From NCBI RefSeq assembly GCF_001598915.1, contig NZ_BDAP01000002.1, positions 248,001 through 312,000 of the forward strand: a stretch of DNA of 64,000 bases, written 5' to 3'. The notes under the pieces were generated by a model. That model was not told the origin of the DNA. It saw only the letters and a program-made list of their open reading frames with translations, and searched no databases. The DNA comes from Williamsia muralis NBRC 105860 (lineage in GTDB: Bacteria; Actinomycetota; Actinomycetes; Mycobacteriales; Mycobacteriaceae). The stretch's first letter is position 1, and the number at the start of each line of letters is the position of its first letter. Below, in pieces: positions 1 through 64,000 of the stretch. A program made the position numbers and the translations under genes.

Positions 1-1476
1 GCCGCAATACACGTCTCCGGTGCGCCCGTTGACCGACACGGTGTCGCCTTCACGGAGCATCACCTCACCGGCGGTGACCGTGCCGGCGTTCGCGTCGATG
101 CGCAGCGTCGTCGCTCCGCAGACAGCCGGTCTTCCGGCCCCCCGTGCGACAACCGCGGCATGCGATGCCAGACCGCCGTTCGATGTGACCACCGCGGTGG
201 CCGCGAGCAGGGCAGGCACGTCTGCCGGGCTCGTCTCGGATGCGACGAGGATGACGTTCTTGCCCTGGCCTGCGAGCTGAATCGCGCGGTCGCTCGACAG
301 GGCGATCTCACCGATTGCAGCGCCGGGAGAGGCCGGTAGCCCGCGTGTGAGCAATTGTTCGGACCCGGTCAGTTTGAGCTGGGCGTGCAGGAGATCTTGC
401 ATCAGGTCTGGTTCGAGCATGCGAACGGCTTCGCTGCGGTCGATGGAGCCTGCGGTCGCGAGATCCACCGCGAGGTGTGTGATCGCGCGTGGGCCGGGGT
501 GTTCGACCGCCTGGGCACTCAGCAACGCCAGCTGGCGGTCTCGCACCTCGAACTCGACCCCTGCGACTCCACGCAGATGCGGCTCGAGGGTTGCGAAGAT
601 CTGGTCCAGGATCTGGACGCCGCCCGGTGTCTGGTCAAGGGGGTCACCGGGGCCCGGATTCGGGTCGGCCCGGCGAACGCCGAGATGAAAGACGCCGTGG
701 GGTGCGAAACGGCCGGTCTCGAGGTCGCGGCTGATGGCCGATCCGTACCCGGACTCGTTCCACGAGCCCAGACGCAGCGCTCGGACATGCAGGGCAATCC
801 CGAGATCGTCGGGGAGCGACAACGCCCTACGGGCCCGCTGGCCTCGAGGTGACGCCCACCGAGCCAGCATCGCCTTGGCCGCCAGGCCCAGTTGTTCGGC
901 CGGGTCGGCGGGAAAGGGTGCACCTGTCGATTCTTCGATCAGCTCCAGCAGCGCGGGCACCTGGGCCCTGCTGTCGGGATGGTCGTCCGCGAGGTCGTCG
1001 AGGTCATCGACATCCACGTCGAGCGCGTTCTCGGCGACGAACCGTAGATTCGCGGCCCAGGAGTCGTAGATGTCGCGTTCGCGTCCGATGACCTCCACCA
1101 GCGCGTCGATGTTCCGGCTGGACAAGCCGATGACCGAGATGGCGGGCGGTAGAGCCGACACGGGTACGGGCGCGCTGCAGCGTAGATGCATGAGCATGGG
1201 CCGACGCTCTGTACGCACAGCCGGCCAGATGCCCCGGACCGCGAGCTTTTCGAGCAGGTCGATCGCCGTGGTGGCGGTCTGGTGATCCTGCAGGCCGGAT
1301 CCGGCGCCGATCGGCACCGTCAATCCCGGGACGACGGGCAGGCCGAGGGCGACGAGGTTGTCCATCTCGACGCCGTGCACCCCGAGCACGTCTGCGCCGA
1401 GTCCGCGGGCACGTCCCTGGCCGTACGGGACGGCGGCGCGGGTCGTTGCCGGGAATGTGTTCTCCGACAACGTCAT
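1..1476 (-). CDS. PPDK-like PEP-utilising enzyme (3' end outside window)
   Basis: 492 codons are visible and the gene continues past the left edge. The N-terminus resembles pyruvate phosphate dikinase, with a run ending LGLPVVPGLTVPIGA. A swivelling phosphohistidine domain follows, with GGLASHAAVVARG around the predicted catalytic His439, preceded by SPGAAIG and ILVASETSP as in PPDK. Known role of the family: phosphoryl transfer between ATP, PEP and a substrate through that His. The nucleotide-binding half looks eroded: VRSGA of PPDK reads LRCSA, and the LQTR motif reads LSAQ. The ATG (1476) overlaps the stop of the upstream gene (ATGA), so the two are probably translationally coupled. Whether a PEP-binding C-terminal barrel exists cannot be seen. 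Substrate unknown; a non-canonical acceptor is my inference from the catabolic context. Confidence 0.8.
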   Translation of the reverse strand, partial: MTLSENTFPATTRAAVPYGQGRARGLGADVLGVHGVEMDNLVALGLPVVPGLTVPIGAGSGLQDHQTATTAIDLLEKLAVRGIWPAVRTERRPMLMHLRCSAPVPVSALPPAISVIGLSSRNIDALVEVIGRERDIYDSWAANLRFVAENALDVDVDDLDDLADDHPDSRAQVPALLELIEESTGAPFPADPAEQLGLAAKAMLARWASPRGQRARRALSLPDDLGIALHVRALRLGSWNESGYGSAISRDLETGRFAPHGVFHLGVRRADPNPGPGDPLDQTPGGVQILDQIFATLEPHLRGVAGVEFEVRDRQLALLSAQAVEHPGPRAITHLAVDLATAGSIDRSEAVRMLEPDLMQDLLHAQLKLTGSEQLLTRGLPASPGAAIGEIALSSDRAIQLAGQGKNVILVASETSPADVPALLAATAVVTSNGGLASHAAVVARGAGRPAVCGATTLRIDANAGTVTAGEVMLREGDTVSVNGRTGDVYCG

Positions 1477-2099
1477 CGGGATGAACCCGAAACGAGCTCC
1501 TCCTCGAGTGCCTCGTCCTCGGCGCGGGTGACACCGAGCATCATCAGAACGTGCTGGTGCAGCCACATCCAGACGGTGTGGTAGCCGTCGGTGAGGGGTG
1601 AGGTGAGGGATGCGGTGTCGCCGTCGTCGAAGCGTTCGAGCGCGACTCCGAGACGGTCGCGGTAGTCGGTGAGTTCGGGGGCCTGTTTGCCTGCCCGGCG
1701 CAGCATCTTCGAGACCGCCGAGTGGATGTCGTCGAGACGATCCCGGATGGAGGCGTCGTACTGGGCGTCCGAGTGGTCGTTGGCCGAGCCGTCCGGTCGG
1801 CACTGCCATGCGGTGCACAGTTCACGCAGCTGCCGGTTGACGGGAAGAAAGGCGTGGAGGAAGTCCCGCACGGCCTGCTCCTGCGCGCTGCCCTCCGGCA
1901 GACGGACCAGGCGGCCTGCCTCCGCAATACCCGCGGGGGTCGGCATCACCATCGGACCCTTGGCGATGGCATGCCCGGCGTCTACGACTATCTGCAGCTC
2001 AGGGGCGATCGGCCCACGGGACATGCCCTTCACAACAAGATTGACCAGCTCGGCTGACGCGGTGGCCGGTGCAGAGTTGTTGATCGCGAGGTCGTTCAT
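1473..2099 (-). CDS. Hypothetical protein coupled to the PPDK-like gene
   Basis: A 208-residue soluble protein that I do not recognise. It is mainly helical in appearance, with a conserved-looking N-terminal stretch (AELVNLVVKGMSRG) and an acidic C-terminus. No signal peptide or membrane segment is visible. The start at 2099 is chosen because GAGGAG lies just upstream; a longer in-frame ATG at 2186 lacks a good ribosome site. Its stop overlaps the PPDK-like start by four bases, so it probably encodes a partner or accessory subunit of that enzyme. It faces the aldehyde dehydrogenase across a promoter region containing the 2228-2244 operator. It could instead be a regulator; I cannot decide. 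Confidence 0.7.
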   Translation of the reverse strand: MNDLAINNSAPATASAELVNLVVKGMSRGPIAPELQIVVDAGHAIAKGPMVMPTPAGIAEAGRLVRLPEGSAQEQAVRDFLHAFLPVNRQLRELCTAWQCRPDGSANDHSDAQYDASIRDRLDDIHSAVSKMLRRAGKQAPELTDYRDRLGVALERFDDGDTASLTSPLTDGYHTVWMWLHQHVLMMLGVTRAEDEALEEELVSGSSR

Positions 2100-2227
2100 G
2101 GTGCTCCTCGAACGGGTCCCGGCTGCGGGACGGCGGATGGCGAGAGTGGTCGGTGCCTCGCTCTCGGAGACTGTGACCGTGCTCATAACGTACCCAAATA
2201 GTAGTGGAAGTCAAGAAAGAACGCCCA

Positions 2228-2244
2228 AACTATGTACAGACTTG
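2228..2244. promoter_or_regulatory. Candidate operator, catabolic regulon 1 (site 1)
   Basis: The sequence AACTATGTACAGACTTG, with a TGTACA core at 2233-2238, lies in the divergent promoter region between the hypothetical/PPDK-like operon and the aldehyde dehydrogenase. The identical 17 bases occur at 25173-25189 next to the FCD regulator gene. That binding is by that regulator is inference. Confidence 0.6.
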
Positions 2245-2345
2245 AAACCGAAGAGTTACTTGACACCGAATCCGCAAAGTAGTTTACGCTGGCTGTGATG
2301 GCCGCCACTCGGTGTTCATCGCACGACGAAGTGGAGGCGCCCCCA

Positions 2346-3779
2346 ATGGACGATCGCACCGAGCTCTATATCGACGGCACGTGGGTGCCGTCGGACGGTG
2401 GAGGCACGATCGACGTCTTCGAGGCGGCGACCGGCGGCCTGCTGGCCCGCGTCCCTGCAGGTACAGAAGCTGATGTCGACGCTGCGGTGGCAGCGGCGAA
2501 GAGGGCGTTCCCGTCGTGGTCACAATCGCCGGTGGCCGACCGCGTTGCGCTGCTCCGACGCTTCGCCGACGAACTCCTGCAGCGCGAGGACGAGTTGGCC
2601 GAGACGATGGCGCGAGAGGTCGGAACCCCCATCGCACGGTCACGGAGCGTGCAGGTGGGCCTGGGCGTGACGATCTTCCGAACGATGGCCGACGTCCTCG
2701 AGACACTTCCGATGGAAGAACGGCGCGGAACGTCGTTGATCCTCAAGGTTCCCGCAGGTGTGGTCGGTGCGATCACTCCGTGGAACTACCCCCTGTACCA
2801 ACTGGCGGCAAAAGTCGCCCCGGCGATCGCGGCAGGATGCACCACCGTGGTCAAGCCCAGCAGCGTTGCTCCGCTTGCTGCCTTTGTGGTCGCCGACATC
2901 GCCCACGCCATCGGATTGCCGCCCGGCGTCCTCAATGTGGTGTCGGGTTCTGGTGGCCGAGTCGGCGAACGGCTCGCCGGACACCCGGACGTCGATCTGG
3001 TGAGCCTCACCGGGTCGACATCCGCCGGAGCTCGAGTCGGCCAATTGGCTGCAGCCGGAATCAAGAAAGTGACTCTCGAGTTGGGAGGGAAATCGGCGTT
3101 CATCGTGGCCCCGGATGCGGACATGGACGCGGCGCTGAACGCCGCTGTTCGTAGCTGTTACGTCAACAACGGCCAGACCTGTACGGCCACCACCCGGTTG
3201 CTCGTCCCGGCCGACCGACTCGACGAGGTGGAGCGGCGACTGGTGGAGTTGGTCGGCTCTCAGACGATCGGCGACCCCCTCGACGAAACGGTCGATGTGG
3301 GACCGATGGCCTCGCAGGACCAGCAGCAGTCGGTGCTCAAACATCTCGCGGACGTGCCGGCGGATGCGAAGTTCCTGGTGGGCGGCCCCGGCGACGTGGA
3401 CGGGCTCGATGAACGGCTGCGGTCGGGCTACTTCGTGCGTCCGACCGTGGTCAGTCGCGTGGACAACAACACCCCCATCGCCAGGGACGAGGTGTTCGGC
3501 CCGGTGCTCGCCGTCCTCACCTATCGGGACATCGATGACGCCGTCGCGATCACCAACGATTCCGAGTACGGGTTGTCCGGTGCGGTGTTCGCGGCAGATG
3601 ACGACCAGGCCATCGCGATCGCCCGGCGCCTGCGCACAGGGCAGGTCTCGATCAACGGCGGGCGGTTCAACGCCATGGCCCCGTTCGGCGGCATGAAGAA
3701 ATCGGGCATCGGACGTGAACTCGGCCCCGATGGGCTCGACGAGTACTTCGAGAAGATCTCACTTCAGCTGCGTAGCTGA
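2346..3779 (+). CDS. NAD(P)-dependent aldehyde dehydrogenase
   Basis: A 477-residue member of the aldehyde dehydrogenase superfamily, oxidising an aldehyde to a carboxylate in the cytosol. The fold markers are in order: TPWNYPL in the Rossmann domain, KPSS, GSTSAG, the catalytic general base Glu245 in TLELGGKS, and the nucleophile Cys279 in NNGQTCTAT. The C-terminal PFGGMKKSG is also present. The ATG at 2346 is preferred because GGAGG sits eight bases upstream; a longer in-frame ATG (2295) has no such site. It is first in a short operon with the SnoaL-like gene. In the cluster it would turn an aldehyde from the alcohol dehydrogenases into the acid used by the CoA ligase. Substrate not known. 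Confidence 0.92.
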   Translation: MDDRTELYIDGTWVPSDGGGTIDVFEAATGGLLARVPAGTEADVDAAVAAAKRAFPSWSQSPVADRVALLRRFADELLQREDELAETMAREVGTPIARSRSVQVGLGVTIFRTMADVLETLPMEERRGTSLILKVPAGVVGAITPWNYPLYQLAAKVAPAIAAGCTTVVKPSSVAPLAAFVVADIAHAIGLPPGVLNVVSGSGGRVGERLAGHPDVDLVSLTGSTSAGARVGQLAAAGIKKVTLELGGKSAFIVAPDADMDAALNAAVRSCYVNNGQTCTATTRLLVPADRLDEVERRLVELVGSQTIGDPLDETVDVGPMASQDQQQSVLKHLADVPADAKFLVGGPGDVDGLDERLRSGYFVRPTVVSRVDNNTPIARDEVFGPVLAVLTYRDIDDAVAITNDSEYGLSGAVFAADDDQAIAIARRLRTGQVSINGGRFNAMAPFGGMKKSGIGRELGPDGLDEYFEKISLQLRS

Positions 3780-3839
3780 ACCCGCTCCCCGCACCGACCG
3801 ACCCTGCTGCCCTGAACACCTGTAGACAAGGAACCGACC

Positions 3840-4313
3840 ATGACCGAGACGGCACATGTGGAGATCACCCGCTTGATGGCAAGGTTCGCGCGGGGTATCG
3901 ACCTGCGGGACTGGGATCTGTACCGCTCTGTGTTCACCGATGAGATCGACATCGACTACACGAGCTATCGCGCCGGGAACGAAGGCCGCTTTCGCGCCGA
4001 GGACTGGGTGCAACGCGGACGAATGCTGTTCCCTGGTCTGGCCGCATCCCAGCACTTCCTGTCGAACCTCGACATCGACATCGACGGCGAGGAGGGCACC
4101 GTGACCTCCTACGTGCGGGCCGAGCACGTACTGCCCAACACCGCCGGAGACGCGATGTTCACGATCGGCGGCTATTACACCGACGGGGTGGTGCGGGTTG
4201 GCGGAGAGTGGAAGATCCGGAGCAAAAAGCTCACGGTGCTGTGGAACTCGGGAAATCCGCAAGTTCTCGCACTTGCCCGCGACCGGGCCGCCGAACTGCT
4301 GGCGGCCGCCTGA
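3840..4313 (+). CDS. SnoaL-like / NTF2-fold protein
   Basis: A 157-residue protein of the SnoaL-like family: a small cone-shaped fold used by isomerases, dehydratases, small ring hydroxylases and many uncharacterised catabolic proteins. Typical features are the N-terminal helix ITRLMARFARGIDLRDWDLY followed by FTDEID, and the late GGYYTDGVVR strand. The ribosome site AAGGA lies upstream of ATG 3840. It follows the aldehyde dehydrogenase by 60 bases and ends exactly where the convergent VOC gene ends. Its reaction cannot be read from sequence. Confidence 0.85.
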   Translation: MTETAHVEITRLMARFARGIDLRDWDLYRSVFTDEIDIDYTSYRAGNEGRFRAEDWVQRGRMLFPGLAASQHFLSNLDIDIDGEEGTVTSYVRAEHVLPNTAGDAMFTIGGYYTDGVVRVGGEWKIRSKKLTVLWNSGNPQVLALARDRAAELLAAA

Positions 4314-4850
4314 TCACATCTGGCGCACGGGGTCTGTGCCGTCCCAGTTCACGGCGGCATCGGCGACCGTCCGATACAGGCGCAAGATGGACGGCCTGGG
4401 TTCGTAGATCTCCACCAGGTGGCCCAGTTGCGGACGGGCATCGTGAAAGGCGAAGTCATTGCCGTTCGGGGTGGTCGCAGAAAGCAGTGCCGGCCACCCT
4501 GATTCGGCATACAGACGCTGTTGCTCGGCGAACGACTCCACCATGATCGCCACGTGATGCACTCCGTCCCGGATGGCGGTGGTGGCCGCGAACGCCGCGG
4601 GCTCTGCGGTGTGGGTCTGCACCAGTTCGATCTGCAATCGACCCCATTGGCCGTAGGCGGACGAGTGGTCGAAAGCGCCCGGCTCTCCATCGGGGCCCAG
4701 CGCGCCGGTGATGCGGTTGCGGCGAACGAAAAATGGCCCGGCGCCGAGTCGTGATGCGAATTCCTCGGCTGCGCCGGCGACATCGTCCACCATGTAGGCG
4801 ATTTGTACGACGGTGCCCAGTTCGACGGTGCCCAATTCGACATCGATCAC
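4314..4850 (-). CDS. VOC (glyoxalase/dioxygenase-fold) family protein
   Basis: A 178-residue vicinal-oxygen-chelate protein. Two βαβββ modules are discernible, starting near VVQIAYMVDDV and VHHVAIMVES. Candidate metal ligands are the His of VHHVAIM and the late Glu of HLVEIYE. The predicted GTG start at 4850 follows GAGGAG by eleven bases. The first codons include two near-identical 15-base repeats coding VELGT twice. VOC proteins may be epimerases, lyases or extradiol dioxygenases, so the reaction is open. It abuts the SnoaL-like gene tail to tail and diverges from the ABC operon, sharing its promoter region. Confidence 0.85.
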   Translation of the reverse strand: MIDVELGTVELGTVVQIAYMVDDVAGAAEEFASRLGAGPFFVRRNRITGALGPDGEPGAFDHSSAYGQWGRLQIELVQTHTAEPAAFAATTAIRDGVHHVAIMVESFAEQQRLYAESGWPALLSATTPNGNDFAFHDARPQLGHLVEIYEPRPSILRLYRTVADAAVNWDGTDPVRQM

Positions 4851-5015
4851 AGAAGTCCACTCTCCTCTACCACTCGGTAACTTCTATCTGACTGTAGATA
4901 CCTGTTGTCGCAACGGTGCCGGGTTGCCGACGGTGACGCGGGACAGCTGCCGCGGTGTGCATGAATCTCCCGGTCAGAGCGGAAAATAACAAATTCAGCA
5001 AACGCTGGACATATC

Positions 5016-5031
5016 CATGTACATACTTCAC
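5016..5031. promoter_or_regulatory. Candidate operator, catabolic regulon 1 (variant)
   Basis: CATGTACATACTTCAC matches the ATGTACA-G/T-ACTT core of the 2228 and 25173 sites. It lies about 60 bases before the ABC ATPase start, in the region shared with the divergent VOC gene. Confidence 0.45.
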
Positions 5032-5089
5032 TATGATCCAGGTAACACAAGTGATGTTCAAGTAACTCTCCTCACGTAGGTAGGCCAAC

Positions 5090-6610
5090 ATGACAGACGC
5101 GCTCAGCATCAGCGGCCTCTCGAAAACTTTCGGCGGCCAACGAGCCCTCGATGGTGTCGATCTCTCGCTCGCCCCCGGTGAAATCCGTGGACTGGTGGGG
5201 CAGAACGGGTGCGGTAAGTCGACACTGATCAAAGTTCTTGCTGGATACCACGATCCGGACCACGGTGCGAAGATCACCGTGGCGGGAGATGAGCTGAACC
5301 TCGGAGTCCCCGGTGGTGGGGAGGCCGCCGGGCTGCGCTTTGTCCACCAAGAACTGGGCCTCGTCGAGAGTCTGGATGTCGTCGACAACCTTGCGCTGGG
5401 CCACGGTTACAAGCGCACTGCGGTCGGCACCATCGACAACCGCGCAGAACGGGCCCAGGCCAAGGAAGCGCTCGCCGAACTCGGATTCGATCTGAACCTC
5501 AAGAAGCTCGCCGGTGCCCTCACCATGAGCGAGCGGACCATGCTGGCCGTCGCACGCGCGGTCCAGGGCCGCAGCGGCGACACCCACATTCTCGTGCTCG
5601 ACGAACCGACCGCCAATCTGCCTGCGGCCGAAGCGGTTCGCTTGTTCGAGCTGGTCCGCAAGATTCGGGACCGCGGGGTGGCCGTACTGTTCGTCTCGCA
5701 CCACCTCGGAGAGGTTTTCTCGCTGTGCGACAGCGTGACCGTGATGCGCGACGGCAGAGTTGTGACCACGCGACCCCTCGAGGGGCTCGATGAACCCGGT
5801 CTGGTGGAACTGATGATCGGCCGCCGAGTCGAGGAGTTCCTCGCCGAGCCCGAAGAGACAACACATGCCGGAGCGCCTGCGCTCGAGGTCGATGCGCTCA
5901 CCTGTGGTGCCGCACACGAGCTCAGCTTTGCGATCCATCCCGGAGAGGTCCTCGGGATCGCTGGGATCACCGGTTCAGGCCGCGAACACATCGTCCCGGC
6001 GCTGTTCGGCGGCGAGAGCCGCGCAGGCGTGGTGACGATCGACGGCAAGGTCATCGAGCAGGGCCGTCCCGATCTCGCGATGTCGGCGGGGATGGGTTGT
6101 GTTCCCGCAGAACGTCTCAGCAACGCCGCGTTCGCGACCGCATCGTTGCGCGAGAACGTGTCCGTGGCCGATCCGTGGGCGTACACCAGCGGTGGCTGGC
6201 TCCGTGCGGGACGTGAGAAGTCCGATGTGGCAACGTGGCTCGAACGTCTTGGGGTGCGTCCGACCGGTGACACCGAGCGGGCCCTCGGCACCCTCAGCGG
6301 CGGCAACCAGCAGAAGGTCATGCTGGCACGCTGGCTGCGCCGCAACCCGCGTGTACTCCTGCTCGACGAACCGACCCAAGGGGTCGACATCGGCGCCAAA
6401 GCCGACATCCATGCGCTGATCGACGACGCCGCGGAGAAGGGTGCCGCCGTCCTGGTGGTCTCCACCGACCACGGTGAGTTGACGAGGCTGTGCGACCGCG
6501 TGATCGTCCTGTCCGCCGGACGGGTCGTGGACGATCTGCGCCGGCCGCGCATCGACCCCGATCGACTGACCGCCTCCACTCTCAAGAAGCCCGTACTCGC
6601 CGAGTCCTGA
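5090..6610 (+). CDS. Sugar-type ABC importer, double ATPase (RbsA/MglA family)
   Basis: 506 residues with two fused ABC domains, the usual design of ribose/galactose-type importers. The first domain has Walker A GQNGCGKST (Lys43) and Walker B ILVLDEPTANL. Its signature is degenerate (LTMSERTM), as is common in RbsA. The second domain lacks a clear Walker A but has the signature LSGGNQQ near residue 402 and Walker B LLLDEPTQGVD. It energises import through the permease that follows. First gene of a transport operon with a candidate operator just upstream. The imported solute is unknown; family members take pentoses, hexoses, inositol, polyols and autoinducer-2. Confidence 0.95.
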   Translation: MTDALSISGLSKTFGGQRALDGVDLSLAPGEIRGLVGQNGCGKSTLIKVLAGYHDPDHGAKITVAGDELNLGVPGGGEAAGLRFVHQELGLVESLDVVDNLALGHGYKRTAVGTIDNRAERAQAKEALAELGFDLNLKKLAGALTMSERTMLAVARAVQGRSGDTHILVLDEPTANLPAAEAVRLFELVRKIRDRGVAVLFVSHHLGEVFSLCDSVTVMRDGRVVTTRPLEGLDEPGLVELMIGRRVEEFLAEPEETTHAGAPALEVDALTCGAAHELSFAIHPGEVLGIAGITGSGREHIVPALFGGESRAGVVTIDGKVIEQGRPDLAMSAGMGCVPAERLSNAAFATASLRENVSVADPWAYTSGGWLRAGREKSDVATWLERLGVRPTGDTERALGTLSGGNQQKVMLARWLRRNPRVLLLDEPTQGVDIGAKADIHALIDDAAEKGAAVLVVSTDHGELTRLCDRVIVLSAGRVVDDLRRPRIDPDRLTASTLKKPVLAES

Positions 6611-6715
6611 GCCCTCCGCGGCCGCCGTCTCGCGGCATCGCAGCGGACCCGATGCCCGATCCGCCGCAGCGACACCCCCTCTACCTCCGGGCACCACTTC
6701 GGTGAAAGGAACACC

Positions 6716-7738
6716 ATGACAACACAATCCCCTGAAGAGACGGCGACATCACCGAAGGGTCCACCGCCCACGGGCGGCCATCAGGCGGGGCGCGGCAGGC
6801 GCAAGATCAACCTGGGTCTCGACCGGTTCAGCGGAATCTATGTGTGGGTTGCCATCATCGTGCTGTTCGCGATCTGGATCCCCGACACGTTCATGACCGA
6901 GGGCAACTTCCGGATCATCGCCGGAGACCAGGCGATCACCGCGATGTTGGCGATCGGATTGATCGTTCCCCTGGCGGCGGGAGTCTTCGACCTCTCGATA
7001 GCCGGCGTGATGGGCTTCTCGGTGGCGATGGTCTCGTACCAGCTGTCCAAGGGGATCAGCGCACCGATCGCGATCATCACCACGTTGCTCTGTGGGGCCC
7101 TGATCGGTGCGGTCAACGGGTTCGTGGTGGTCAAACTGAACGTCGACTCCTTCATCGCGACCCTTGGTATGTCGAGCATCCTTCTGGCAGGCACATATTG
7201 GGTCACCGACGGAAAGCAGATCACCGAGGGGTTCACCGACGGCTTCCTCGATCTGGGCAGCAAGCCCTTCCTCGGACTGCCCCTTCCGTTCTTCTACATG
7301 ATCGCCGTCGCCGCAGTGATGTACGTGATCTTGGAAAAGACTCCTCTCGGCCGGTACCTGTACGCCACCGGTGGTAATCGCCAGGCGGCCAGGCTCGCCG
7401 GACTTCGGGTGGAACGGATCATGTTCGGCGCGTTGGTCACCTCGGCAACCGTCGCGGCCCTAACCGGCGTCATCCTGGCTGCCAAACTGGGGACCGCCGC
7501 GCCTGACATCGGACCCTCCTATTTGTTGCCGGCGTTCTCCGCGGTGTTCCTCGGTTCCACTCAGATCCGGGCCGGAAGAGTCAACGTGCTCGGCACGCTG
7601 ATCGCCATCTACCTCCTGGCGACGGGCGTCAAGGGGTTGCAGCTCGCAGGTGCGCCCAGCTACGTCAACGACCTCTTCAACGGTCTCGCCCTCATCGTCG
7701 CCGTCGCCCTGGCGGCCCGCACCGCCCGTCGCGCCTGA
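6716..7738 (+). CDS. Sugar-type ABC importer permease (RbsC family)
   Basis: 340 residues with about eight to ten hydrophobic segments after a hydrophilic, Pro/Gly-rich N-terminal tail of roughly 35 residues. The family marker GRYLYATGGNRQAARLAGL, a cytoplasmic coupling loop contacting the ATPase, is present at about residues 218-236. AAGGA lies before ATG 6716. It would form the homodimeric channel for the solute delivered by the downstream lipoprotein. It sits 105 bases after the ATPase gene and 62 before the binding-protein gene. Confidence 0.94.
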   Translation: MTTQSPEETATSPKGPPPTGGHQAGRGRRKINLGLDRFSGIYVWVAIIVLFAIWIPDTFMTEGNFRIIAGDQAITAMLAIGLIVPLAAGVFDLSIAGVMGFSVAMVSYQLSKGISAPIAIITTLLCGALIGAVNGFVVVKLNVDSFIATLGMSSILLAGTYWVTDGKQITEGFTDGFLDLGSKPFLGLPLPFFYMIAVAAVMYVILEKTPLGRYLYATGGNRQAARLAGLRVERIMFGALVTSATVAALTGVILAAKLGTAAPDIGPSYLLPAFSAVFLGSTQIRAGRVNVLGTLIAIYLLATGVKGLQLAGAPSYVNDLFNGLALIVAVALAARTARRA

Positions 7739-7800
7739 CGGCCCGGTCTCGAAACGTCTTCTCCACCCGGCCTATCGGCCACCCCTCGAAAGGAATCCAT

Positions 7801-8925
7801 GTGAAAACGACAACCTGGACAAAGGCGTTCGTTGCCGTTGTCTCCGCGAGTCTGTTCGCCACCGCGTGTAGCAGCAGCGACGACGGCGGCTCCAGCCAGC
7901 CGGCAGACATCGCCGCCGCGCAGGCCGTGACCGATCAGTACGAGGCCGCGCCGACCAACCTCGTGCTCGACACCCCGCTGAGCAAGGCCCCCGAAGCGGG
8001 TAAGTACGTCATCAGCATCGAGACCCCGCAACCGATCTCGAGTGCCAAGGACGACGCCATCCAGCAGGCTGCCGATCTGCTCGGCTGGCGGTACCAGCGG
8101 ATCATCATGGGAACCGACGCAGAGGCCGCACCCAAGGCGATGGATCAGGCCATTGCGCTGAAGCCGGATGCCATCCACTTCTCGGGCACCCCGGTGTCGA
8201 TGCTGAGCAAGCAGATCGAGTCCGCGAAGGCGGCCGGGATCACCGTGATCGCCGACAGTGTCGGTGACGAGCCGATCCCCGGCGTGATCTCCACATCCTT
8301 GGATGGAACTGCGCAGGTGCAGGAGTGGGGAAAGATGGTGGCCAGTCAGGTTGTCGTCGACAGTGAAGGCGACGCGAACGTCGCGGTCTTCACGATCACC
8401 GATTACCCGATCCTCAACGTCTTCACCGATGCCTTCACCGCGCAGATGAAGGCGCAGTGCCCGGGCTGCAAGGTCGAGATGGTCAATCAGCAGGTCACCG
8501 ACCTCGGTACCAAGACCCCTCAGAGCGTGGTGAGCACGCTGCAGCGAGACCCGAACATCAACTACGCGGTCTTCTCGTTCGGTGACCTCGTGCTCGGCGT
8601 GGACGCGGCACTGCGAGGTGCCGGCCTGCAAGACCAGGTGACCTTTGCCGGTCAGACCCCCACACCGGACAACCTGAAGTCGCTGGAAGACGGTGACAAC
8701 AGCGTGTGGGTCGGTTTCCCCGTGCAGATCCTCGGGTGGCGCGTGCTGGACATGCTGGCCCGCTCGTTCAACGGCGATGACCTGGGGCCCGCGGACGATG
8801 CATTCCTGCCGACCCAGCTCCTCAACAAGGACAACATCGGATCGGCGGTGATCGACGACAAGACCGGCTTCTATGTCGGAGTCGCCGACTACCAGGACCA
8901 GTTCAAGGCCCTCTGGAAGAAGTGA
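7801..8925 (+). CDS. Substrate-binding lipoprotein of the sugar-type ABC importer
   Basis: 374 residues, periplasmic-binding-protein type 1 (LacI-like) fold. The N-terminus is a lipoprotein signal: KR-poor but with a hydrophobic stretch and lipobox ATAC, so Cys23 should be lipidated and anchor the protein outside the membrane. A Ser/Asp/Gly-rich linker follows. The start is GTG 7801; an ATG overlapping it at 7799 is followed at once by a stop. AAGGA lies upstream. It determines the importer's specificity. A strong hairpin follows the gene, probably favouring high expression of this component. Confidence 0.93.
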   Translation: MKTTTWTKAFVAVVSASLFATACSSSDDGGSSQPADIAAAQAVTDQYEAAPTNLVLDTPLSKAPEAGKYVISIETPQPISSAKDDAIQQAADLLGWRYQRIIMGTDAEAAPKAMDQAIALKPDAIHFSGTPVSMLSKQIESAKAAGITVIADSVGDEPIPGVISTSLDGTAQVQEWGKMVASQVVVDSEGDANVAVFTITDYPILNVFTDAFTAQMKAQCPGCKVEMVNQQVTDLGTKTPQSVVSTLQRDPNINYAVFSFGDLVLGVDAALRGAGLQDQVTFAGQTPTPDNLKSLEDGDNSVWVGFPVQILGWRVLDMLARSFNGDDLGPADDAFLPTQLLNKDNIGSAVIDDKTGFYVGVADYQDQFKALWKK

Positions 8926-8940
8926 TCTCTGTGTAGGTGA

Positions 8941-8979
8941 GGAACTGCCCGGGGCGAGCACGATGCCCCGGGCACTTCC
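8941..8979 (+). terminator. Intra-operon hairpin after the binding-protein gene
   Basis: A perfect 10-base-pair stem (TGCCCGGGGC at 8946-8955 with 8965-8974) and 9-base loop, extended by GGAA/TTCC around a C·C mismatch. No T-run follows. It lies between the lipoprotein and isomerase genes and may terminate partially or stabilise upstream mRNA. Confidence 0.6.
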
Positions 8980-9017
8980 GCGCCATCGGTGAGACGCCCC
9001 GAATGATCGGAACCAGT

Positions 9018-9866
9018 ATGGAACAGCCTCCACAGCAACGAATCCTGTCGTTGTCACACCTCTCGGCGATTCAGGTGCCGCCGCCCCAGTTCATCGAGAA
9101 CGCCGCGGCGGCGGGATTCAACGCAGTCGGACTCCGGGTGGCACAGACACCACGAGACCGCGGGTTCCAGTTGCTGGAGGGTTCGGCACTCCTCCGCGAC
9201 ACCAGGCAGGCGTTGCACGACAACGGAATGCGCGTCCTCGACGCCGAGGTGATCAAACTGCACCCGGGTAGCTCGCGCGAGGACTGGATGCATGTGCTCG
9301 AGGCCGGACAGGCTTTGTCGGCGTCGTATCTGCTCGTGACCGTTCTCGACGACGACTACCAGCGGGCCACCACGCTGTTCGGTGAACTCGCGGCTGCCGC
9401 AGCCGATCATGGTCTGCGGTGCTGTCTCGAACCGATGATCTTCAGTGCCGTCCGCGACATGGATGCCGCGGCTCGGTTCCTGGCCGACGCGGGTGACGGC
9501 GGCTCGGGCATCCTGCTCGACGCGTTGCACGTTGCGCGGGCCGGCACGCCGATCGACGACATCGCAAGGCAGTCGCCCGACCTGTTTCCGTATTGCCAGT
9601 TGTGCGACGCACTTTCGGCCGAACCGGCCACCGATGAGAACGCAGCGATCACCGAAGCGCGCCAGCATCGGCTGGCGCCCGGTCAGGGTGTGCTGCCATT
9701 GGCCGATCTGGTCCGCGCATTGCCGCCGACGGCCGCGATCAGTGTCGAGGCGCCGTCTGACCGCGGCACCGCCGATCCCCGTGGGTGGGCGGCCGAGCTG
9801 GGTGCCGCTGCTCGTGAGCTCTTCGAGTACCTGGATCTCGACCGAACGGCAGCTGCGGGTCACTGA
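9018..9866 (+). CDS. Sugar phosphate isomerase/epimerase-like TIM-barrel protein
   Basis: About 282 residues of the xylose-isomerase-like TIM-barrel family (AP-endonuclease-2 fold). Visible markers include the barrel-start SLSHLSAIQ, the acidic DAEVIKL strand, CLEPMIFS, LLDALHVARAG and the terminal VEAPSDR strand, which supply the usual Glu/Asp/His metal ligands. The start is uncertain: ATG 9018 and ATG 9003 are in frame and neither has a strong ribosome site; a GTG at 8937 would overlap the hairpin. Known relatives isomerise or epimerise sugars, inositols and their keto derivatives, consistent with the importer upstream. Confidence 0.82.
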   Translation: MEQPPQQRILSLSHLSAIQVPPPQFIENAAAAGFNAVGLRVAQTPRDRGFQLLEGSALLRDTRQALHDNGMRVLDAEVIKLHPGSSREDWMHVLEAGQALSASYLLVTVLDDDYQRATTLFGELAAAAADHGLRCCLEPMIFSAVRDMDAAARFLADAGDGGSGILLDALHVARAGTPIDDIARQSPDLFPYCQLCDALSAEPATDENAAITEARQHRLAPGQGVLPLADLVRALPPTAAISVEAPSDRGTADPRGWAAELGAAARELFEYLDLDRTAAAGH

Positions 9867-9960
9867 CCCCAACAGACTGCGGACCGTTCAGGCCACAGAC
9901 CAACAAGCCCATCGGCCCATCTGGACGACAAAGACACACAACAGGACGAAAGTGGAAGTC

Positions 9961-10935
9961 ATGACACATCAGACCCGCCCGTTTCGATTCGCCGCGCAGG
10001 TCTACCGCGCGAACACTGGCAAGGAGTGGCGCGATGTGGCCCACAAGGTCGAGGACATGGGCTATTCGGCGCTACACGTCTCAGATCACTACATCGGGCC
10101 TGGCGCTGCCCTGGACCCCACCGGCCACCGGCCGGTGACGATGGCCCCGATCACGAGCATGGCCGTGGCGGCCGAGGTGACCGAGACCCTGAAGGTGGGG
10201 TGCCGAATGTTCTGCACCAGTTACCACGAACCGGTTGTGCTGGCCAAAGAGGCTGCAACGCTTGCGATGTTCGCGCCCGACCGGATCGAGATCGGGTTGG
10301 GAGCGGGATGGCTCGGGGCCGAATACGAAGCCATGGGTATCGATTTCCCTTCGGCGGGGTCCCGGGTGGACCGTCTCGAGGAGACGATCGAACTGATCGC
10401 CCAGCAGTTCCGGGGCGAGCAGATCGACGTGGACGGCAAGATCGTCAAGGCCACGGGGTTTGCTCCGCTGCCCGTACCCGAGACCGCGCCCCCGATCATG
10501 GTCGGAGGCGGCGCTCGCCGGGTCCTGACGCTCGCCGGTAGGACCGCCGACATCGTGAGCATCAACTTCAACAACCGTTCGGGTGTCCTGGGTTCGGACA
10601 GTGTGCTCACGTCCACCGTCGAAGAGACCCACAAGAAGATGGGCTGGGTTCGGGACGGCGCCGGCGATCGGTTCGGAGACATCGAGATCGAGACCGGCGC
10701 GTATTTCGTGGCGATCGAGGGCAAGACCGACGTCACCGAAGAGGCCTTGATCGATCGCACCGGCTTCAGCCGAGCTGAGCTCCGGGCATTTCCGCATGCT
10801 CTCGTCGGGTCCGTCGATGACATCTGCGAGCAGCTCGAACAACGTCGCGAGGAGTTCGGATTCTCCTACTTTACGATCGGTGATAGGGCCTACGAACAGT
10901 TTGCGCCCGTGGTCGAGCGCATGAGCGGGAAGTGA
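9961..10935 (+). CDS. Luciferase-like (probably F420-dependent) oxidoreductase, TIGR03621-type
   Basis: 324 residues with the luciferase-like monooxygenase TIM barrel. RFAAQVYRANTGKEWRDVA and the bulge-region LHVSDHYIGPGAALDPTGHRP-type segment lie near the N-terminus. APDRIEIGLGAGWLGAEYEAMG follows, then PPIMVGGGARRVL. Relatives use F420 or flavin to oxidise alcohols or reduce activated double bonds. F420 use is inferred from actinobacterial paralogues. The stop overlaps the following alcohol dehydrogenase start (GTGA), so the two are coupled. Confidence 0.88.
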   Translation: MTHQTRPFRFAAQVYRANTGKEWRDVAHKVEDMGYSALHVSDHYIGPGAALDPTGHRPVTMAPITSMAVAAEVTETLKVGCRMFCTSYHEPVVLAKEAATLAMFAPDRIEIGLGAGWLGAEYEAMGIDFPSAGSRVDRLEETIELIAQQFRGEQIDVDGKIVKATGFAPLPVPETAPPIMVGGGARRVLTLAGRTADIVSINFNNRSGVLGSDSVLTSTVEETHKKMGWVRDGAGDRFGDIEIETGAYFVAIEGKTDVTEEALIDRTGFSRAELRAFPHALVGSVDDICEQLEQRREEFGFSYFTIGDRAYEQFAPVVERMSGK

Positions 10936-11987
10936 AGAGCATGGTTACCGACGGACAGAACAAGTACGTACACATGGTGGCGCCGCAGACAGCAGAAACC
11001 GCGCTGGAGGCCGACCCGGTCCCAGCGCCGAACGGCGTGGTCGTCGACATCGGCTATTGCGGAATCTGCGCCACCGACACCCACGGCTACGCATCCGCCG
11101 GCCTGCCGCCTGCCGTCTTCGGACACGAGTGGATGGGAACGATCAGCGCGGTCGGTGAGGAGGTCACCGGACTCTCGGTCGGGCAACGTGTGGTCGCCGG
11201 TGTCGGGCCGGCGTGTGGCCAGTGCGCTCAATGTCGCGCCGGGCATGCGGCTCACTGCGACCTCGCGTTCGCCGAAGCCAACGGGATCACCGACGACGCC
11301 CCTGCGCACGGCGGGTTCGCGACAAAGCTCAAAGTGTCTGCGCGCAGGGCCATTCCGATCCCAGAAACGATCTCGGACGAGGAGGCGGCCCTGATGGAGC
11401 CGGCCACCGTCACCTTCCACGCGGTCAAGCGCGCAGGTATCCGCCTCGGTGCCGCCGTGGTGGTGCAGGGAGCGGGACCGATCGGTCTGCTCACCGCCCA
11501 GCATGCGAGGGTGGCGGGTGCCGGCAGGATCATCGTGAGCGAGCCTTCGCCCGCTCGACGCTCGGCGGCCGTCGATCTGGGGTTCACCGAGGTGGTCGAG
11601 CCGGGCGATTTGAAGGCGCTGCTCACCGAGGCCACCGATGGACTGGGCGCGGATGTCCTCTTCGAATGCACAGGCGTGGCCGAATTGCTCCAGCCCTCGG
11701 CCGAACTGGTCCGTCGAGGCGGAACCCTCGCATTGCTGGGCTACCCGGGTACCAATTCGTCGGTGAGCTACGGAGACTGGCAGAGCCGAGAGCTGACGGT
11801 GATCGGTTCCCTGGCGTATTCGCACGAGGATTTCCTCGGCGCCATGACACTCATCGCCGCCGGCCGGGTGGATGTGCGCTCCCTGCACACGGGCACCATC
11901 GGCCTCGATGAGCTGGTACCCATGTTCGCCGAACTGGATTCGGGAAAGAGCCGTCACGCAAAGGTTCTGGTGGACCCCCGCCGCTGA
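10932..11987 (+). CDS. Zinc-dependent medium-chain alcohol dehydrogenase
   Basis: 351 residues. Catalytic zinc site: Cys in YCGICATDTHG and His/Glu in FGHEWMG. Structural zinc loop: GPACGQCAQCRAGHAAHC, four cysteines. The nucleotide-binding Rossmann motif is VVQGAGPIGLL. The family oxidises sugar alcohols, threonine and similar secondary alcohols with NAD(P). GTG 10932 overlaps the previous stop; ATG 10941, three codons in, is an alternative. It is last in the importer operon, so it may act on the imported compound or a product of the preceding oxidoreductase. Confidence 0.9.
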   Translation: MKSMVTDGQNKYVHMVAPQTAETALEADPVPAPNGVVVDIGYCGICATDTHGYASAGLPPAVFGHEWMGTISAVGEEVTGLSVGQRVVAGVGPACGQCAQCRAGHAAHCDLAFAEANGITDDAPAHGGFATKLKVSARRAIPIPETISDEEAALMEPATVTFHAVKRAGIRLGAAVVVQGAGPIGLLTAQHARVAGAGRIIVSEPSPARRSAAVDLGFTEVVEPGDLKALLTEATDGLGADVLFECTGVAELLQPSAELVRRGGTLALLGYPGTNSSVSYGDWQSRELTVIGSLAYSHEDFLGAMTLIAAGRVDVRSLHTGTIGLDELVPMFAELDSGKSRHAKVLVDPRR

Positions 11988-12029
11988 CCATGTGACCTCA
12001 TCAAGCCTGCGGGGGCCCAGCCGATCCGT

Positions 12030-12821
12030 TCAGACCGGGGCGGGCACCGGAACGGTCTGGCCGCTCCCGCAGGTGGCGCCCCCATCGACCGGGATCGCGG
12101 TTCCCGTCACGAACGACGCCAGCGGTGAGGCTAGGAACGCGATCACCTCGGCGACCTCACGTGCGGTACCCCAACGGTGCAGCGGCACCATGGCTTTGAG
12201 CGACTCGTACCGCTCCGGCGTGTTCTCTTCGATGCGTTTGGTCATGCCCGTGCTGATGGGCCCCGGGCAGACGCAATTGATCCGGATCGAGTCGTTGGCC
12301 AGGTCCAGTGCCAGCGACTTGGCGAGATTGACGACGCCCGCCTTGGCCGCGGCGTAGGGCCACCGGTTGGGCTCTCCGCCCATGGCGGTGGCGGACGAGG
12401 TGATCACCACGGAGCCACCGCCTGCCCGGCGGAAGAAAGGGATCGATTCGCGGATACCGAGGGCCACCGCACGGAGATTGACGTCGATCGACCGGTCGAA
12501 GACATCCATGTCGAGGGTCTCGATCGAACCCGACGCCGGAACTCCGGCATTCAGGATCAGCGCATCGAGGGTCCCGAATGATTCGACGGCCACCGACATC
12601 GCGTCGCGGTTGTCGACGCTCAGCGTGACGTCGCCGACGAAGGGCACTGCGTGGTCGTTGCCGCTGAGCCAGTCCAGGCTGTCGGCAGACCGGTCGAACG
12701 CGACCACGCGACCGCCGCGTTCGAGGATCAGCTCGGCGGCGGCCCGGCCGATGCCGGAGGCGGCACCTGTCACAACCGCGACGAGTCCGGTTGCATCCGA
12801 ACCGTTCTCGGCCTGGGTCAT
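12030..12821 (-). CDS. Short-chain dehydrogenase/reductase
   Basis: 263 residues, classical SDR. The NAD(P)-binding motif TGAASGIG, the LNAG motif (LILNAGVP), the catalytic Ser in VVITSSA, and Tyr/Lys in YAAAKAG are all present, followed by PGPISTGM. The C-terminal VTGTAIPVDGG is typical of FabG-like oxidoreductases. Its start overlaps the stop of the preceding zinc dehydrogenase by four bases (12818-12821). It ends convergent with the importer operon. Probably oxidises or reduces a hydroxy/keto intermediate. Confidence 0.9.
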   Translation of the reverse strand: MTQAENGSDATGLVAVVTGAASGIGRAAAELILERGGRVVAFDRSADSLDWLSGNDHAVPFVGDVTLSVDNRDAMSVAVESFGTLDALILNAGVPASGSIETLDMDVFDRSIDVNLRAVALGIRESIPFFRRAGGGSVVITSSATAMGGEPNRWPYAAAKAGVVNLAKSLALDLANDSIRINCVCPGPISTGMTKRIEENTPERYESLKAMVPLHRWGTAREVAEVIAFLASPLASFVTGTAIPVDGGATCGSGQTVPVPAPV

Positions 12822-13918
12822 GACGGCATCTCGATGATCGCACGTCCCACGATCTCGCCGCGCGCGAGAGCCTTGTACGCTTCGTCCGCCTGCTCGAGCG
12901 TGTACCGACGGGTGATGACGCGCTCGGGCTCGACGATGCCGCCCGAGACCATGCGGAGCAGCGCCGGCATGTCACGCCGTGCCTTGGCTCCGTACGAACC
13001 ATGGATCTCCAGCTTGCGGCGAACCAGCCGGGCGAGGTCGATCTCTCCTGAGGAGCCGACGGGGGCGATGCCGACCACCACGGCGCGACCACCGTCGTCG
13101 AGGATCTCCATCGCCGTGGCGAAGGTGTGTTTGTTGCCCAACGCCTCGAAGGCCACGTCAACACCGTGGCCGTCGGTCAGCGCCCGAACCTCGGCGACCA
13201 CGTCGGTGGTGCTGGAGTTGATGGTATGGGTTGCACCGAGTGCGGCAACGGCTTTGAGCTTCTCGTCGTTGACGTCGATGGCGATGATCTGCGCCACTCC
13301 GGCGGCCGCAGCGAACTGTACGATCGACGACCCCACGCCTCCGGCAGCGATCACTGCGATGCGGTCACCGAGTTCGAGCTCTGCATTGTTGACCGCGCCC
13401 AGCGCGGTGAACGAGCTGCATCCCAGAATCGACACCTCACCGAGGCCGACACCATCCGGAACCTTGAAGGCGTCAGAAGCCGGGACCACGCAGAACTCGG
13501 CCAACCCGCCCATCGAGTACATCGCAAGTGACGTACCGTCCTCGCGCGCCAGCCGGGTCTCGCCGTCGTAGAGAGTGCCGTTCAGTCGATTGTGCGCAAA
13601 GAACTTCTCGCACAGGTCCTCCAGTCCGCGCACGCAGTGACGACAGTCACCACACGGCATGATGAAGCTGCAGACAACCCGGTCGCCGACAGCGACGTTG
13701 TCCACGCCATCGCCGATCTGCTCCACCACGCCGGAGACCTCGTGCCCGAGTACCGCGGGTGCCGGGAACTTCACCTCCGACTTGAGCACGTGCAGGTCGG
13801 TGTGGCACACGCCGCAGGCGGTGACCTTGAGAAGAATCTCGCCACGGCGTGGCTCGGGTCGGGGGATGTCTTCAATCGTGAGGTCGGGGCCGTCTCCGGC
13901 CCACACCGCTGCCTTCAC
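12818..13918 (-). CDS. Zinc-dependent alcohol dehydrogenase
   Basis: 366 residues. Catalytic zinc ligands lie in CGVCHTDLH and LGHEVSG; the structural zinc cluster is MPCGDCRHCVRGLEDLC. The cofactor motif is AAGGVGSS. This layout resembles class III/NDMA-type and allylic alcohol dehydrogenases of actinobacteria. The GTG start at 13918 directly follows the TAA of the upstream luciferase-like gene. Part of a four-gene operon (PEP-utilising enzyme, luciferase-like, this gene, SDR) with ends that overlap or abut, which suggests one pathway. Confidence 0.9.
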   Translation of the reverse strand: MKAAVWAGDGPDLTIEDIPRPEPRRGEILLKVTACGVCHTDLHVLKSEVKFPAPAVLGHEVSGVVEQIGDGVDNVAVGDRVVCSFIMPCGDCRHCVRGLEDLCEKFFAHNRLNGTLYDGETRLAREDGTSLAMYSMGGLAEFCVVPASDAFKVPDGVGLGEVSILGCSSFTALGAVNNAELELGDRIAVIAAGGVGSSIVQFAAAAGVAQIIAIDVNDEKLKAVAALGATHTINSSTTDVVAEVRALTDGHGVDVAFEALGNKHTFATAMEILDDGGRAVVVGIAPVGSSGEIDLARLVRRKLEIHGSYGAKARRDMPALLRMVSGGIVEPERVITRRYTLEQADEAYKALARGEIVGRAIIEMPS

Positions 13919-14872
13919 TTACACACTCTCCTTCGCCAATTGTGCTGCTGCCGACTCTTCTTCGGCGGTCTCGAGCAAGGTGGCCAGCCGGGCGGGCGCC
14001 TGTGCCCAGTCTCGGGTGGACCGCATCTCGTCCCAGAAGTTGATCTCGACGATGAACTGTTCGGCGCCGGCAGCGACTGCCGTCCGGATGTCGCGGCGGA
14101 CGCCGTCGACACCCTGGCCACCGGAACCGACCGCATCGGTCGGCCGCTGCAGGTACGAGCGCAAGAAGAGGCGTACGGGGGCGAGCTGATCCGGCCGCAC
14201 CTCGCGCATGGTCTGCAGTTGATCGAGCAACGCCTCCGCGGTCCCGCTGCTGGGATTCCAGACGTCGAACAATGCTGCGGTACGGGCCAATCCGGCAGCC
14301 GAACGCAGTCCGGACAACAGCGGCGGGTGAGGCTGCTGCACCGGCTTGGGCCGAACCACCGACCTGGGAATGTTGAAGAAGTCGCCTGAGAACTCGACAG
14401 GGTCGGGGCCCCAACATGCCTGGACCGCCGCGACCAGCTCGCTCATCCGTCGTCCGCGTGTGCGCGGATCCACATCCATCTGTCCGTGCTCTTCGTCCGA
14501 CCAACCCGCGCCGAGCCCGGCGACCAGTCGTCCGCCGGACAGCACATCGAGCGTCGAAAGACGCTGAGCCAGTTCGATGGGTCGGTGATACCCGGCCACC
14601 AGAATGCTGCTGCCGATCATCGCCTTTTGTGTGCACGCGGCAACAAACGCCATGAGCTCGGTGGCGCCGAGCACCGAGCGGTAGGCGGGGTGCACGGTGG
14701 TGGTGTGCCTGCCGCCGTAGATCGATTCGTTCTGCTCTGGGTAGAACAGGTGCTCCTGAACCCACAGGCTGCTGAAACCCAGTTCCTCTGCGGCAACGGC
14801 GAAGTCGCGCACCGCCGTCGCGTCGACGTGTTCTCCGAGCTGGGGGAGGGTGAGACCGACCTTCAGGGTCAC
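13919..14872 (-). CDS. Luciferase-like (probably F420-dependent) oxidoreductase
   Basis: 317 residues when begun at GTG 14872, which overlaps the stop of the PEP-utilising gene (GTGA). The N-terminus VTLKVGLTLPQLGEHVD is a typical first strand of the family. WVQEHLFYP and STLDVLSGGRLVAGLGAGW follow. A longer reading to 15058 would run into the upstream gene in a composition unlike this family. F420 or FMN dependence cannot be read directly. It is a distant paralogue of the 9961-10935 gene in the opposite-strand operon. Confidence 0.87.
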   Translation of the reverse strand: MTLKVGLTLPQLGEHVDATAVRDFAVAAEELGFSSLWVQEHLFYPEQNESIYGGRHTTTVHPAYRSVLGATELMAFVAACTQKAMIGSSILVAGYHRPIELAQRLSTLDVLSGGRLVAGLGAGWSDEEHGQMDVDPRTRGRRMSELVAAVQACWGPDPVEFSGDFFNIPRSVVRPKPVQQPHPPLLSGLRSAAGLARTAALFDVWNPSSGTAEALLDQLQTMREVRPDQLAPVRLFLRSYLQRPTDAVGSGGQGVDGVRRDIRTAVAAGAEQFIVEINFWDEMRSTRDWAQAPARLATLLETAEEESAAAQLAKESV

Positions 14873-16608
14873 AGTACGGTCACTGTCCCGGTGTTGCCGT
14901 CCACCTCGATCATCGCGCCGTCTGGGATACGTGCGGTCGCATCTTGGACCGAGACCGCACAAGGAATGCCCAATTCGCGACAGACGATCGACGAGTGGGT
15001 GATGGTGGCCCCGACGTTCACCACAACGCCACCGGCAAAGACGAACAACGGGGTCCATGCCGGGTCCGTCTGCGGGGCGACGATGATGTCGCCCTCGGCG
15101 AGATCGCCTGCGTCATAGGGGTCGTGAAGTACTCGCGCTCGGCCCCGGCTCACGCCCGGAGCGCCACCCACGCCACTGAGAGTGTCACCCGGCAGGGCGG
15201 GCTCCGATTTGTGTTCGGTCCGGCGCGGCCACTGTGACAAGGGGAGCGGCTCGAACAGGAAGAACGGCGGTTCCAGGTCGAACAACTGGAGGTATTGCTC
15301 GCGACGCTCGGCGATGGTGGCCGAGAACGACTCGGGGTCGGCAGCGAAGTCGTCGAGCTCGGTGTCGAGCAGCATGGTGATGTCGTGGTGGTCGTCCATC
15401 ACTCCGCGAGCGACCATGCGGTGCCCCAATTCGTAAAGTGCCGCTCTCATCTCACCCATCACCTTGACGCACGATGTCTTGGTTCGTTCGCGCCATGGCA
15501 TGAACTTGGTGATCGACTTGGCTGCGTCGAGGAAGCTCTGGCGGGTGTCTGCATCGGGCATTTTGTCGGCGAGTTCGGCCGTGAGCGCGATGCGCTTGGC
15601 CTGGTTGCGCTCGAGGATCAGCTCTGGATCGGCATCGTCGGGACTCAGACGCATGCCGTTGATCGCCATCAGTGCGAGAACAGGTTTGGTCTCCCAGCTG
15701 TCCGAACGGATGTCCCATTCGTTCGGTGCCCGGGAGCCGTACTTGTACAAGAAGTCGTCGAAGTCGATGCGGAACTGCTTGGCGTCGGGGGAATCGCTGG
15801 CGTCAACCGCGTCGAGCACAGTGGCGAGACCGCCGTCGAAGATGGTGGTCAGCTCGTCGGAGGCAGCGACAAGGCGGCCCATCTTCCACATCGCGAAAGA
15901 CGGAGCGGCCGAATCGACACCGCCCAATCCGCTCAGCAGATCGCCGAGTTTGTCGCTCTCACCGATGGCCTCGAGCAGGGCGCCGGCCACTGCCGGTCCC
16001 ATCGTGGACAGTGTGGTGGTGACCGGGTGATAGGCGTAGCAGAAGACCAGGTCGGGAACGAATGATCTTGCGTGGTCGACCAATTCCTGATCGCTCAGGC
16101 CGCTGAGGTCAGGACGCTGCTCACGCGCGAGGTCGGCGCGGCGCTTGGTCTCTTCGGCCTCGGGATACGTATCGGCGGTCAATGCCCATGCGGTCTTCTC
16201 GGCAAGACCCGCGGTCAGTTCAGCGTTTTCGTGGCCGGGTTTCGGCTCGTACTCCGGCAGGTCGGGGTGGTCGCCCACCCAGAGGCGGTTCCACACCGGC
16301 ACGGTCAGGCCAGGTAGACGAGCGCCGTTGAGTTCGGTCATCGAGAAGTTGGTGTAGTGGTAGCCGCCAAAGTTACCGATGATCTCGGGCATCGTCTCGT
16401 CGATCTCGGAGGCCAGGTGGGTTCCGAGGTGCTCGACGTAGCCTTCGCGCCACCCGATGTTGAGACCCTTGTTCCACACGAGTGTCACGTTCAGCGGACT
16501 CGACGGGTCGGGCAAGACCTCTCCCGCGTTGGCCCGCGTGTAGACGGGGTAGCGCTCACTGAACTCCCAATCGGTGATCCAGTGGTCGGCGCGTGGCGCG
16601 TTGGTCAT
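14869..16608 (-). CDS. PEP-utilising enzyme with C-terminal phosphohistidine domain
   Basis: 579 residues. The last 100 or so form the PEP-utilising mobile domain: GVGGAPGVSRGRARV, IIVAPQTDPAWTPLF, then ATITHSSIVCRELG with His538 as the predicted phosphorylated residue. The first 450 residues lack a recognisable ATP-grasp and have an N-terminus with VTLVWNKGLNIGWREGY. The layout resembles the His-domain parts of rifampin phosphotransferase and phenylphosphate synthase, in which ATP binding can be supplied separately. Lead gene of a coupled operon with dehydrogenases. Together with the PPDK-like gene at the left edge it suggests phosphoryl activation of a substrate (inference). Confidence 0.85.
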   Translation of the reverse strand: MTNAPRADHWITDWEFSERYPVYTRANAGEVLPDPSSPLNVTLVWNKGLNIGWREGYVEHLGTHLASEIDETMPEIIGNFGGYHYTNFSMTELNGARLPGLTVPVWNRLWVGDHPDLPEYEPKPGHENAELTAGLAEKTAWALTADTYPEAEETKRRADLAREQRPDLSGLSDQELVDHARSFVPDLVFCYAYHPVTTTLSTMGPAVAGALLEAIGESDKLGDLLSGLGGVDSAAPSFAMWKMGRLVAASDELTTIFDGGLATVLDAVDASDSPDAKQFRIDFDDFLYKYGSRAPNEWDIRSDSWETKPVLALMAINGMRLSPDDADPELILERNQAKRIALTAELADKMPDADTRQSFLDAAKSITKFMPWRERTKTSCVKVMGEMRAALYELGHRMVARGVMDDHHDITMLLDTELDDFAADPESFSATIAERREQYLQLFDLEPPFFLFEPLPLSQWPRRTEHKSEPALPGDTLSGVGGAPGVSRGRARVLHDPYDAGDLAEGDIIVAPQTDPAWTPLFVFAGGVVVNVGATITHSSIVCRELGIPCAVSVQDATARIPDGAMIEVDGNTGTVTVL

Positions 16609-16678
16609 CGAGTCCTCCTGAAGGCGGCTGACGGACTGTATTTCAAGTCACACTATAGAAACATCGCCCAAATAGAAA

Positions 16679-16691
16679 CATGTACAGAGAT
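16679..16691. promoter_or_regulatory. Candidate operator, catabolic regulon 1 (weak variant)
   Basis: CATGTACAGAGAT, with a TGTACA core at 16681-16686, lies in the divergent promoter region between the PEP-utilising enzyme and pyruvate carboxylase. It shares ATGTACAGA with the sites at 2228 and 25173. A preceding CGCCCAAATAG resembles CGCCCAAACTA before the 2228 site. Confidence 0.4.
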
Positions 16692-16870
16692 ATTGCGCAG
16701 CAAGTTGAGCAACATTCTCCACCGCCTGCCGATTCTGACTAACTTGACTGTCCATCTAGTAAGTGAGGGTAAAACATGAGAGACTCAGCTCACATACCTC
16801 GCCCCACCGTGCCTGCCCGTGCGGTGTGATTCGCCGTTCCCGGCATCGTCCCGACAAGAGAGGAACGCCC

Positions 16871-19800
16871 ATGTTCACAAAGGTCCTGGCCGCCAACCGT
16901 GGCGAGATCGCGGTCCGCGCATTTCGTGCCGCCGTTGAACTGGGTGCGTCCACGGTTGCCGTCTACCCGTACGAAGACCGCAACTCGGCCCATCGCGCCA
17001 AAGGGTTCGAGGCGTATCAGATCGGTGAACCAGGCCATCCTGTTCGCGCCTACCTCTCTGTCGACGAGATCATCTCGGCCGCACAACGTGCTGGTGCCGA
17101 CGCGATCTACCCCGGATACGGGTTCCTCTCCGAGAACCCGGACCTGGCCGCTGCCTGTGCAGCTGCGGGGATCACCTTCGTCGGCCCGTCAGCGGACATA
17201 CTCCGGCTGACCGGAGACAAGTCGCACGCGGTTGCCGCCGCCCGAGCCGCCGGGCTGCCGGTGCTGGCCTCCTGTGCGCCATCCGATGATGTCGACGAGC
17301 TGGTCGCCGCAGCGGAGGGAATGCGCTTCCCTGTGTTCGTCAAGGCGGTTGCCGGCGGCGGCGGCCGAGGAATGCGACGTGTCGCCGACCCGGAGTCACT
17401 CCGGTCTTCCATCGAGGCTGCATCGAGAGAGGCGCACACGGCGTTCGGTGACGGCACCGTCTTCCTCGAACAGGCGGTGGTCAACCCCCGGCACATCGAG
17501 GTCCAGATCCTGGGTGACAGCAGCGGCGAGGTCATCCACCTCTTCGAGCGGGACTGCTCGTTGCAGCGGCGACACCAGAAGGTTGTCGAGGTGGCTCCCG
17601 CGCCAGGACTCGATCCCGAACTGCGCGAACGTATCTGCGCCGATGCGGTGAAGTTCGCTCGGCACATCGGATACACCTGTGCAGGTACCGTGGAGTTCCT
17701 CCTGGACCCGTACGGCAATCACGTCTTCATCGAGATGAACCCGCGGATCCAGGTGGAGCACACCGTCACCGAGGAGATCACCGACGTCGATCTGGTTGCG
17801 GCGCAACTGCGTATCGCATCGGGCGAGTTGCTGACCGACCTTGGCCTGACGCAGGAGTCCATCGAGATCCGCGGCGCCGCCATGCAGTGCCGCATCACCA
17901 CCGAGGACCCCACCGACGGGTTCCGCCCCGACACCGGCCGGGTCACGGCCTATCGCACACCTGGCGGCTCCGGCGTCCGATTGGACGGCAGTGTCGGACT
18001 CGGGTCGGAGATCGGTTCGCATTTCGACTCGATGCTGGTCAAACTCACCTGCCGAGGACGCGACTTCGCCACCGCAGCGGCCCGCGCCCGGCGAGCGATC
18101 GCCGAGTTCCGTGTGCGTGGCGTGGCGACCAACATCCCTTTCCTGCAGGCAGTCCTGGACAATCCCGACTTCCTGGCCTGGAGGGTCGACACGTCCTTCA
18201 TCGAGAATCACCCGGAACTGTTGACCCAGAACGTCTCCGCGGACCGGGGCACCCGCATCCTGCGCTACCTCGCAGACATCACCGTCAACCGGCCACACGG
18301 CGAGCGTCCGTCCACCGTCTATGCCGTCGACAAGCTGCCGGCGGTGGACGTCGGCAACCCACCTCCGGCCGGGTCGCGGGATCGGCTGCTCCGCCTTGGA
18401 CCGACGGTGTTCGCGGCAGACCTCCGTCGCTCGACAGCTCTGGCCGTCACCGACACCACATTCCGGGATGCCCATCAGTCCCTATTGGCAACGCGCGTAC
18501 GAACCCGTGATCTCGTCGCCGTTGCGCCCTATGTTGCCCGGATGACCCCGCAGCTGCTGTCTGTGGAGGCGTGGGGAGGGGCGACATATGATGTGGCGCT
18601 GCGCTTTCTGCACGAGGACCCGTGGGAGCGACTGTCCGCGCTACGTGAGGCAATGCCGAACATCTGCATCCAGATGCTGCTGCGAGGCCGGAACACGGTG
18701 GGATACACGCCGTACCCCGACGAGGTGACCCATGCGTTCGTTCGCGAGGCGGTAGACACGGGTGTCGACATCTTCAGGATTTTCGATGCGCTCAACAATG
18801 TCGACCAGATGCGCCCGGCGATCGATGCGGTTCGCGACACGGGCACATCCGTTGCCGAAGTGGCGATGTCGTACACCGGCGATCTGACCGATCCAGATGA
18901 GGATCTGTACACGCTCGACTACTACTTGCGACTCGCCGAACAACTGGTGGAGGCCGGCGCACACATTCTCGCGATAAAAGACATGGCCGGTCTGCTGCGT
19001 CCCCCGGCCGCAGCCACCCTTGTCACAGCACTGCGTTCACGTTTTGATCTACCGGTTCATCTCCACACCCATGACACCCCGGGCGGTCAGTTGGCCACGT
19101 ACCTCGCGGCCTGGGACGCAGGGGTCGACGCCGTCGACGGTGCCAGCGCCGCGCTGGCCGGCACCACCAGTCAGCCCGCGCTGTCGGCGATCGTGGCCGC
19201 GACCGAGCACACACCACGTGACACCGGGCTCGATCTCAGCGCCGTGTGCGACCTCGAACCGTATTGGGCCGCAATCCGTTCGAACTATGCGCCATTTGAG
19301 TCAGGACTCCCCGCACCCACCGGCCGCGTGTACACCCACGAGATCCCGGGCGGGCAGCTGTCCAACTTGCGCCAGCAGGCCTCGGCGCTCGGCCTGGCCG
19401 ATCGGTTCGAGGACATCGAGTCGGCCTATGCCGGCGCCGACCGGATTCTGGGCCGATTGGTCAAGGTGACCCCGTCGTCGAAGGTGGTCGGCGACCTCGC
19501 GTTGGCGCTTGTCGGCGCCGATGCGACAGCCGACGACTTCGCAGCCGAACCGTCCTCTTACGACATCCCGTCGTCGGTCATCGACTTCCTCCGCGGCGAC
19601 CTCGGCGACCCCGCCGGTGGTTGGCCCGAGCCACTGCGGTCTCGGGCGCTGGCCGGTCGGGCCGAGCCAAGAGCGGTCACACCCCTCACGGAACAACAGC
19701 TGTCGGGCCTGTCGGGACCGAGCGAGGTCAAGCGGGAAACGTTGAACCGGCTGCTGTTCCCCGGCCCGACAACGGAGTTCGAGAACCACCGCGACAAGTT

Positions 19801-20254
19801 CGGAGACACCGCGCAGTTGTCGACCAATCAATACTTCTACGGCCTGCGGCAAGGCGAGGAGCATCGGGTGCAACTCGAACCCGGCGTGGAGTTGCTGATC
19901 GGTTTGGAAGCCATCTCCGAACCCGACGCCCAGGGCATGCGCAACGTGCTGTGCATACTCAACGGTCAGCTCCGGCCGGTGCAGGTACGTGACCGCAGCG
20001 TCGAGACCACCACTCGTGAAGCCGAAAAGGCCGATCGCACCGACCCGGGGCAGGTACCGGCGCCCTTCACCGGTGTGGTCACGTTGTCGGTCAAAGAGGG
20101 CGACGCCATCGAGCAGGGTGAATTGGTGGGAAGCATCGAGGCGATGAAGATGGAGGCCGCGATCACCGCACCCCGCTCAGGCACCGTCAGCCGTGTGCCC
20201 ATCAGTGGTGCAGCACAGGTCGATGGTGGCGACCTGCTTCTGGTTATTGCCTGA
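16871..20254 (+). CDS. pyc: Pyruvate carboxylase
   Basis: 1127 residues, the full length of single-chain pyruvate carboxylase: pyruvate + bicarbonate + ATP to oxaloacetate. Order: biotin carboxylase (VLAANRGEIAVR, ATP-grasp GGGGRGMR, EMNPRIQVEH), carboxyltransferase barrel (TDTTFRDAHQSLLATR, LRGRNTVGY), tetramerisation region, and biotinyl domain with EAMKMEA, biotin on Lys1093. The start at 16871 has GAGAGGA upstream; the longer GTG reading adds a non-family tail. Its promoter region is shared with the divergent PEP-utilising gene and holds a regulon-1 operator-like site. This is anaplerotic housekeeping, or a dedicated supply of oxaloacetate/PEP for the pathway. Confidence 0.97.
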   Translation: MFTKVLAANRGEIAVRAFRAAVELGASTVAVYPYEDRNSAHRAKGFEAYQIGEPGHPVRAYLSVDEIISAAQRAGADAIYPGYGFLSENPDLAAACAAAGITFVGPSADILRLTGDKSHAVAAARAAGLPVLASCAPSDDVDELVAAAEGMRFPVFVKAVAGGGGRGMRRVADPESLRSSIEAASREAHTAFGDGTVFLEQAVVNPRHIEVQILGDSSGEVIHLFERDCSLQRRHQKVVEVAPAPGLDPELRERICADAVKFARHIGYTCAGTVEFLLDPYGNHVFIEMNPRIQVEHTVTEEITDVDLVAAQLRIASGELLTDLGLTQESIEIRGAAMQCRITTEDPTDGFRPDTGRVTAYRTPGGSGVRLDGSVGLGSEIGSHFDSMLVKLTCRGRDFATAAARARRAIAEFRVRGVATNIPFLQAVLDNPDFLAWRVDTSFIENHPELLTQNVSADRGTRILRYLADITVNRPHGERPSTVYAVDKLPAVDVGNPPPAGSRDRLLRLGPTVFAADLRRSTALAVTDTTFRDAHQSLLATRVRTRDLVAVAPYVARMTPQLLSVEAWGGATYDVALRFLHEDPWERLSALREAMPNICIQMLLRGRNTVGYTPYPDEVTHAFVREAVDTGVDIFRIFDALNNVDQMRPAIDAVRDTGTSVAEVAMSYTGDLTDPDEDLYTLDYYLRLAEQLVEAGAHILAIKDMAGLLRPPAAATLVTALRSRFDLPVHLHTHDTPGGQLATYLAAWDAGVDAVDGASAALAGTTSQPALSAIVAATEHTPRDTGLDLSAVCDLEPYWAAIRSNYAPFESGLPAPTGRVYTHEIPGGQLSNLRQQASALGLADRFEDIESAYAGADRILGRLVKVTPSSKVVGDLALALVGADATADDFAAEPSSYDIPSSVIDFLRGDLGDPAGGWPEPLRSRALAGRAEPRAVTPLTEQQLSGLSGPSEVKRETLNRLLFPGPTTEFENHRDKFGDTAQLSTNQYFYGLRQGEEHRVQLEPGVELLIGLEAISEPDAQGMRNVLCILNGQLRPVQVRDRSVETTTREAEKADRTDPGQVPAPFTGVVTLSVKEGDAIEQGELVGSIEAMKMEAAITAPRSGTVSRVPISGAAQVDGGDLLLVIA

Positions 20255-20259
20255 CCCGC

Positions 20260-20315
20260 GGGCCAGATCCTCCGGTTACGGCCACATCCTCCGGTTACAA
20301 CCGGAGGATGTGGCC
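20260..20315. repeat. Repeat/hairpin between convergent genes, probable bidirectional terminator
   Basis: GGCCA-G/C-ATCCTCCGGTTAC occurs twice in tandem. The second copy forms a perfect 17-base inverted repeat with 20299-20315 (AACCGGAGGATGTGGCC). It lies between the 3' ends of pyc and the acyl-CoA dehydrogenase. The same TCCTCCGGTT and CGGAGGATGTG blocks recur at 40486-40511. Confidence 0.7.
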
Positions 20316-20344
20316 GATGTCGGAGGGGATGTGTAGCCGACGAC

Positions 20345-21400
20345 TCAGGACACCAGCGCGGCGGCAACTGTCTCGGCGTGCACGGCGGTGTTGCCGAACA
20401 ACAATTCGCTCGTCTTGGCCCGGCGGAAGTACCTGTGCAACGGGTGCTCCCATGTGAAGCCGATGCCGCCGTGGATCTGCACGGACTCCTCGGCCGAGAA
20501 GGTCGCGGCTCGGGAGGCGAGTACCCGCGCGGTCGCAGCAGCGACGAACAGCTCGCGGCTACTGCGGGAATCGGCGTCGGCGGCATCGAGTACAGCTGCC
20601 TCGGCCAGTTCGATCGCCACCAGCATGTCGGTGAGTCGATGTTTGATCGACTGAAAAGACCCGATGGCACGTCCGAACTGTTGCCGGGTCTTGGCGTAAT
20701 CGACAGACATCTCCAGGCAGGCGCGTGCAGCCCCCACCTGCTCAGCGGCGAGCGCGGTGATGGCGATGGCCTGCGCCCTGTCGAGACCCGCTACGAGGTG
20801 GTTGCCGCCGACGCGCTGCGCTGATGCCCCGGTGAACTCGATCCGCGCAAGTGGCCTGGTGAAGTCGAGTGATTCACGCGCGGTGCGTGTTACGCCGGCG
20901 GCGTCACCGCCGATGACCGCCAACTCCGGACCCGAGGGTCCCTCGGCGACGACGACGAGCAGATCAGCATCGGCTCCGGCGACCACGGCCTCCTGCCCGC
21001 CGTCGAGAACGATTGTGTTGTCGTCACCTCCGGACGCGGTGATCGACGTGGACGCAAACGGGTATCCGGTCACGAGTGCGGCGGTCACGCTGCCATCCGC
21101 GATCGTCGGAAGATGTTGTGTCTTCGCGGCATCCGAACCTGCGTGCAGCAGTGTGAAACCTGCCAGGATGACCGAGGAGAAGCACGGAGCGGCGCCGAGT
21201 GACCGGCCCAGTTCGGCCATCACCACAGCGGTGTCCTTCAGGGTGAACCCTGCTCCGCCGTAATTCTCCGGGAACGGGACCTCGGTCAGGCCCATCTCCA
21301 GCAGCGAGCCCCAGACGTTGTCGCCGGCTGCGGTGCGGGCCAGCGAGGACCTGAGACTTGATTCGAGATCGCGCTGTTCGACCGTCAATTCGAGAGGCAT
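20345..21400 (-). CDS. Acyl-CoA dehydrogenase (small subunit-type)
   Basis: 351 residues from ATG 21400, with AGGAG upstream. A longer in-frame reading runs into the neighbouring gene and adds Ser/Arg-rich filler. Features: GGAGFTLKD near residue 50, the DYAKTRQQFGRAIGSFQSIKH helix, and a C-terminal IHGGIGFTWEHPLHRYFRRA motif of the family. The FAD domain looks reduced, as in the heteromeric FadE pairs of steroid-degrading actinobacteria. It directly follows a second dehydrogenase, and such adjacent pairs often form α2β2 enzymes. Oxidises an acyl-CoA to the enoyl-CoA. Confidence 0.9.
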   Translation of the reverse strand: MPLELTVEQRDLESSLRSSLARTAAGDNVWGSLLEMGLTEVPFPENYGGAGFTLKDTAVVMAELGRSLGAAPCFSSVILAGFTLLHAGSDAAKTQHLPTIADGSVTAALVTGYPFASTSITASGGDDNTIVLDGGQEAVVAGADADLLVVVAEGPSGPELAVIGGDAAGVTRTARESLDFTRPLARIEFTGASAQRVGGNHLVAGLDRAQAIAITALAAEQVGAARACLEMSVDYAKTRQQFGRAIGSFQSIKHRLTDMLVAIELAEAAVLDAADADSRSSRELFVAAATARVLASRAATFSAEESVQIHGGIGFTWEHPLHRYFRRAKTSELLFGNTAVHAETVAAALVS

Positions 21401-21410
21401 TGCCGATCTC

Positions 21411-22646
21411 CTAACGTGGTTCGCGGGGCAGTCCGAGCCCGCGTTCGCCGATGATGTTTCGCTGGATCTCGTCAGAGCCGCCCGCAATGCGATAGCCGGG
21501 TGCGCCCAGGAGGTGTTCGGTCCAGGCGAATGTGTTCGGCTCTCCGGTGTCGGCGAGGATCTTCGGGCCGAGGAACGAAGCGGCGGCGTCGCCGATCCGC
21601 TTGAGGTTCTGGGTCCAGACGAGTTTGCCGATCGAACCCTCCACTCCCGGAACGGCTCCGGATTGCTCACGTTCGGCGTAACGAGCCACCATCAGTGCCG
21701 AGGCGCGCTCGTAGATCGCAGCGTCTGCCAATTGCTGGCGTACCAGGGGATCGTCGGTGATGCCCAGACTCTTTGCCAGCCGCACCAGATCGGCGCTGTT
21801 ACCGCCGGCGCTGACGATACCCGCGCTCGAATTGCGTTCGAAGCCGAGCGTGGTGAGCGCGACCTTCCAACCGTCACCTTCGGCACCGATGCGCAGCGAG
21901 TCAGGGATTTCGACGTCGGTGAGGAAGACCTCGTTGAAGGTCGATCCACCGGAGCTCTGCCGAATGGGTCGTACATCGACCCCGGGCGCGTCCATCGGAA
22001 CCATGAACGCCGTCATGCCACGGTGTTTGGCCACGGTGGTGTCGGTGCGGGCGATGAGCAGGCCCCACTCGGAGAACTGTGCACCCGAGCTCCACACCTT
22101 CTGCCCGTTGATGCGCCAACCATCGCCGGTGGCCACAGCTTTGGTGGACAGCCCGGCCAGATCGGAACCGGCGCCGGGCTCGGAGAAGAGCTGGCAGCAC
22201 AGTTCGTCGGTGCGAAGGAATGGCCGGACGAATCGCTGTTGTTGATCCTCGGTGCCCAGCGCATGAAGCGTGGGTGCCACCAATTCGACAGTGACGAGCA
22301 CGGTTTCGTGACGGTCCGGCGTGATGTACTGCCGCTCGAGGCCGACGTACACGCGTTCGTGGCTGGCAGTCAGTCCTGCGCCACCCCATTCCGGACCCCA
22401 GGTGATGGCGCCGAACCCGGCATCGACCCTTTTCCGTTGCCAGTCCCGGGCGGCGTCGATCAGGTCGCGTTCCTCGTCGTGGGTGTGGTTGTGGAAAATT
22501 GCGTAGTTCGGGTCTGCGGCCACCGCCGGCCCCGTCTCCCGCCGGTCGAGGTGCTCGTCGAGCCACGCAACGCACTTTTCGGAGAAGGCGTCGACGTCGA
22601 TCACCTGCGCGTCGACGGATCCACTTGATCCCGGGCTCGGGGTCAT
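21411..22646 (-). CDS. Acyl-CoA dehydrogenase (FAD-binding partner)
   Basis: 411 residues from ATG 22646, preceded by AAGGAAAG; it overlaps the enoyl-CoA hydratase stop (ATGA). Typical signatures are LFSEPGAGSDLAGL and NGQKVWSSGAQFSEWGLL for FAD and substrate binding, and GGSDEIQRNIIGERGLGLPR at the C-terminus. Its downstream neighbour is a smaller, diverged dehydrogenase, so a heterotetramer is plausible. Acts at the first oxidation of β-oxidation on an acyl-CoA made by the ligase of the same operon. Confidence 0.93.
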   Translation of the reverse strand: MTPSPGSSGSVDAQVIDVDAFSEKCVAWLDEHLDRRETGPAVAADPNYAIFHNHTHDEERDLIDAARDWQRKRVDAGFGAITWGPEWGGAGLTASHERVYVGLERQYITPDRHETVLVTVELVAPTLHALGTEDQQQRFVRPFLRTDELCCQLFSEPGAGSDLAGLSTKAVATGDGWRINGQKVWSSGAQFSEWGLLIARTDTTVAKHRGMTAFMVPMDAPGVDVRPIRQSSGGSTFNEVFLTDVEIPDSLRIGAEGDGWKVALTTLGFERNSSAGIVSAGGNSADLVRLAKSLGITDDPLVRQQLADAAIYERASALMVARYAEREQSGAVPGVEGSIGKLVWTQNLKRIGDAAASFLGPKILADTGEPNTFAWTEHLLGAPGYRIAGGSDEIQRNIIGERGLGLPREPR

Positions 22647-23425
22647 GGCTTCTTTCCTTTCGACATCTCGGCGATACGGGCCTCGACTGCCTTCTTGGAG
22701 TCGGGGTGCTCGGACAGTCGCACGGTGAAGGTCTGTTCGAGTTCGTACCCGCGTTTGAGATCGACGTCTTCGCACCCGTTCAGCGACTGCTTTGCCAGGG
22801 TCAGCGCGTATCGGCTCTTGGCGGCGATGACGCGCGCCCGCGACATCGCGACCTCGAGGAGCTCGTCATGCGGTACCACGTCGAGGGGCGCACCCCAGCT
22901 GCGCAAGGTCTCCGCATCGACGGGCTCCGCGGTGAAGAACATCCGTCGCATCGCCTGCTGCGGAAGCATTCTGGCGGTGAACCGGCCTCCTCCGAGCACG
23001 CCGACACCCATCTCCGGAAGGCCGAACGTCGCCCGGTCGGAGGCAACCACGATGTCGCTGAGCGAAGCCAACGCAAGACCACTGCCGAGAGCGGGACCGT
23101 TGATGGCAGCGACAACGGGTAACGCGCAGTCGTACAGCCCGAACAGTGCCCGTCTCACGCTGCGCATCTCGACGTCGCCGCTGACCGAATCCATCACCCG
23201 GAAGTTGCCGAGATCATTGCCCGCGCAGAAGATCCTGCCGCGGCCGGTGAGGACGATGGCGCGGATGTCCTGGTTGTCGGACAACATGTCGAAGACTCGT
23301 GCGATCTCGTCGTACATCTGGGTGTCGATCGCGTTCACCTTGCCGCGGGCAAGTTCGACGAGTGCGATACCCGGTTCCGGCTCGGTGACGACGAGATGTT
23401 CGATCCCAGGTGTCTGAACGGTCAT
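22643..23425 (-). CDS. Enoyl-CoA hydratase/isomerase family protein
   Basis: 260 residues of the crotonase fold. The oxyanion-hole segments are AGNDLGNF and INGPALGSGLALA, then DIVVASDRATFGLPEMGVGVLGG with a Glu in the expected active-site region. One of the two canonical Glu positions is not obvious, so hydratase is likely but an isomerase or hydrolase is possible. It lies eight bases after the CoA ligase and overlaps the dehydrogenase downstream: one β-oxidation operon. Confidence 0.9.
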   Translation of the reverse strand: MTVQTPGIEHLVVTEPEPGIALVELARGKVNAIDTQMYDEIARVFDMLSDNQDIRAIVLTGRGRIFCAGNDLGNFRVMDSVSGDVEMRSVRRALFGLYDCALPVVAAINGPALGSGLALASLSDIVVASDRATFGLPEMGVGVLGGGRFTARMLPQQAMRRMFFTAEPVDAETLRSWGAPLDVVPHDELLEVAMSRARVIAAKSRYALTLAKQSLNGCEDVDLKRGYELEQTFTVRLSEHPDSKKAVEARIAEMSKGKKP

Positions 23426-23432
23426 TCGGCCC

Positions 23433-25112
23433 CTATTTCTCGTGTGTTGCGGCGAATTTCATCGCCGTCATCTGGGGTGGGAGCGCATCCCGATCGCGGG
23501 TCCAGTCGCGCAGCGCAAACTTCTGCACCTTGCCGCTGGCCGTCTTCGGCAGCGAATCGACCACGAAGACGCTCTCCGGGATCTTCTGCACCGCGATCTC
23601 TCGTTCGAGAAGAAAGCGGTGCACCTCGGGCAGTGTGAGATCGCGCTGATCCCGGGTCACCACAAACGCACACCCGCGTTCACCGGTCCGGGCATCAGGC
23701 CCGGCGACAACGGCCACCTCGACAACAGCCGGATGCTCGCTGAGTTGGTTCTCGACGTCGTGTGCGCTGATCTTCTCGCCCGAACGATTGATGACATCTT
23801 TGATACGTCCGACGATGTGGATGCCGCCGCTGCTGTCGAAGCGACCCAGGTCACCGGTACGGAAGAAACCGTCGTCGGTGAAGGCGGTCTCGTTCAGGCG
23901 CTCATCGAGGTATCCGAGAAAGGTGTCCGGCCCGCGCCAGAGGATTTCGCCCACCGCCCCTGTGGCAACGGACGTGCCGACGTCGTCGGCGACGATCACC
24001 TCCGTGGGTGAGATCGGCCGACCATCGGTCTTGGTGCGCAGATAGATGGGGTCCCATCGGTCGGACGCCGTGACAGACGGGCCCTCGGTGGCGCCGTACA
24101 TTCTCGTGACCGTACCCAGCCGCTCGGTTGCGGCGGCGGTCAGCGAGTCGGGGATATCGGCTCCGCCACAAGCGATGTAGCGGATGGAAGGGGTGTCGAG
24201 CTCCGCCGCGGTGGCTGCGTCGAGCAGGCCCCGGAGGAAGGGCGTCGAGAAGATCATGAAGCTGGCGTGCTCGGACCGGATGAGATCCAAGGCGGCCTCG
24301 GAGTCCCAGATATCCTGCAGCACAACCGTTGTGCCGAGTAGGAACGGCAGCGTCAGCGCGCAGTTCACCCCGGTCACATGGGTGACCGGTGATGGGTTGA
24401 AGATGACGTCGCGCTCGTTCAATCCGAACCAGGTGATCATCGACCGGTTCTCGTAGACGAGGGTGTTGTGGCTGTGCAGAACGCCTTTGGGGTCAGCGGT
24501 GGTACCAGAGGTGTACAGCAACAGGCAGATACTGTCAGGGTCGGCCGGCGGTAGATTACGTACTGCCGAAATGGCTTGCGGGGTGGCCGACCTCGTCAAT
24601 TCGTCCAACGTGGTGCCGACTGCCGCGTTGACGGGGTTTTCTTCGATGGAGACGACAAGCTGCAGGTCGGGAAGGTCGGTCACCAGGTCCCGGTACATTG
24701 CCCCGAAATCGAAACCACGGTGCGTTCCGGGGATGAGCACCACCTTTGCGCGAGCCTGCCCGAGGATGAATCGGAGTTCCCGGGCTCGGTAGATGGGAAC
24801 GATCGGGTTGGCGATGGCGCCGAGCTTCATGACGGCCTGAAACGCGATGACCGCTTCGGCGCAATTGGGCAGCTGGAACGCCACGACGTCGCCGGATCGC
24901 ACACCGCGACCTCGCAGTGCTGCCGCGAGCCGTGCCGACGCGTCGTCGAGTTCACCGAAGGTGATGCGACGCGCACCGTCGATCACCGCAACAGCGTCTG
25001 GGTATCGAGCGGAGGCTTGCTCGAGGAAGTGGGCGACGGGCTGATCGCGCCAGTGCCCGGCATTCCTATAGCTCTGCGTCAGAGCAGCATTCGGTGGCCG
25101 TGTGGGATACAT
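23433..25112 (-). CDS. AMP-dependent acid–CoA ligase
   Basis: 559 residues of the adenylate-forming superfamily. P-loop-like LLLYTSGTTADPKGVLHSH, the A5 motif MYGATEG, the A7 motif FFRTGDLGRFD, the hinge GRIKDVINRSGEKI, and the A10 lysine in PKTASGKVQKF are all visible. It activates a carboxylic acid as acyl-adenylate and then CoA thioester. Overall layout resembles cyclohexanecarboxylate–CoA ligases and EntE-like ligases. ATG 25112 is preferred over GTG 25118 because GAGGAGG is properly spaced only from it. First gene of the β-oxidation operon, divergent from the FCD regulator, with the operator between. Confidence 0.92.
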   Translation of the reverse strand: MYPTRPPNAALTQSYRNAGHWRDQPVAHFLEQASARYPDAVAVIDGARRITFGELDDASARLAAALRGRGVRSGDVVAFQLPNCAEAVIAFQAVMKLGAIANPIVPIYRARELRFILGQARAKVVLIPGTHRGFDFGAMYRDLVTDLPDLQLVVSIEENPVNAAVGTTLDELTRSATPQAISAVRNLPPADPDSICLLLYTSGTTADPKGVLHSHNTLVYENRSMITWFGLNERDVIFNPSPVTHVTGVNCALTLPFLLGTTVVLQDIWDSEAALDLIRSEHASFMIFSTPFLRGLLDAATAAELDTPSIRYIACGGADIPDSLTAAATERLGTVTRMYGATEGPSVTASDRWDPIYLRTKTDGRPISPTEVIVADDVGTSVATGAVGEILWRGPDTFLGYLDERLNETAFTDDGFFRTGDLGRFDSSGGIHIVGRIKDVINRSGEKISAHDVENQLSEHPAVVEVAVVAGPDARTGERGCAFVVTRDQRDLTLPEVHRFLLEREIAVQKIPESVFVVDSLPKTASGKVQKFALRDWTRDRDALPPQMTAMKFAATHEK

Positions 25113-25172
25113 GACCACCTCCTCGCCCCCGTGAGTACTTTTCTGACACGGACTACAGTATCTAATCCCGCT

Positions 25173-25189
25173 AACTATGTACAGACTTG
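25173..25189. promoter_or_regulatory. Candidate operator, catabolic regulon 1 (site at regulator)
   Basis: AACTATGTACAGACTTG, identical over 17 bases to 2228-2244. It lies between the CoA ligase operon and the FCD/GntR regulator gene, the classic place for an autoregulated operator. Confidence 0.65.
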
Positions 25190-25257
25190 GCGCACATCAC
25201 ACTGTCCGTAGGTATGGTTAGCACTGCGAGACGAACTTGGAGGCGGGGGAGAAACAC

Positions 25258-26001
25258 ATGACCATCGAGGAAAGCGTTCCGCGGGCGCGCGCGCCCAAGA
25301 TCTCGGCGCGGGTGGCCAACGTGATAGCGGATCAGATCCTCGGAGGCGGAATCGTCGTCGGACAACGGCTGCCCACAGAGAAAGAAATGGTCGCAGAGCA
25401 CGGGGTGGCGCGCACGACCGTCCGGGAAGCGCTCCGTCTGCTCGAAAGCCGCGACCTCGTGACGATCAAGTCCGGCATCGGTGGCGGCCCGGTGGCAAAG
25501 CGGCCGGAGCTCGAGTCGCTCGGCAACACGATGAAGCTGTTCCTGCAGATCAACGGCGCCAACATCAGCGATGTCATCGACGTGCGCCTGATGATGGAGC
25601 CCATCGTCGCCCGTCAGGCCGCGGCGAACGTCACCGACGATCAGCTCGAGACCATGCAACTGGCGCTCGACCGCATGCGCGAGGACCCCGGCGATTACGC
25701 CAACTTTCAGGAGAACAACGCAGTGTTCCAGCGAGGGGTGTACGAAGCCGCCGGGAATCCAGCTCTGCGGATCGTGATGGAAACACTGTGGCTGCTGGTG
25801 CGCGACGCAGAACCCAGCGAGCACCCGATGGCGACCCGGCTCGCTGCGGTCGAGATGCAGCAGGACGTTCTCGACGCCATGCGTGATCGCGACCAAGACG
25901 CGTCCGCCACCGCGATGAGCGCGTTCGTGGAAGAAACGGCCAAGTACTACCGGCGTCGGTTGAACGAGATCATCTCGCGGCCGGTGCACTGGCAGATGTA
26001 G
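25258..26001 (+). CDS. GntR-family regulator, FCD (FadR) subfamily
   Basis: 247 residues. The N-terminal winged helix runs from ISARVANVIADQIL through LPTEKEMVAEHGVARTTVREAL to GIGGGP. The C-terminal FCD ligand domain is all-helical, with VIDVRLMMEPIVARQAA and candidate metal/ligand residues Asp and His typical of this fold. GGGGGAG precedes ATG 25258. FCD regulators are usually repressors released by a pathway acid or CoA ester. It sits beside the shared operator and diverges from the ligase operon, so it is the likely master regulator of region 1. Confidence 0.92.
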   Translation: MTIEESVPRARAPKISARVANVIADQILGGGIVVGQRLPTEKEMVAEHGVARTTVREALRLLESRDLVTIKSGIGGGPVAKRPELESLGNTMKLFLQINGANISDVIDVRLMMEPIVARQAAANVTDDQLETMQLALDRMREDPGDYANFQENNAVFQRGVYEAAGNPALRIVMETLWLLVRDAEPSEHPMATRLAAVEMQQDVLDAMRDRDQDASATAMSAFVEETAKYYRRRLNEIISRPVHWQM

Positions 26002-26049
26002 AGCCGCTTTCCCTTGATCGTGGGCTGTTTTCAGCGCCGGAAAATCGCG

Positions 26050-26073
26050 GGAACATTTGTGCGCCGCGACGTC
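26050..26073 (+). promoter_or_regulatory. Possible ECF-sigma promoter
   Basis: GGAAC (26050-26054) and CGTC (26070-26073) are 15 bases apart, resembling the -35/-10 pattern of mycobacterial ECF sigma factors, though the spacer is one or more bases short. It is about 60 bases before the small repeat protein gene. Confidence 0.35.
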
Positions 26074-26134
26074 TCCTATCTCTGACTGCTTCACCAAGAC
26101 AGAGAATCAACAGCACCGAGTCATAGGAGACATC

Positions 26135-26353
26135 ATGGCCACCGAGTACTACGACACCAACGCAGACGGCATCATCGACACCGCTCTCACCGACACCGAC
26201 GGTGACGGCATCGCCAACTACGAGGAGTACGACACCGACGGTGACGGATTCGCCGACGAGATGCACGAGGACGCGAACAACGACGGCTACATCGACACCG
26301 TGCACGTCGACACCGATGGCGACGGTTACTACGACACCACGGTCGTCGGCTGA
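26135..26353 (+). CDS. Small acidic protein of five 13-residue DxDxDG-type repeats
   Basis: 72 residues, almost entirely repeats. Calcium-loop-like units begin at residues 7, 20, 33, 46 and 59, an exact 13-residue period: DTNADGIID, DTDGDGIAN, DTDGDGFAD, DANNDGYID, DTDGDGYYD. These resemble thrombospondin type 3 and EF-hand loop motifs (known to bind Ca2+). No signal peptide or membrane segment is seen, so an intracellular calcium or metal binder is suggested, but export by another route is possible. TAGGAGA sits just before ATG 26135. A strong terminator follows, so it is probably a single-gene unit. Function unknown. Confidence 0.85.
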   Translation: MATEYYDTNADGIIDTALTDTDGDGIANYEEYDTDGDGFADEMHEDANNDGYIDTVHVDTDGDGYYDTTVVG

Positions 26354-26378
26354 TCCACAGACTCCCCGATGTAACTGA

Positions 26379-26410
26379 CGAAGACCCACCGAGTATTCGG
26401 TGGGTCTTCG
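26379..26410 (+). terminator. Rho-independent-type terminator after the repeat protein
   Basis: A perfect 14-base-pair stem (CGAAGACCCACCGA at 26379-26392 with 26397-26410), loop GTAT. Only a weak T-rich tail follows. Confidence 0.75.
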
Positions 26411-26464
26411 TCGTTCGCTCCCGTAATACGTGAATCTGAGGACCGTTGTGCCCCGGAAATGCCA

Positions 26465-26498
26465 AGAGCCGCACACCTTCTAGAAGGCGTGCGGCTCT
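26465..26498 (-). terminator. Terminator of ino1
   Basis: AGAGCCGCAC (26465-26474) pairs with 26489-26498. An inner CCTTC/GAAGG pairing is separated by one A·C mismatch. It lies 24 bases after the ino1 stop on the minus strand. Confidence 0.75.
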
Positions 26499-26521
26499 CG
26501 GGTGGAGCTTGTCGGATCAGA

Positions 26522-27616
26522 TCAGGCGTCTGCACCGATGATGAAGGCTTCGAGCTGCTTGCGCGCGACGTCGTCGGCGAGCTGCTCGGGCGGGCTCTTC
26601 ATGAGGTAGGCCGAGGCCGGGAGGATGGGTCCTCCGATGCCGCGGTCCTTGGCGATCTTCGCCGCACGAACGGCGTCGATGATGATGCCGGCCGAGTTGG
26701 GGGAGTCCCAGACCTCGAGCTTGTACTCGAGGCTCAGCGGCACGTCGCCGAAGGCGCGACCTTCGAGGCGGACGTAGGCCCACTTGCGGTCATCCAGCCA
26801 CGCAACGTGGTCGGACGGTCCGATGTGGACGTTCTTGTCGTCGATCTTGCCCGCCAGCGAACCGGTGAGGTTCGAGGTGACGGCCTGGGTCTTCGAGACC
26901 TTCTTGGATTCGAGACGCTCACGCTCGAGCATGTTCTTGAAGTCCATGTTGCCGCCGACGTTCAGCTGGTACGTACGGTCCAGCGTGACACCGCGGTCCT
27001 CGAACAGCTTCGCCATCACGCGGTGGGTGATGGTGGCACCGACCTGGCTCTTGATGTCGTCGCCCACGATCGGCACACCGGCATCTTCGAACTTCTTGGC
27101 CCACACGGGGTCGCTGGCGATGAAGACCGGGAGGGCGTTGACAAACGCGACGTTCGCGTCGATGGCGCACTGCGCGTAGAACTTGTCGGCCTGCTCGGAA
27201 CCGACGGGCAGGTAGGACACGAGCACGTCGACCTTGGCGTCCTTCAGGGTCTGGACGACATCGCCGCCCTCGCCGTCGGCCTCGGTGATGGTCTCGCGGT
27301 AGTACTTGCCGAGTCCGTCGAGGGTGTGGCCCCGCTGCACGGTGACGCCGGTGGGCGGCACGTCGGCGATCTTGATGGTGTTGTTCTCACTGGAGAAGAT
27401 GGCATCCGAGAGGTCGAAGCCGACCTTCTTGGCGTCCACGTCGAATGCGGCGACGAACTCGACGTCGCGGACGTGGTACTTGCCGAACTTCACGTGCATG
27501 AGGCCCGGAACGGAAGCGTTCTCGTCGGCATCCTTGTAGTACTGCACGCCCTGGACCAGGGATGAGGCGCAGTTACCCACGCCAACAATTGCCACGCGTA
27601 CTGTGTTGTCACCCAT
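26522..27616 (-). CDS. ino1: Inositol-3-phosphate synthase
   Basis: 364 residues, the short actinobacterial type. It converts glucose 6-phosphate to 1L-myo-inositol 3-phosphate with NAD+ retained, feeding phosphatidylinositol, mycothiol and lipoglycans. Visible: [17 protein letters not shown] Rossmann motif, [16 protein letters not shown] and LNVGGNMDF active-site regions. ATG 27616 has AAGGGGAA upstream. It overlaps the 3' end of the PadR gene by eight bases. The ino1–padR pair is the same as Rv0046c–Rv0047c. Confidence 0.97.
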
Positions 27617-28250
27617 GGTCGGGTTCCCCTTCTTTGTGTGGTGTAACCGAAGTTGTTTCGGGTTCTGTCGTAACCGCCTCGGTCGGCAACGGTCCGGGAT
27701 TCCTCGACGTCTTGGTCGACTCCCCGGCCCATTCCGAACTCTCGGCGGCGATGAGTTCGTTGAGCCAGCGAACTTCACGCTCACTGGATTCGAGACTCAG
27801 CTGATGGAGTTGCTTGGTGTAGCGATCCACTGTGCGGTTCGAACGTCCGACGGCCTCTCGGAGACCTTCGCGCCGCTCTTCCACCTGCCGGCGACGACCC
27901 TCGAGGATGCGCATGCGCGCCTCCGCGGGAGTCCGGCTGAAGAATGCGAGATGCACCCCGAAGCCGTCGTCGGTGTAGTTCTGCGGTCCGGTGTCGGCGA
28001 CCAGTTCGGCGAACCGTTCGCGTCCCTTCGGGGTGAGCGCATAGACGCGACGAGCGCGTCGTTTGAGCGTTCCCGGAGGGCCCGAATCCTCAGCGATCAA
28101 ACCGTCGGCCTGCATGCGGCGCAGTGACGGGTACAGCGATCCATACGAAAACGCGCGGAACGCCCCGAGCAGTCCGGTGAGCCGTTTACGCAGCTCATAG
28201 CCATGCATCGGGGATTCGAGGAGCAAACCGAGTACCGCGAGTTCAAGCAT
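27609..28250 (-). CDS. PadR-family transcriptional regulator
   Basis: About 213 residues. The N-terminal winged helix ([20 protein letters not shown], then [18 protein letters not shown] and [16 protein letters not shown]) is very close to mycobacterial Rv0047c as I recall it. A coiled-coil-like C-terminal domain ([18 protein letters not shown]) follows, then a disordered Thr/Glu tail. The start is placed at ATG 28250 by homology; a GTG four codons upstream is possible. It overlaps ino1, so it is co-transcribed with it and might control it. A palindrome at 28314-28326 is a candidate operator. Confidence 0.93.
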
Positions 28251-28313
28251 CTCCGATCGCACCTCCGTTCAACGTGTTGCAGAAACCTGTACCGCAGATG
28301 CTACACACATATG

Positions 28314-28326
28314 TATCGGGCCGATA
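28314..28326. promoter_or_regulatory. Palindrome upstream of padR–ino1
   Basis: TATCGGGCCGATA is a perfect dyad of six-base arms around one base, 64 bases before the PadR start and in the divergent region with the DUF5318 gene. It may be a PadR autoregulatory operator. Confidence 0.4.
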
Positions 28327-28497
28327 TAACCGGGATGGAAACTACGTCTGAACTGGGCTTATCCGCAGCATGCACGCGTCGAGAACGATCGGTGCCGCAA
28401 AAATTGGACTGTCAGCAGCGACGATCGGAGCCCTTTCGTGGTCTTGGCGGCGCCGAACCGCCAAATCTTCCGAGTCGGCGGCACGTACTCTTGATTC

Positions 28498-29010
28498 GTG
28501 CGATTGCAGCGACAGGTGGTGGACTACGCGTTACAGCGCAAGTCCCGGCTGGCCGAGGTCTACTCCGGACGTACCGGGGTTGCCGAGGTGTGCGATGCCA
28601 GTCCCTATCTGCTGCGTGCGGCGAAGTTTCACGGCCGTCCCAGTTCGGTGCGATGCCCGATCTGCCGGAAAGAACAGGTCACCATCGTGTCCTGGGTGTT
28701 CGGCGAGAAGCTCGGGCAGGTGTCGGGGTCGGCGCGGACCACCGAGGAGATCCTCCGCCTGGCCGTGAGCCAGGAGGAGTTCTCGGTACATGTGGTCGAG
28801 GTGTGCAGGACCTGCAGCTGGAACCACCTGGTCCAGTCGTACGTGTCCGGCTTGCCTCCGCGTCCACGGGTACGGCGGACCCGGCGGGTAGCGGGGGGTC
28901 GAATGGCGAACAGTTCAGCCGATGCAGCCACTGATGTGGGTGCCGGCGGTGGCCCAGATGGAATGGGCTCAAAAGGGATCGGCACTGAAGGTATGGAGAA
29001 GTACTTGTGA
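28498..29010 (+). CDS. DUF5318 family protein (Rv0049-like)
   Basis: 170 residues. The first 120 match the actinobacterial DUF5318 protein found beside ponA: RLQRQVVDYALQRKSRLAEV, the zinc-ribbon pairs CPICRKEQ and CRTCSWNH, and FGEKLGQVSGSARTTEEIL. The two CxxC pairs suggest a bound zinc. The tail is Gly/Ser-rich and appears disordered. Start codon GTG 28498. The stop overlaps the ponA start (GTGA), so it is tightly coupled to the penicillin-binding protein. Function unknown; the conserved position suggests a link to cell-wall growth. Confidence 0.9.
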   Translation: MRLQRQVVDYALQRKSRLAEVYSGRTGVAEVCDASPYLLRAAKFHGRPSSVRCPICRKEQVTIVSWVFGEKLGQVSGSARTTEEILRLAVSQEEFSVHVVEVCRTCSWNHLVQSYVSGLPPRPRVRRTRRVAGGRMANSSADAATDVGAGGGPDGMGSKGIGTEGMEKYL

Positions 29011-31223
29011 GCAATGGCCCTGACGGACCCAACCGGTCCGGTTGGACCTCGGAGCATGGCGGCGGCGGCCGCGCTCCCTCCAGCAGCAACCCGGTCGAGA
29101 AGAAGCGACGGTGGCAGAAGGCAGTCGCCTGGATCGTCGGTCTCGGCGGCGCGTTGCTCCCCGCTTTCGCGCTGGTGATGGCAGCGGTGTTCCTGGTGAC
29201 CTACGCCGGAGCCGAGGTGCCCGCACCCGGCGACATCAAGCAGAGTCAGATCGCCACGGTGGTCGACACCCGGGGCGGCGAACTCGCGCGAATCGTGCCA
29301 CCGGAGGGCAACCGCACCGATGTGCCGATCACCGAGATCCCGCAGGTGCTGCAGCAGGCCGTGATCGCAGCCGAGGACCGCGAGTTCGCGAGCAACTCGG
29401 GCTTCTCGATCCGCGGGTACTCCCGCGCGGCGTGGGGCAAGGTGACCGGTCGCGAGGACGCGGGTGGTGGCTCGACCATCACCCAGCAGTACGTCAAGAA
29501 TGTGCTGACCGGCGACGAGGCCAGCTACCAGCGGAAGTTCCGTGAACTCGCGATCTCCACGAAGATGTCCAGCGAGTGGACCAAGGAAGAGATCCTCGCG
29601 GCGTACCTCAACACCATCTACTTCGGTCGCGGCGCCTACGGTGTCTCGGCAGCGGCCAAGGCGTACTTCAACAAGAACCTCGCCGACATCACCCTGTCGG
29701 AGGCGGCTGTGCTCGCGTCGTCGATCCGCTCTCCCTCCTACTACGACCCGGCAACCAATCTCCAGGCTGCCGAAGGGCGCTGGGAGTACGTCCTCGACGG
29801 CATGGTCACGATCGGCGCGATCAACAGGGAAGAGGCCGACGCGCAGGAGTACCCGAAGGTCGTCGATACCCAGGCCGTTGCCGGCGACCCGGCGAGCGAC
29901 GGACCCAACGGACTGATCAAGCAGCAGGTACTGGCCGAGCTCGGCACACTCAACATCTCCGAAGAGGAGATCCGCACCGGCGGTCTTCGCATCACCACCA
30001 CCATCGATCCCCAGGTGCAGCGGGCGAACTTCACCGCGGCGAACGACCTCCGAGAGGGTGAGCCGCCCGAGCTGCGGACGTCTGTGGTGTCGATCGATCC
30101 ACGGACCGGCGCGGTCCGGGGTTACTTCGGTGGCAACGACGGCAACGGATTCGACTACGCGCAGGCCAATCTACAGACCGGCTCGTCGTTCAAGGTGTTC
30201 GCTCTGGTGGCAGCACTCGAGCAGGGCATCCCGCTGTCGAAGACTTACAGCTCGGCGCCTTTCGAGGGACCCGGCGGCCTCACCGTCACCAACTCGGACG
30301 GCGAATCCTGCGGGTCGTGCAACCTGGCGACGGCCATGAAGATGTCGCTGAACACCGTCTACTACCGCCTGATGATGGACCTCAACGGTGGACCCACCGC
30401 GGTCGCCGATGCGGCTCACCGCGCGGGCATCCCCGAGGTCGCGGCCGACGGCGCCAAGACACTGCAGAACCCCGACGGCGGAGTCGAGGGTGGTGTTGTG
30501 CTCGGGCAGTACGCATCTCGCGTCATCGACATGGCGTCGTCGTACGCCACGCTCGCGGCGTCGGGCATGTACCACGCCCCGCACTTCGTCCAGAAGGTCG
30601 AGAACTCGCAGGGCCAGGTGCTCTACGAGCGCACCGACAATGCGGGTGAACGCCGGCTGCCGGCCGAGGTGGCCGACAACACCACGGCTGCACTGGAACC
30701 GATCGCCTCGTACTCGAACGGCAACGCACTCGACGGGGGCGAGCGGCCATCCGCCGCCAAGACAGGCACCACCCAGCTCGGCGACACCGGGCTGAACAAG
30801 GACGCCTGGATGGTGGGCTACACGCCGCAGCTGTCGACAGCAGTGTGGGTTGGTACCGACAAGGGCACCGCGCTCAAGAACTACACCGGCGCAACGATCT
30901 ACGGGTCAGGCCTCCCGGCGCAGATCTGGCGAACAGCGATGAACCGGGCTCTCGACGGCCGGCCGATCGAGGAGTTCCCGGAACCGGGCGAGATCGGTGG
31001 AGTCGCAGGCGTTCCCTATGAGCCGCCGCCGCAGACCTACACCCCCACGCGCACGGTGCCGACCACCACGACACCGCCGACCACCACCACTCGGCCGGGC
31101 GTGACGATCGGCCCCGGTGTGGTGATCCCACTTCCGGGCGGCGGCCCCGACCCTGACACCGAGACGGAGACAGAGCCGGTACTCCCGCCCGAAGAGGGTG
31201 GACCGTCCACAGGTACCCGCTGA
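29007..31223 (+). CDS. ponA: Bifunctional class A penicillin-binding protein
   Basis: 738 residues. Order: short cytoplasmic tail; one membrane anchor near residues 45-70; glycosyltransferase 51 domain with catalytic Glu123 in AAEDREF, then GGSTITQQ; transpeptidase domain with SxxK Ser393–Lys396 (TGSSFKV), SxN in KMSLNTVYY, and KTG at Lys585; and a Pro/Thr-rich extracellular tail. It polymerises and cross-links peptidoglycan at the outer membrane face. The gene has the same position as M. tuberculosis ponA1. It is coupled to the DUF5318 gene and followed closely by a GT87 glycosyltransferase. Confidence 0.97.
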   Translation: MSNGPDGPNRSGWTSEHGGGGRAPSSSNPVEKKRRWQKAVAWIVGLGGALLPAFALVMAAVFLVTYAGAEVPAPGDIKQSQIATVVDTRGGELARIVPPEGNRTDVPITEIPQVLQQAVIAAEDREFASNSGFSIRGYSRAAWGKVTGREDAGGGSTITQQYVKNVLTGDEASYQRKFRELAISTKMSSEWTKEEILAAYLNTIYFGRGAYGVSAAAKAYFNKNLADITLSEAAVLASSIRSPSYYDPATNLQAAEGRWEYVLDGMVTIGAINREEADAQEYPKVVDTQAVAGDPASDGPNGLIKQQVLAELGTLNISEEEIRTGGLRITTTIDPQVQRANFTAANDLREGEPPELRTSVVSIDPRTGAVRGYFGGNDGNGFDYAQANLQTGSSFKVFALVAALEQGIPLSKTYSSAPFEGPGGLTVTNSDGESCGSCNLATAMKMSLNTVYYRLMMDLNGGPTAVADAAHRAGIPEVAADGAKTLQNPDGGVEGGVVLGQYASRVIDMASSYATLAASGMYHAPHFVQKVENSQGQVLYERTDNAGERRLPAEVADNTTAALEPIASYSNGNALDGGERPSAAKTGTTQLGDTGLNKDAWMVGYTPQLSTAVWVGTDKGTALKNYTGATIYGSGLPAQIWRTAMNRALDGRPIEEFPEPGEIGGVAGVPYEPPPQTYTPTRTVPTTTTPPTTTTRPGVTIGPGVVIPLPGGGPDPDTETETEPVLPPEEGGPSTGTR

Positions 31224-31235
31224 GCGAGTGGGGTG

Positions 31236-32912
31236 ATGACCGACGGGGAAGCGACCGAATCGACGTCGCACGAAGTGCGCGACGATGACGGTTCGGCTGC
31301 GACGGAACACCTGAACGTATTCGAGTCGCCTGCGTTGCCCGCGGCCGATCGTCGCGAGGCGACCACACGCGTCCTGCCGAGCCGTACCGATCCGATCGCT
31401 TCTCCGGGCAGCATGGTGATCGGTGGCCCGGTCGGTCTGCATGCGGTGGTGGGGCGCAACCCCGGCTGGACGCCGATCCGGGTGATACTTCTGATCGCCC
31501 TCGTGTTCATGGCGTTGGGCTGGTACGCGAAAGCCGGCTGCCTGCAACAGGCCCCGGACAAGACGACCGGCGAACAGACACTCGATTGGTCGGATCACCG
31601 CCAGTACACCGCGATGTGTTACGCCGACACCATCCCGCTCTACAGCGCCGAGCGACTCAACGAAGGCGCACTTCCGTACAAGACGTTCTGGTACGAGGAC
31701 AACGGTGCCGGAGGACAGAAGCAGCGGTTCATGGAGTACCCGGTACTGACCGGGATGTTCATGTACGCCGCGGCCCAGGCCACCGAGGCCTGGCAATGGG
31801 CACACGACAATTGGGGCTTGCCCAGCGCGCTGGACGTGGTGGTCTTCTTCAACCTCGTGGCGCTGGGACTGGCATTGTGCTGGCTGGTGACCATCTGGGC
31901 CACCGCGCTCACTGCAGGGCGCAGGGTGTGGGCCGTGATGCTCGCAGCTGTCTCTCCTCTTGTCGTGGTCCACATCTTCACCAACTTCGATGCCATCGCC
32001 ACTGCGGCGCTCGCTTTGGCGATGTTGGCGTGGGCCCGACGAAATCCGTGGATGACCGGGGTGTTCCTCGGAATCGGCATCGCGGCCAAGCTCTATCCCG
32101 GATTGTTGTTGGTCCCGTTGCTGGTGCTCTGTCTCCGTGCCGGCAAGGTCCGCGACTTCGCCGTCACCGCTCTGATGACCGCCGCGACCTGGTTGATCAT
32201 CAACCTGCCGATCATGGTCCTGCACTTTCGCGGCTGGACCGAGTTCTTCCGCCACAACTCTTCTCGGGGTACCGATCCCGACACGATCTACAACGTGGTG
32301 TCGGCTGTCACCGACTACCAGTGGGGCAACCAACGGGGGCAGCCGCCGTCCCTGCTGAACGCGGTGAGCATGGCGTTGTTCGTGGTGGTCTGTATCGGCA
32401 TCGCGTTCATCGGCTTCCATGCACCGCTTCGGCCGCGGTTGGCCCAGTTGGCCTTCCTGACCGTCGCCGGGTTCCTGTTGGTCAACAAGGTGTGGAGTCC
32501 GCAGTACTCGCTGTGGCTGGTGCCTCTCGCGGTTCTGGCCCTGCCGCACACGCGAATCCTGTTGACGTGGATGCTGATCGACGCTCTCGTCTGGGTGCCG
32601 CGCATGATGTGGTACCTGTTCCAGGAAACGGACGACGGCTTGCCTGAGCAGTGGTTCCTGTCCGCTGTTGTGGTCCGGGACTTCGCGGTGCTGGCACTGT
32701 GCGCGTTGGTGATCTGGCAGATCTATCACCCGACCGACGATCTGGTGCGACGTGGCACCGGATGGCAGAGCCTGGCCGTGGACGACCCCGGCGGTGGGGT
32801 GCTCGACAGGGCTCCCGACCGGTTGCCGTGGCCGAGGCGGATCAAGGTGAGAACCCGTCCAGCGCCAGACGATCCGACCACCGACTCGATGGCGGTCTCC
32901 TCGCGCACGTGA
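31236..32912 (+). CDS. GT87-like polytopic membrane glycosyltransferase (Rv0051-like)
   Basis: About 558 residues. A hydrophilic N-terminal domain of roughly 85 residues is followed by some ten or more membrane segments. The GT87/GT-C pattern includes a first extracytoplasmic loop with acidic residues (CYADTIPLYSAERL), EYPVLTGMFMY, and VVHIFTNFDA; later segments include KVWSPQYSLWLVPLAVLALPHTR. Such enzymes use polyprenyl-phosphate sugars to build arabinan, mannan or similar chains. It lies 12 bases after ponA and probably belongs to that operon. GTG 31233 is an equally possible start. Confidence 0.88.
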   Translation: MTDGEATESTSHEVRDDDGSAATEHLNVFESPALPAADRREATTRVLPSRTDPIASPGSMVIGGPVGLHAVVGRNPGWTPIRVILLIALVFMALGWYAKAGCLQQAPDKTTGEQTLDWSDHRQYTAMCYADTIPLYSAERLNEGALPYKTFWYEDNGAGGQKQRFMEYPVLTGMFMYAAAQATEAWQWAHDNWGLPSALDVVVFFNLVALGLALCWLVTIWATALTAGRRVWAVMLAAVSPLVVVHIFTNFDAIATAALALAMLAWARRNPWMTGVFLGIGIAAKLYPGLLLVPLLVLCLRAGKVRDFAVTALMTAATWLIINLPIMVLHFRGWTEFFRHNSSRGTDPDTIYNVVSAVTDYQWGNQRGQPPSLLNAVSMALFVVVCIGIAFIGFHAPLRPRLAQLAFLTVAGFLLVNKVWSPQYSLWLVPLAVLALPHTRILLTWMLIDALVWVPRMMWYLFQETDDGLPEQWFLSAVVVRDFAVLALCALVIWQIYHPTDDLVRRGTGWQSLAVDDPGGGVLDRAPDRLPWPRRIKVRTRPAPDDPTTDSMAVSSRT

Positions 32913-32960
32913 CCAGCCGCACCTGAACGGAGTGAGCTGAGGCGGCCCCTCAGGCCGGGC

Positions 32961-33536
32961 TCATCGTTCCAGCCTCTTGGAGAGGGCCTCTCTCGCGGCG
33001 GGCCAGTCGTCGTCCGTCATCGCGAATTGCGCTGTGGTGCGCCATGATCCATCGGGAAGTGGACGGTGCTTGCGCAGCAGACCTTCGAACGTGGCGCCGA
33101 GTTTGGCGATGCCGGCCCGCGATTGGGCGTTGCGTTCGTCGGTATGCCACACCACTCTGACGGCTGACAGGTCTTCGAAGGCGCGGCGCAGCAGCAGCAG
33201 CTTGGCCTCCGGATTCACCGCGGTGCCGTGTACGGCGGCGGAGTACCAGGTGTGGCCGATGGCAAGCGCGCGGTAGTCGGGAGTGATGTCGTAGTAGCTC
33301 GTGGAGCCGACCACGCGACCACTGTCTTGTTCGACCACCGCGAAGGCGACACGGTCGGGGGTGTCGAGGGCGGTCTGGATGTAACGCTCGGCGGACGCAA
33401 CGTCGCCGGGCACCGTCGTCCACCGGAATGCCTCAGGTGTGTCCACCGCGGCAGCGAGGGCGGGCGCATCGTCGGGTACCAACTCGCGCAACATGATTCG
33501 GGCGCCGGAGAGCGTGGGGGCGGTGTACCAGGTCAT
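32961..33536 (-). CDS. GNAT-family N-acetyltransferase
   Basis: 191 residues from ATG 33536, which overlaps the stop of the GT87 gene upstream (ATGA). The RimJ/RimL-like pattern is visible: IMLRELVPDDAPAL at the start, FAVVEQDSGRVVGSTSYYDI as the central strand, and a late VRVVWHTDERNAQSRAGIAKLGATFEG acetyl-CoA loop and helix. It transfers acetyl from acetyl-CoA to an amine, often a protein N-terminus or an antibiotic. The target is unknown. Convergent with the ponA–GT87 operon. Confidence 0.9.
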   Translation of the reverse strand: MTWYTAPTLSGARIMLRELVPDDAPALAAAVDTPEAFRWTTVPGDVASAERYIQTALDTPDRVAFAVVEQDSGRVVGSTSYYDITPDYRALAIGHTWYSAAVHGTAVNPEAKLLLLRRAFEDLSAVRVVWHTDERNAQSRAGIAKLGATFEGLLRKHRPLPDGSWRTTAQFAMTDDDWPAAREALSKRLER

Positions 33537-35023
33537 GCCGGTACGGTAGCCGCCCTCGAGGCCGTGGGCGAGACCTTTTCCGGTGGCACCCGCAGGGGTC
33601 GGCCGACGAAGTGGTAGATCAGGATCGCCAGGCACAGCGCGTGCGACCACACGCCCAGTTGGACACCGCCCATCACCCACCACTCCATCTCGTCACCGCG
33701 CGTGAGGATGCCGAACATGCGGAAGATGGTGAGGTCGAGCGCCAGATCGCCGACGAGGTACAGCGTGACCAGGCGCCAGTCGACCTTGAGGAGCACGAAG
33801 AACGGAAGTATCCACAGCGTGTACTGCGGCGAATGGACCTTGTGGAACAGCATGAACCCGGCCAGCATCGCCGCGCTCACGCCGATCCACGGAAAGATGT
33901 TGCCGCGCTGCCAATGTCTGAGCCCCAGCCACACCGCCACGCCCAGCGAGACGATGATCAGCAGAGGTGAGGCAACCCCGACGATCGAGTTGTAGACGCT
34001 GTTCGCATCGCTCGGCCCGTCGCCGGTGACATGCCGCAGTCCCCAGTACCAGATGGTGTTGGTGTCGACGTCGGCCTTGCGTTTGCCCTGGAACGACAGC
34101 GAAGCCTGCCAGCCCTTGAACCCGGCGATCATGAACGGCAGTTGCACCGCGATCACCGTGATGACCGCGACCGCGACGACGCCGGCGGCACCGGTCCAAT
34201 CCAGGGACCGGCGGGTCAGCCGGGTGCGCAGCGACGTGGACCCACTCGCCTCGGAGTCGGGCACCATCGCGCGGGTCAGCACAAAGATGGCCAACGGCAG
34301 CACGAACAAGCCGGGATAGATCTTGAGACAGAAGCCGATCGAGAGGATGAAGGACGCCCAGAGCGCGCTGGTCCGCAACGACAACCACGGCTTGCCGGTT
34401 CGCGGATTGATCCGTGCGCCGAGGATCATCACCGCGATGGCGCCCACCGACGTCGCGACCACCGGCAGCTCCCAGTTGTGGAACGCGTAGAGGATCAGCG
34501 GGGGAGTGGCTGCCCACAGCATCACGTACCAGCGGGCCAGCAGGGCGAGCAGGATGACGATCAGGATCCCGAAGGGTACGAGCAGGATCGCGGACTGGGT
34601 CAGGAACTCGGTATCGGTGTGGGCGCCGCTGGCGCCGAAGTACATGAGCAGTCCCGACAGCACCGGATACTCGACCACGCCTCCGAAGAGCACCCCGTTG
34701 TCGGTGATGCCCCCGTGGATGTACGGGAACACGTGGTTGTTGATGTCGCGGCCGATCCACAGGAACTGCAGGTCGGAATAGCAGGGCATGATGATCTCGC
34801 TCGAACCGACCGGCCAGAGCGCACTGCGGCCGGACTCGTCGAACGGAGGGCCGCCGCAGGTGGCCTTGCCCAGGTAGCCGAGCCACATGAACAGTGAGCT
34901 GATCAACAGCGCGAGGGTCAGGATGAGCAGGAGCTCGCCGCGGCCGGCGCTGATACGCGCCCGCCAGCCCGGTCGCGGTGTCGTCGTCATTTCCCAGCTG
35001 GAGGTGGGGGACGGCGAAGGCAT
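33533..35023 (-). CDS. GT87-like polytopic membrane glycosyltransferase
   Basis: 496 residues with about ten to twelve membrane segments. It resembles the 31236 gene: CYSDLQFLWIGRDI first loop with an acidic pair, EYPVLSGLLMY, AFHNWELPVV, and KVHSPQYTLWILPFF. The two are paralogues in opposite operons. It likely transfers sugars from a decaprenyl-phosphate donor on the outer face of the membrane. ATG 35023 is taken as start; an in-frame ATG 34990 after a short polar stretch is possible. Divergent from the ribosomal-protein operon. Confidence 0.88.
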   Translation of the reverse strand: MPSPSPTSSWEMTTTPRPGWRARISAGRGELLLILTLALLISSLFMWLGYLGKATCGGPPFDESGRSALWPVGSSEIIMPCYSDLQFLWIGRDINNHVFPYIHGGITDNGVLFGGVVEYPVLSGLLMYFGASGAHTDTEFLTQSAILLVPFGILIVILLALLARWYVMLWAATPPLILYAFHNWELPVVATSVGAIAVMILGARINPRTGKPWLSLRTSALWASFILSIGFCLKIYPGLFVLPLAIFVLTRAMVPDSEASGSTSLRTRLTRRSLDWTGAAGVVAVAVITVIAVQLPFMIAGFKGWQASLSFQGKRKADVDTNTIWYWGLRHVTGDGPSDANSVYNSIVGVASPLLIIVSLGVAVWLGLRHWQRGNIFPWIGVSAAMLAGFMLFHKVHSPQYTLWILPFFVLLKVDWRLVTLYLVGDLALDLTIFRMFGILTRGDEMEWWVMGGVQLGVWSHALCLAILIYHFVGRPLRVPPEKVSPTASRAATVPA

Positions 35024-35158
35024 GGCCTACAGGGTAGGGGGTGTCGATACGCCTCGGCCCGCCCGGTCTGGGGGTGGCTGTGGCGTAGAGGCCAGGATTT
35101 CGCTGGTCAAGCACTGTTGGGGTAGTCTGGGCCGGTTGCCGACGCAGGCGACCCTCCT

Positions 35159-35177
35159 GCCACGGATCGTCCGTGGC
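35159..35177 (+). promoter_or_regulatory. Hairpin in the rpsF leader
   Basis: GCCACGGA (35159-35166) pairs perfectly with TCCGTGGC (35170-35177), loop TCG. It lies just before CCGACC and the AGGAGG site of rpsF. In many bacteria an S6:S18 leader at this place controls translation; equivalence here is a guess. Confidence 0.4.
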
Positions 35178-35208
35178 CGACCTAGTCCATAGGAGGTGAT
35201 GAGGTCTT

Positions 35209-35565
35209 ATGCGTCACTACGAATTGATGGTCATTCTTGACCCCAACCTGGATGAGCGAACTGTAGCTCCATCGTTGGATACTTTCCTCAATGTGATTCG
35301 CCAGGATGGCGGAAATGTTGCGGGCGTCGATGTCTGGGGCAAGCGCCGTCTTGCCTACGAAATCCTCAAGCACACTGAGGGGATCTATGCAGTCGTCGAT
35401 CTCAATGCCGAGCCCAAGACGGTCACCGAGCTCGATCGCCAGCTGAAGCTGAACGAGTCCGTGCTGCGCACCAAGGTGATGCGCGTGGACGAGCGTGCCA
35501 AGGTACGCCGCGCCAAGGTTGCTGCGAAGCACGCTGCCAAGGCTGCGGCCAAGCCGGCCAAGTAG
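35209..35565 (+). CDS. rpsF: 30S ribosomal protein bS6
   Basis: 118 residues: [19 protein letters not shown] is the classic N-terminus, with GKRRLAYEI and [10 protein letters not shown] in the core. The Ala/Lys-rich tail after about residue 95 is longer than in E. coli mature S6 and typical of actinobacteria. It binds 16S rRNA as a pair with bS18. AGGAGG followed by GAGG precede the ATG. First gene of the conserved rpsF–ssb–rpsR–rplI unit. Confidence 0.98.
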
Positions 35566-35691
35566 CTCGTGATGTTCGAGTGGTCCGATCGGGCTCGCTC
35601 GAACGTCCAATGCGTGTCGGTGCCGAGCTCTAGGCTCGGTGCACATCGACCCACACCACTGCGCAACCGCAACTGAACTCGGGAGATACAC

Positions 35692-36222
35692 ATGGCAGGC
35701 GATACCGTCATCACCGTTGTCGGAAACCTGACGGCAGATCCGGAACTCCGGTTCACGCCGTCCGGTGCAGCCGTCGCGAACTTCACCGTGGCATCCACGC
35801 CACGCACGTTCGATCGGCAGTCCAACGAATGGAAAGACGGCGAAGCGCTGTTCATGCGGTGCAACATCTGGCGCGATGCCGCCGAGAATGTTGCCGAATC
35901 TCTCACCAAGGGTTCACGAGTGATCGTGTCCGGCCGGCTCAAGCAGCGGTCGTACGAAACCCGCGAGGGTGAGAAGCGCACCGTGGTGGAGCTCGAGGTC
36001 GACGAGATCGGTCCCTCGCTCCGCTACGCCACCGCAAAGGTCAATCGGGCCTCGCGCGGCGGCGGCGGCGGAGGCGGCGGCAACTTCGGTTCCGGCGGAA
36101 GCGGCGGTGGAAACCGCGGCGCTGCTGCGAACTCGGGTGCAGCCGCGCAGAACGACGATCCGTGGGGCAGCGCGCCTGCCAGCGGCTCGTTCGGTGGCGG
36201 GGACGACGAACCACCGTTCTGA
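35692..36222 (+). CDS. ssb: Single-stranded DNA-binding protein
   Basis: 176 residues. The OB fold occupies the first 115 ([38 protein letters not shown]). A Gly-rich, flexible linker is interrupted by Ala/Asn, and the acidic tip ends DDEPPF, which recruits replication and repair proteins. It binds single-stranded DNA as a tetramer. Located between rpsF and rpsR as in mycobacteria. CGGGAG precedes the ATG. Confidence 0.98.
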
Positions 36223-36280
36223 CGAACATCTGAGTCTGCACAGGTAGCTGTGCACCTCAACACTTTTGGAGTGACAACAC

Positions 36281-36544
36281 ATGGCTGGAAAAGCTAAAGG
36301 CGGACGGAAGGTCCGTGGCGCAGAAAAGATCGTCAAGGCCAAGGCCTGCACTTTCTGCAAAGAGAAGAACCTGCTGATCGATTACAAGGACACCGCGCTC
36401 CTGCGTCGTTTCTTGTCTGACCGTGGCAAGATCCGCTCGCGTCGGGTCACCGGAAACTGCGTCCAGCATCAGCGGGACGTGGCCATCGCGGTGAAGAACT
36501 CGCGCGAAGTTGCCTTGCTGCCCTTCACCTCCACCTCTCGATAA
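36281..36544 (+). CDS. rpsR: 30S ribosomal protein bS18
   Basis: 87 residues. The N-terminal basic tail is followed by [16 protein letters not shown] and a C-terminal [17 protein letters not shown]. The CxxC plus a later Cys suggests the zinc-containing (C+) form rather than the zinc-independent paralogue. Partner of bS6 in the 30S platform. Lies 58 bases after ssb and 18 before rplI. Confidence 0.97.
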
Positions 36545-36562
36545 GCGGAAAGGACCAAGAAC

Positions 36563-37018
36563 ATGAAACTGATCCTCACCGCAGAGGTAGAGAAGTTGGG
36601 TGTCCCCGGCGACACCGTCGAGGTCAAAGACGGCTACGGCCGTAACTTCCTGCTGCCTCGTGGGCTGGCCATCGTCGCCACCCGCGGAGCAGAGAAGCAG
36701 GTCGAAGGCATTCGTCGTGCACAGGACGCTCGCGCAGTGCGCGGTCTCGAGCACGCCAACGAGCTCAAGCAGGCCATCGAAGGGCTCGCCGAGGTCACGT
36801 TGGGTGTCAAGACCCACGACTCGGGCAAGCTGTTCGGTTCGGTCTCGGCCGCTGACGTGGTCAGTGCCATCAAGAGTGCCGGCGGACCTGCTGTCGACAA
36901 GCGCAACATCGAGCTGCCCAAGGGCCACATCAAGGCCACCGGTACCTACCCGGTCTTGGTGAACCTGCACAGCGACGTTGTTGCACAGTTCAACCTCACC
37001 GTGACTGCCGGCAAGTAG
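36563..37018 (+). CDS. rplI: 50S ribosomal protein bL9
   Basis: 151 residues. The N-domain [20 protein letters not shown] and the [14 protein letters not shown] signature are followed by the long connecting helix and the C-domain ending in [15 protein letters not shown]. bL9 binds 23S rRNA at the L1 stalk base and helps frame fidelity. Last gene of the operon, closed by a strong terminator 22 bases later. Confidence 0.98.
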
Positions 37019-37040
37019 TCACCAGGTTCAACACGCAAAA

Positions 37041-37068
37041 AACCCCCGGCCACATGTGGTCGGGGGTT
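37041..37068. terminator. Bidirectional terminator after rplI
   Basis: AACCCCCGGCCAC (37041-37053) pairs with 37056-37068 over 13 bases with one G·T. It is preceded by an A-run and followed by TTGTTG, so it can serve both rplI and the convergent lipocalin gene. Confidence 0.85.
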
Positions 37069-37086
37069 TGTTGTATCTGCGATTGA

Positions 37087-37704
37087 TCAGACGGTGCAGA
37101 GCGGACGGATCTCGTTCGAACCGCCGGTGGTCGGAGAGGTGAGGAGCAGGCAGGCGTTGTAGCCGCGGTCTTCGGCGACCTTGCGGATCTGCTTCCACTG
37201 GTCGGTGCTCACGGACGGCTCACGCGACAACACGAACGCTGATGTGCGCTCGGGGCTTCCGACAAATGCCCAGGAGTAGTCATCGGCGATGTAGGTGACC
37301 ACGTAGTTGGTGGGCCCGTCCTTCGATTCCTGCGTGGGAACGCCCGGGAAGCTGACGTGAAGTTGGGCGCCGGTCAACTTGTCGTTGACCCGAGCATTGC
37401 CGACGATCCGGTTCTCCTGGTTGGTCCAGGTGGTGCAGGTGTTCTCCACCCGAATGTTCGCCGGGTCGATCAACTGGTAGTTCGCCATCGTGTCGCGCGC
37501 GCAGATGAGGTTGAACGGCTGTGGGATGGCGGCGATCTGATTCCAGTCACCGAGATAGCGCTGGGTGTCCAGCTTGGCCACCGGCTTCAGCGGCTGGGGT
37601 AGCGAGCTGGTGTCCGCCGAAGCGGGAGCCGCACAGGCAAGAGCGAAAGCGATTGCAAGACCGCCGATCACGATGCGACTGAGTCGGCGAGGTGAAAACG
37701 CCAT
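37087..37704 (-). CDS. Secreted lipocalin-like protein
   Basis: 205 residues. An N-terminal signal (SPRRLSRIVIGGLAIAFALA, then APASA as a signal peptidase I site near residue 30) is followed by a lipocalin barrel: RYLGDWNQIAAIPQPF carries the GxW motif, and the last strands include YSWAFVGSPERTSAFVLSREP. Resembles the bacterial Blc group, which binds lipids at the cell envelope. ATG 37704 has AGGAG eight bases upstream. It lies 12 bases after the MMPL gene, so an export operon including a lipid-binding partner is plausible. Confidence 0.87.
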   Translation of the reverse strand: MAFSPRRLSRIVIGGLAIAFALACAAPASADTSSLPQPLKPVAKLDTQRYLGDWNQIAAIPQPFNLICARDTMANYQLIDPANIRVENTCTTWTNQENRIVGNARVNDKLTGAQLHVSFPGVPTQESKDGPTNYVVTYIADDYSWAFVGSPERTSAFVLSREPSVSTDQWKQIRKVAEDRGYNACLLLTSPTTGGSNEIRPLCTV

Positions 37705-37715
37705 GGTGTCATCTC

Positions 37716-39848
37716 CTACTTCTGTTGTTGTAACTCCGGTTGTGGACGCGCTTTTCGGTCCACGGTGCCTGGCCACCAGATCCGGGGCCCGATCACGCTG
37801 AAGAGTGCGGGGATCACCACGGTCCGAACCAGGAACGTGTCGAGGAGGATTCCGAGTCCGACGATGATGCCCAGCTGGGTCAGTGTGATGAGTGGGAGGA
37901 TGCCGAGCACGCAGAAGACTGCGGCCAATACGATTCCCGCACTGGTGATCACGGCACCGGTAGAGGCCACTGCCCGCACGATGGCGTCTCGCGTGCCGTG
38001 GCCGGGTGTCTCTTCCCTTGCGCGGATCACCAAGAACATCGTGTAGTCGATTCCCAGGGCAACCAAGAAGAGGAAGGAGTAGAGCGGGACGTTGTTGTCC
38101 AGGGCCGGGAAGCCGAAGAGGTGTTCGCTGATGAGACTGCCGATCCCGATGGCGGCGATGGTGCTCAGCACTGTTGTCGCGACCAGCACCACGGGTGCCA
38201 CCAGAGCGCGCAGGAACACGATCAGGATGACGAACACCACGGCGAGGATCAGCGGGATGATCAGGAGCCGATCACGTTCGGACGCGTTTGCGATGTCGAG
38301 GGCTTTGGCATCGGACCCGCCGACGAGTGCCTGCGCGTCGGGAACGTCGCCCGTGGCGTCGCGTAACTGATCGATGATGTCGAATGCCCGCTCGGACGCT
38401 GGATCGGCGTCGATGACCACGGACCACTTGGTGAGGCCGTTGTCGGACCGTCCCGTTTCGGTCGCCGAGATCACGCCGTCGGTGCTGTCCAGGACGGACT
38501 GGATCTCTTCGGCGGCAGCGGTATCCGCGATGACGGTTGTGGGGTCGGACTGCCCGGCGGGGAAGTGCTCGGCGAGTGTGTCAAAACCTTCGACGGAGTC
38601 CGCGCTCACCCGGAACTGCTCGGTCTGTGACAGGCCGATGTTTGCGCCGAGCAGACCCAACGAACATGCGATCAATGCCGTGAGGGCAACCGCGAGGACG
38701 CGAACCGGGTGCCGGGAGACGGCGTTTGCGATCTTGAACCAGTTGCCGCCCTCGGTGGGCACCGGATCGCCCACCTTGGGGATGAACGGCCAGAAGAGTC
38801 GAGTTCCGAAGAGCGCCAACAGGGGTGGCAACACCAGCAGGGCGAAGATCACCGCGACAACAAGACCCGCAGCCGCCAGTGCCCCGAGGCTGCGGGTACT
38901 CGGCAGTGCGGCAAGCAGAAGCGTGAGGAGTGCCAGTACCACTGTCGCGTTCGAGGCGAGGATGGCTGGGCCGGCATGACGGACCGCGTGCTGCAACGCA
39001 ATCCGGTGGTCTTGCTCTTTGCGCAGCTCTTCCCGATACCGCGAGATCAGCAGCAGTGCGTAGTTGGTGCCCGCGCCGAACACCAGCACACTGGTGATGC
39101 CCGAGGTGGACCCGTCAAACGAGAGGCCGGTCAGCTCGGCCAACCCGGTGCCGACCGAACTCGCCAGCCGATCGGCAAACCCGATGACCAGCAACGGAAC
39201 CAGCCACAGAACCGGCGAGCGATACGTGACGATCAGTAGGAGGGCGACAACGAGCGCCGTCGCTGCCAGCAGTGTGACGTTGGCACCGGAGAACGAGCTT
39301 GCGGTGTCGGCGCCGAACGCCGGGCCACCGGTCACGTAGGTGGTCAGTCCGCTCGGTAGCCCCTTGTCGGCGGCGTCTCGCAACTCGTCGACGAGGTCGG
39401 TGAGCTTGAAGCCGTTGAGCTCGGCGCTGACAGGGACGACTGAGATGGCTGCGATTCCATCCGGAGAGACGACGGCGCCCGGGCCGGCCGATGCGGTGGT
39501 GGGCACCGAGCGGTCGACCGCCAGCATGCGCTGTTGCGCTTGCTCGACCGCGGCCTTGTCGTCGTCGGACAGCGGACCGCCGTCGCTGCGTACCGTGACG
39601 AGAACGGCTGCGGATACGTCCGAATCGGGGAAGCTGTCGAGCAATTCGTTGACCTGTGCCGAGTCAGCCGATGGCGGAAGCGAATCCGGCGCTTGATCTC
39701 CGGAATCGTTCTCGCCGATGAGCCCCATGGCTGCGCCGGAGATCAGGATGACCGCAAGCGCGATCCACCACGATCTACGGCCGCTCACTGCGGCAGCAAG
39801 GCGATCCCACCAGGTGGGAGAATGAGTCGACGTGTTCGAGGTCGCCAT
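37716..39848 (-). CDS. MMPL-family RND transporter
   Basis: About 710 residues from ATG 39848; an ATG 12 codons upstream (39884) would run through the palindromic operator. Two repeats, each one membrane helix, a periplasmic domain and five or six helices, give the RND layout. Proton-relay acidic positions appear in GAGTNYALLLISRYREEL and LGIDYTMFLVIRAREE. MMPL proteins export lipids, siderophores or drugs. Divergent from a MarR gene with the operator between them, so likely repressed by that MarR protein. The lipocalin follows. Confidence 0.93.
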   Translation of the reverse strand: MATSNTSTHSPTWWDRLAAAVSGRRSWWIALAVILISGAAMGLIGENDSGDQAPDSLPPSADSAQVNELLDSFPDSDVSAAVLVTVRSDGGPLSDDDKAAVEQAQQRMLAVDRSVPTTASAGPGAVVSPDGIAAISVVPVSAELNGFKLTDLVDELRDAADKGLPSGLTTYVTGGPAFGADTASSFSGANVTLLAATALVVALLLIVTYRSPVLWLVPLLVIGFADRLASSVGTGLAELTGLSFDGSTSGITSVLVFGAGTNYALLLISRYREELRKEQDHRIALQHAVRHAGPAILASNATVVLALLTLLLAALPSTRSLGALAAAGLVVAVIFALLVLPPLLALFGTRLFWPFIPKVGDPVPTEGGNWFKIANAVSRHPVRVLAVALTALIACSLGLLGANIGLSQTEQFRVSADSVEGFDTLAEHFPAGQSDPTTVIADTAAAEEIQSVLDSTDGVISATETGRSDNGLTKWSVVIDADPASERAFDIIDQLRDATGDVPDAQALVGGSDAKALDIANASERDRLLIIPLILAVVFVILIVFLRALVAPVVLVATTVLSTIAAIGIGSLISEHLFGFPALDNNVPLYSFLFLVALGIDYTMFLVIRAREETPGHGTRDAIVRAVASTGAVITSAGIVLAAVFCVLGILPLITLTQLGIIVGLGILLDTFLVRTVVIPALFSVIGPRIWWPGTVDRKARPQPELQQQK

Positions 39849-39863
39849 GTTCCCAACAATCTC

Positions 39864-39877
39864 ATATTTTAAAATAT
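39864..39877. promoter_or_regulatory. MarR-type operator
   Basis: ATATTTTAAAATAT is a perfect 14-base palindrome 16 bases before the MMPL start and 50 before the MarR start. Such AT-rich dyads between a marR gene and its divergent transporter are typical MarR sites. Confidence 0.75.
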
Positions 39878-39926
39878 TGAGCAACTAAACTATCTCGAGG
39901 CCTTATAGTCCTGGCAGGAGGTACCC

Positions 39927-40439
39927 ATGCCCGACAATCAGCCGGCGCAGGACAACCGCGCGGCGCTCGAGTCCCAGATCTCATCGGATGTCCGGGCGCT
40001 CAATGCCGAGTCCGACCAGATCTCGCGTGTGTTCGCGACCTTGAATGACCTCAGTGCAAACGACTTTCGAGCCCTGCTGCACGTAATGGTCGCTGACGCT
40101 GCGGGCGCGCCGTTGACGTCGGGTGGTCTCGGTAAGCGGTTGCAGGTGTCGGGCGGGGCTGTGACGCATCTCGTGGAACGCATGATCGGCTCGGGACACA
40201 TCCGGCGGGAGGCCGACGAACGCGACCGCCGAAAAGTGATCCTGCGCTACGACGAGCACGGAATGGCCGTGGCGAGGGCGTTCTTCGCGCCGCTGGGCAA
40301 GCACACCCACGATGCGATGGTGGACCTTCCCGACGAAGATCTTGCCGCGGCCCATCGGGTGTTCACGGCGTTGATCTCCGCGATGCACACGTACGAAGAC
40401 GAACTCGGCAATGCCGGTGGGGCGACGCCCGGGCGGTGA
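39927..40439 (+). CDS. MarR-family regulator
   Basis: 170 residues. The winged helix spans roughly residues 45-115: LSANDFRALLHVM, PLTSGGLGKRLQVSGGAVTHLVERM recognition region, and the wing READERDRRKVILR. The flanking helices would dimerise. AGGAGG precedes ATG 39927. A palindrome and a TATAGT -10-like box (39904-39909) lie in the shared promoter with the MMPL gene, so it should repress itself and the transporter, with release by a small ligand. Confidence 0.92.
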   Translation: MPDNQPAQDNRAALESQISSDVRALNAESDQISRVFATLNDLSANDFRALLHVMVADAAGAPLTSGGLGKRLQVSGGAVTHLVERMIGSGHIRREADERDRRKVILRYDEHGMAVARAFFAPLGKHTHDAMVDLPDEDLAAAHRVFTALISAMHTYEDELGNAGGATPGR

Positions 40440-40466
40440 CTCGCGGGCTCGGTGTATGTCCCCAGA

Positions 40467-40526
40467 CCCTCCGACTTCGGCGACTTCCTCCGGTTGGAGT
40501 CGGAGGATGTGACCACAGTCGGAGGG
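40467..40526. repeat. Nested palindrome, relative of the 20260 repeat
   Basis: Outer arms CCCTCCGACT (40467-40476) and 40517-40526 are perfect complements. Inner arms are TCCTCCG (40486-40492) and 40501-40507. It shares TCCTCCGGTT and CGGAGGATGTG with the element at 20280-20315, and likewise lies between convergent 3' ends (marR and the secreted protein). Confidence 0.65.
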
Positions 40527-40548
40527 TTTGTCGCTCAAGACGATTGGG

Positions 40549-41112
40549 TCAGCGCTGATCGGGAGGAAGGAACTCGGGGGATCGGTTCGCGTCGTGGTAC
40601 TGGTCGCCGGCCGGCGTCACGAACTTGTACCAGGACTGGGTCAACGTGAACGCTCTCGGACCAGCCACACACGTGACCCCGATGGGGCTCACCGCGCAGC
40701 TCGATCCGTCGACGGTGATCGATTCACCGATCTGAAGCAGGGGTGGTTGGAACCAGCCCCGCGGACGCACCGTGTACGAGGTGTTCGGAGCGACCCAATA
40801 GGGGCCCGTCTGGCCCGCAGAGATGGCCGCACCGACGATTCCCGGAGGCGCGGTGGACGGGTGACCGGTGCACGCTGCGTAGGCGTAGCCGGGGCCCAAG
40901 GCGCAGACCCGGCCGCCGGGAGTGACGAAGAAGGTCTTGCCGTTGTCGACGAAGTCGGGGGATCGGTAGCCGTAGGGGTCCACGGGCACGTAGCCGGCGA
41001 GATCGGGGACCTGCGTGTACGTGGGACCCGGTACCGCCGAGGCCGGGGAACCTGCCGACAGCAGTCCGACAGTGGCCGCAACAGCGGCAATCACCCCGAT
41101 GATCTCCCTCAT
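40549..41112 (-). CDS. Secreted hypothetical protein
   Basis: 187 residues. The signal peptide is clear (IIGVIAAVAATVGLLSAG, cleavage after ASA near residue 26). The mature part contains four Cys that could form two disulfides (RVCALG, AACTGH, SSCAVS, VTCVAG) and Pro/Tyr/Gly-rich stretches. I recognise it only as an actinobacterial secreted protein with no assigned activity. ATG 41112 has GGGGAGG upstream. It is divergent from dnaB across a 480-base region. Confidence 0.85.
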   Translation of the reverse strand: MREIIGVIAAVAATVGLLSAGSPASAVPGPTYTQVPDLAGYVPVDPYGYRSPDFVDNGKTFFVTPGGRVCALGPGYAYAACTGHPSTAPPGIVGAAISAGQTGPYWVAPNTSYTVRPRGWFQPPLLQIGESITVDGSSCAVSPIGVTCVAGPRAFTLTQSWYKFVTPAGDQYHDANRSPEFLPPDQR

Positions 41113-41594
41113 GAACGCCTCCCCAGATCATTCGTTCGTGCCCGATCATTGCACCACTGTTGGCCGGCTCGTGTGACCGGTTCGGTGAGCACAGATCTGT
41201 GCACGTGACGGTCACTTTAGGGCAAGTGACGGAAGTTCGTGCGTTTGTAGTACAACTCGATTTGTCAAACCGAACACGCCCGAAACCGCACTTGCAGAGA
41301 CACGCCGTGTGAATGGGTATCCACAGTAAGAAAAAGTGAGTGACCGTGTCTGACCTGGGATGTTGCTTCTATTCACGTCACTTATCCACAAGTAGCCAAC
41401 AGGGCGCTAACAACTATCCGCACACCGTCCACAGTTGGTGCACAGGATGGTCCACAGCTCCGTTTGGCCGGATCGGCCCGAGCCCTTAGTGTCTGGCGGG
41501 TGCGCATGCAGATCGGCGGCGATCTGAGGCGATTGGGTTGTCAGACCCTCTTGAAATAGTGGTCCAGACAACCTGAAGCGAAAGGGGTGGCACG
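41113..41594. other. Intergenic region with DnaA-box-like sites
   Basis: 482 bases without a gene. Sites ending TCCACA lie at 41317-41325 (GTATCCACA), 41382-41390 (TTATCCACA, a consensus DnaA box), 41425-41433 and 41448-41456. A perfect palindrome GCACAGATCTGTGC is at 41189-41202, followed by GTGACGGTCAC at 41206-41216. Probably the promoter regions of the secreted protein and dnaB, possibly with DnaA control. Confidence 0.5.
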
Positions 41595-42980
41595 TTGGCC
41601 GTAGTTGACGATCGTGGGCATACAACTCCGCGTGAGCAGGTGCCCCCGAGCGAAGACTTCGGCCGCCAGCCCCCGCAGGACATGGCCGCCGAGCAATCTG
41701 TTCTGGGCGGCATGATGCTGTCCAAGGACGCCATCGCCGACGTGCTGGAGAAGCTTCGTCCCGGCGACTTCTACCGGCCCGCGCACCAGGCTGTGTACGA
41801 CGCAATTCTCGACCTGTACGGCAAGGGGGAACCTGCCGATGCTGTGACCGTTGCCGGGCAGCTCGACCGCGCGGGCGAGCTTCGACGTATCGGAGGGGCG
41901 CCGTACCTCCATACGCTGATCTCGACGGTGCCGACCGCGGCCAATGCCGGCTTCTACGCGGAGATCGTCGCCGAGAAGGCAATCCTGCGGCGCCTGGTGG
42001 AGGCCGGCACCCGCATCGTCCAATACGGCTACGCCGGGGCCGACGGCCAGGATGTCGCCGAAGTGGTCGACCGCGCGCAGGCCGAGGTCTACGAGGTCAC
42101 CGAGCGCCGCACCGCCGAAGACTATGTGGCGCTTGAGGAATTGCTTCAGCCCACGATGGACGAGATCGACTCCATCGCGTCGCGTGGTGGTCTATCTCTC
42201 GGTGTGCCAACGGGTTTCCACGATCTTGATGAAGTGACCAACGGTTTGCACCCGGGTCAGATGATCATTGTTGCGGCGCGGCCTGGAGTTGGAAAAAGTA
42301 CCCTGGCTATGGATTTTTTGCGGTCCTGCTCCATCAAGCACCAAATGACCAGTGCCATGTTCTCTTTGGAAATGAGCAAAACCGAGATCGTGATGCGGTT
42401 GCTCTCAGCCGAAGCGAAGATCAAACTTGGCGACATGCGCTCGGGCCGGATGAGTGATGACGACTGGACCCGCTTGGCTCGCCGTATGGGTGAGATCTCC
42501 GAGGCACCGTTGTTCATCGACGACTCACCCAACCTCACGATGATGGAAATCCGTGCCAAGGCAAGGCGTTTGAAGCAGCGTCATGATCTCAAGCTCGTGG
42601 TCATCGACTACATGCAGCTGATGTCGTCCGGCAAAAAGGTCGAATCGCGCCAGCAGGAAGTCTCCGAGTTCTCGCGAAGCATCAAGCTGCTCGCCAAGGA
42701 GCTCGAGGTTCCGGTGGTCGCCATCAGTCAGCTGAACCGTGGTCCCGAGCAACGTACCGACAAGCGCCCGCAGGTCTCCGACCTCCGTGAGTCCGGTTCG
42801 CTGGAGCAGGACGCCGACATGGTGATCCTGTTGCACCGCCCCGACGCTTTCGAACGTGATGACCCCCGTGCCGGCGAAGCCGACATCATCCTCGGTAAGC
42901 ACCGTAACGGCCCCACATCGACGATTACCGTTGCGCACCAACTGCATTTGAGCCGGTTCGTGGATATGGCGCGCGGCTGA
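41595..42980 (+). CDS. dnaB: Replicative DNA helicase DnaB
   Basis: 461 residues. N-terminal collar domain (PPQDMAAEQSVLGGMMLSKDA), linker, then RecA-like motor: Walker A ARPGVGKST (Lys234), H1a LEMSKTEIVMRL, Walker B LVVIDYMQLM, and the DLRESGSLEQDADMV region. Hexameric helicase that unwinds DNA ahead of the fork. Start codon TTG 41595 after AAAGGGG. No intein interrupts the helicase motifs, unlike the M. tuberculosis gene. Confidence 0.97.
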   Translation: MAVVDDRGHTTPREQVPPSEDFGRQPPQDMAAEQSVLGGMMLSKDAIADVLEKLRPGDFYRPAHQAVYDAILDLYGKGEPADAVTVAGQLDRAGELRRIGGAPYLHTLISTVPTAANAGFYAEIVAEKAILRRLVEAGTRIVQYGYAGADGQDVAEVVDRAQAEVYEVTERRTAEDYVALEELLQPTMDEIDSIASRGGLSLGVPTGFHDLDEVTNGLHPGQMIIVAARPGVGKSTLAMDFLRSCSIKHQMTSAMFSLEMSKTEIVMRLLSAEAKIKLGDMRSGRMSDDDWTRLARRMGEISEAPLFIDDSPNLTMMEIRAKARRLKQRHDLKLVVIDYMQLMSSGKKVESRQQEVSEFSRSIKLLAKELEVPVVAISQLNRGPEQRTDKRPQVSDLRESGSLEQDADMVILLHRPDAFERDDPRAGEADIILGKHRNGPTSTITVAHQLHLSRFVDMARG

Positions 42981-43132
42981 GCGGTTGGTGCCGTGGGAGT
43001 TCTCGTCGGCCAGCGATGTTGGGTACGCATGCTTGTTCAGTCCGCACGGCATAGGTCCGCAGTCGATGACGGCGGTATTCTGAATGCTTGCTGCGTATGA
43101 AGTCTGACGGTGAATTTGTTGGCGGCGCGGTA

Positions 43133-43810
43133 CTAAAGCGGTCGATCGGGGCCCTGTACGAGGCCTGTCTGGAAGGCGACGACGACGAGTTGCGCTCGGT
43201 CGCGGGCGTCGAGTTTCGTCATGGCGCGTTGCACGTGGGCGCGAACGGTGTAGGAGCTGAGAAACATCCGTTCGGCAATCTCCTGATTGGACAGGCCGGT
43301 TGCGACCAGAGCCACCATTTCGAGTTCGCGCGGAGTAAGCGCTGTGAGCTCCTTGGGGTGGTGCGGTGAGGTCGCGCTAGGCGCGGCCAGGAATTGGGCG
43401 ACCAGGGAGCGTGTTGCGGCGGGGGAGAGCAGTGTGTCGCCGTCGGCGATCGTGCGGACGGCGTCGAGTAGGTCCTCGGCCCCAATTCCTTTGCCGATAA
43501 AGCCGCTTGCCCCGGCGCGCAGTGCTTGCGCGACATATTCGTCGGTCTCGTAGGTGGTGAGAATCAGAATGCGGGTGGCGCGTAGCTCCGGGTCGGCACA
43601 GATCTCCGATGTGGCGGTGAGACCATCCATTTCGGGCATGCGTATGTCCATCATCACCACATCCGGGTGCAACTCCTGGGTCAATGTCACCACTTCTCGC
43701 CCGTCGGACGCTTCCCCCACGACAGTGATGTCATCGGCGCTGTCGAGGAGCATCCGGAAGGCGCCACGCAGCAGGGCCTGATCGTCGGCGAGTAGCACAC
43801 GAAGCGTCAC
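43133..43810 (-). CDS. NarL/LuxR-type response regulator
   Basis: 225 residues. Receiver domain with acidic pair Asp9-Asp10 and phospho-acceptor Asp55 in VVMMDIRMPEMDG. The output domain is a LuxR helix-turn-helix near residues 155-215 (ELTALTPRELEMVALVATGL, NQEIAERMFLSSYTVRAHVQ). It starts four bases inside the end of the kinase gene (ATGA), so the pair is co-translated. Probable target is the MMPL gene of the same operon. Confidence 0.95.
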   Translation of the reverse strand: MTLRVLLADDQALLRGAFRMLLDSADDITVVGEASDGREVVTLTQELHPDVVMMDIRMPEMDGLTATSEICADPELRATRILILTTYETDEYVAQALRAGASGFIGKGIGAEDLLDAVRTIADGDTLLSPAATRSLVAQFLAAPSATSPHHPKELTALTPRELEMVALVATGLSNQEIAERMFLSSYTVRAHVQRAMTKLDARDRAQLVVVAFQTGLVQGPDRPL

Positions 43811-45156
43811 GATGTCCCTGCCGATCTGTCGCCGGGTCGTTCGTCGCTTACTGCGCGATCGACCACTTGTCCTCTGATGGTTGTTTCTTTGCGCTTCGTC
43901 GTCGTGGCGTTGGCTGACGGGAACGGCAGAGTCGCGGCGACGAGGAAGCCGCCTTTCGTGCGCCGGCCTGCAGTGAGTTGGCCCCCGACTGCGGTGACTC
44001 GTTCGCGCATACCGATCAGACCGTATCCAGGGGTTCGCTTGGGTGGGCTCGAACCGGCTGGCCCAGCTTCTTCGGTCGTCGCACCACGGATGCCGCCGCC
44101 GTCAGAGCGACCGTCATCGGCGACGGTGATGGTGACGTGATCGCGGCCCCAGTCCAGTTGTACCTGGGCGGTGTCGGTGTCGGCGTGTTTGGTCACGTTG
44201 GTCAGGGCCTCCTGCACGATGCGGTAGGCAGTGAGGTCCACGCCTGGCGGCAGCGGTTTGACAGTGCCCTTGTGGTACACCGTCGCTTCGAGACCCGCGC
44301 GCCGGAAAGATTCGAGCAGCGCGGAAAGCCGAGACAGGCCGGGCGCCGGTTCGGTCGGCGTCGACGCATCGCCGGACTGACGGAGCAATCCGACGGTGGC
44401 CCGGAGACCGTCGAGCGCGTCGCGGGTGGTCTGGACGAGTTCGGTCACGCTCGTGCGGCTCTGCTCCGGTCGGGCGTCGAAGAGATGAGCCGCGACCGTG
44501 GCCTGCGCGTTGGCCAGGGTGATCTGGTGAGCCACGACGTCGTGCAGTTCCCGGGCGATACGCAATCGCTCCTCAGCCACTCGCTGTCGTGCCTCGCTGT
44601 CCCGGGTCTCTTCTGCCCGCTGGGCCCGCTCCTCAACAGCCGCCAGATAAGCCCGCCGGATCTGCGTCGAATAACCGAGCACACCTGACATCAACACGAA
44701 CGCCACCACCGAGGCCAACCTGCTCGCGTCCTGCCACGAGAGAGACCCGCACAGTGGGGTAGGAGCAATCATCAGTACCGAGGACGTGAGCAGCACCGCG
44801 GCCGTCGGGGCCCGTTCGCCGCGGACGGCGACCGAGTAGGCGGCGATCACCGCCGGTACCGCGATGAGCGGGGTCAGCAGCAGATCCAGTGGTGCGACCA
44901 GCATGCCGGCCACGGTCGTGGCCGCCATTGCGGCCAGGGGAGTGCGGTGCCGCAGCGGTAGCACGGCACAGGACACCAGGGCGATGACATAAGCGGCGGC
45001 AGGCGGTGGCGACAGTGTGTCGTCGACCTGGAAAACGCCTCCGAGCAGCGATATCGCGAACGCCGTCATGGCGACGGCGCCCTCCCGCCACCATGTTCGA
45101 GAAGGCGGAAGGGCGCCAACCGTGTTGATCATGGCCGGCTCAGTTTCGGGCAACAT
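43807..45156 (-). CDS. Sensor histidine kinase (HisKA_3 type)
   Basis: 449 residues. Four or five membrane segments within the first 150 residues serve as the sensor with little extracytoplasmic sequence. HisKA_3 has the phosphorylated His in RIARELHDVVAHQI, and HATPase has QEALTNVTKHA and GYGLIGMRER. The N-terminus overlaps the end of the MMPL gene by 17 bases; ATG 45132 is an alternative that would clear it. The intramembrane sensing pattern fits kinases that detect envelope stress or drugs. Confidence 0.93.
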   Translation of the reverse strand: MLPETEPAMINTVGALPPSRTWWREGAVAMTAFAISLLGGVFQVDDTLSPPPAAAYVIALVSCAVLPLRHRTPLAAMAATTVAGMLVAPLDLLLTPLIAVPAVIAAYSVAVRGERAPTAAVLLTSSVLMIAPTPLCGSLSWQDASRLASVVAFVLMSGVLGYSTQIRRAYLAAVEERAQRAEETRDSEARQRVAEERLRIARELHDVVAHQITLANAQATVAAHLFDARPEQSRTSVTELVQTTRDALDGLRATVGLLRQSGDASTPTEPAPGLSRLSALLESFRRAGLEATVYHKGTVKPLPPGVDLTAYRIVQEALTNVTKHADTDTAQVQLDWGRDHVTITVADDGRSDGGGIRGATTEEAGPAGSSPPKRTPGYGLIGMRERVTAVGGQLTAGRRTKGGFLVAATLPFPSANATTTKRKETTIRGQVVDRAVSDERPGDRSAGTS

Positions 45157-47362
45157 CCGAGCTATGTGCGGACACGGGGACCTGCTTGCTCAATGCGTCA
45201 CCCTCGATGTCCACATTCGGCAGCACACGCCTGAGCGTACGGGGCATCCACCAGGCGCGGTCTCCGAGAAGCGCCAGGACCGCGGGCACAATCGCCATCC
45301 GGACCACGAACGCGTCGAAGAGGACTGCCGCGGCCAAACCGACGCCCATCGTCTGGATGGTCGGACTGGCGAGGCCGATGAATCCCGCGAACACACTGAT
45401 CATTATGATCGCGGCAGCGGCCACCACACGTCCGCTGTGCCGGAATCCGGCGACGATCGCTTCCTCCGGGGACGCACCATGAACGTAGGCCTCCCGCATG
45501 CGGCTGACCAGAAACACCTCGTAGTCCATCGCGAGACCGAACACGATCCCGATGATGAGAATCGGCATCAGCGACATCACCGGTCCGGTCTGGTCGATAC
45601 CGATCAGATCAGCGCCCCATCCCCACTGGAAGACGGCGACGACGACGCCGAACGCCGCACCCACCGACACCAGAAAGCCCAGAGCAGCCTTGATCGGAAC
45701 CAGGATCGAGCGGAACACCACCATCAGCAACAGGATCGCCAAACCGACGACCACGGCCAGATACGGGATGAGGGCATCGGACATCGCTTCGGAGATGTCG
45801 ATGTTCAGGGCCGTCGTGCCGGTCACCAAAATAGCTGCACCCGTGACAGTTTCGATACGCGAGACCTCTCCACGGATCGACGCCACCAGGTCTTTGGTAT
45901 CGCTACTGGTTGGTGCTGTCTGCGGGATGGCAGTGAGAACTGCTGTGTCGTTGTTGTCACTGACGACCGGATCGCCCACCGATTCGATTCCGTCTACTGC
46001 GCGGATCGTGTTCATCACGAGATCGGTGGTGGCCCGGGCATCCTCCGACTTCGACATATCTACAACCACCGTCAACGGACCGTTGAAGCCGGGGCCGAAA
46101 CCATCCGACATCAGGTCGTAGGCCCGGCGTTCGGTGGTCTGCACCGACTTGGACTCGTCTCCGGGCAACCCGAGTTCCAGGCTCAGTGCCGGCAACGCCA
46201 CCGCCCCCAGACCGACGCCGGCGATCAGTAGCACGGTCACCGGTCGGCGCAGCACGAACCGCGCCCAACGGGTGCCGAGCCCTTGCTTTTCGATGGCGGT
46301 GGGCGGCGGATGCGGGGTCTTCACTTCTCGCTTGGCGGCTTTGCGGACGGAGCGGGGCAGGACCCGGCGGCCGAAGGTTCCGAACAATGCCGGGACCAAA
46401 GTCAATGCGACGAGAACGGCGAGACCTACAGCGCCAGCTCCTCCCATCCCGATCTTGGTGAGTTCAGGGACCCCAACAACCCCCAGCCCGAGCAACGCGA
46501 TGATGACGGTCGCGCCGGCGAAGACGACAGCCGATCCAGCGGTCCCCACCGCTCGGCCGGCAGCCTCCTCCGGGCTGCGGCCCCGGGCGCGTTCGTCGCG
46601 GTAGCGGGAGATGATGAACAGTGCGTAGTCGATCCCGACCGCCAGTCCCAGCATCAGCGCCAAGATTGCGACGGTCGACGTCAGGCCTAAGGGAACAGCG
46701 AGCGCCGATACGAGGAAGAAGGCGATGGCCACGCCCACAAACGCTGTGAACAAAGCCAATCCGGCAGCGACCAATGACCCCAGGGCGATGATCAGTACAA
46801 CCGCCGCAACCGCGATGCCGATCATTTCCGTCGTACCACCCGGTGACACTTCCGAATCCAACGCGGAGCCACCGATTTCCACGGTCAACCCAGCATCTCG
46901 CGCCTGATCCGCGGCGTGCTCCAGGGCGTCTTTCGTCGGTGCGGTGAGGTCAACGGCCCCGACGCTGTAGGTGACGGTGGAGTAAGCAATGGTGCCGTCC
47001 TCGCTGACGGCGTCTGTTTCGAAGGGGTCTGTCACCGAAGCGACTTGACCGCCGCCGCCCAGCGCGCCGAGTGCCTGTTTTACGGACGACCGGTTGTCGA
47101 CGCCAGTCATCTGCTGCCCATCGGGGGCCTGAAACACCAGACGCGCCTCGGCGCCCTGGGAGTTGTTGTCCGGGAACCGCTCATCGAGGAGGTCGAAGGC
47201 TTTCTGGGATTCGATGCCGGGCATGGAGAGTTCCTCTTCCTCCCCGCCCGGTGCCAAGGCGAGGGCGACCCCAGCGATCATCAAGACACCGAGCCACAGG
47301 GAAAGCACGACACGGCGCCGCCGAAAAGCCCACCGCCCGATCCGATACAGAAGTGTTGCCAC
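45140..47362 (-). CDS. MMPL-family RND transporter
   Basis: 740 residues with twelve or so membrane helices in two halves. Proton-relay-like segments are LAVGIDYALFIISRYRDER and FGLAMDYEVFLVSRMREAY, close to actinobacterial MmpL/ActII-3-like drug and lipid exporters. Periplasmic loops begin near residues 35 and 405. First gene of an operon with the kinase and regulator, so the two-component system probably governs it. Confidence 0.94.
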   Translation of the reverse strand: MATLLYRIGRWAFRRRRVVLSLWLGVLMIAGVALALAPGGEEEELSMPGIESQKAFDLLDERFPDNNSQGAEARLVFQAPDGQQMTGVDNRSSVKQALGALGGGGQVASVTDPFETDAVSEDGTIAYSTVTYSVGAVDLTAPTKDALEHAADQARDAGLTVEIGGSALDSEVSPGGTTEMIGIAVAAVVLIIALGSLVAAGLALFTAFVGVAIAFFLVSALAVPLGLTSTVAILALMLGLAVGIDYALFIISRYRDERARGRSPEEAAGRAVGTAGSAVVFAGATVIIALLGLGVVGVPELTKIGMGGAGAVGLAVLVALTLVPALFGTFGRRVLPRSVRKAAKREVKTPHPPPTAIEKQGLGTRWARFVLRRPVTVLLIAGVGLGAVALPALSLELGLPGDESKSVQTTERRAYDLMSDGFGPGFNGPLTVVVDMSKSEDARATTDLVMNTIRAVDGIESVGDPVVSDNNDTAVLTAIPQTAPTSSDTKDLVASIRGEVSRIETVTGAAILVTGTTALNIDISEAMSDALIPYLAVVVGLAILLLMVVFRSILVPIKAALGFLVSVGAAFGVVVAVFQWGWGADLIGIDQTGPVMSLMPILIIGIVFGLAMDYEVFLVSRMREAYVHGASPEEAIVAGFRHSGRVVAAAAIIMISVFAGFIGLASPTIQTMGVGLAAAVLFDAFVVRMAIVPAVLALLGDRAWWMPRTLRRVLPNVDIEGDALSKQVPVSAHSSDVARN

Positions 47363-47789
47363 CGTTGATCACTCCAGACACTGCTAGACAAAGGAATATG
47401 CGCGAATTGCGCAGCTACAACATCCCTTGTCAGCACCCCGTCTGGCATCGTGCCTCGGCACCCCTTTTGTTGTAGTGCAGCCGAATCAGAGATGCCCGGG
47501 TCCTGGTGCATATGCACCAGCGACAGTCGGTCGCTGGAGACGATGGCAGGCGGAGCGCTCACGGAGAGAATAGTGGATGAACTGGTCGGCCCTATCCGGG
47601 CAGGAAGTATCTAAACGTATGTCCTGTAACACTTTTGAGATCGCGGATGCGATTCGGTTGGCGGCGGTCGGCAAGGTCCACGGTATGGGCGATAACCAGA
47701 TCGTCGCTAGATCGCGTGAGCACCTGGTTTGGACTGGTGACGCTGCAGCGCAGCTATGAGGGCACGGTGAACCGGGCGTGGAGGGCTGG
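47363..47789. other. Intergenic region with an 18-base palindrome
   Basis: 427 bases between the MMPL start and the CoA-ligase stop. CTGGTGCATATGCACCAG (47503-47520) is a perfect 18-base palindrome about 140 bases before the MMPL start, a candidate operator for the two-component regulator or another dimeric factor. No convincing gene is seen in 47521-47789; a short open frame there has no recognisable product. Confidence 0.55.
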
Positions 47790-49289
47790 TCAGTTGGTCT
47801 GTTGGGTGTTAGGAGATTGAACTTCACGCCGGAGTATCTTGCCGGTCGGACCCTTGGGTAGGACGTCGACGAACCAGATTTCGCGCGGGTACTTGTAGGC
47901 GGCAATTCGTTCTCGTACAAATGATTTGAGTTCCTGCGGAGTAGTGTGTGTTCCGGGTTTGAGCGCAACGGCGGCGCCGATTTCTTCGCCGAGGTCTGTA
48001 TGTTTGATACCGACGACTGCTGCCTCGGCAACAGCGGGGTGTTGGTAGAGAACTTCTTCGACTTCGCGTGGGTAGACGTTGTAACCGCCGCGGATGATCA
48101 GATCCTTCTTGCGATCGACGATGGTGTAATAGCCGTCGGTATCGCGCGTAGCGATGTCTCCGGTGCGAAACCAGCCGTCGGGGATCGCCTTGGCGGTGGC
48201 TTCGGGTCGGTTCCAGTACCCTTTCATCACGTTTTCGCCTTGGATGGCGATCTCGCCGGCCTCGCCGTCTGGTACGTCGATGCCGGCGTCATCAACTATT
48301 CGAAGGTGGCATCCGCGCACTGGCACGCCAATGGTGCCGGGTCGGCGCTGAAGGCCCGGTTGATTGAAGCATGCGATGGGTGCTGTCTCGGACAGTCCGT
48401 AACCTTCGTAGATCTCGCAGGCGAATTGTCGCTCGAATCTTTTGAGCACCTCAACAGGCATGGCTGCGCCACCGGTGATACATGTACGCAGTGAGGACAT
48501 GTCGGCGTTGTCGGCTTCGGTCGAATGCAGCATCGCGGCGTACATGGTCGGTACCCCCTCGAAGACCGTGACATGATCGCGGGCAACAACCTGGAGCGCC
48601 TGGACTGCGTCGAATCGGGGAATGAGGGTTAGTAGGGCGGCAGCTTTGACCGCCGCATTCAAGCCGCAGGTGAGCCCGAAGACATGGAACAAGGGAAGGC
48701 AGCCCATTATTACGTCATCAGGGCCCACCCTGATCAAGGTGTCCACGGTGGTCGCCGCGTTGGTTGACATATTGCGGTGAGTGAGTTCTGCCCCTTTGGG
48801 TTTGCCGGTGGTCCCCGAGGTGTACAGGATGACGGCCGTGTCATCGTCGGCGCGGTCGGTGGGCGTAAACAGTGGTTCTCCGGATAAGTCATCCGGACCT
48901 GTACGCGGGACGAGGATCGCTGGTATCCCGATCTTCGATGCTGCCTTCGAGACAGTATCCTCTCCGGCGTCCTGCCCGTAGATGAGCGTCATTCCGCAGT
49001 CTGCGAGGTAATACTCGACTTCGCGTGCTTTCAGCAAGGGGTTCATCGGGACCGCGATCGCGCCGGCCAACAGTATTCCGTAGAAAAGCACTGGAAAAGC
49101 GGGAACATTTGGCAGCACAAGGCCGACTCGGTCTCCGGGTTGGACCCCCCGGGCGCGTAAATCACCCGCTACTGCGGCCGCGCGATGGTGAAGTTGGTTA
49201 TAAGTGAGGACATAATCATCTAGTTGTATTGCTGGTCGACTGCCGTGCTTTTCCGCGGACGCAATCAGATTATCGGCGAGACTGGACAT
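47790..49289 (-). CDS. Long-chain fatty-acid–CoA ligase-like protein
   Basis: 499 residues of the adenylate-forming family: [21 protein letters not shown]5 motif [12 protein letters not shown]7 [11 protein letters not shown], hinge [16 protein letters not shown], and A10 lysine in [12 protein letters not shown]. Makes an acyl-CoA from an unknown acid. AGGAG precedes ATG 49289. Divergent from the TetR gene with a shared motif between, so it probably belongs to regulon 2. Confidence 0.94.
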
Positions 49290-49634
49290 ATCTGACTCCT
49301 GGTAGTTATTGCTCGGTCAATTTCTCGTTGGCATGCGAGCGACATCGAGTGGCAAGTGACCGCCCGTCAGTGTGGCCGCGGCCTGCTCGCACAGCAGAAA
49401 CGGTCCGGTGAGAGGTGGGCGGGGGGTTCTATCAATATGGACTCCCTGTGTGTGATTGTCAACACCGTGTCGAAAACCGGTCAGCAGCGAGTCCGATGAT
49501 GGCCTGACCTCGCGGTTTCGGGACATGCCTCGGAGTTACTTGGCTGCATCGCCGCAGCAGTTTCAGCGACGTTGCCAGCTCAAAACTGCACTGCGTCACA
49601 CGCTCTGTCGCAGTTCGTGTCCTACCATGTACCC
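49290..49634. other. Divergent promoter region of ligase and TetR genes
   Basis: 345 bases. It holds the regulon-2 motif at 49453-49473 and a nearby TGGACTCC (49439-49446). Nothing else is recognisable. Confidence 0.5.
49453..49473. promoter_or_regulatory. Candidate operator, catabolic regulon 2 (site A)
   Basis: A 21-base motif starting TGATTGTCAACACCGTG. It differs at two positions from 54369-54389 and at three from the reverse complement of 57277-57297. It lies beside the TetR gene. Confidence 0.6.
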
Positions 49635-50297
49635 ATGGTGCCCACATCTTTGTCTGGCCTCGGCTCGTCGGAAGCGAAGGTTGGCCGGCGCAACCTCAAA
49701 GGGGACATGCGAGAGCAAGCGATCCTCGAGGGTGCCTATGAACTACTGCGAACGGTGCCGATGCGGAGCGTCTCGATAGACGATCTTGCCAAGCGGGCCG
49801 GATTGTCCCGGTCATCGTTCTACTTTTACTTCGAATCGAAATGGCAGGTACTGTCGGCCCTGCTCTCACGGGTGACTTCTGATGTCTACAGTGCGTCGCA
49901 GCTGATTTTCGAGCGGCCGGCCGGGATGTCGCCCGAGGCCGCGATTGAGCATGCAGTCTCCGAGGTCATTCAAGTGTGGGAGAAGCATGGCCACGTTCTT
50001 CGCGAAGTTGGAGACGCCGCTGCGGCTGAAGCGGACCTGCAGGTGCAGTGGGACACCATCCTTGGTCGTTTCATAGACGCCGCTGCCGCGGGGATTGAAC
50101 GCGATAGGGCTACGGGCGTGGCTACTGATGGACCGCCGGCAAGATCCCTGGCCGCTGCGTTGATGTGGATGGGAGAACGTAACCTGGCCTTGATGAGTTC
50201 ACGCAGCGAGAACGCAATTCCTCTGGAAGACATGGTCGAAACTGTGACAACAGTTTGGTTGCGGACGGTCTACGGTCTGGAGTGGAAACCCAAGTGA
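49635..50297 (+). CDS. TetR-family regulator, EthR-like
   Basis: 220 residues. DNA-binding domain: GDMREQAILEGAYELLRT, then SIDDLAKRAGLSRSSFYFYFESKW. This resembles mycobacterial EthR in length and in the C-terminal ligand domain (ALMWMGERNLALMSS, VWLRTVYG). ATG 49635 has no strong ribosome site; ATG 49707 does, but would cut into the part that aligns with EthR. Likely represses genes with the 21-base motif. The ligand may be a pathway ester, ketone or acyl-CoA. Confidence 0.9.
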   Translation: MVPTSLSGLGSSEAKVGRRNLKGDMREQAILEGAYELLRTVPMRSVSIDDLAKRAGLSRSSFYFYFESKWQVLSALLSRVTSDVYSASQLIFERPAGMSPEAAIEHAVSEVIQVWEKHGHVLREVGDAAAAEADLQVQWDTILGRFIDAAAAGIERDRATGVATDGPPARSLAAALMWMGERNLALMSSRSENAIPLEDMVETVTTVWLRTVYGLEWKPK

Positions 50298-50680
50298 GCT
50301 GCGCGCGTCTGGCGCCATAACGCTGCGTCGCGTTTATGGAGTCAGTGCGTCAGGCGTTAAATAAATGGCGGTAAAGCCCGCTGGGTCAATCCGGCGAGTT
50401 GGCGAAATCCAACCTCCGTGCGATGACTTTTCCTCGATCAGAGGCGAGCCCCCTTGCGCGCCTCTGATTTTCGCAGTCGGGGGTAGACATTGGTCTGCGT
50501 TCTTGTTTCCCGGCCTTGCGGGGGCGGGATCCGTATCGCATCTCTGGAGGGAGGAGCCCAGGTGTTCTCGACCCTTCTCAAAGACGGAAGGTGGTGTCAT
50601 CGCTCGTAGCTGGAGCAAATGACACCACCCGGTCACGAGCAGACTGCATCTCGTGATGCTCAACGAGGCCTGCTGCCCGT
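50298..50680. other. Intergenic region with two hairpins
   Basis: 383 bases between convergent tetR and SDR genes. ATCAGAGGCG (50437-50446) pairs with 50459-50468 and is followed by TTTCG, a likely tetR terminator. GGTGGTGTCAT (50590-50600) pairs with 50619-50629 with an inner GCTC/GAGC, likely the SDR terminator. No gene seen. Confidence 0.65.
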
Positions 50681-51550
50681 TCAGGGGTTGTCGGCTGCCA
50701 TCTTCGTCATGTTCAGTCCTGGCATGAGCATGTGTCCGCCTTCGACCAACATCTCGAGACCGGTTGTCCACTGAGATTCGTCAGATGCGAGCCACAGGAC
50801 GGCCTCGCTCATGGCACGGGGTGGCAGCAGGCCCACGTCACGAAGGGCCGACCAGTACTTCGCTCCCTGCAAATCTTCTTTGGTGCCCTGACCTGGCCCT
50901 TTGCCTGCGCACAGATCGTAACCGCCCTGCCAGTCCAGGGCGGGGGTATCGGTGGGGCCAGGAAGAAGTGAGTTGACCCGAATGCCGTATTGCCCGAACT
51001 CCAGCGCGGCACCCTTGGCCAACCCAAGGACGCCGTGTTTCGAAGCGACGTAATGAACGTAGTGAGGAGATCCCTCGACGCCGTTGCCGGACGAGGTGAT
51101 GATCACAGATCCGCCACCGCGCACCTTCATGGCGGGAGTCACAGCTTTCAGGGTGCGCCAGACGCCCATGATGTTGACGTTCAACACATCTGCGAACTCG
51201 TCTTCTGGAATGTCTGCGAACGGGTGAACAGTCCAGATGCCTGCGTTGGCCACTGCAACGTCGACGCCACCGAAAACACTCACGCCCTCGGCGACCAAAT
51301 TGTCGAGTGCGGTTTGCTCTCGGACGTCCCCTTCGTGGGCAATGATCCGCCGGCCCAGTGCCTCAACCTCTTTCACCGTGATCTTGAGTTCGTCAGATGT
51401 GGCGACGGGATACGGCACCCTTCCGTCTGCCGGGCAGTCGAACGCAAGAATGTCGGCGCCTTCTTCGGCGAGACGGATGGCGTGCGCTCGTCCCTGCCCT
51501 CGTGCCGCGCCGGTGACGAGCGCGACCTTACCTTCCATTCGTTGTCCCAT
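50681..51550 (-). CDS. Mycofactocin-coupled-type SDR
   Basis: 289 residues. Nucleotide motif GAARGQGRAHAIRLAEEGADILAFD has the insertion and wording of the mycofactocin-dependent SDR subfamily (TIGR03971). Catalytic Ser in VIITSSGN, Tyr/Lys in YVASKHGVLGL. These enzymes oxidise alcohols with a tightly held NAD that is recycled by mycofactocin rather than exchanged. AGGAG precedes ATG 51550. Last gene of the minus-strand operon starting at the cupin, so it probably serves regulon 2. Confidence 0.92.
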   Translation of the reverse strand: MGQRMEGKVALVTGAARGQGRAHAIRLAEEGADILAFDCPADGRVPYPVATSDELKITVKEVEALGRRIIAHEGDVREQTALDNLVAEGVSVFGGVDVAVANAGIWTVHPFADIPEDEFADVLNVNIMGVWRTLKAVTPAMKVRGGGSVIITSSGNGVEGSPHYVHYVASKHGVLGLAKGAALEFGQYGIRVNSLLPGPTDTPALDWQGGYDLCAGKGPGQGTKEDLQGAKYWSALRDVGLLPPRAMSEAVLWLASDESQWTTGLEMLVEGGHMLMPGLNMTKMAADNP

Positions 51551-51591
51551 GATTACTCCTCCTTGAGTGATTTACTTGGGGTGTAGGTCTA

Positions 51592-51711
51592 GCGGCCCGC
51601 CAGATCGACAGGATCTTCAATGGTGAAGCGATTGGCAATTACCGCCAGAGTTTCTCTTTCCCAGGGTTTTTCGAGGTTGACAGCTGGCGGATGATAAGTG
51701 GACCTTCCCGT
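51592..51711 (-). other. Open stretch in frame after the VOC stop
   Basis: After the VOC TGA, the same frame stays open for 39 codons and ends at TAG 51592. The translation (…VNLEKPWERETLAVIANRF…) looks protein-like, but no start codon with a ribosome site is visible. It may be a decayed C-terminal extension or chance. Confidence 0.3.
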
Positions 51712-52161
51712 TCAGCGACCTTGAGCGCCGGGCCTGATCAGCTGGAGGAGAACATCGATTCCAGGGGGCTCGGTCCAGACATGTGTAGATTCGCCGATTG
51801 CGATGGGCGCTGCGATGGGGTCGCGACGACCCGGGCCCCGAATGTCGCATCCGACGAGTTCGGGTCCGTCCGCGCGGTGCAGTCGGAGGGCTATGTGATC
51901 GAGTTTGGATGTCGCGTTGCCGAGAGCACTGTCGAGGGCGGACGAGTCCTCCACGGTGTACAGCTCGATCTCCGCGCCGGCTGTGTTGAGGAATACTGAA
52001 ACAATGTCCATCGCGGGAGCGCTGAATGTCCTGGCGACTTCGACGTCAAACCTGTTGGTCCAGTAGGTGACAGCTGCGTCAAGATCGCGAACAAGTATCC
52101 CGATGTGGTCGAGCCGGGCAAGGTCGTCAATGGTTTCTGTTGCTGGGACGTGTGCGTCCAT
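51712..52161 (-). CDS. VOC family protein
   Basis: 149 residues. LDHIGILVRDLDAAVTYWTNRF is the classic first module of VOC proteins close to methylmalonyl-CoA epimerase, with the His as a metal ligand. The second module is LDHIALRLHR. The C-terminal Glu ligand is not obvious (the final strand reads GIDVLLQLI). It lies 18 bases after the MMSDH gene. Epimerase or lyase activity on a CoA or ketone intermediate is plausible. Confidence 0.85.
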   Translation of the reverse strand: MDAHVPATETIDDLARLDHIGILVRDLDAAVTYWTNRFDVEVARTFSAPAMDIVSVFLNTAGAEIELYTVEDSSALDSALGNATSKLDHIALRLHRADGPELVGCDIRGPGRRDPIAAPIAIGESTHVWTEPPGIDVLLQLIRPGAQGR

Positions 52162-52179
52162 CGATGATCCTCTTATCTG

Positions 52180-53685
52180 CTATTGGTTGCCGGCCGCGAC
52201 GAAGTGGGGAGCCAGACCCTGAGTAGGTTCGATCCATCGCTGGGTGACGACCTTAGCCCTGGTGTAGAAGCGGTAGGCGTCGTAATTGAGCCCGTCGTCC
52301 CCGAATCGGGAATCTCCCCAGCCTCCGAAGCCAAACCACGAAATAGGCACGGGGATAGGAACATTGATTCCGACGCTGCCGGCCAATACCCCGCGGGTGA
52401 ACCGCCGCGCGGCGGGCCCGCTGGTGGTGAAGATGGTGGCGCCGTTGCCGTAGGGATTGTTGTTGACGATCTGTAGGGCTTCCTCAAAACTGGCGGCGCG
52501 CACGACTCCGAGCACCGGCCCGAACACTTCCTGGCGGTAGAGGTCGCTCTCTACGCTCACGTTATCGACCAGGCTTGGCCCGATGAAGTAGCCGTCGTCG
52601 GGTGCAGATCGCTCGCGGCCGTCTACGACAAGCTTTCCCCCGTCTTCGACGGAACGCTCAAGCGCTCCGCGAACGCGGTTGATCGCAACTTGTGAGATGA
52701 GCGGCCCCATATCGATTTCCGTTTCAGCGCCGGGTCCGACTTTGAATGCGCGTGCGCGTTCGGCGGTTTTCGCGACCAATGCTTCCGCGGCGTCGCCAAC
52801 AGCCACTGCAACGGTCACCGCCATACACCGCTGCCCCGCAGCGCCGTATGCCGCCGAGACCAAAGCATCAGCTGCAGCGTCAAGGTCAGCGTCGGGCATC
52901 ACCACCAGATGATTCTTGGCGCCTCCGAGCGCTTGAACCTTTTTGCCGGTTTGCGCCGATCGCCGGTAGATCTCTCGCGCCACGGGCGTGGAACCCACAA
53001 AGGACACGGCTGCAACATCCGGGTGATCTAGGAGTGCTTCGGCCGTCTCGGTACCGCCCTGGACGACGTTGAGGACACCGTGGGGTAGACCGGCTTCGCT
53101 CATCATCTGCGCCAACCGAACTGCCGTCGACGGCACCCTGTCACTGGGCTTGAGTACAAACGCGTTGCCGCAGGCTATGGCCGCCACAAACATAGATACC
53201 GGCACCATGATCGGGAAGTTGAACGGCGTGATGCCGACGCACACACCAAGCGGCTGACGGAACGAGTACGTGTCCACCCCGTTGGCCACCTGGTCGGCGT
53301 ACTCGCCTTTGAGCTGCTGTACAGCCGACAGCGATACATCGATTGCTTCAACTGACCGTGCCACCTCGCCCCGGGCGTCGGGCAATGTCTTGCCCTGCTC
53401 AGAGGTGATGATCGACGCCAGCTCATCGGTGTGTTCCACTACCAATGACCGAAATCGGTGCAGCACAGAAGCACGAGCGGGGACCGGGGTATCAGCCCAG
53501 GCACCTGCAGCCCTTCGCGCGCTGTCTACGGCATCGTTGACCGTTTCGGCATCGCCCCGCACGACGGTTCGCACCACGCGTCCGGTGGCAGGGTCATGGA
53601 TGTCGGTTTGTGGTCCGCCTGAGGTCTCGACGGCTGCGCCGCCGATCCAGTGCGGGACGGTGTCAAGGAAAACGTCGATAGTCAC
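52180..53685 (-). CDS. mmsA: Methylmalonate-semialdehyde dehydrogenase (CoA-acylating)
   Basis: 501 residues. Start GTG 53685 has GGAG six bases upstream; a longer in-frame reading overlaps the cupin gene. MMSDH signatures: ITPFNFPIMVPVSMF, FVGSTPVAREIY, GKKVQALGGAKNHLVVMPDAD, and nucleophile Cys287 in GAAGQRCMAV. The usual catalytic Glu of ordinary aldehyde dehydrogenases is replaced by the QALGGAKNH segment, as in CoA-dependent members. Converts methylmalonate or malonate semialdehyde to propionyl-/acetyl-CoA and CO2, giving the likely end of this catabolic route. Confidence 0.95.
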   Translation of the reverse strand: MTIDVFLDTVPHWIGGAAVETSGGPQTDIHDPATGRVVRTVVRGDAETVNDAVDSARRAAGAWADTPVPARASVLHRFRSLVVEHTDELASIITSEQGKTLPDARGEVARSVEAIDVSLSAVQQLKGEYADQVANGVDTYSFRQPLGVCVGITPFNFPIMVPVSMFVAAIACGNAFVLKPSDRVPSTAVRLAQMMSEAGLPHGVLNVVQGGTETAEALLDHPDVAAVSFVGSTPVAREIYRRSAQTGKKVQALGGAKNHLVVMPDADLDAAADALVSAAYGAAGQRCMAVTVAVAVGDAAEALVAKTAERARAFKVGPGAETEIDMGPLISQVAINRVRGALERSVEDGGKLVVDGRERSAPDDGYFIGPSLVDNVSVESDLYRQEVFGPVLGVVRAASFEEALQIVNNNPYGNGATIFTTSGPAARRFTRGVLAGSVGINVPIPVPISWFGFGGWGDSRFGDDGLNYDAYRFYTRAKVVTQRWIEPTQGLAPHFVAAGNQ

Positions 53686-53728
53686 TGCTGCTCCATTTTG
53701 TACTCGAATTGACCGAATGCGCTGGCGT

Positions 53729-54292
53729 TCAGGCCTTCTGATCGCGGGGGTGGGGCAGATCCGGGAACATTTCGAGGCCGTAGTTGACCTTGAGGTTTTC
53801 GACCTCTGCCTGAAGCTGCTCGGGTGTGCGGAGCTCGCGATCACGTGCTTCGTAGAAGTATTTATCGATTCCGGTGTTGGGTTCGAAGCCTGCACGATCA
53901 GGTCCGGGCACGAACATGACGAGGATCCGAGCTTCGTCGCCGACAACTTCATACGTGTGCCTCTGGTCTTTGCGTCCCCAGACGAACTGGCCCTTTTTTG
54001 CGTTGTATGAACCGGCTTCGGTGTGGATCTTGATCTCGCCGTCCATGACGAAGAAACCTTCTTCTTCGCGGTGATGAATGTGCCAGACCGGTTCGGTGCC
54101 GCGTACCCAGTTGGTCTCGATGATGATGAGCTGGCCGTTGGTTGTCTCGCCGGTCGCGTGGATCCAAAAATCCACACCGGTCATGAAGTCCCCGGTCATA
54201 TTGAAGTGGATCTGGTCCCGGTGCGAAACGTAGCTTTCGCCGTCGCGTGAGGTCGAGGGCTGAATCTGGTCTACATCCGAGTGGATGGTCAT
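53729..54292 (-). CDS. Cupin-domain protein
   Basis: 187 residues from ATG 54292, preceded by AAAGGA. The double-His cupin motif VWHIHHREEEGFFVMDG gives two His and a Glu as metal ligands, and RHTYEV supplies the later His. This resembles quercetin-2,3-dioxygenase-like single cupins, but also isomerases. First gene of the minus-strand operon (cupin, mmsA, VOC, SDR), 77 bases from regulon-2 site B. Confidence 0.88.
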   Translation of the reverse strand: MTIHSDVDQIQPSTSRDGESYVSHRDQIHFNMTGDFMTGVDFWIHATGETTNGQLIIIETNWVRGTEPVWHIHHREEEGFFVMDGEIKIHTEAGSYNAKKGQFVWGRKDQRHTYEVVGDEARILVMFVPGPDRAGFEPNTGIDKYFYEARDRELRTPEQLQAEVENLKVNYGLEMFPDLPHPRDQKA

Positions 54293-54368
54293 GACAATCC
54301 TTTCGTGTCGCGGTGCCGCTGGCCGGTCGGGAAGCGGCAACTGAAAGTGAGAGTAGACTCACAGTCGG

Positions 54369-54389
54369 TGATAGTCAACACCATGTCGA
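54369..54389. promoter_or_regulatory. Candidate operator, catabolic regulon 2 (site B)
   Basis: Starts TGATAGTCAACACCATG. One mismatch in 21 to the reverse complement of 57277-57297. Lies between the cupin operon and the hydrolase operon. Confidence 0.65.
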
Positions 54390-54498
54390 GTACGGCACAC
54401 CGCCGCTTTGCGCACGGAACGCGGGCCGTGAACCAGTAGGCCGAAACATTAATCCCTTGGTAGGGAACGGCTTTCGCATGGAGTCCGATCAATGATCG

Positions 54499-54540
54499 GA
54501 ATGGACTACGTGTTGACTAATCTCGACTGGTAGTCCATTC
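54499..54540. promoter_or_regulatory. Inverted repeat with GGACT arms
   Basis: GAATGGACTAC (54499-54509) and its exact complement (54530-54540) are 20 bases apart, 60-100 bases before the coupled gene pair. A related dyad, TGTGGACT-AA-AGTCCACA, is at 57199-57216. Confidence 0.5.
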
Positions 54541-54597
54541 TCGTCACAAAGCACGCCGGTCGCGCGTGTGTCACTCACGAAAGATGGAGGTTGTTCA

Positions 54598-54729
54598 GTG
54601 AGACTCGAGCCTGAATTCACTTACAATCCCGAGCTTGCTGCGCCTCAGGTTGTGGGGCCGGGGCCCAACGGGGGACGAATCCAACCCGGACCAGTCGTCG
54701 AGTTCCAAGTCTTCCGAGTCGTCGGATGA
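54598..54729 (+). pseudogene. DUF3237 gene with exact 109-codon internal deletion
   Basis: Reads GTG through TGA as 43 residues: the first 26 of the DUF3237 protein at 57849 (VRLEPEFTYNPELAAPQVVG…) joined directly to its last 17 (…PGPVVEFQVFRVVG). Nucleotide identity to the full copy is high on both sides (about six mismatches in roughly 138 bases), and the missing 327 bases (57924-58250 of the full copy) are a multiple of three. GGAGG stands seven bases before the GTG. Its stop overlaps the ATG of the following hydrolase. It is most likely a remnant now acting as a translation leader, but a 43-residue product is possible. Confidence 0.85.
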
Positions 54730-55661
54730 CCGCGCTCGACCCGCAAGTGGTTCAGCTGCTGAAGGGTTTCAAAGCGAAACCGCCGGCCCAGCCCTGGGAC
54801 GTGCCGATTGCGGTTTACAGGCAAGCCGGCGAAGGCCTGATCGCCTTGGCGGGACTGCCAAGCCAGCACTGTGCGGTAGACGATTTCATCATTCCGGTCC
54901 GTAAAGGGTCGGTCGTTGCACGGCGATATCGACCTTCCGGATCTACAACTCGAGAGCTGCCCGCGGTCATGTACACCCATGGAGGGGGATTTGTACGTGG
55001 GAGCTTGGACTCGCACGACCGGCTATGCAGGGAGCTATGTGTTCAAGCTGGTCTCATTGTCGTCGCGGTCGATTATCGCCTCGCTCCGGAGAACCAGTTC
55101 CCGCGTGCGCACCACGATGCGCTCGATGCCTTTGAGTGGTTGAGCAACCACGCCGCCGAGCTAGACATCGACGCCGAATCACTCGCCGTAGCGGGAGACT
55201 CTTCAGGAGCCTCTTTGGCTGCGGCTGTCGCCAACGCCGCTCAATCGCGGGGTCTGACAGTAAGGGCCCAGGGCCTATTGTGTCCGGCGCTCGATGCCAC
55301 CATGGTCAGCAACTCAATCGAACGATACGGCGATGGTCCGTTGCTTACTCGCAAGGCCCTGGAGTGGTCCTACGATCTTTACGTACCCAACGAAGTCGAT
55401 CGCCAGTCCCCTCTTGTCTCGCCGGTGATGTCTCGGAGTCTGGAGGGGTCCCCGTCAGCAGTCATCGTCAGCGCGCAGGTCGACCCAGTGGCCGATGACG
55501 CCCGCCGCTATGGCGAGAAACTGACCGCAGCGGGGGTGAGGGTTCACAGCGAGGAGTACCAAGGCATGCCGCACAGCTTCTTTCTGCTGGCAGGCGTTCT
55601 GGACAAAGGTGAACACGCCATAGCGTCTTTCGCATCCGGACTAGCCGGCCTCCTCAGATAG
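54726..55661 (+). CDS. Alpha/beta hydrolase, HSL (fold-3) type esterase
   Basis: 311 residues. Oxyanion motif MYTHGGGFVRGSLD, nucleophile Ser in VAGDSSGAS, acid Asp in VDPVADD, and His in GMPHSFFLL: a complete catalytic triad of the hormone-sensitive-lipase group. Cleaves a small ester or lactone. ATG 54726 overlaps the stop of the deleted DUF3237 frame (ATGA). No strong ribosome site of its own, so it depends on coupling. Possibly opens a lactone or ester formed in the pathway. Confidence 0.92.
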   Translation: MTALDPQVVQLLKGFKAKPPAQPWDVPIAVYRQAGEGLIALAGLPSQHCAVDDFIIPVRKGSVVARRYRPSGSTTRELPAVMYTHGGGFVRGSLDSHDRLCRELCVQAGLIVVAVDYRLAPENQFPRAHHDALDAFEWLSNHAAELDIDAESLAVAGDSSGASLAAAVANAAQSRGLTVRAQGLLCPALDATMVSNSIERYGDGPLLTRKALEWSYDLYVPNEVDRQSPLVSPVMSRSLEGSPSAVIVSAQVDPVADDARRYGEKLTAAGVRVHSEEYQGMPHSFFLLAGVLDKGEHAIASFASGLAGLLR

Positions 55662-56057
55662 CGAGAATCTCTGTGCCGCAGCGTATGCTGCTGCAAGAGT
55701 CACCCCCGGCACTGTTCAGTTCTCGTGGTTCCAACGCCTATGAGATGAGTCAACAGCAGCAGCGCGCAGGTCGGTGAGCAATTCGCTGCGCCGCTGCCCT
55801 GCGCAGACGACCACGATGTTCACCTCTCATCTCTAACCTCTACCGTCAACGGCTTCCGTCGACGGCCGCGTGATACCTGAGTCGTCAATGCGAAGGTAGA
55901 CCAGTCGTTACAGGTTTTGAGCATCGTGCGGCGAGTTCCGCGACCCTCGGGTGTAACGACCAGTCCGGCAACGAGTTTGAGGCGTTGCACAGCGGGCAAC
56001 CCCGATGTTCGATCTCCGCTAGAGGTGTGTACCTGTGGGACCGACCGCCTCGTGTCG
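55662..56057. other. Intergenic region, nothing recognised
   Basis: 396 bases between the convergent hydrolase and MDR genes. I see no credible gene, strong hairpin or repeat here. Confidence 0.5.
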
Positions 56058-57095
56058 TTACACCGGGTCGGCGACCTTCACGACAACCTTGCCGCGAGTT
56101 CTGCCGGACAACGCATTGTTGAGCGTCACGCGCGCTTGCTCTAGACCATTCACGATGGTCTCGTCATACTGCAGGGCGCCACCACCTAGCGCTTTGGCAA
56201 GTTCCCCGATGATCTCGCCATACCGGTCGACATGGTCTGTGACGATGAATCCCCGTAGGGTCGCTCGCTGCATCAGCAACTGACTGACATTCCGCAGACC
56301 TGGCCGGTCGCCCTGCTCGCTGTACTCGTTGTACTCAGAAATGAGGCCGCACAAAGTTATTCGGGCACCGACGTTCAACCGGTCGAGAACGTAGTCCATA
56401 ATCGGCCCACCGGCATTCTCAAAGTCGACATCTATGCCGTCAGGGGTCGCGTCATCGAGTTGTTTGCGCCAGTCATCAGAATGGCGGTCAACACATGCAT
56501 CAAACCCGACTTGTTCAACCAAATACTGACATTTTGCAGCGCCCCCCGCGATACCAACGACCCGTGCGCCACGCTGCTTTGCCAGCTGGCCAGCGATAGA
56601 ACCAACTGCGCCCGCGGCGGCCGAGACAACGAATGTTTCCCCGGGCCGTGGATCGCCGAGCTCCACGCCGAGGAAAGCGGAGATGCCCGTATGGCCAAGC
56701 ACTCCGAGGAACGCCGGCAACGGGGCCGGCAGTGGTTCCGGGAGTACCGTGAAAGGAATTTCCAGAGTCGAGTCGTCCGCGACGCAATATTCTTGCCAGC
56801 CGGTGAAACCAACTACGAATGCGCCGACCGGAAGGTCCGCTCGTCGGCTCTCGACGACTTGTCCAACGCCTAGCCCACGCATGACCGAGCCCAATTCGAC
56901 TGGAGCAATATAGGAACGAATCTGACTCATCCAGACTCGATTCGTAGGATCTAGCGACAGGTAAAGAGTTCGAATCAACGCCTGCCCCTCCTTGATGTCA
57001 GAAAGCGACTCTTCGAGCCACTCCAAGTCACGCTCGGTGACCTCACCTGTCGGTCTGCTACGCAGGCGAAATTGACGATTGATTGATGTGGTCAC
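56058..57095 (-). CDS. NADP-dependent MDR oxidoreductase (CurA/leukotriene B4 dehydrogenase-like)
   Basis: 345 residues. Zinc-free medium-chain family: N-terminal LRSRPTGEVTERDLEW, TLYLSLDPTNRVWM, MRGLGVGQVVES, then the nucleotide motif AAAGAVGSIAGQLAKQRGARVVG and FENAGGPIMDYVLDRL. Relatives reduce α,β-unsaturated ketones with NADPH. GTG 57095 with AGGAG upstream. Divergent from the SnoaL/DUF3237 pair; site C lies between. A likely ene-reductase step. Confidence 0.93.
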   Translation of the reverse strand: MTTSINRQFRLRSRPTGEVTERDLEWLEESLSDIKEGQALIRTLYLSLDPTNRVWMSQIRSYIAPVELGSVMRGLGVGQVVESRRADLPVGAFVVGFTGWQEYCVADDSTLEIPFTVLPEPLPAPLPAFLGVLGHTGISAFLGVELGDPRPGETFVVSAAAGAVGSIAGQLAKQRGARVVGIAGGAAKCQYLVEQVGFDACVDRHSDDWRKQLDDATPDGIDVDFENAGGPIMDYVLDRLNVGARITLCGLISEYNEYSEQGDRPGLRNVSQLLMQRATLRGFIVTDHVDRYGEIIGELAKALGGGALQYDETIVNGLEQARVTLNNALSGRTRGKVVVKVADPV

Positions 57096-57198
57096 ACGAA
57101 CTCCTGGAGCTCAGGGGCGGATAAGGGAGGCAATGTCGACAGCCGTGATCTTGGGCTTGCCGACCGGTGGGGGTCTACTGCGCCCAGACTAGACGGAG

Positions 57199-57216
57199 TG
57201 TGGACTAAAGTCCACA
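57199..57216. promoter_or_regulatory. GGACT/AGTCC palindrome
   Basis: TGTGGACT-AA-AGTCCACA, eight-base perfect arms around AA, 104 bases before the MDR start. Resembles the arms at 54499-54540, also beside a regulon-2 motif. Confidence 0.5.
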
Positions 57217-57276
57217 GCCTGTCGATTCAAGCGCTCGGCGCGGCACAGGCCTGCGTCTCAAGTGCGATTTCTAGTT

Positions 57277-57297
57277 TCGACATAGTGTTGACTATCA
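57277..57297. promoter_or_regulatory. Candidate operator, catabolic regulon 2 (site C)
   Basis: On the minus strand it reads TGATAGTCAACACTATG…, one mismatch in 21 to site B. It overlaps the dyad GTTGA-CTA-TCAAC (57287-57299) and lies between the divergent MDR and SnoaL genes. Confidence 0.65.
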
Positions 57298-57369
57298 ACG
57301 ACAGACCGTGCATCTTTGATTGGTAGGCGGTTGTGCCACAGCCGCCAAGAACGAACATTGGAGGCGCAA

Positions 57370-57852
57370 ATGAATGCACAATCTGACAACCGCAGGGTGG
57401 TGGAGCAGTTCTGGGGAGCCCTGGACGATGGCCCACCACGCGGATCGGCGTTGGAGGAGTGGAAGAAGTTTTTTGCATCTGATGCTGTATGGGAGATGCC
57501 CTTCGCGCCTGAGCCTCTCGTGCAAGCGGTTCCAGGCGGTGACCTCATCGGTCACTTCATCGATTGGTTCTTCGAGTCAGTGCCGGACTTGCGAATTGAT
57601 TCGCTGACAGTGCACGACACAGCCGATCCGGAGCTGTTCGTCCTGGAGCTACATGGGACGGCAACTGTCACTCAGACGGGCAAGATCTATGCGAACACCT
57701 ACTGCACGCATATGCGGATTCGTGACGGCCACATCACGCTTCTGCGTGAATATTTCAATCCAGAGGTTGTAGTCGAGGCCTTCGGACGCGACGAGATCGC
57801 CAAGGGAATGGCGACGGTGATGGCTGCTGCCGGAGTGGGAGCTGTTCAGTGA
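57370..57852 (+). CDS. SnoaL-like / NTF2-fold protein
   Basis: 160 residues. NNRRVVEQFW-like first helix, EWKKFFASDAVWEMPF, then GDLIGHFIDWFFESVPDLRID and a final strand near RIRDGHITLLREYFNPE: the limonene-epoxide-hydrolase/SnoaL arrangement. GGAGG precedes ATG 57370. Its stop overlaps the DUF3237 GTG (GTGA). Could hydrolyse an epoxide or isomerise a ketone; not resolved by sequence. Not a recent duplicate of the 3840 gene. Confidence 0.88.
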   Translation: MNAQSDNRRVVEQFWGALDDGPPRGSALEEWKKFFASDAVWEMPFAPEPLVQAVPGGDLIGHFIDWFFESVPDLRIDSLTVHDTADPELFVLELHGTATVTQTGKIYANTYCTHMRIRDGHITLLREYFNPEVVVEAFGRDEIAKGMATVMAAAGVGAVQ

Positions 57853-58307
57853 GACTCGAGCCTGAATTCACTTACACTGCCGAGCTTGCTGCGCCTCAGG
57901 TTGTGGGGCCGGGGCCTTACGGGTTGCGTCAGGTCCTGGCCGTCACCGGGGGCACCGTCTCTGGAGAACGGATTAGCGGAAAAGCCGCTCCCGGGGGTGG
58001 GGACTGGCTTCTGGCCGGTGAGGACGGCTTTGGTCGCCTGGACGTGCGCGCGCAGTTCTTCACCGATGACGGAGCGGTCATCTATATGAACTATCTGGGA
58101 TTGGTGGAGGTCACCGAAGCTGCTGCCGGTGCGCTCAGTGGCGGGGATACGGGCACTGACTTCGGGGATCATTATTTCGTCACTACGCCACGTCTGGAGT
58201 GCGGCGATCCCAAGTACACCTGGGTCAACCAAAGCATTTTCGTCGGACAAGGACGCATCCAGCCCGGACCAGTCGTCGAGTTCCAAGTCTTCCGAGTCGT
58301 CGGATGA
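57849..58307 (+). CDS. DUF3237 family protein (intact copy)
   Basis: 152 residues. The family pattern is complete: LEPEFTYTAELAAPQVVGPG, GGTVSGERISGKAAPGGGDWLL, LDVRAQFFTDDGAVIYMNYLG, and an aromatic-rich C-terminus ending QVFRVVG. DUF3237 proteins are β-barrels of unknown activity often found beside aromatic or terpenoid catabolic genes. Coupled by GTGA to the SnoaL-like gene. Parent of the deleted copy at 54598. A GC-rich hairpin (58380-58413) follows. Confidence 0.9.
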   Translation: MRLEPEFTYTAELAAPQVVGPGPYGLRQVLAVTGGTVSGERISGKAAPGGGDWLLAGEDGFGRLDVRAQFFTDDGAVIYMNYLGLVEVTEAAAGALSGGDTGTDFGDHYFVTTPRLECGDPKYTWVNQSIFVGQGRIQPGPVVEFQVFRVVG

Positions 58308-58666
58308 TGCTTGTGGCCTACACGTGAGAGCTCTGGGACCCACTCTGCGACTACTACAGTAGGCCCATCTTCTGGTTCTGGGGCCGCTGACCACACGATA
58401 AGTCGGCGGCCCCGCCGGGTCCTATGCGTTAGAAGCACAGGAGTGGACTCCGGTGGAGGATGCGGCTCCTGTTAGAGAACCGATGATCGAACAGAGGACC
58501 TCATGCAACCCGTCTCCTGCACCCCGCTCAACCTGTTGCGTGAAGGGCGAAACATCCAGAATCCATCGGCAACAGCGGGTTTGCACGAATCTGTCTGCGA
58601 AGCAGACGAGATCGACGGCGACTGGAAGCGTGCGAAGTTGGACGCTCGGGTTGCTACGGTCGACTC
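58308..58666. other. Intergenic region with terminator hairpin
   Basis: 359 bases before the aminotransferase. GGGGCCGCTGAC (58380-58391) pairs with 58402-58413 with one G·T, a probable terminator. A small dyad GTCTGC-GAA-GCAGAC is at 58593-58607. No gene is recognised. Confidence 0.6.
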
Positions 58667-60013
58667 ATGACCGCTGGCCCGAAACCATCTCAGCTCTCGG
58701 CGGAACTCGGGCCGATCAATCCTCCGGTCCGGTTGTTGATGGGTCCAGGCCCAATCACGGCGTATCCGCGCGTATTACAGGCGATGACTGCCCAGATGGT
58801 CGGTCAGTACGATCCGTTCATGACCACGACCATGAACGAGGTCCAAGCGCTCTACCGCGAGGTCTTTGTCACCTCCAATGAAGCAACCCTGGTCGTCGAC
58901 GGCACCGCGCGAGCCGGCATCGAGGCCGCGCTGGTCTCTTTGATCAGCCCTGGCGATCGGGTGCTGGTGCCGAGGTTCGGCCGGTTCGGCCAGTTGCTCG
59001 TCGAGATCGCTGAACGCTGTGGCGCGAAGGTCCACGCCATTGATGTCGAGTGGGGGCGCGCCTTTGACGCCGAAACGATCGAAGCCGCAATCAAGACGGT
59101 GCGCCCGAAAGTGCTCGCCATCGTGCAAGGCGACACCTCGACGACGATCGCTCAGCCCCTCGAAGAGCTCGGGGCCATCTGCCGCGAGTACGACGTCCTG
59201 TTCTATTGCGATGCGACCGCCAGTATCGCCGGCAACCGGTTCCTGACCGATGAGTGGGGCGTCGACGCGGTGTCGGCTGGTTTACAGAAATGTCTGGGCG
59301 GGCCGTCCGGTAGCGCGCCATTGACCCTGTCTCCCAGAGCTGTTGAGGTGATCGAGTCTCGCAAGAGCATCGAGGCCGGTATCCGTGATGCCGACAGCGT
59401 GGTTCGCGCGAATCGCGTCCAGTCCAACTACTTCGATCTCGGTCAGATTCTCGACTACTGGGGACCGAAGCGGTTGAACCATCACACCGAAGCCACCACG
59501 ATGCTCTACGGTGCTCGCGAATGTGCACGCTTGTTGCTCGAAGAGGGACTAACCGAGTGCGTGTCGCGGCACCGCCTGCATGGCGACGCGATGCTTGCCG
59601 GAGTCCAAGGACTCGGCCTGAGGACGTTCGGCGACTTGCGATACAAGATGACGAACGTTGTCGGAGTCGAGATCCCGGAAGGCGTGCACGGCGAGGCGGT
59701 ACGCGCTGACCTGCTGACGGACTACGGCATCGAGATCGGTACCTCCTTCGGTCCTCTCCACGGACGGATCTGGCGGATCGGCACAATGGGTTACAACGCT
59801 CGCCGCGACGCCGTTCTGACCACATTGACCGCGCTGGAGGCGGTGCTTCGTCGGCACGGGGTCAAGGTTCCTGCCGGTGGTGGGAGCGAAGCAGCCATCG
59901 AGTCCTACACATCTGCGATGTCGCCGAGCGGGACTCTTAAGCCTTCTAGCTCTGCGTTGCCCGTGGGTTGCTCTGGTACCTCGGCAGTCGACCGCGGGCC
60001 AGTCAAAGACTGA
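58667..60013 (+). CDS. Class V aminotransferase (alanine/serine–glyoxylate type)
   Basis: 448 residues. PLP enzyme: MGPGPITAYPRVLQAM start, DGTARAGIEAALVSL, Asp in FYCDATASIAG, and the PLP lysine in SAGLQKCLGGPSGSAPL. The TMGYNARRDAV segment near residue 370 is the usual C-terminal arginine region. About 40 residues longer than typical, with a Ser/Gly-rich tail after residue 407. Transfers an amino group to glyoxylate or pyruvate; PucG-like ureidoglycine–glyoxylate exchange is an alternative. No strong ribosome site is visible. Stands alone between catabolic operons. Confidence 0.9.
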   Translation: MTAGPKPSQLSAELGPINPPVRLLMGPGPITAYPRVLQAMTAQMVGQYDPFMTTTMNEVQALYREVFVTSNEATLVVDGTARAGIEAALVSLISPGDRVLVPRFGRFGQLLVEIAERCGAKVHAIDVEWGRAFDAETIEAAIKTVRPKVLAIVQGDTSTTIAQPLEELGAICREYDVLFYCDATASIAGNRFLTDEWGVDAVSAGLQKCLGGPSGSAPLTLSPRAVEVIESRKSIEAGIRDADSVVRANRVQSNYFDLGQILDYWGPKRLNHHTEATTMLYGARECARLLLEEGLTECVSRHRLHGDAMLAGVQGLGLRTFGDLRYKMTNVVGVEIPEGVHGEAVRADLLTDYGIEIGTSFGPLHGRIWRIGTMGYNARRDAVLTTLTALEAVLRRHGVKVPAGGGSEAAIESYTSAMSPSGTLKPSSSALPVGCSGTSAVDRGPVKD

Positions 60014-60068
60014 GAATGTGCGGATTGCGGCGCGATTGCAGCGGATCTCTTTGAGACTGTCGAACTGC

Positions 60069-61130
60069 CTACTCGATGACGATGTCGAGACTGTCGGAAA
60101 CAGGCACGGACTGGCATGCAAGCCGCATGCCTTTGCCTAATTCGTAGTCGTCAAGCGTGTCGTTGACACGCATCTCGACTTCGCCGGCTTTGAGAGTGAA
60201 AGCGCATGCGCCGCAATTCCCTTCGCGGCAGACGAAGGGTGCGTCGATACCGTTGTCGAGCATCGCGTCGAGGAGAACGGTGTCGGGCGGGCAGCGAAAG
60301 GTGTAGTCCTCCCCTTCGACCTCTGCGGTGACAGGCGTACCCACGTCCGTCGCGGACGGTGGATCGGCGACCGAGGTATGGAACGGGTTGGCCTGGATAG
60401 AGCTGAAAACCTCTCGATGGATGGCATCGGGCGAGAGTCCCGCGGCGACGAGGGCGTCGTGCGCGAGGTCCATGAATACCTCTGGGCCGCAGAGGTATGC
60501 ATCCGAATCGGGCGATGGGGTTACCAGGTTGCGCAGCCCGGTGGCGGTCGGCAAACCGTGGTCGGACTCGAACCAGTGGATCACCTCGAGGCGCGTCGGA
60601 TAACGCTGGAGTAGGTCGGCCAGGGTGCTCGCGAACATCACCGATTCGGTCGACCTGTTCGCGTAGACCAGCACGACCCGCTCCTGGTGGACCTCCAGCG
60701 CGGTTTTGAGGATGGACAGCACCGGAGTGATGCCACTGCCGGCCGCGACAAGAACGAGTGGCTTGTCCCACCGTGACGGCACAAAAGAGCCCGCAGGCCT
60801 CAGCGCCGACAGGGTCATTCCGACGGTGGCGTTGTCGCAGAGCCAATTGGACGCGTAACCGCCCGGGGTGCGTTTGACCGAGATTGCCGGCCGCTCGTCG
60901 CAGTCGGGGCTGCTCGACAGCGAGTAACAACGCGCTACGGAGCTGTCCTTCTCGTGCGGGATCTCCAGGGTGACGAATTGTCCGGGTCGGTAGTCGAATG
61001 GCGCCAGACGGTCGGTGTCGGGTGTGGAGAAGACAAGGGTGACGGCGTCGGACGTTTCCTCGATCACGTTCTCGACCTGCAGTCGAAGGGTCCGTGCACC
61101 GATGGCCGTGCCGGCCGAATCGATCGTCAA
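60069..61130 (-). CDS. Ferredoxin/flavin reductase, KshB-like
   Basis: 353 residues. FAD domain with RCYSLSSSP, NAD domain with LVAAGSGITPVLSI and LCGPEVF, and a C-terminal plant-type [2Fe-2S] ferredoxin: Cys-x4-Cys-x2-Cys-x29-Cys in CREGNCGACAF…LACQSV. Same domain order as 3-ketosteroid 9α-hydroxylase reductase KshB, which feeds electrons from NADH to a Rieske oxygenase. Here the partner may be the diiron ferritin-like protein of the divergent operon (inference). Probable TTG start (61130) after AAAGGA. Confidence 0.92.
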   Translation of the reverse strand: MTIDSAGTAIGARTLRLQVENVIEETSDAVTLVFSTPDTDRLAPFDYRPGQFVTLEIPHEKDSSVARCYSLSSSPDCDERPAISVKRTPGGYASNWLCDNATVGMTLSALRPAGSFVPSRWDKPLVLVAAGSGITPVLSILKTALEVHQERVVLVYANRSTESVMFASTLADLLQRYPTRLEVIHWFESDHGLPTATGLRNLVTPSPDSDAYLCGPEVFMDLAHDALVAAGLSPDAIHREVFSSIQANPFHTSVADPPSATDVGTPVTAEVEGEDYTFRCPPDTVLLDAMLDNGIDAPFVCREGNCGACAFTLKAGEVEMRVNDTLDDYELGKGMRLACQSVPVSDSLDIVIE

Positions 61131-61220
61131 GAGTCATCCTTTCGTGCACTGTCTGCACTCGGCCGACACTGGCAGGCCTGCTCCGGTGGAATGAAGTGCG
61201 TTGATCTGTGTGAATAAACC

Positions 61221-61240
61221 GTACCATTGACAAATGGCAC
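61221..61240. promoter_or_regulatory. Operator-like palindrome between reductase and hydrolase genes
   Basis: GTACCATTGACAAATGGCAC: arms CCATT/AATGG are exact, and the flanking GT/AC pairs also match, with one mismatch. It lies 23 bases before ATG 61263 and 91 before the reductase start. Regulator unknown; none is in view. Confidence 0.5.
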
Positions 61241-61262
61241 AGTTTCCGATGATGCTGTCGTT

Positions 61263-62267
61263 ATGACAACGAGAGGCGCGGTCGTGCCATTGCGGGGATC
61301 CCTGCGGTCCCGGTGTGCTGCGCGGGTGACGGCGGCGACGCTGCGTCCGGTCGCGTCGCGGCTTCCGTACGACAAGGGCGGCGTGCAGGTCGCGCGCGTC
61401 CTCGTCGAGGTCGCAATGCGTTTGTGCGGCAGTAGGCTGCGCGGAACCAGGGTCACAGCGGTGAGCGACGACGGAGTCTTCGGTGAGTGGGTGGACGCCA
61501 CGAAACCCGGGTTCCCGGACGAGAATGTCGCGGACGAGGCCGCCGGAGTGGTGCTGTATCTGCACGGCAGCGCCTATGCGATCTGTTCGGCGCGCACGCA
61601 CCGTGGCCTGGCATCGCGACTCTCACGTGAAGCGGGTCTGCCGGTGTTCGTGGTGGACTACCGACTCGCACCCGAGCATCCGTTCCCGTCTGCCGCGGAC
61701 GACATCGAGCGGGCGTATCGGTGGCTGCTGGAGCGTGGCTACGACCCCGGCAACATCGTCGTCGCGGGAGACTCCGCGGGCGGACACCTCGCGCTGGACC
61801 TGGTCATCGACAACGCTCGACGCTCAATACCTCAGCCTGCTGCGGTGGTGCTGTTCTCCCCCTTGATCGACTTGACCTTCGATTTGGCCGAGGGCCGCGA
61901 GCGCGTGCGGCGCGATCCGATGATTTCCGCTGCCGGCGCGCGGGCCCTCACCACGCTCTACACAACCGGACAGGAACCGGATATCCCGCGCCTGCGACTG
62001 GCGGTGGAGGCCGGAACGGTGTTGCCGCCCTTCCTGGTGCAGGCGGGTGGCGCCGAGATGCTGGTCGCCGACGCCGAATACCTGCGCGACCTCGTCGAAG
62101 CCAACGCGGGTACATGCACGCTCGAGATCTGGCCCGACCAGATGCACGTCTTCCAAGCGCTTGATCGCGTGTCTCCGGAGGCGGCGCCCGCCTTGCGACG
62201 GGCAGCACAGTTCCTCCGCACCGAACTCGGGCTCACCGCAGTCCCTTTCGGCCAACCAGCCCTCTAA
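61263..62267 (+). CDS. Alpha/beta hydrolase, HSL type (LipR-like)
   Basis: About 334 residues. Oxyanion segment VLYLHGSAYAICSARTHRGL has HGSA where HGGG/HGGA is usual. Nucleophile Ser in VAGDSAGGHLALDL. Late GGAEMLVADAEYL carries the acid (Asp), and the His is in MHVFQAL. Resembles mycobacterial LipR (mymA operon) in motif order. The first codon is uncertain: ATG 61263, or TTG 61227 inside the palindrome. First gene of an operon with SDR and diiron protein. Confidence 0.87.
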   Translation: MTTRGAVVPLRGSLRSRCAARVTAATLRPVASRLPYDKGGVQVARVLVEVAMRLCGSRLRGTRVTAVSDDGVFGEWVDATKPGFPDENVADEAAGVVLYLHGSAYAICSARTHRGLASRLSREAGLPVFVVDYRLAPEHPFPSAADDIERAYRWLLERGYDPGNIVVAGDSAGGHLALDLVIDNARRSIPQPAAVVLFSPLIDLTFDLAEGRERVRRDPMISAAGARALTTLYTTGQEPDIPRLRLAVEAGTVLPPFLVQAGGAEMLVADAEYLRDLVEANAGTCTLEIWPDQMHVFQALDRVSPEAAPALRRAAQFLRTELGLTAVPFGQPAL

Positions 62268-62283
62268 CAGAAATCGAGAAGTC

Positions 62284-63156
62284 ATGTTCGGATTCCGATC
62301 GACCCCGCCGCCGTCGTACGGCGCCGATGCCGTGGTGACCGGCGCGGGAAGCGGTATCGGCCGCGCCTTTGCCATCGAGCTCGCCCGGCGCGGAGGCCGC
62401 GTTGTGTGCGCCGACATCTCACTCGAACGGGCGGAGGAAACCGTCCGCCTTCTTGCCGGCCGTGGCTACGCAGTCCAGTGCGACGTTGCCGACCGATCGC
62501 AGGTGGAGGATCTCGCCTTGTTCGCCGAACTCGAATTCGGTGGCGCCCCAACGGTGGTGATCAACAACGCCGGCGTCGGCATCGGCGGGCAGCCGGTGGG
62601 CAGCATCGGTCTCGACAACTGGAACTGGGCCCTGAGTATCAATTTGTGGGGCGTCATCCACGGGTGTGAAACGTTCATTCCGCAACTGCGCGCGGCCGGA
62701 CGCGGGGGTGTCATCAACGTTGCCTCTGCCGCGGGGTTCGCCGCCGCGCCGACCATGGGCCCCTACAGCGTCGGCAAGGCCGGTGTCATGTCGCTCTCGG
62801 AAACCTTGGCGGCGGAGTTGTCGGGAACCGGTGTGCGCGTGAGCGTACTGTGCCCGACGTTCGTCAAGACCAACGTCGCCGTCGACGGCCGTATCACCGC
62901 GAAGTCTTCCCAACTCGCGCAGAACCTGATGCGGTGGACCGGGTTCTCGCCCGAGCGCGTCGCCGTCGGCACACTCGACGCCTTCGACAAAGGCCGCCTC
63001 TACGTCGTTCCGCAGCTTGATGCCAAAGCGATCTGGCTGGCCAAGCGACTAACTCCAGCTCTCTACGCCCGCGGTGCCGGGCTGCTCAATCGACTGATGC
63101 CGGACGAGCCCGCGCCGCACAGCCAGCTCCAATCCGCTTCAACGACAGGAAAGTGA
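62284..63156 (+). CDS. Short-chain dehydrogenase/reductase
   Basis: 290 residues. VVTGAGSGIGRAFAIELARRG nucleotide motif, INNAGVGIGG, Ser in VINVASAAG, and Tyr/Lys in YSVGKAGVMSL are intact. The C-terminal 50 residues (…LDAKAIWLAKRLTPALYARG) are hydrophobic and amphipathic, as in membrane-associated lipid SDRs of mycobacteria. 17 bases after the hydrolase stop and 3 before the next start. Likely oxidises a lipid-like alcohol or ketone. Confidence 0.92.
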   Translation: MFGFRSTPPPSYGADAVVTGAGSGIGRAFAIELARRGGRVVCADISLERAEETVRLLAGRGYAVQCDVADRSQVEDLALFAELEFGGAPTVVINNAGVGIGGQPVGSIGLDNWNWALSINLWGVIHGCETFIPQLRAAGRGGVINVASAAGFAAAPTMGPYSVGKAGVMSLSETLAAELSGTGVRVSVLCPTFVKTNVAVDGRITAKSSQLAQNLMRWTGFSPERVAVGTLDAFDKGRLYVVPQLDAKAIWLAKRLTPALYARGAGLLNRLMPDEPAPHSQLQSASTTGK

Positions 63157-63158
63157 CG

Positions 63159-64000
63159 ATGACACAGAACTTCGATTTCGATGCCATGCTGGACAAGATC
63201 AAAGACCGTCAATGGGCCCTCGCCGACATCGACTGGGATGCACCGGGTGCGGAGCTGATCAGCCCCGAACTGCACGCCAAACTCAAGCCGTTCATGTCGG
63301 ATCTGATGTGGATCGAGAACGTCGGTGCCCGCGGCTTCGCGGCCATGGCGCGCAAGGCCCCGACCGAAACCCTCCGAGACATCTACCGCCACTTCCACGC
63401 CGAGGAACAGAAGCACGCCAACGCCGAACTGGCGCTGATGCGCCGGTGGGGAATGCTCGAGAACGACGAGATCCCTCAGCCGAACGTCAACGTCAAACTC
63501 ATCATCGACTGGCTGGACAAGTACTCCGACCAAACCCCACTGGCCGTGCTCGGCACAGTAATTCCGATGCTCGAGGTGGCCCTCGACGGTGCGCTGGTGA
63601 AGTTCATCGTCGACGAGATCGACGACCCGGTCTGCCAAGAGGTGTTCAAACGCATCAACGCCGATGAGTCACGGCACCTCGCAGTTGATTTCGAGGTCAT
63701 CGAGCTTCTCGGTCATGCGAAGATGCGCAAGATCATCGTGGAAACCGTCGGCGCCTGGATGCACCCGTCGCTGATCATCGGCACCCTGCGTTACATCCCG
63801 TTGCTGAACAAGATGCGCGACAACATCGTTGCGATGGGTGTCGACGAGGAGCGTCTCTACACCGCCATGAAGCGATTCAAGAAGGTCGGTGAGCGCACGC
63901 CGTTCCCGAAACGCTTGCCCATGTACCGCTTCATCGCCTGGCACGGATCGGTGGTGATCAATCGTGACCACCCGTACCATTATTTGGCCGATTCGATGGT
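63159..64000 (+). CDS. Ferritin-like diiron protein (cut by right edge)
   Basis: 280 residues visible. Helical bundle with FHAEEQKHANAEL (EExxH) and INADESRHLAVDFEVIE (DExxH), the carboxylate/His pairs of a dimetal centre, suggesting a diiron oxygenase or desaturase-like protein. ATG 63159 follows the SDR stop by two bases. Near the KshB-like reductase, which could provide electrons. Predicted role: oxidation or desaturation of a lipophilic substrate; family unassigned. The gene continues beyond the window. Confidence 0.85.
   Translation, partial: MTQNFDFDAMLDKIKDRQWALADIDWDAPGAELISPELHAKLKPFMSDLMWIENVGARGFAAMARKAPTETLRDIYRHFHAEEQKHANAELALMRRWGMLENDEIPQPNVNVKLIIDWLDKYSDQTPLAVLGTVIPMLEVALDGALVKFIVDEIDDPVCQEVFKRINADESRHLAVDFEVIELLGHAKMRKIIVETVGAWMHPSLIIGTLRYIPLLNKMRDNIVAMGVDEERLYTAMKRFKKVGERTPFPKRLPMYRFIAWHGSVVINRDHPYHYLADSM

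Follow-up and report, generated by a model that had tools for sequence, protein, structure and literature searches.

A 16-bp palindrome that recurs in a catabolic gene cluster can, with good confidence, be regarded as the operator of an FCD/GntR-family regulator that would control six transcription units of one pathway together with its own gene. The protein encoded at 25258-26001 is very probably the binder, as judged from the genomes compared here, and we infer not only the binder but also the sign of its control, its effector and the pathway's substrate. The original prediction had united the PPDK-like operon, the aldehyde dehydrogenase, the importer, the PEP-utilising operon, pyc and the CoA-ligase operon in one regulon, and this grouping was supported by conservation footprints, by co-occurrence with the GntR gene and, above all, by the operator being kept by relocated genes. 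Overall, an ordinary kind of regulon with an atypical operator appears well supported.

The palindrome and the promoters that carry it

Identical copies of a 17-mer were found at 2228-2244 and 25173-25189 of the window, i.e., the whole 64-kb stretch of DNA that was analysed (shuffle mean 0.00), and no third match with up to 3 mismatches was found within the window. In the 5.54-Mb genome, the exact 17-mer occurred twice, both times at these cluster coordinates, confirming that the two predicted copies are exact and absent elsewhere in the genome; the sole further genome match at up to 3 mismatches was C1:1070628. Bases 1-16 of the 17-mer form an imperfect palindrome with the halves AACTATGT and ACAGACTT, which a repeat finder returned as an inverted repeat whose arms overlap, and this 16-bp dyad, rather than the 17-base word that had been proposed, is the actual unit. 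Relatives containing ATGTACA had been reported near 5016-5031 and 16679-16691, and we located the motif at 5017-5023 and 16680-16686, where it is part of weaker dyads of the pattern AANTNTGTACANANTT. The ATGTACA 7-mer gave 6 strand-wise matches (5 places, that at 54969 being outside the catabolic cluster) in the window compared to 2.0 expected, a number reached in 1 of 100 shuffles; as a criterion on its own it was dropped as too common, and the 16-bp palindrome was used instead.

With up to 2 mismatches allowed, AANTNTGTACANANTT was found at only four places in the window, those starting at 2228 and 25173 having no mismatch and those at 5013 and 16676 having two (Table 1). The whole genome contained 16 such places, of which 2 were exact, both in the cluster. 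The random scatter through the genome that the original prediction had named as evidence against itself was not seen, with 4 of the 16 places lying inside 26 kb (Poisson tail 1.2e-6, which is no independent test because the pattern was derived from the cluster sites). Among the remaining 12 places, 11 were examined (all except C14:11583). Nine of these overlap an ORF that is 100 aa or longer, which is weak evidence at this genome's G+C, while L078 and L079 do not. Twenty-nine distinct sites, compiled by hand, gave the half-site consensus AAMYMTGT with the centre GT/AC, and positions 6-8 (T, G, T) were found in 58, 56 and 55 of the 58 half-sites, respectively.

Table 1. Operators and genes of the cluster (positions in the window).
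Feature	Position	Strand	Remarks
Operator 1, AACTATGTACAGACTT	2228..2243	.	between PPDK-like operon (-) and aldehyde dehydrogenase (+)
Operator 2, ATCCATGTACATACTT	5013..5028	.	centre ~69 bp upstream of first importer gene
Operator 3, AAACATGTACAGAGAT	16676..16691	.	between PEP-utilising operon (-) and pyruvate carboxylase (+)
Operator 4, AACTATGTACAGACTT	25173..25188	.	between CoA ligase (-) and GntR/FCD gene (+)
PPDK-like operon	1..2186	-	short first gene and PPDK-like gene running off the window
First gene of PPDK-like operon	ORF 1473-2186	-	start probably 2099; without Pfam match
Aldehyde dehydrogenase and SnoaL-like protein	2295..4313	+	aldehyde dehydrogenase start probably 2346
ABC importer (ATPase, permease, binding protein), TIM-barrel protein, F420-type luciferase-like oxidoreductase, alcohol dehydrogenase	5090..11987	+	
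SDR, zinc alcohol dehydrogenase, F420-type luciferase-like oxidoreductase	12030..15058	-	presumed in the PEP-utilising protein's operon
PEP-utilising protein	14869..16608	-	Rph/RedH-like in middle and C-terminal parts; mobile His domain; no ATP-grasp match
Pyruvate carboxylase ORF	16763..20254	+	start probably downstream of 16763
Two acyl-CoA dehydrogenase ORFs	20345-21670, 21411-22775	-	resemble IpdE2/PimD and PimC, all below cut-offs
Enoyl-CoA hydratase/isomerase	22643..23425	-	
Acyl-CoA ligase ORF	23433..25118	-	best NCBIfam match cyclohexanecarboxylate-CoA ligase, below cut-off
FCD/GntR-family regulator	25258..26001	+	presumed binder; Pfam FCD 5.9e-20, GntR 4e-15; ORF from 25237

All four sites had been placed in divergent promoter regions of catabolic operons; the divergent arrangement holds, but operator 2, which is flanked by the minus-strand ORF 4349-4843 (no Pfam match) and the importer, is close to the importer only. 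The further claim that one site flanks the FCD/GntR gene proved correct for operator 4, which has the CoA ligase on its other side. As read by eye, operator 4 lies over the likely -35 element of the CoA-ligase promoter, operator 2 lies between the likely -35 and -10 elements of the importer promoter, and operator 3 abuts a poor -35 element. Operator 1, centred ~56-61 bp ahead of each of the two likely starts, precedes both likely -35 elements, a position that does not favour repression. This reading of the promoter geometry is a weak step because a consensus promoter scan found no promoter in the four operator regions; the scan returned one terminator-like match, at 25122-25135. A candidate second shared element, TCAAGTAAC, was rejected as weak, the observed number of shared 9-mers being reached in 24 of 500 simple shuffles (G000) and that of shared 8-mers in 46 of 500. 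The genome has two full-length copies of pyruvate carboxylase, the second of which is on contig C6.

Conservation of the operator and its retention by relocated genes

The cluster is syntenic in all nine genomes of the genus that were compared (the window's own and eight others); some of the eight have extra sequence between cluster genes, and ORF 4349-4843 was not found in five of them at the cut used. In the four intergenic alignments of these nine genomes, 14, 15, 16 and 15 of the 16 operator columns were invariant, including all eight central columns at each operator, compared to 44-58% of the non-operator gap-free columns. Other blocks of these promoters were also strongly conserved, indicating that the operator is not the sole constrained element.

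Regulator orthologues were present in 29 of 401 family genomes, representing five genera (E≤1e-60), and the relatives named by a contig search belonged to Williamsia (5), Gordonia (2), Dietzia (1) and Rhodococcus (1), together with one Kitasatospora-titled record and one weak Clostridia match. The 20 regulator-positive genomes outside the genus were represented by 40-kb regions (shorter at contig ends for G268, G117 and G169; 20 kb for G217), and the counts across genomes given here are not independent since the genomes are related. Wherever the respective genes were linked, a site was found upstream of the PPDK/ALDH divergon in 16/16 cases (up to 1 mismatch), of the ABC importer in 13/13 (up to 2), of the PEP-utilising gene in 18/18 (up to 2-3) and of the CoA ligase in 23/23 (up to 2). 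The regulator gene had a site with up to 2 mismatches directly upstream in 24 of the 29 genomes, while in four others (G011, G117, G139 and G169) a site-bearing transporter gene on the same strand precedes it, which brings to 28 of 29 the genomes with a site ahead of the GntR transcription unit; no site was found upstream of the regulator in G293. CoA-ligase orthologues were found in 27 of the 401 genomes (E≤1e-180), all of them regulator-positive. When 18 of the 29 regulator-positive genomes were scanned with up to 1 mismatch, 44 of 51 places were at cluster or transporter promoters; the other 7 were left unassigned, and the 3 of these that were examined had no gene of the cluster around them.

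Relocated genes were particularly informative. Four Gordonia-type genomes (G201, G130, G351 and G367) have the CoA ligase at a distance of ~21-32 kb from the regulator gene, and in each of the four TAATATGTACATATTT was found 67-73 bp upstream of the CoA-ligase match. G043 and G268 have the upper cluster and the regulator on different contigs, yet each retains three sites, one ahead of PPDK/ALDH, one ahead of the importer and one ahead of the PEP-utilising/PYC pair. G130 has an importer on contig C49 (ATPase 73% and permease 84% identical), with a site 59 bp upstream. That the operator stays with genes moved in relatives strongly suggests that one local regulator would serve the whole pathway.

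In G180 and G190, a contig other than the regulator's carries an exact palindrome ahead of an MFS transporter whose orthologues in other genera adjoin the regulator or the CoA ligase. All 16 orthologues of this transporter (73-100% identical) had a site with up to 2 mismatches, 8 of these being the shared CoA-ligase divergon site and 8 the transporter's own, compared to none of the 14 paralogues scanned among 16 listed (47-62% identical). The nine genomes of the window's genus gave no match to the transporter (E≤1e-120). In other genera, the predicted regulon also includes the MFS transporter. These data provide a regulon map for the pathway in Williamsia-, Gordonia-, Dietzia- and Rhodococcus-type bacteria, in which the operator serves as a tag for scattered pathway parts and has already revealed an alternative transporter and relocated importers; they also make testable the use of half-sites without a spacer by FCD/GntR dimers.

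The regulator and alternative explanations

The recognition-helix residues R52, T53 and R56 of the regulator were invariant in 11 aligned orthologues, and so was K42, whose counterpart in NanR is an arginine. Metal-binding histidines are common in FCD domains, though not universal. The regulator has Gln at two positions where solved FCD relatives have histidine; the first of these positions was Gln in 14 and His in 2 among the 16 aligned rows listed, and Gln was invariant at the second in 29 aligned sequences. With Gln in place of the histidines, a metal-independent effector is plausible. In the mechanism that we propose, a dimer of the regulator would bind the 16-bp palindrome at four places, and the bound protein would control the six transcription units and its own gene. 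Most likely, the protein would act as a repressor that also controls its own gene and comes off the DNA in response to a pathway intermediate, and it probably represses when no inducer is present, because operator 4 overlaps the likely -35 element and operator 2 lies between the likely -35 and -10 elements. The releasing effector would be, as a guess, a pathway acid or its CoA thioester, with the acyl-CoA or the free acid acting as the ligand.

Activation by the bound GntR protein, at least from operator 1, is unlikely on present evidence. The distance of operator 1 from both likely starts is the usual one for an activator, and the poor -35 element (read by eye) that operator 3 abuts also fits this role, whereas the positions of operators 2 and 4 over likely core promoter elements suit repression, with the qualification that these promoters were read by eye and the scan found none. 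Hardly credible, by comparison, is the view that the repeats are due to chance or are a common spacer word without function, as might be argued from the only mild enrichment of the ATGTACA 7-mer in the window; the footprints, the genome-wide rarity of the palindrome and its retention by relocated genes all speak against it, and in our view the relocation cases already refute it.

The palindrome could instead be the operator of another transcription factor encoded elsewhere, with the GntR gene merely one of its targets, which we regard as quite unlikely. The main internal objection to the GntR protein as the binder is that a GT/AC gap of 0 nt is unusual among FadR-subfamily operators. In addition, no genome among the 401 had the CoA ligase without GntR at the thresholds used, so that binder and bystander are not separable on this basis. 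The motif nevertheless tracks the GntR gene over the 401 genomes, the exact palindrome being present in 23 of 29 regulator-positive versus 15 of 372 regulator-negative genomes (Fisher p 4e-22, uncorrected for kinship); the reversed pattern, used as a control, was found in 9 of 401. Ten of the 15 regulator-negative genomes belong to one genus, g30, where the palindrome stood ahead of a TetR-like gene in the three loci read (with a Pfam match for the one tested), indicating that the motif is not confined to GntR proteins. However, the g30 TetR had no match in the 29 regulator-positive genomes (E≤1e-15; its own genome, G103, matched as a control), so a different regulator can use the motif in other genomes, though that particular TetR does not do so here. 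Further arguments against a different factor are that GntR was the only regulator-family match among the 20 scanned ORFs of window positions 1473-26001, two of which were matchless, and that nearly every regulator-positive genome has a site upstream of the GntR transcription unit.

Comparison with known systems

Among the papers listed by searches of the open-access literature, we found no description of this regulon and no GTAC-centred FCD operator. Tentatively, the regulator may stand for a class of FCD/GntR proteins whose operator is compressed, its GT and AC half-sites being adjacent. The pathway that it governs would then be an undescribed one, with PPDK-like proteins and PEP-utilising proteins (including one that lacks an ATP-grasp match) altering the substrate at the expense of PEP and a dedicated second pyruvate carboxylase returning the pyruvate; we consider this combined reading possible but doubtful.

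According to a FadR-subfamily survey, GT and AC are 3 nt apart, or 2 nt in some groups, with exceptions such as NanR and BioR, and the regulators named include GlcC, LldR, PdhR, DgoR, ExuR and FadR (PMC4494728). The system described here resembles that subfamily in its GntR winged HTH and FCD domain, both with Pfam scores over the cut-off, in its palindromic A/T-rich operator with GT and AC boxes (assuming that the GntR protein is the binder) and in the single site within the regulator's divergon (PMC4494728). It differs in that GT and AC are adjacent (0 nt) instead of the usual, though not universal, 2-3 nt apart (PMC4494728), in having Gln where FCD proteins commonly have metal-binding histidines, and in a regulon made up of CoA-ligase, PPDK-like and F420-type genes.

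Among the closest known systems is also Atu1419, a VanR-type FCD protein of Agrobacterium fabrum that has the palindrome ATGTATACAT and binds zinc via Asn137, His141, His192 and His214 (PMC7797058). The likeness lies in a short palindrome over promoter elements and in a guanine read by a recognition-helix arginine, whereas the centre of the Atu1419 palindrome is 2 nt longer than that of the operator here (PMC7797058), and its zinc-binding residues contrast with the glutamines of the regulator here, which occupy two positions where solved FCD relatives have histidine. With regard to the pathway, the core operon has the same enzyme types as the alicyclic and side-chain acid CoA pathways (PimC/PimD, IpdE2 and cyclohexanecarboxylate-CoA ligase), with scores below the curated cut-offs, but the upper part here, unlike in those pathways, has PEP-utilising proteins and a second pyruvate carboxylase.

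Shared element and conserved blocks around the operator

Besides the operator, the intergenic regions ahead of the aldehyde dehydrogenase and importer genes were found to share a second element, GTTACTTGA / TCAAGTAAC, and this sharing exceeds that in shuffled sequences just marginally. Look-alikes of the element also occur ahead of the pyruvate carboxylase gene. In addition, two long blocks outside the operator are near-identical across genera, and these are possibly additional control sites or leaders.

Features outside the operator sites
Feature	Coordinates	Remark
Second element	2255-2263 (window)	Intergenic, ahead of aldehyde dehydrogenase
Second element	5058-5066 (window)	Intergenic, ahead of importer
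Conserved block	2179-2218 (window)	
Conserved block	16633-16662 (window)	
PEP-utilising protein	14869-16608 (window)	Middle and C-terminal parts Rph/RedH-like
Pyruvate carboxylase	16763-20254 (window)	Within the catabolic cluster
Other full-length pyruvate carboxylase	G000:C6:214684	Same genome
Near-operator	L215 4913-4928	Gordonia-type genome
Near-operator	L216 4893-4908	Gordonia-type genome

Two proteins of the cluster

The pyruvate carboxylase of the cluster is one of two full-length copies in the genome. A Pfam search of the PEP-utilising protein returned no ATP-grasp match.

Operator-like palindromes in other genomes

The exact palindrome was found in 10 genomes of g30, another genus of the family, and three of the g30 loci (L139, L143 and L145; near 1501) were read. 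At these loci, a palindrome of the operator's class lies ahead of a TetR-like gene, with a long, similar ORF on the palindrome's opposite side. A near-operator, AAGCCTGTACAGAGTT, is identical in the two Gordonia-type loci, where it lies ~2.8 kb away from a paralogue of the MFS transporter whose orthologues carry the operator.
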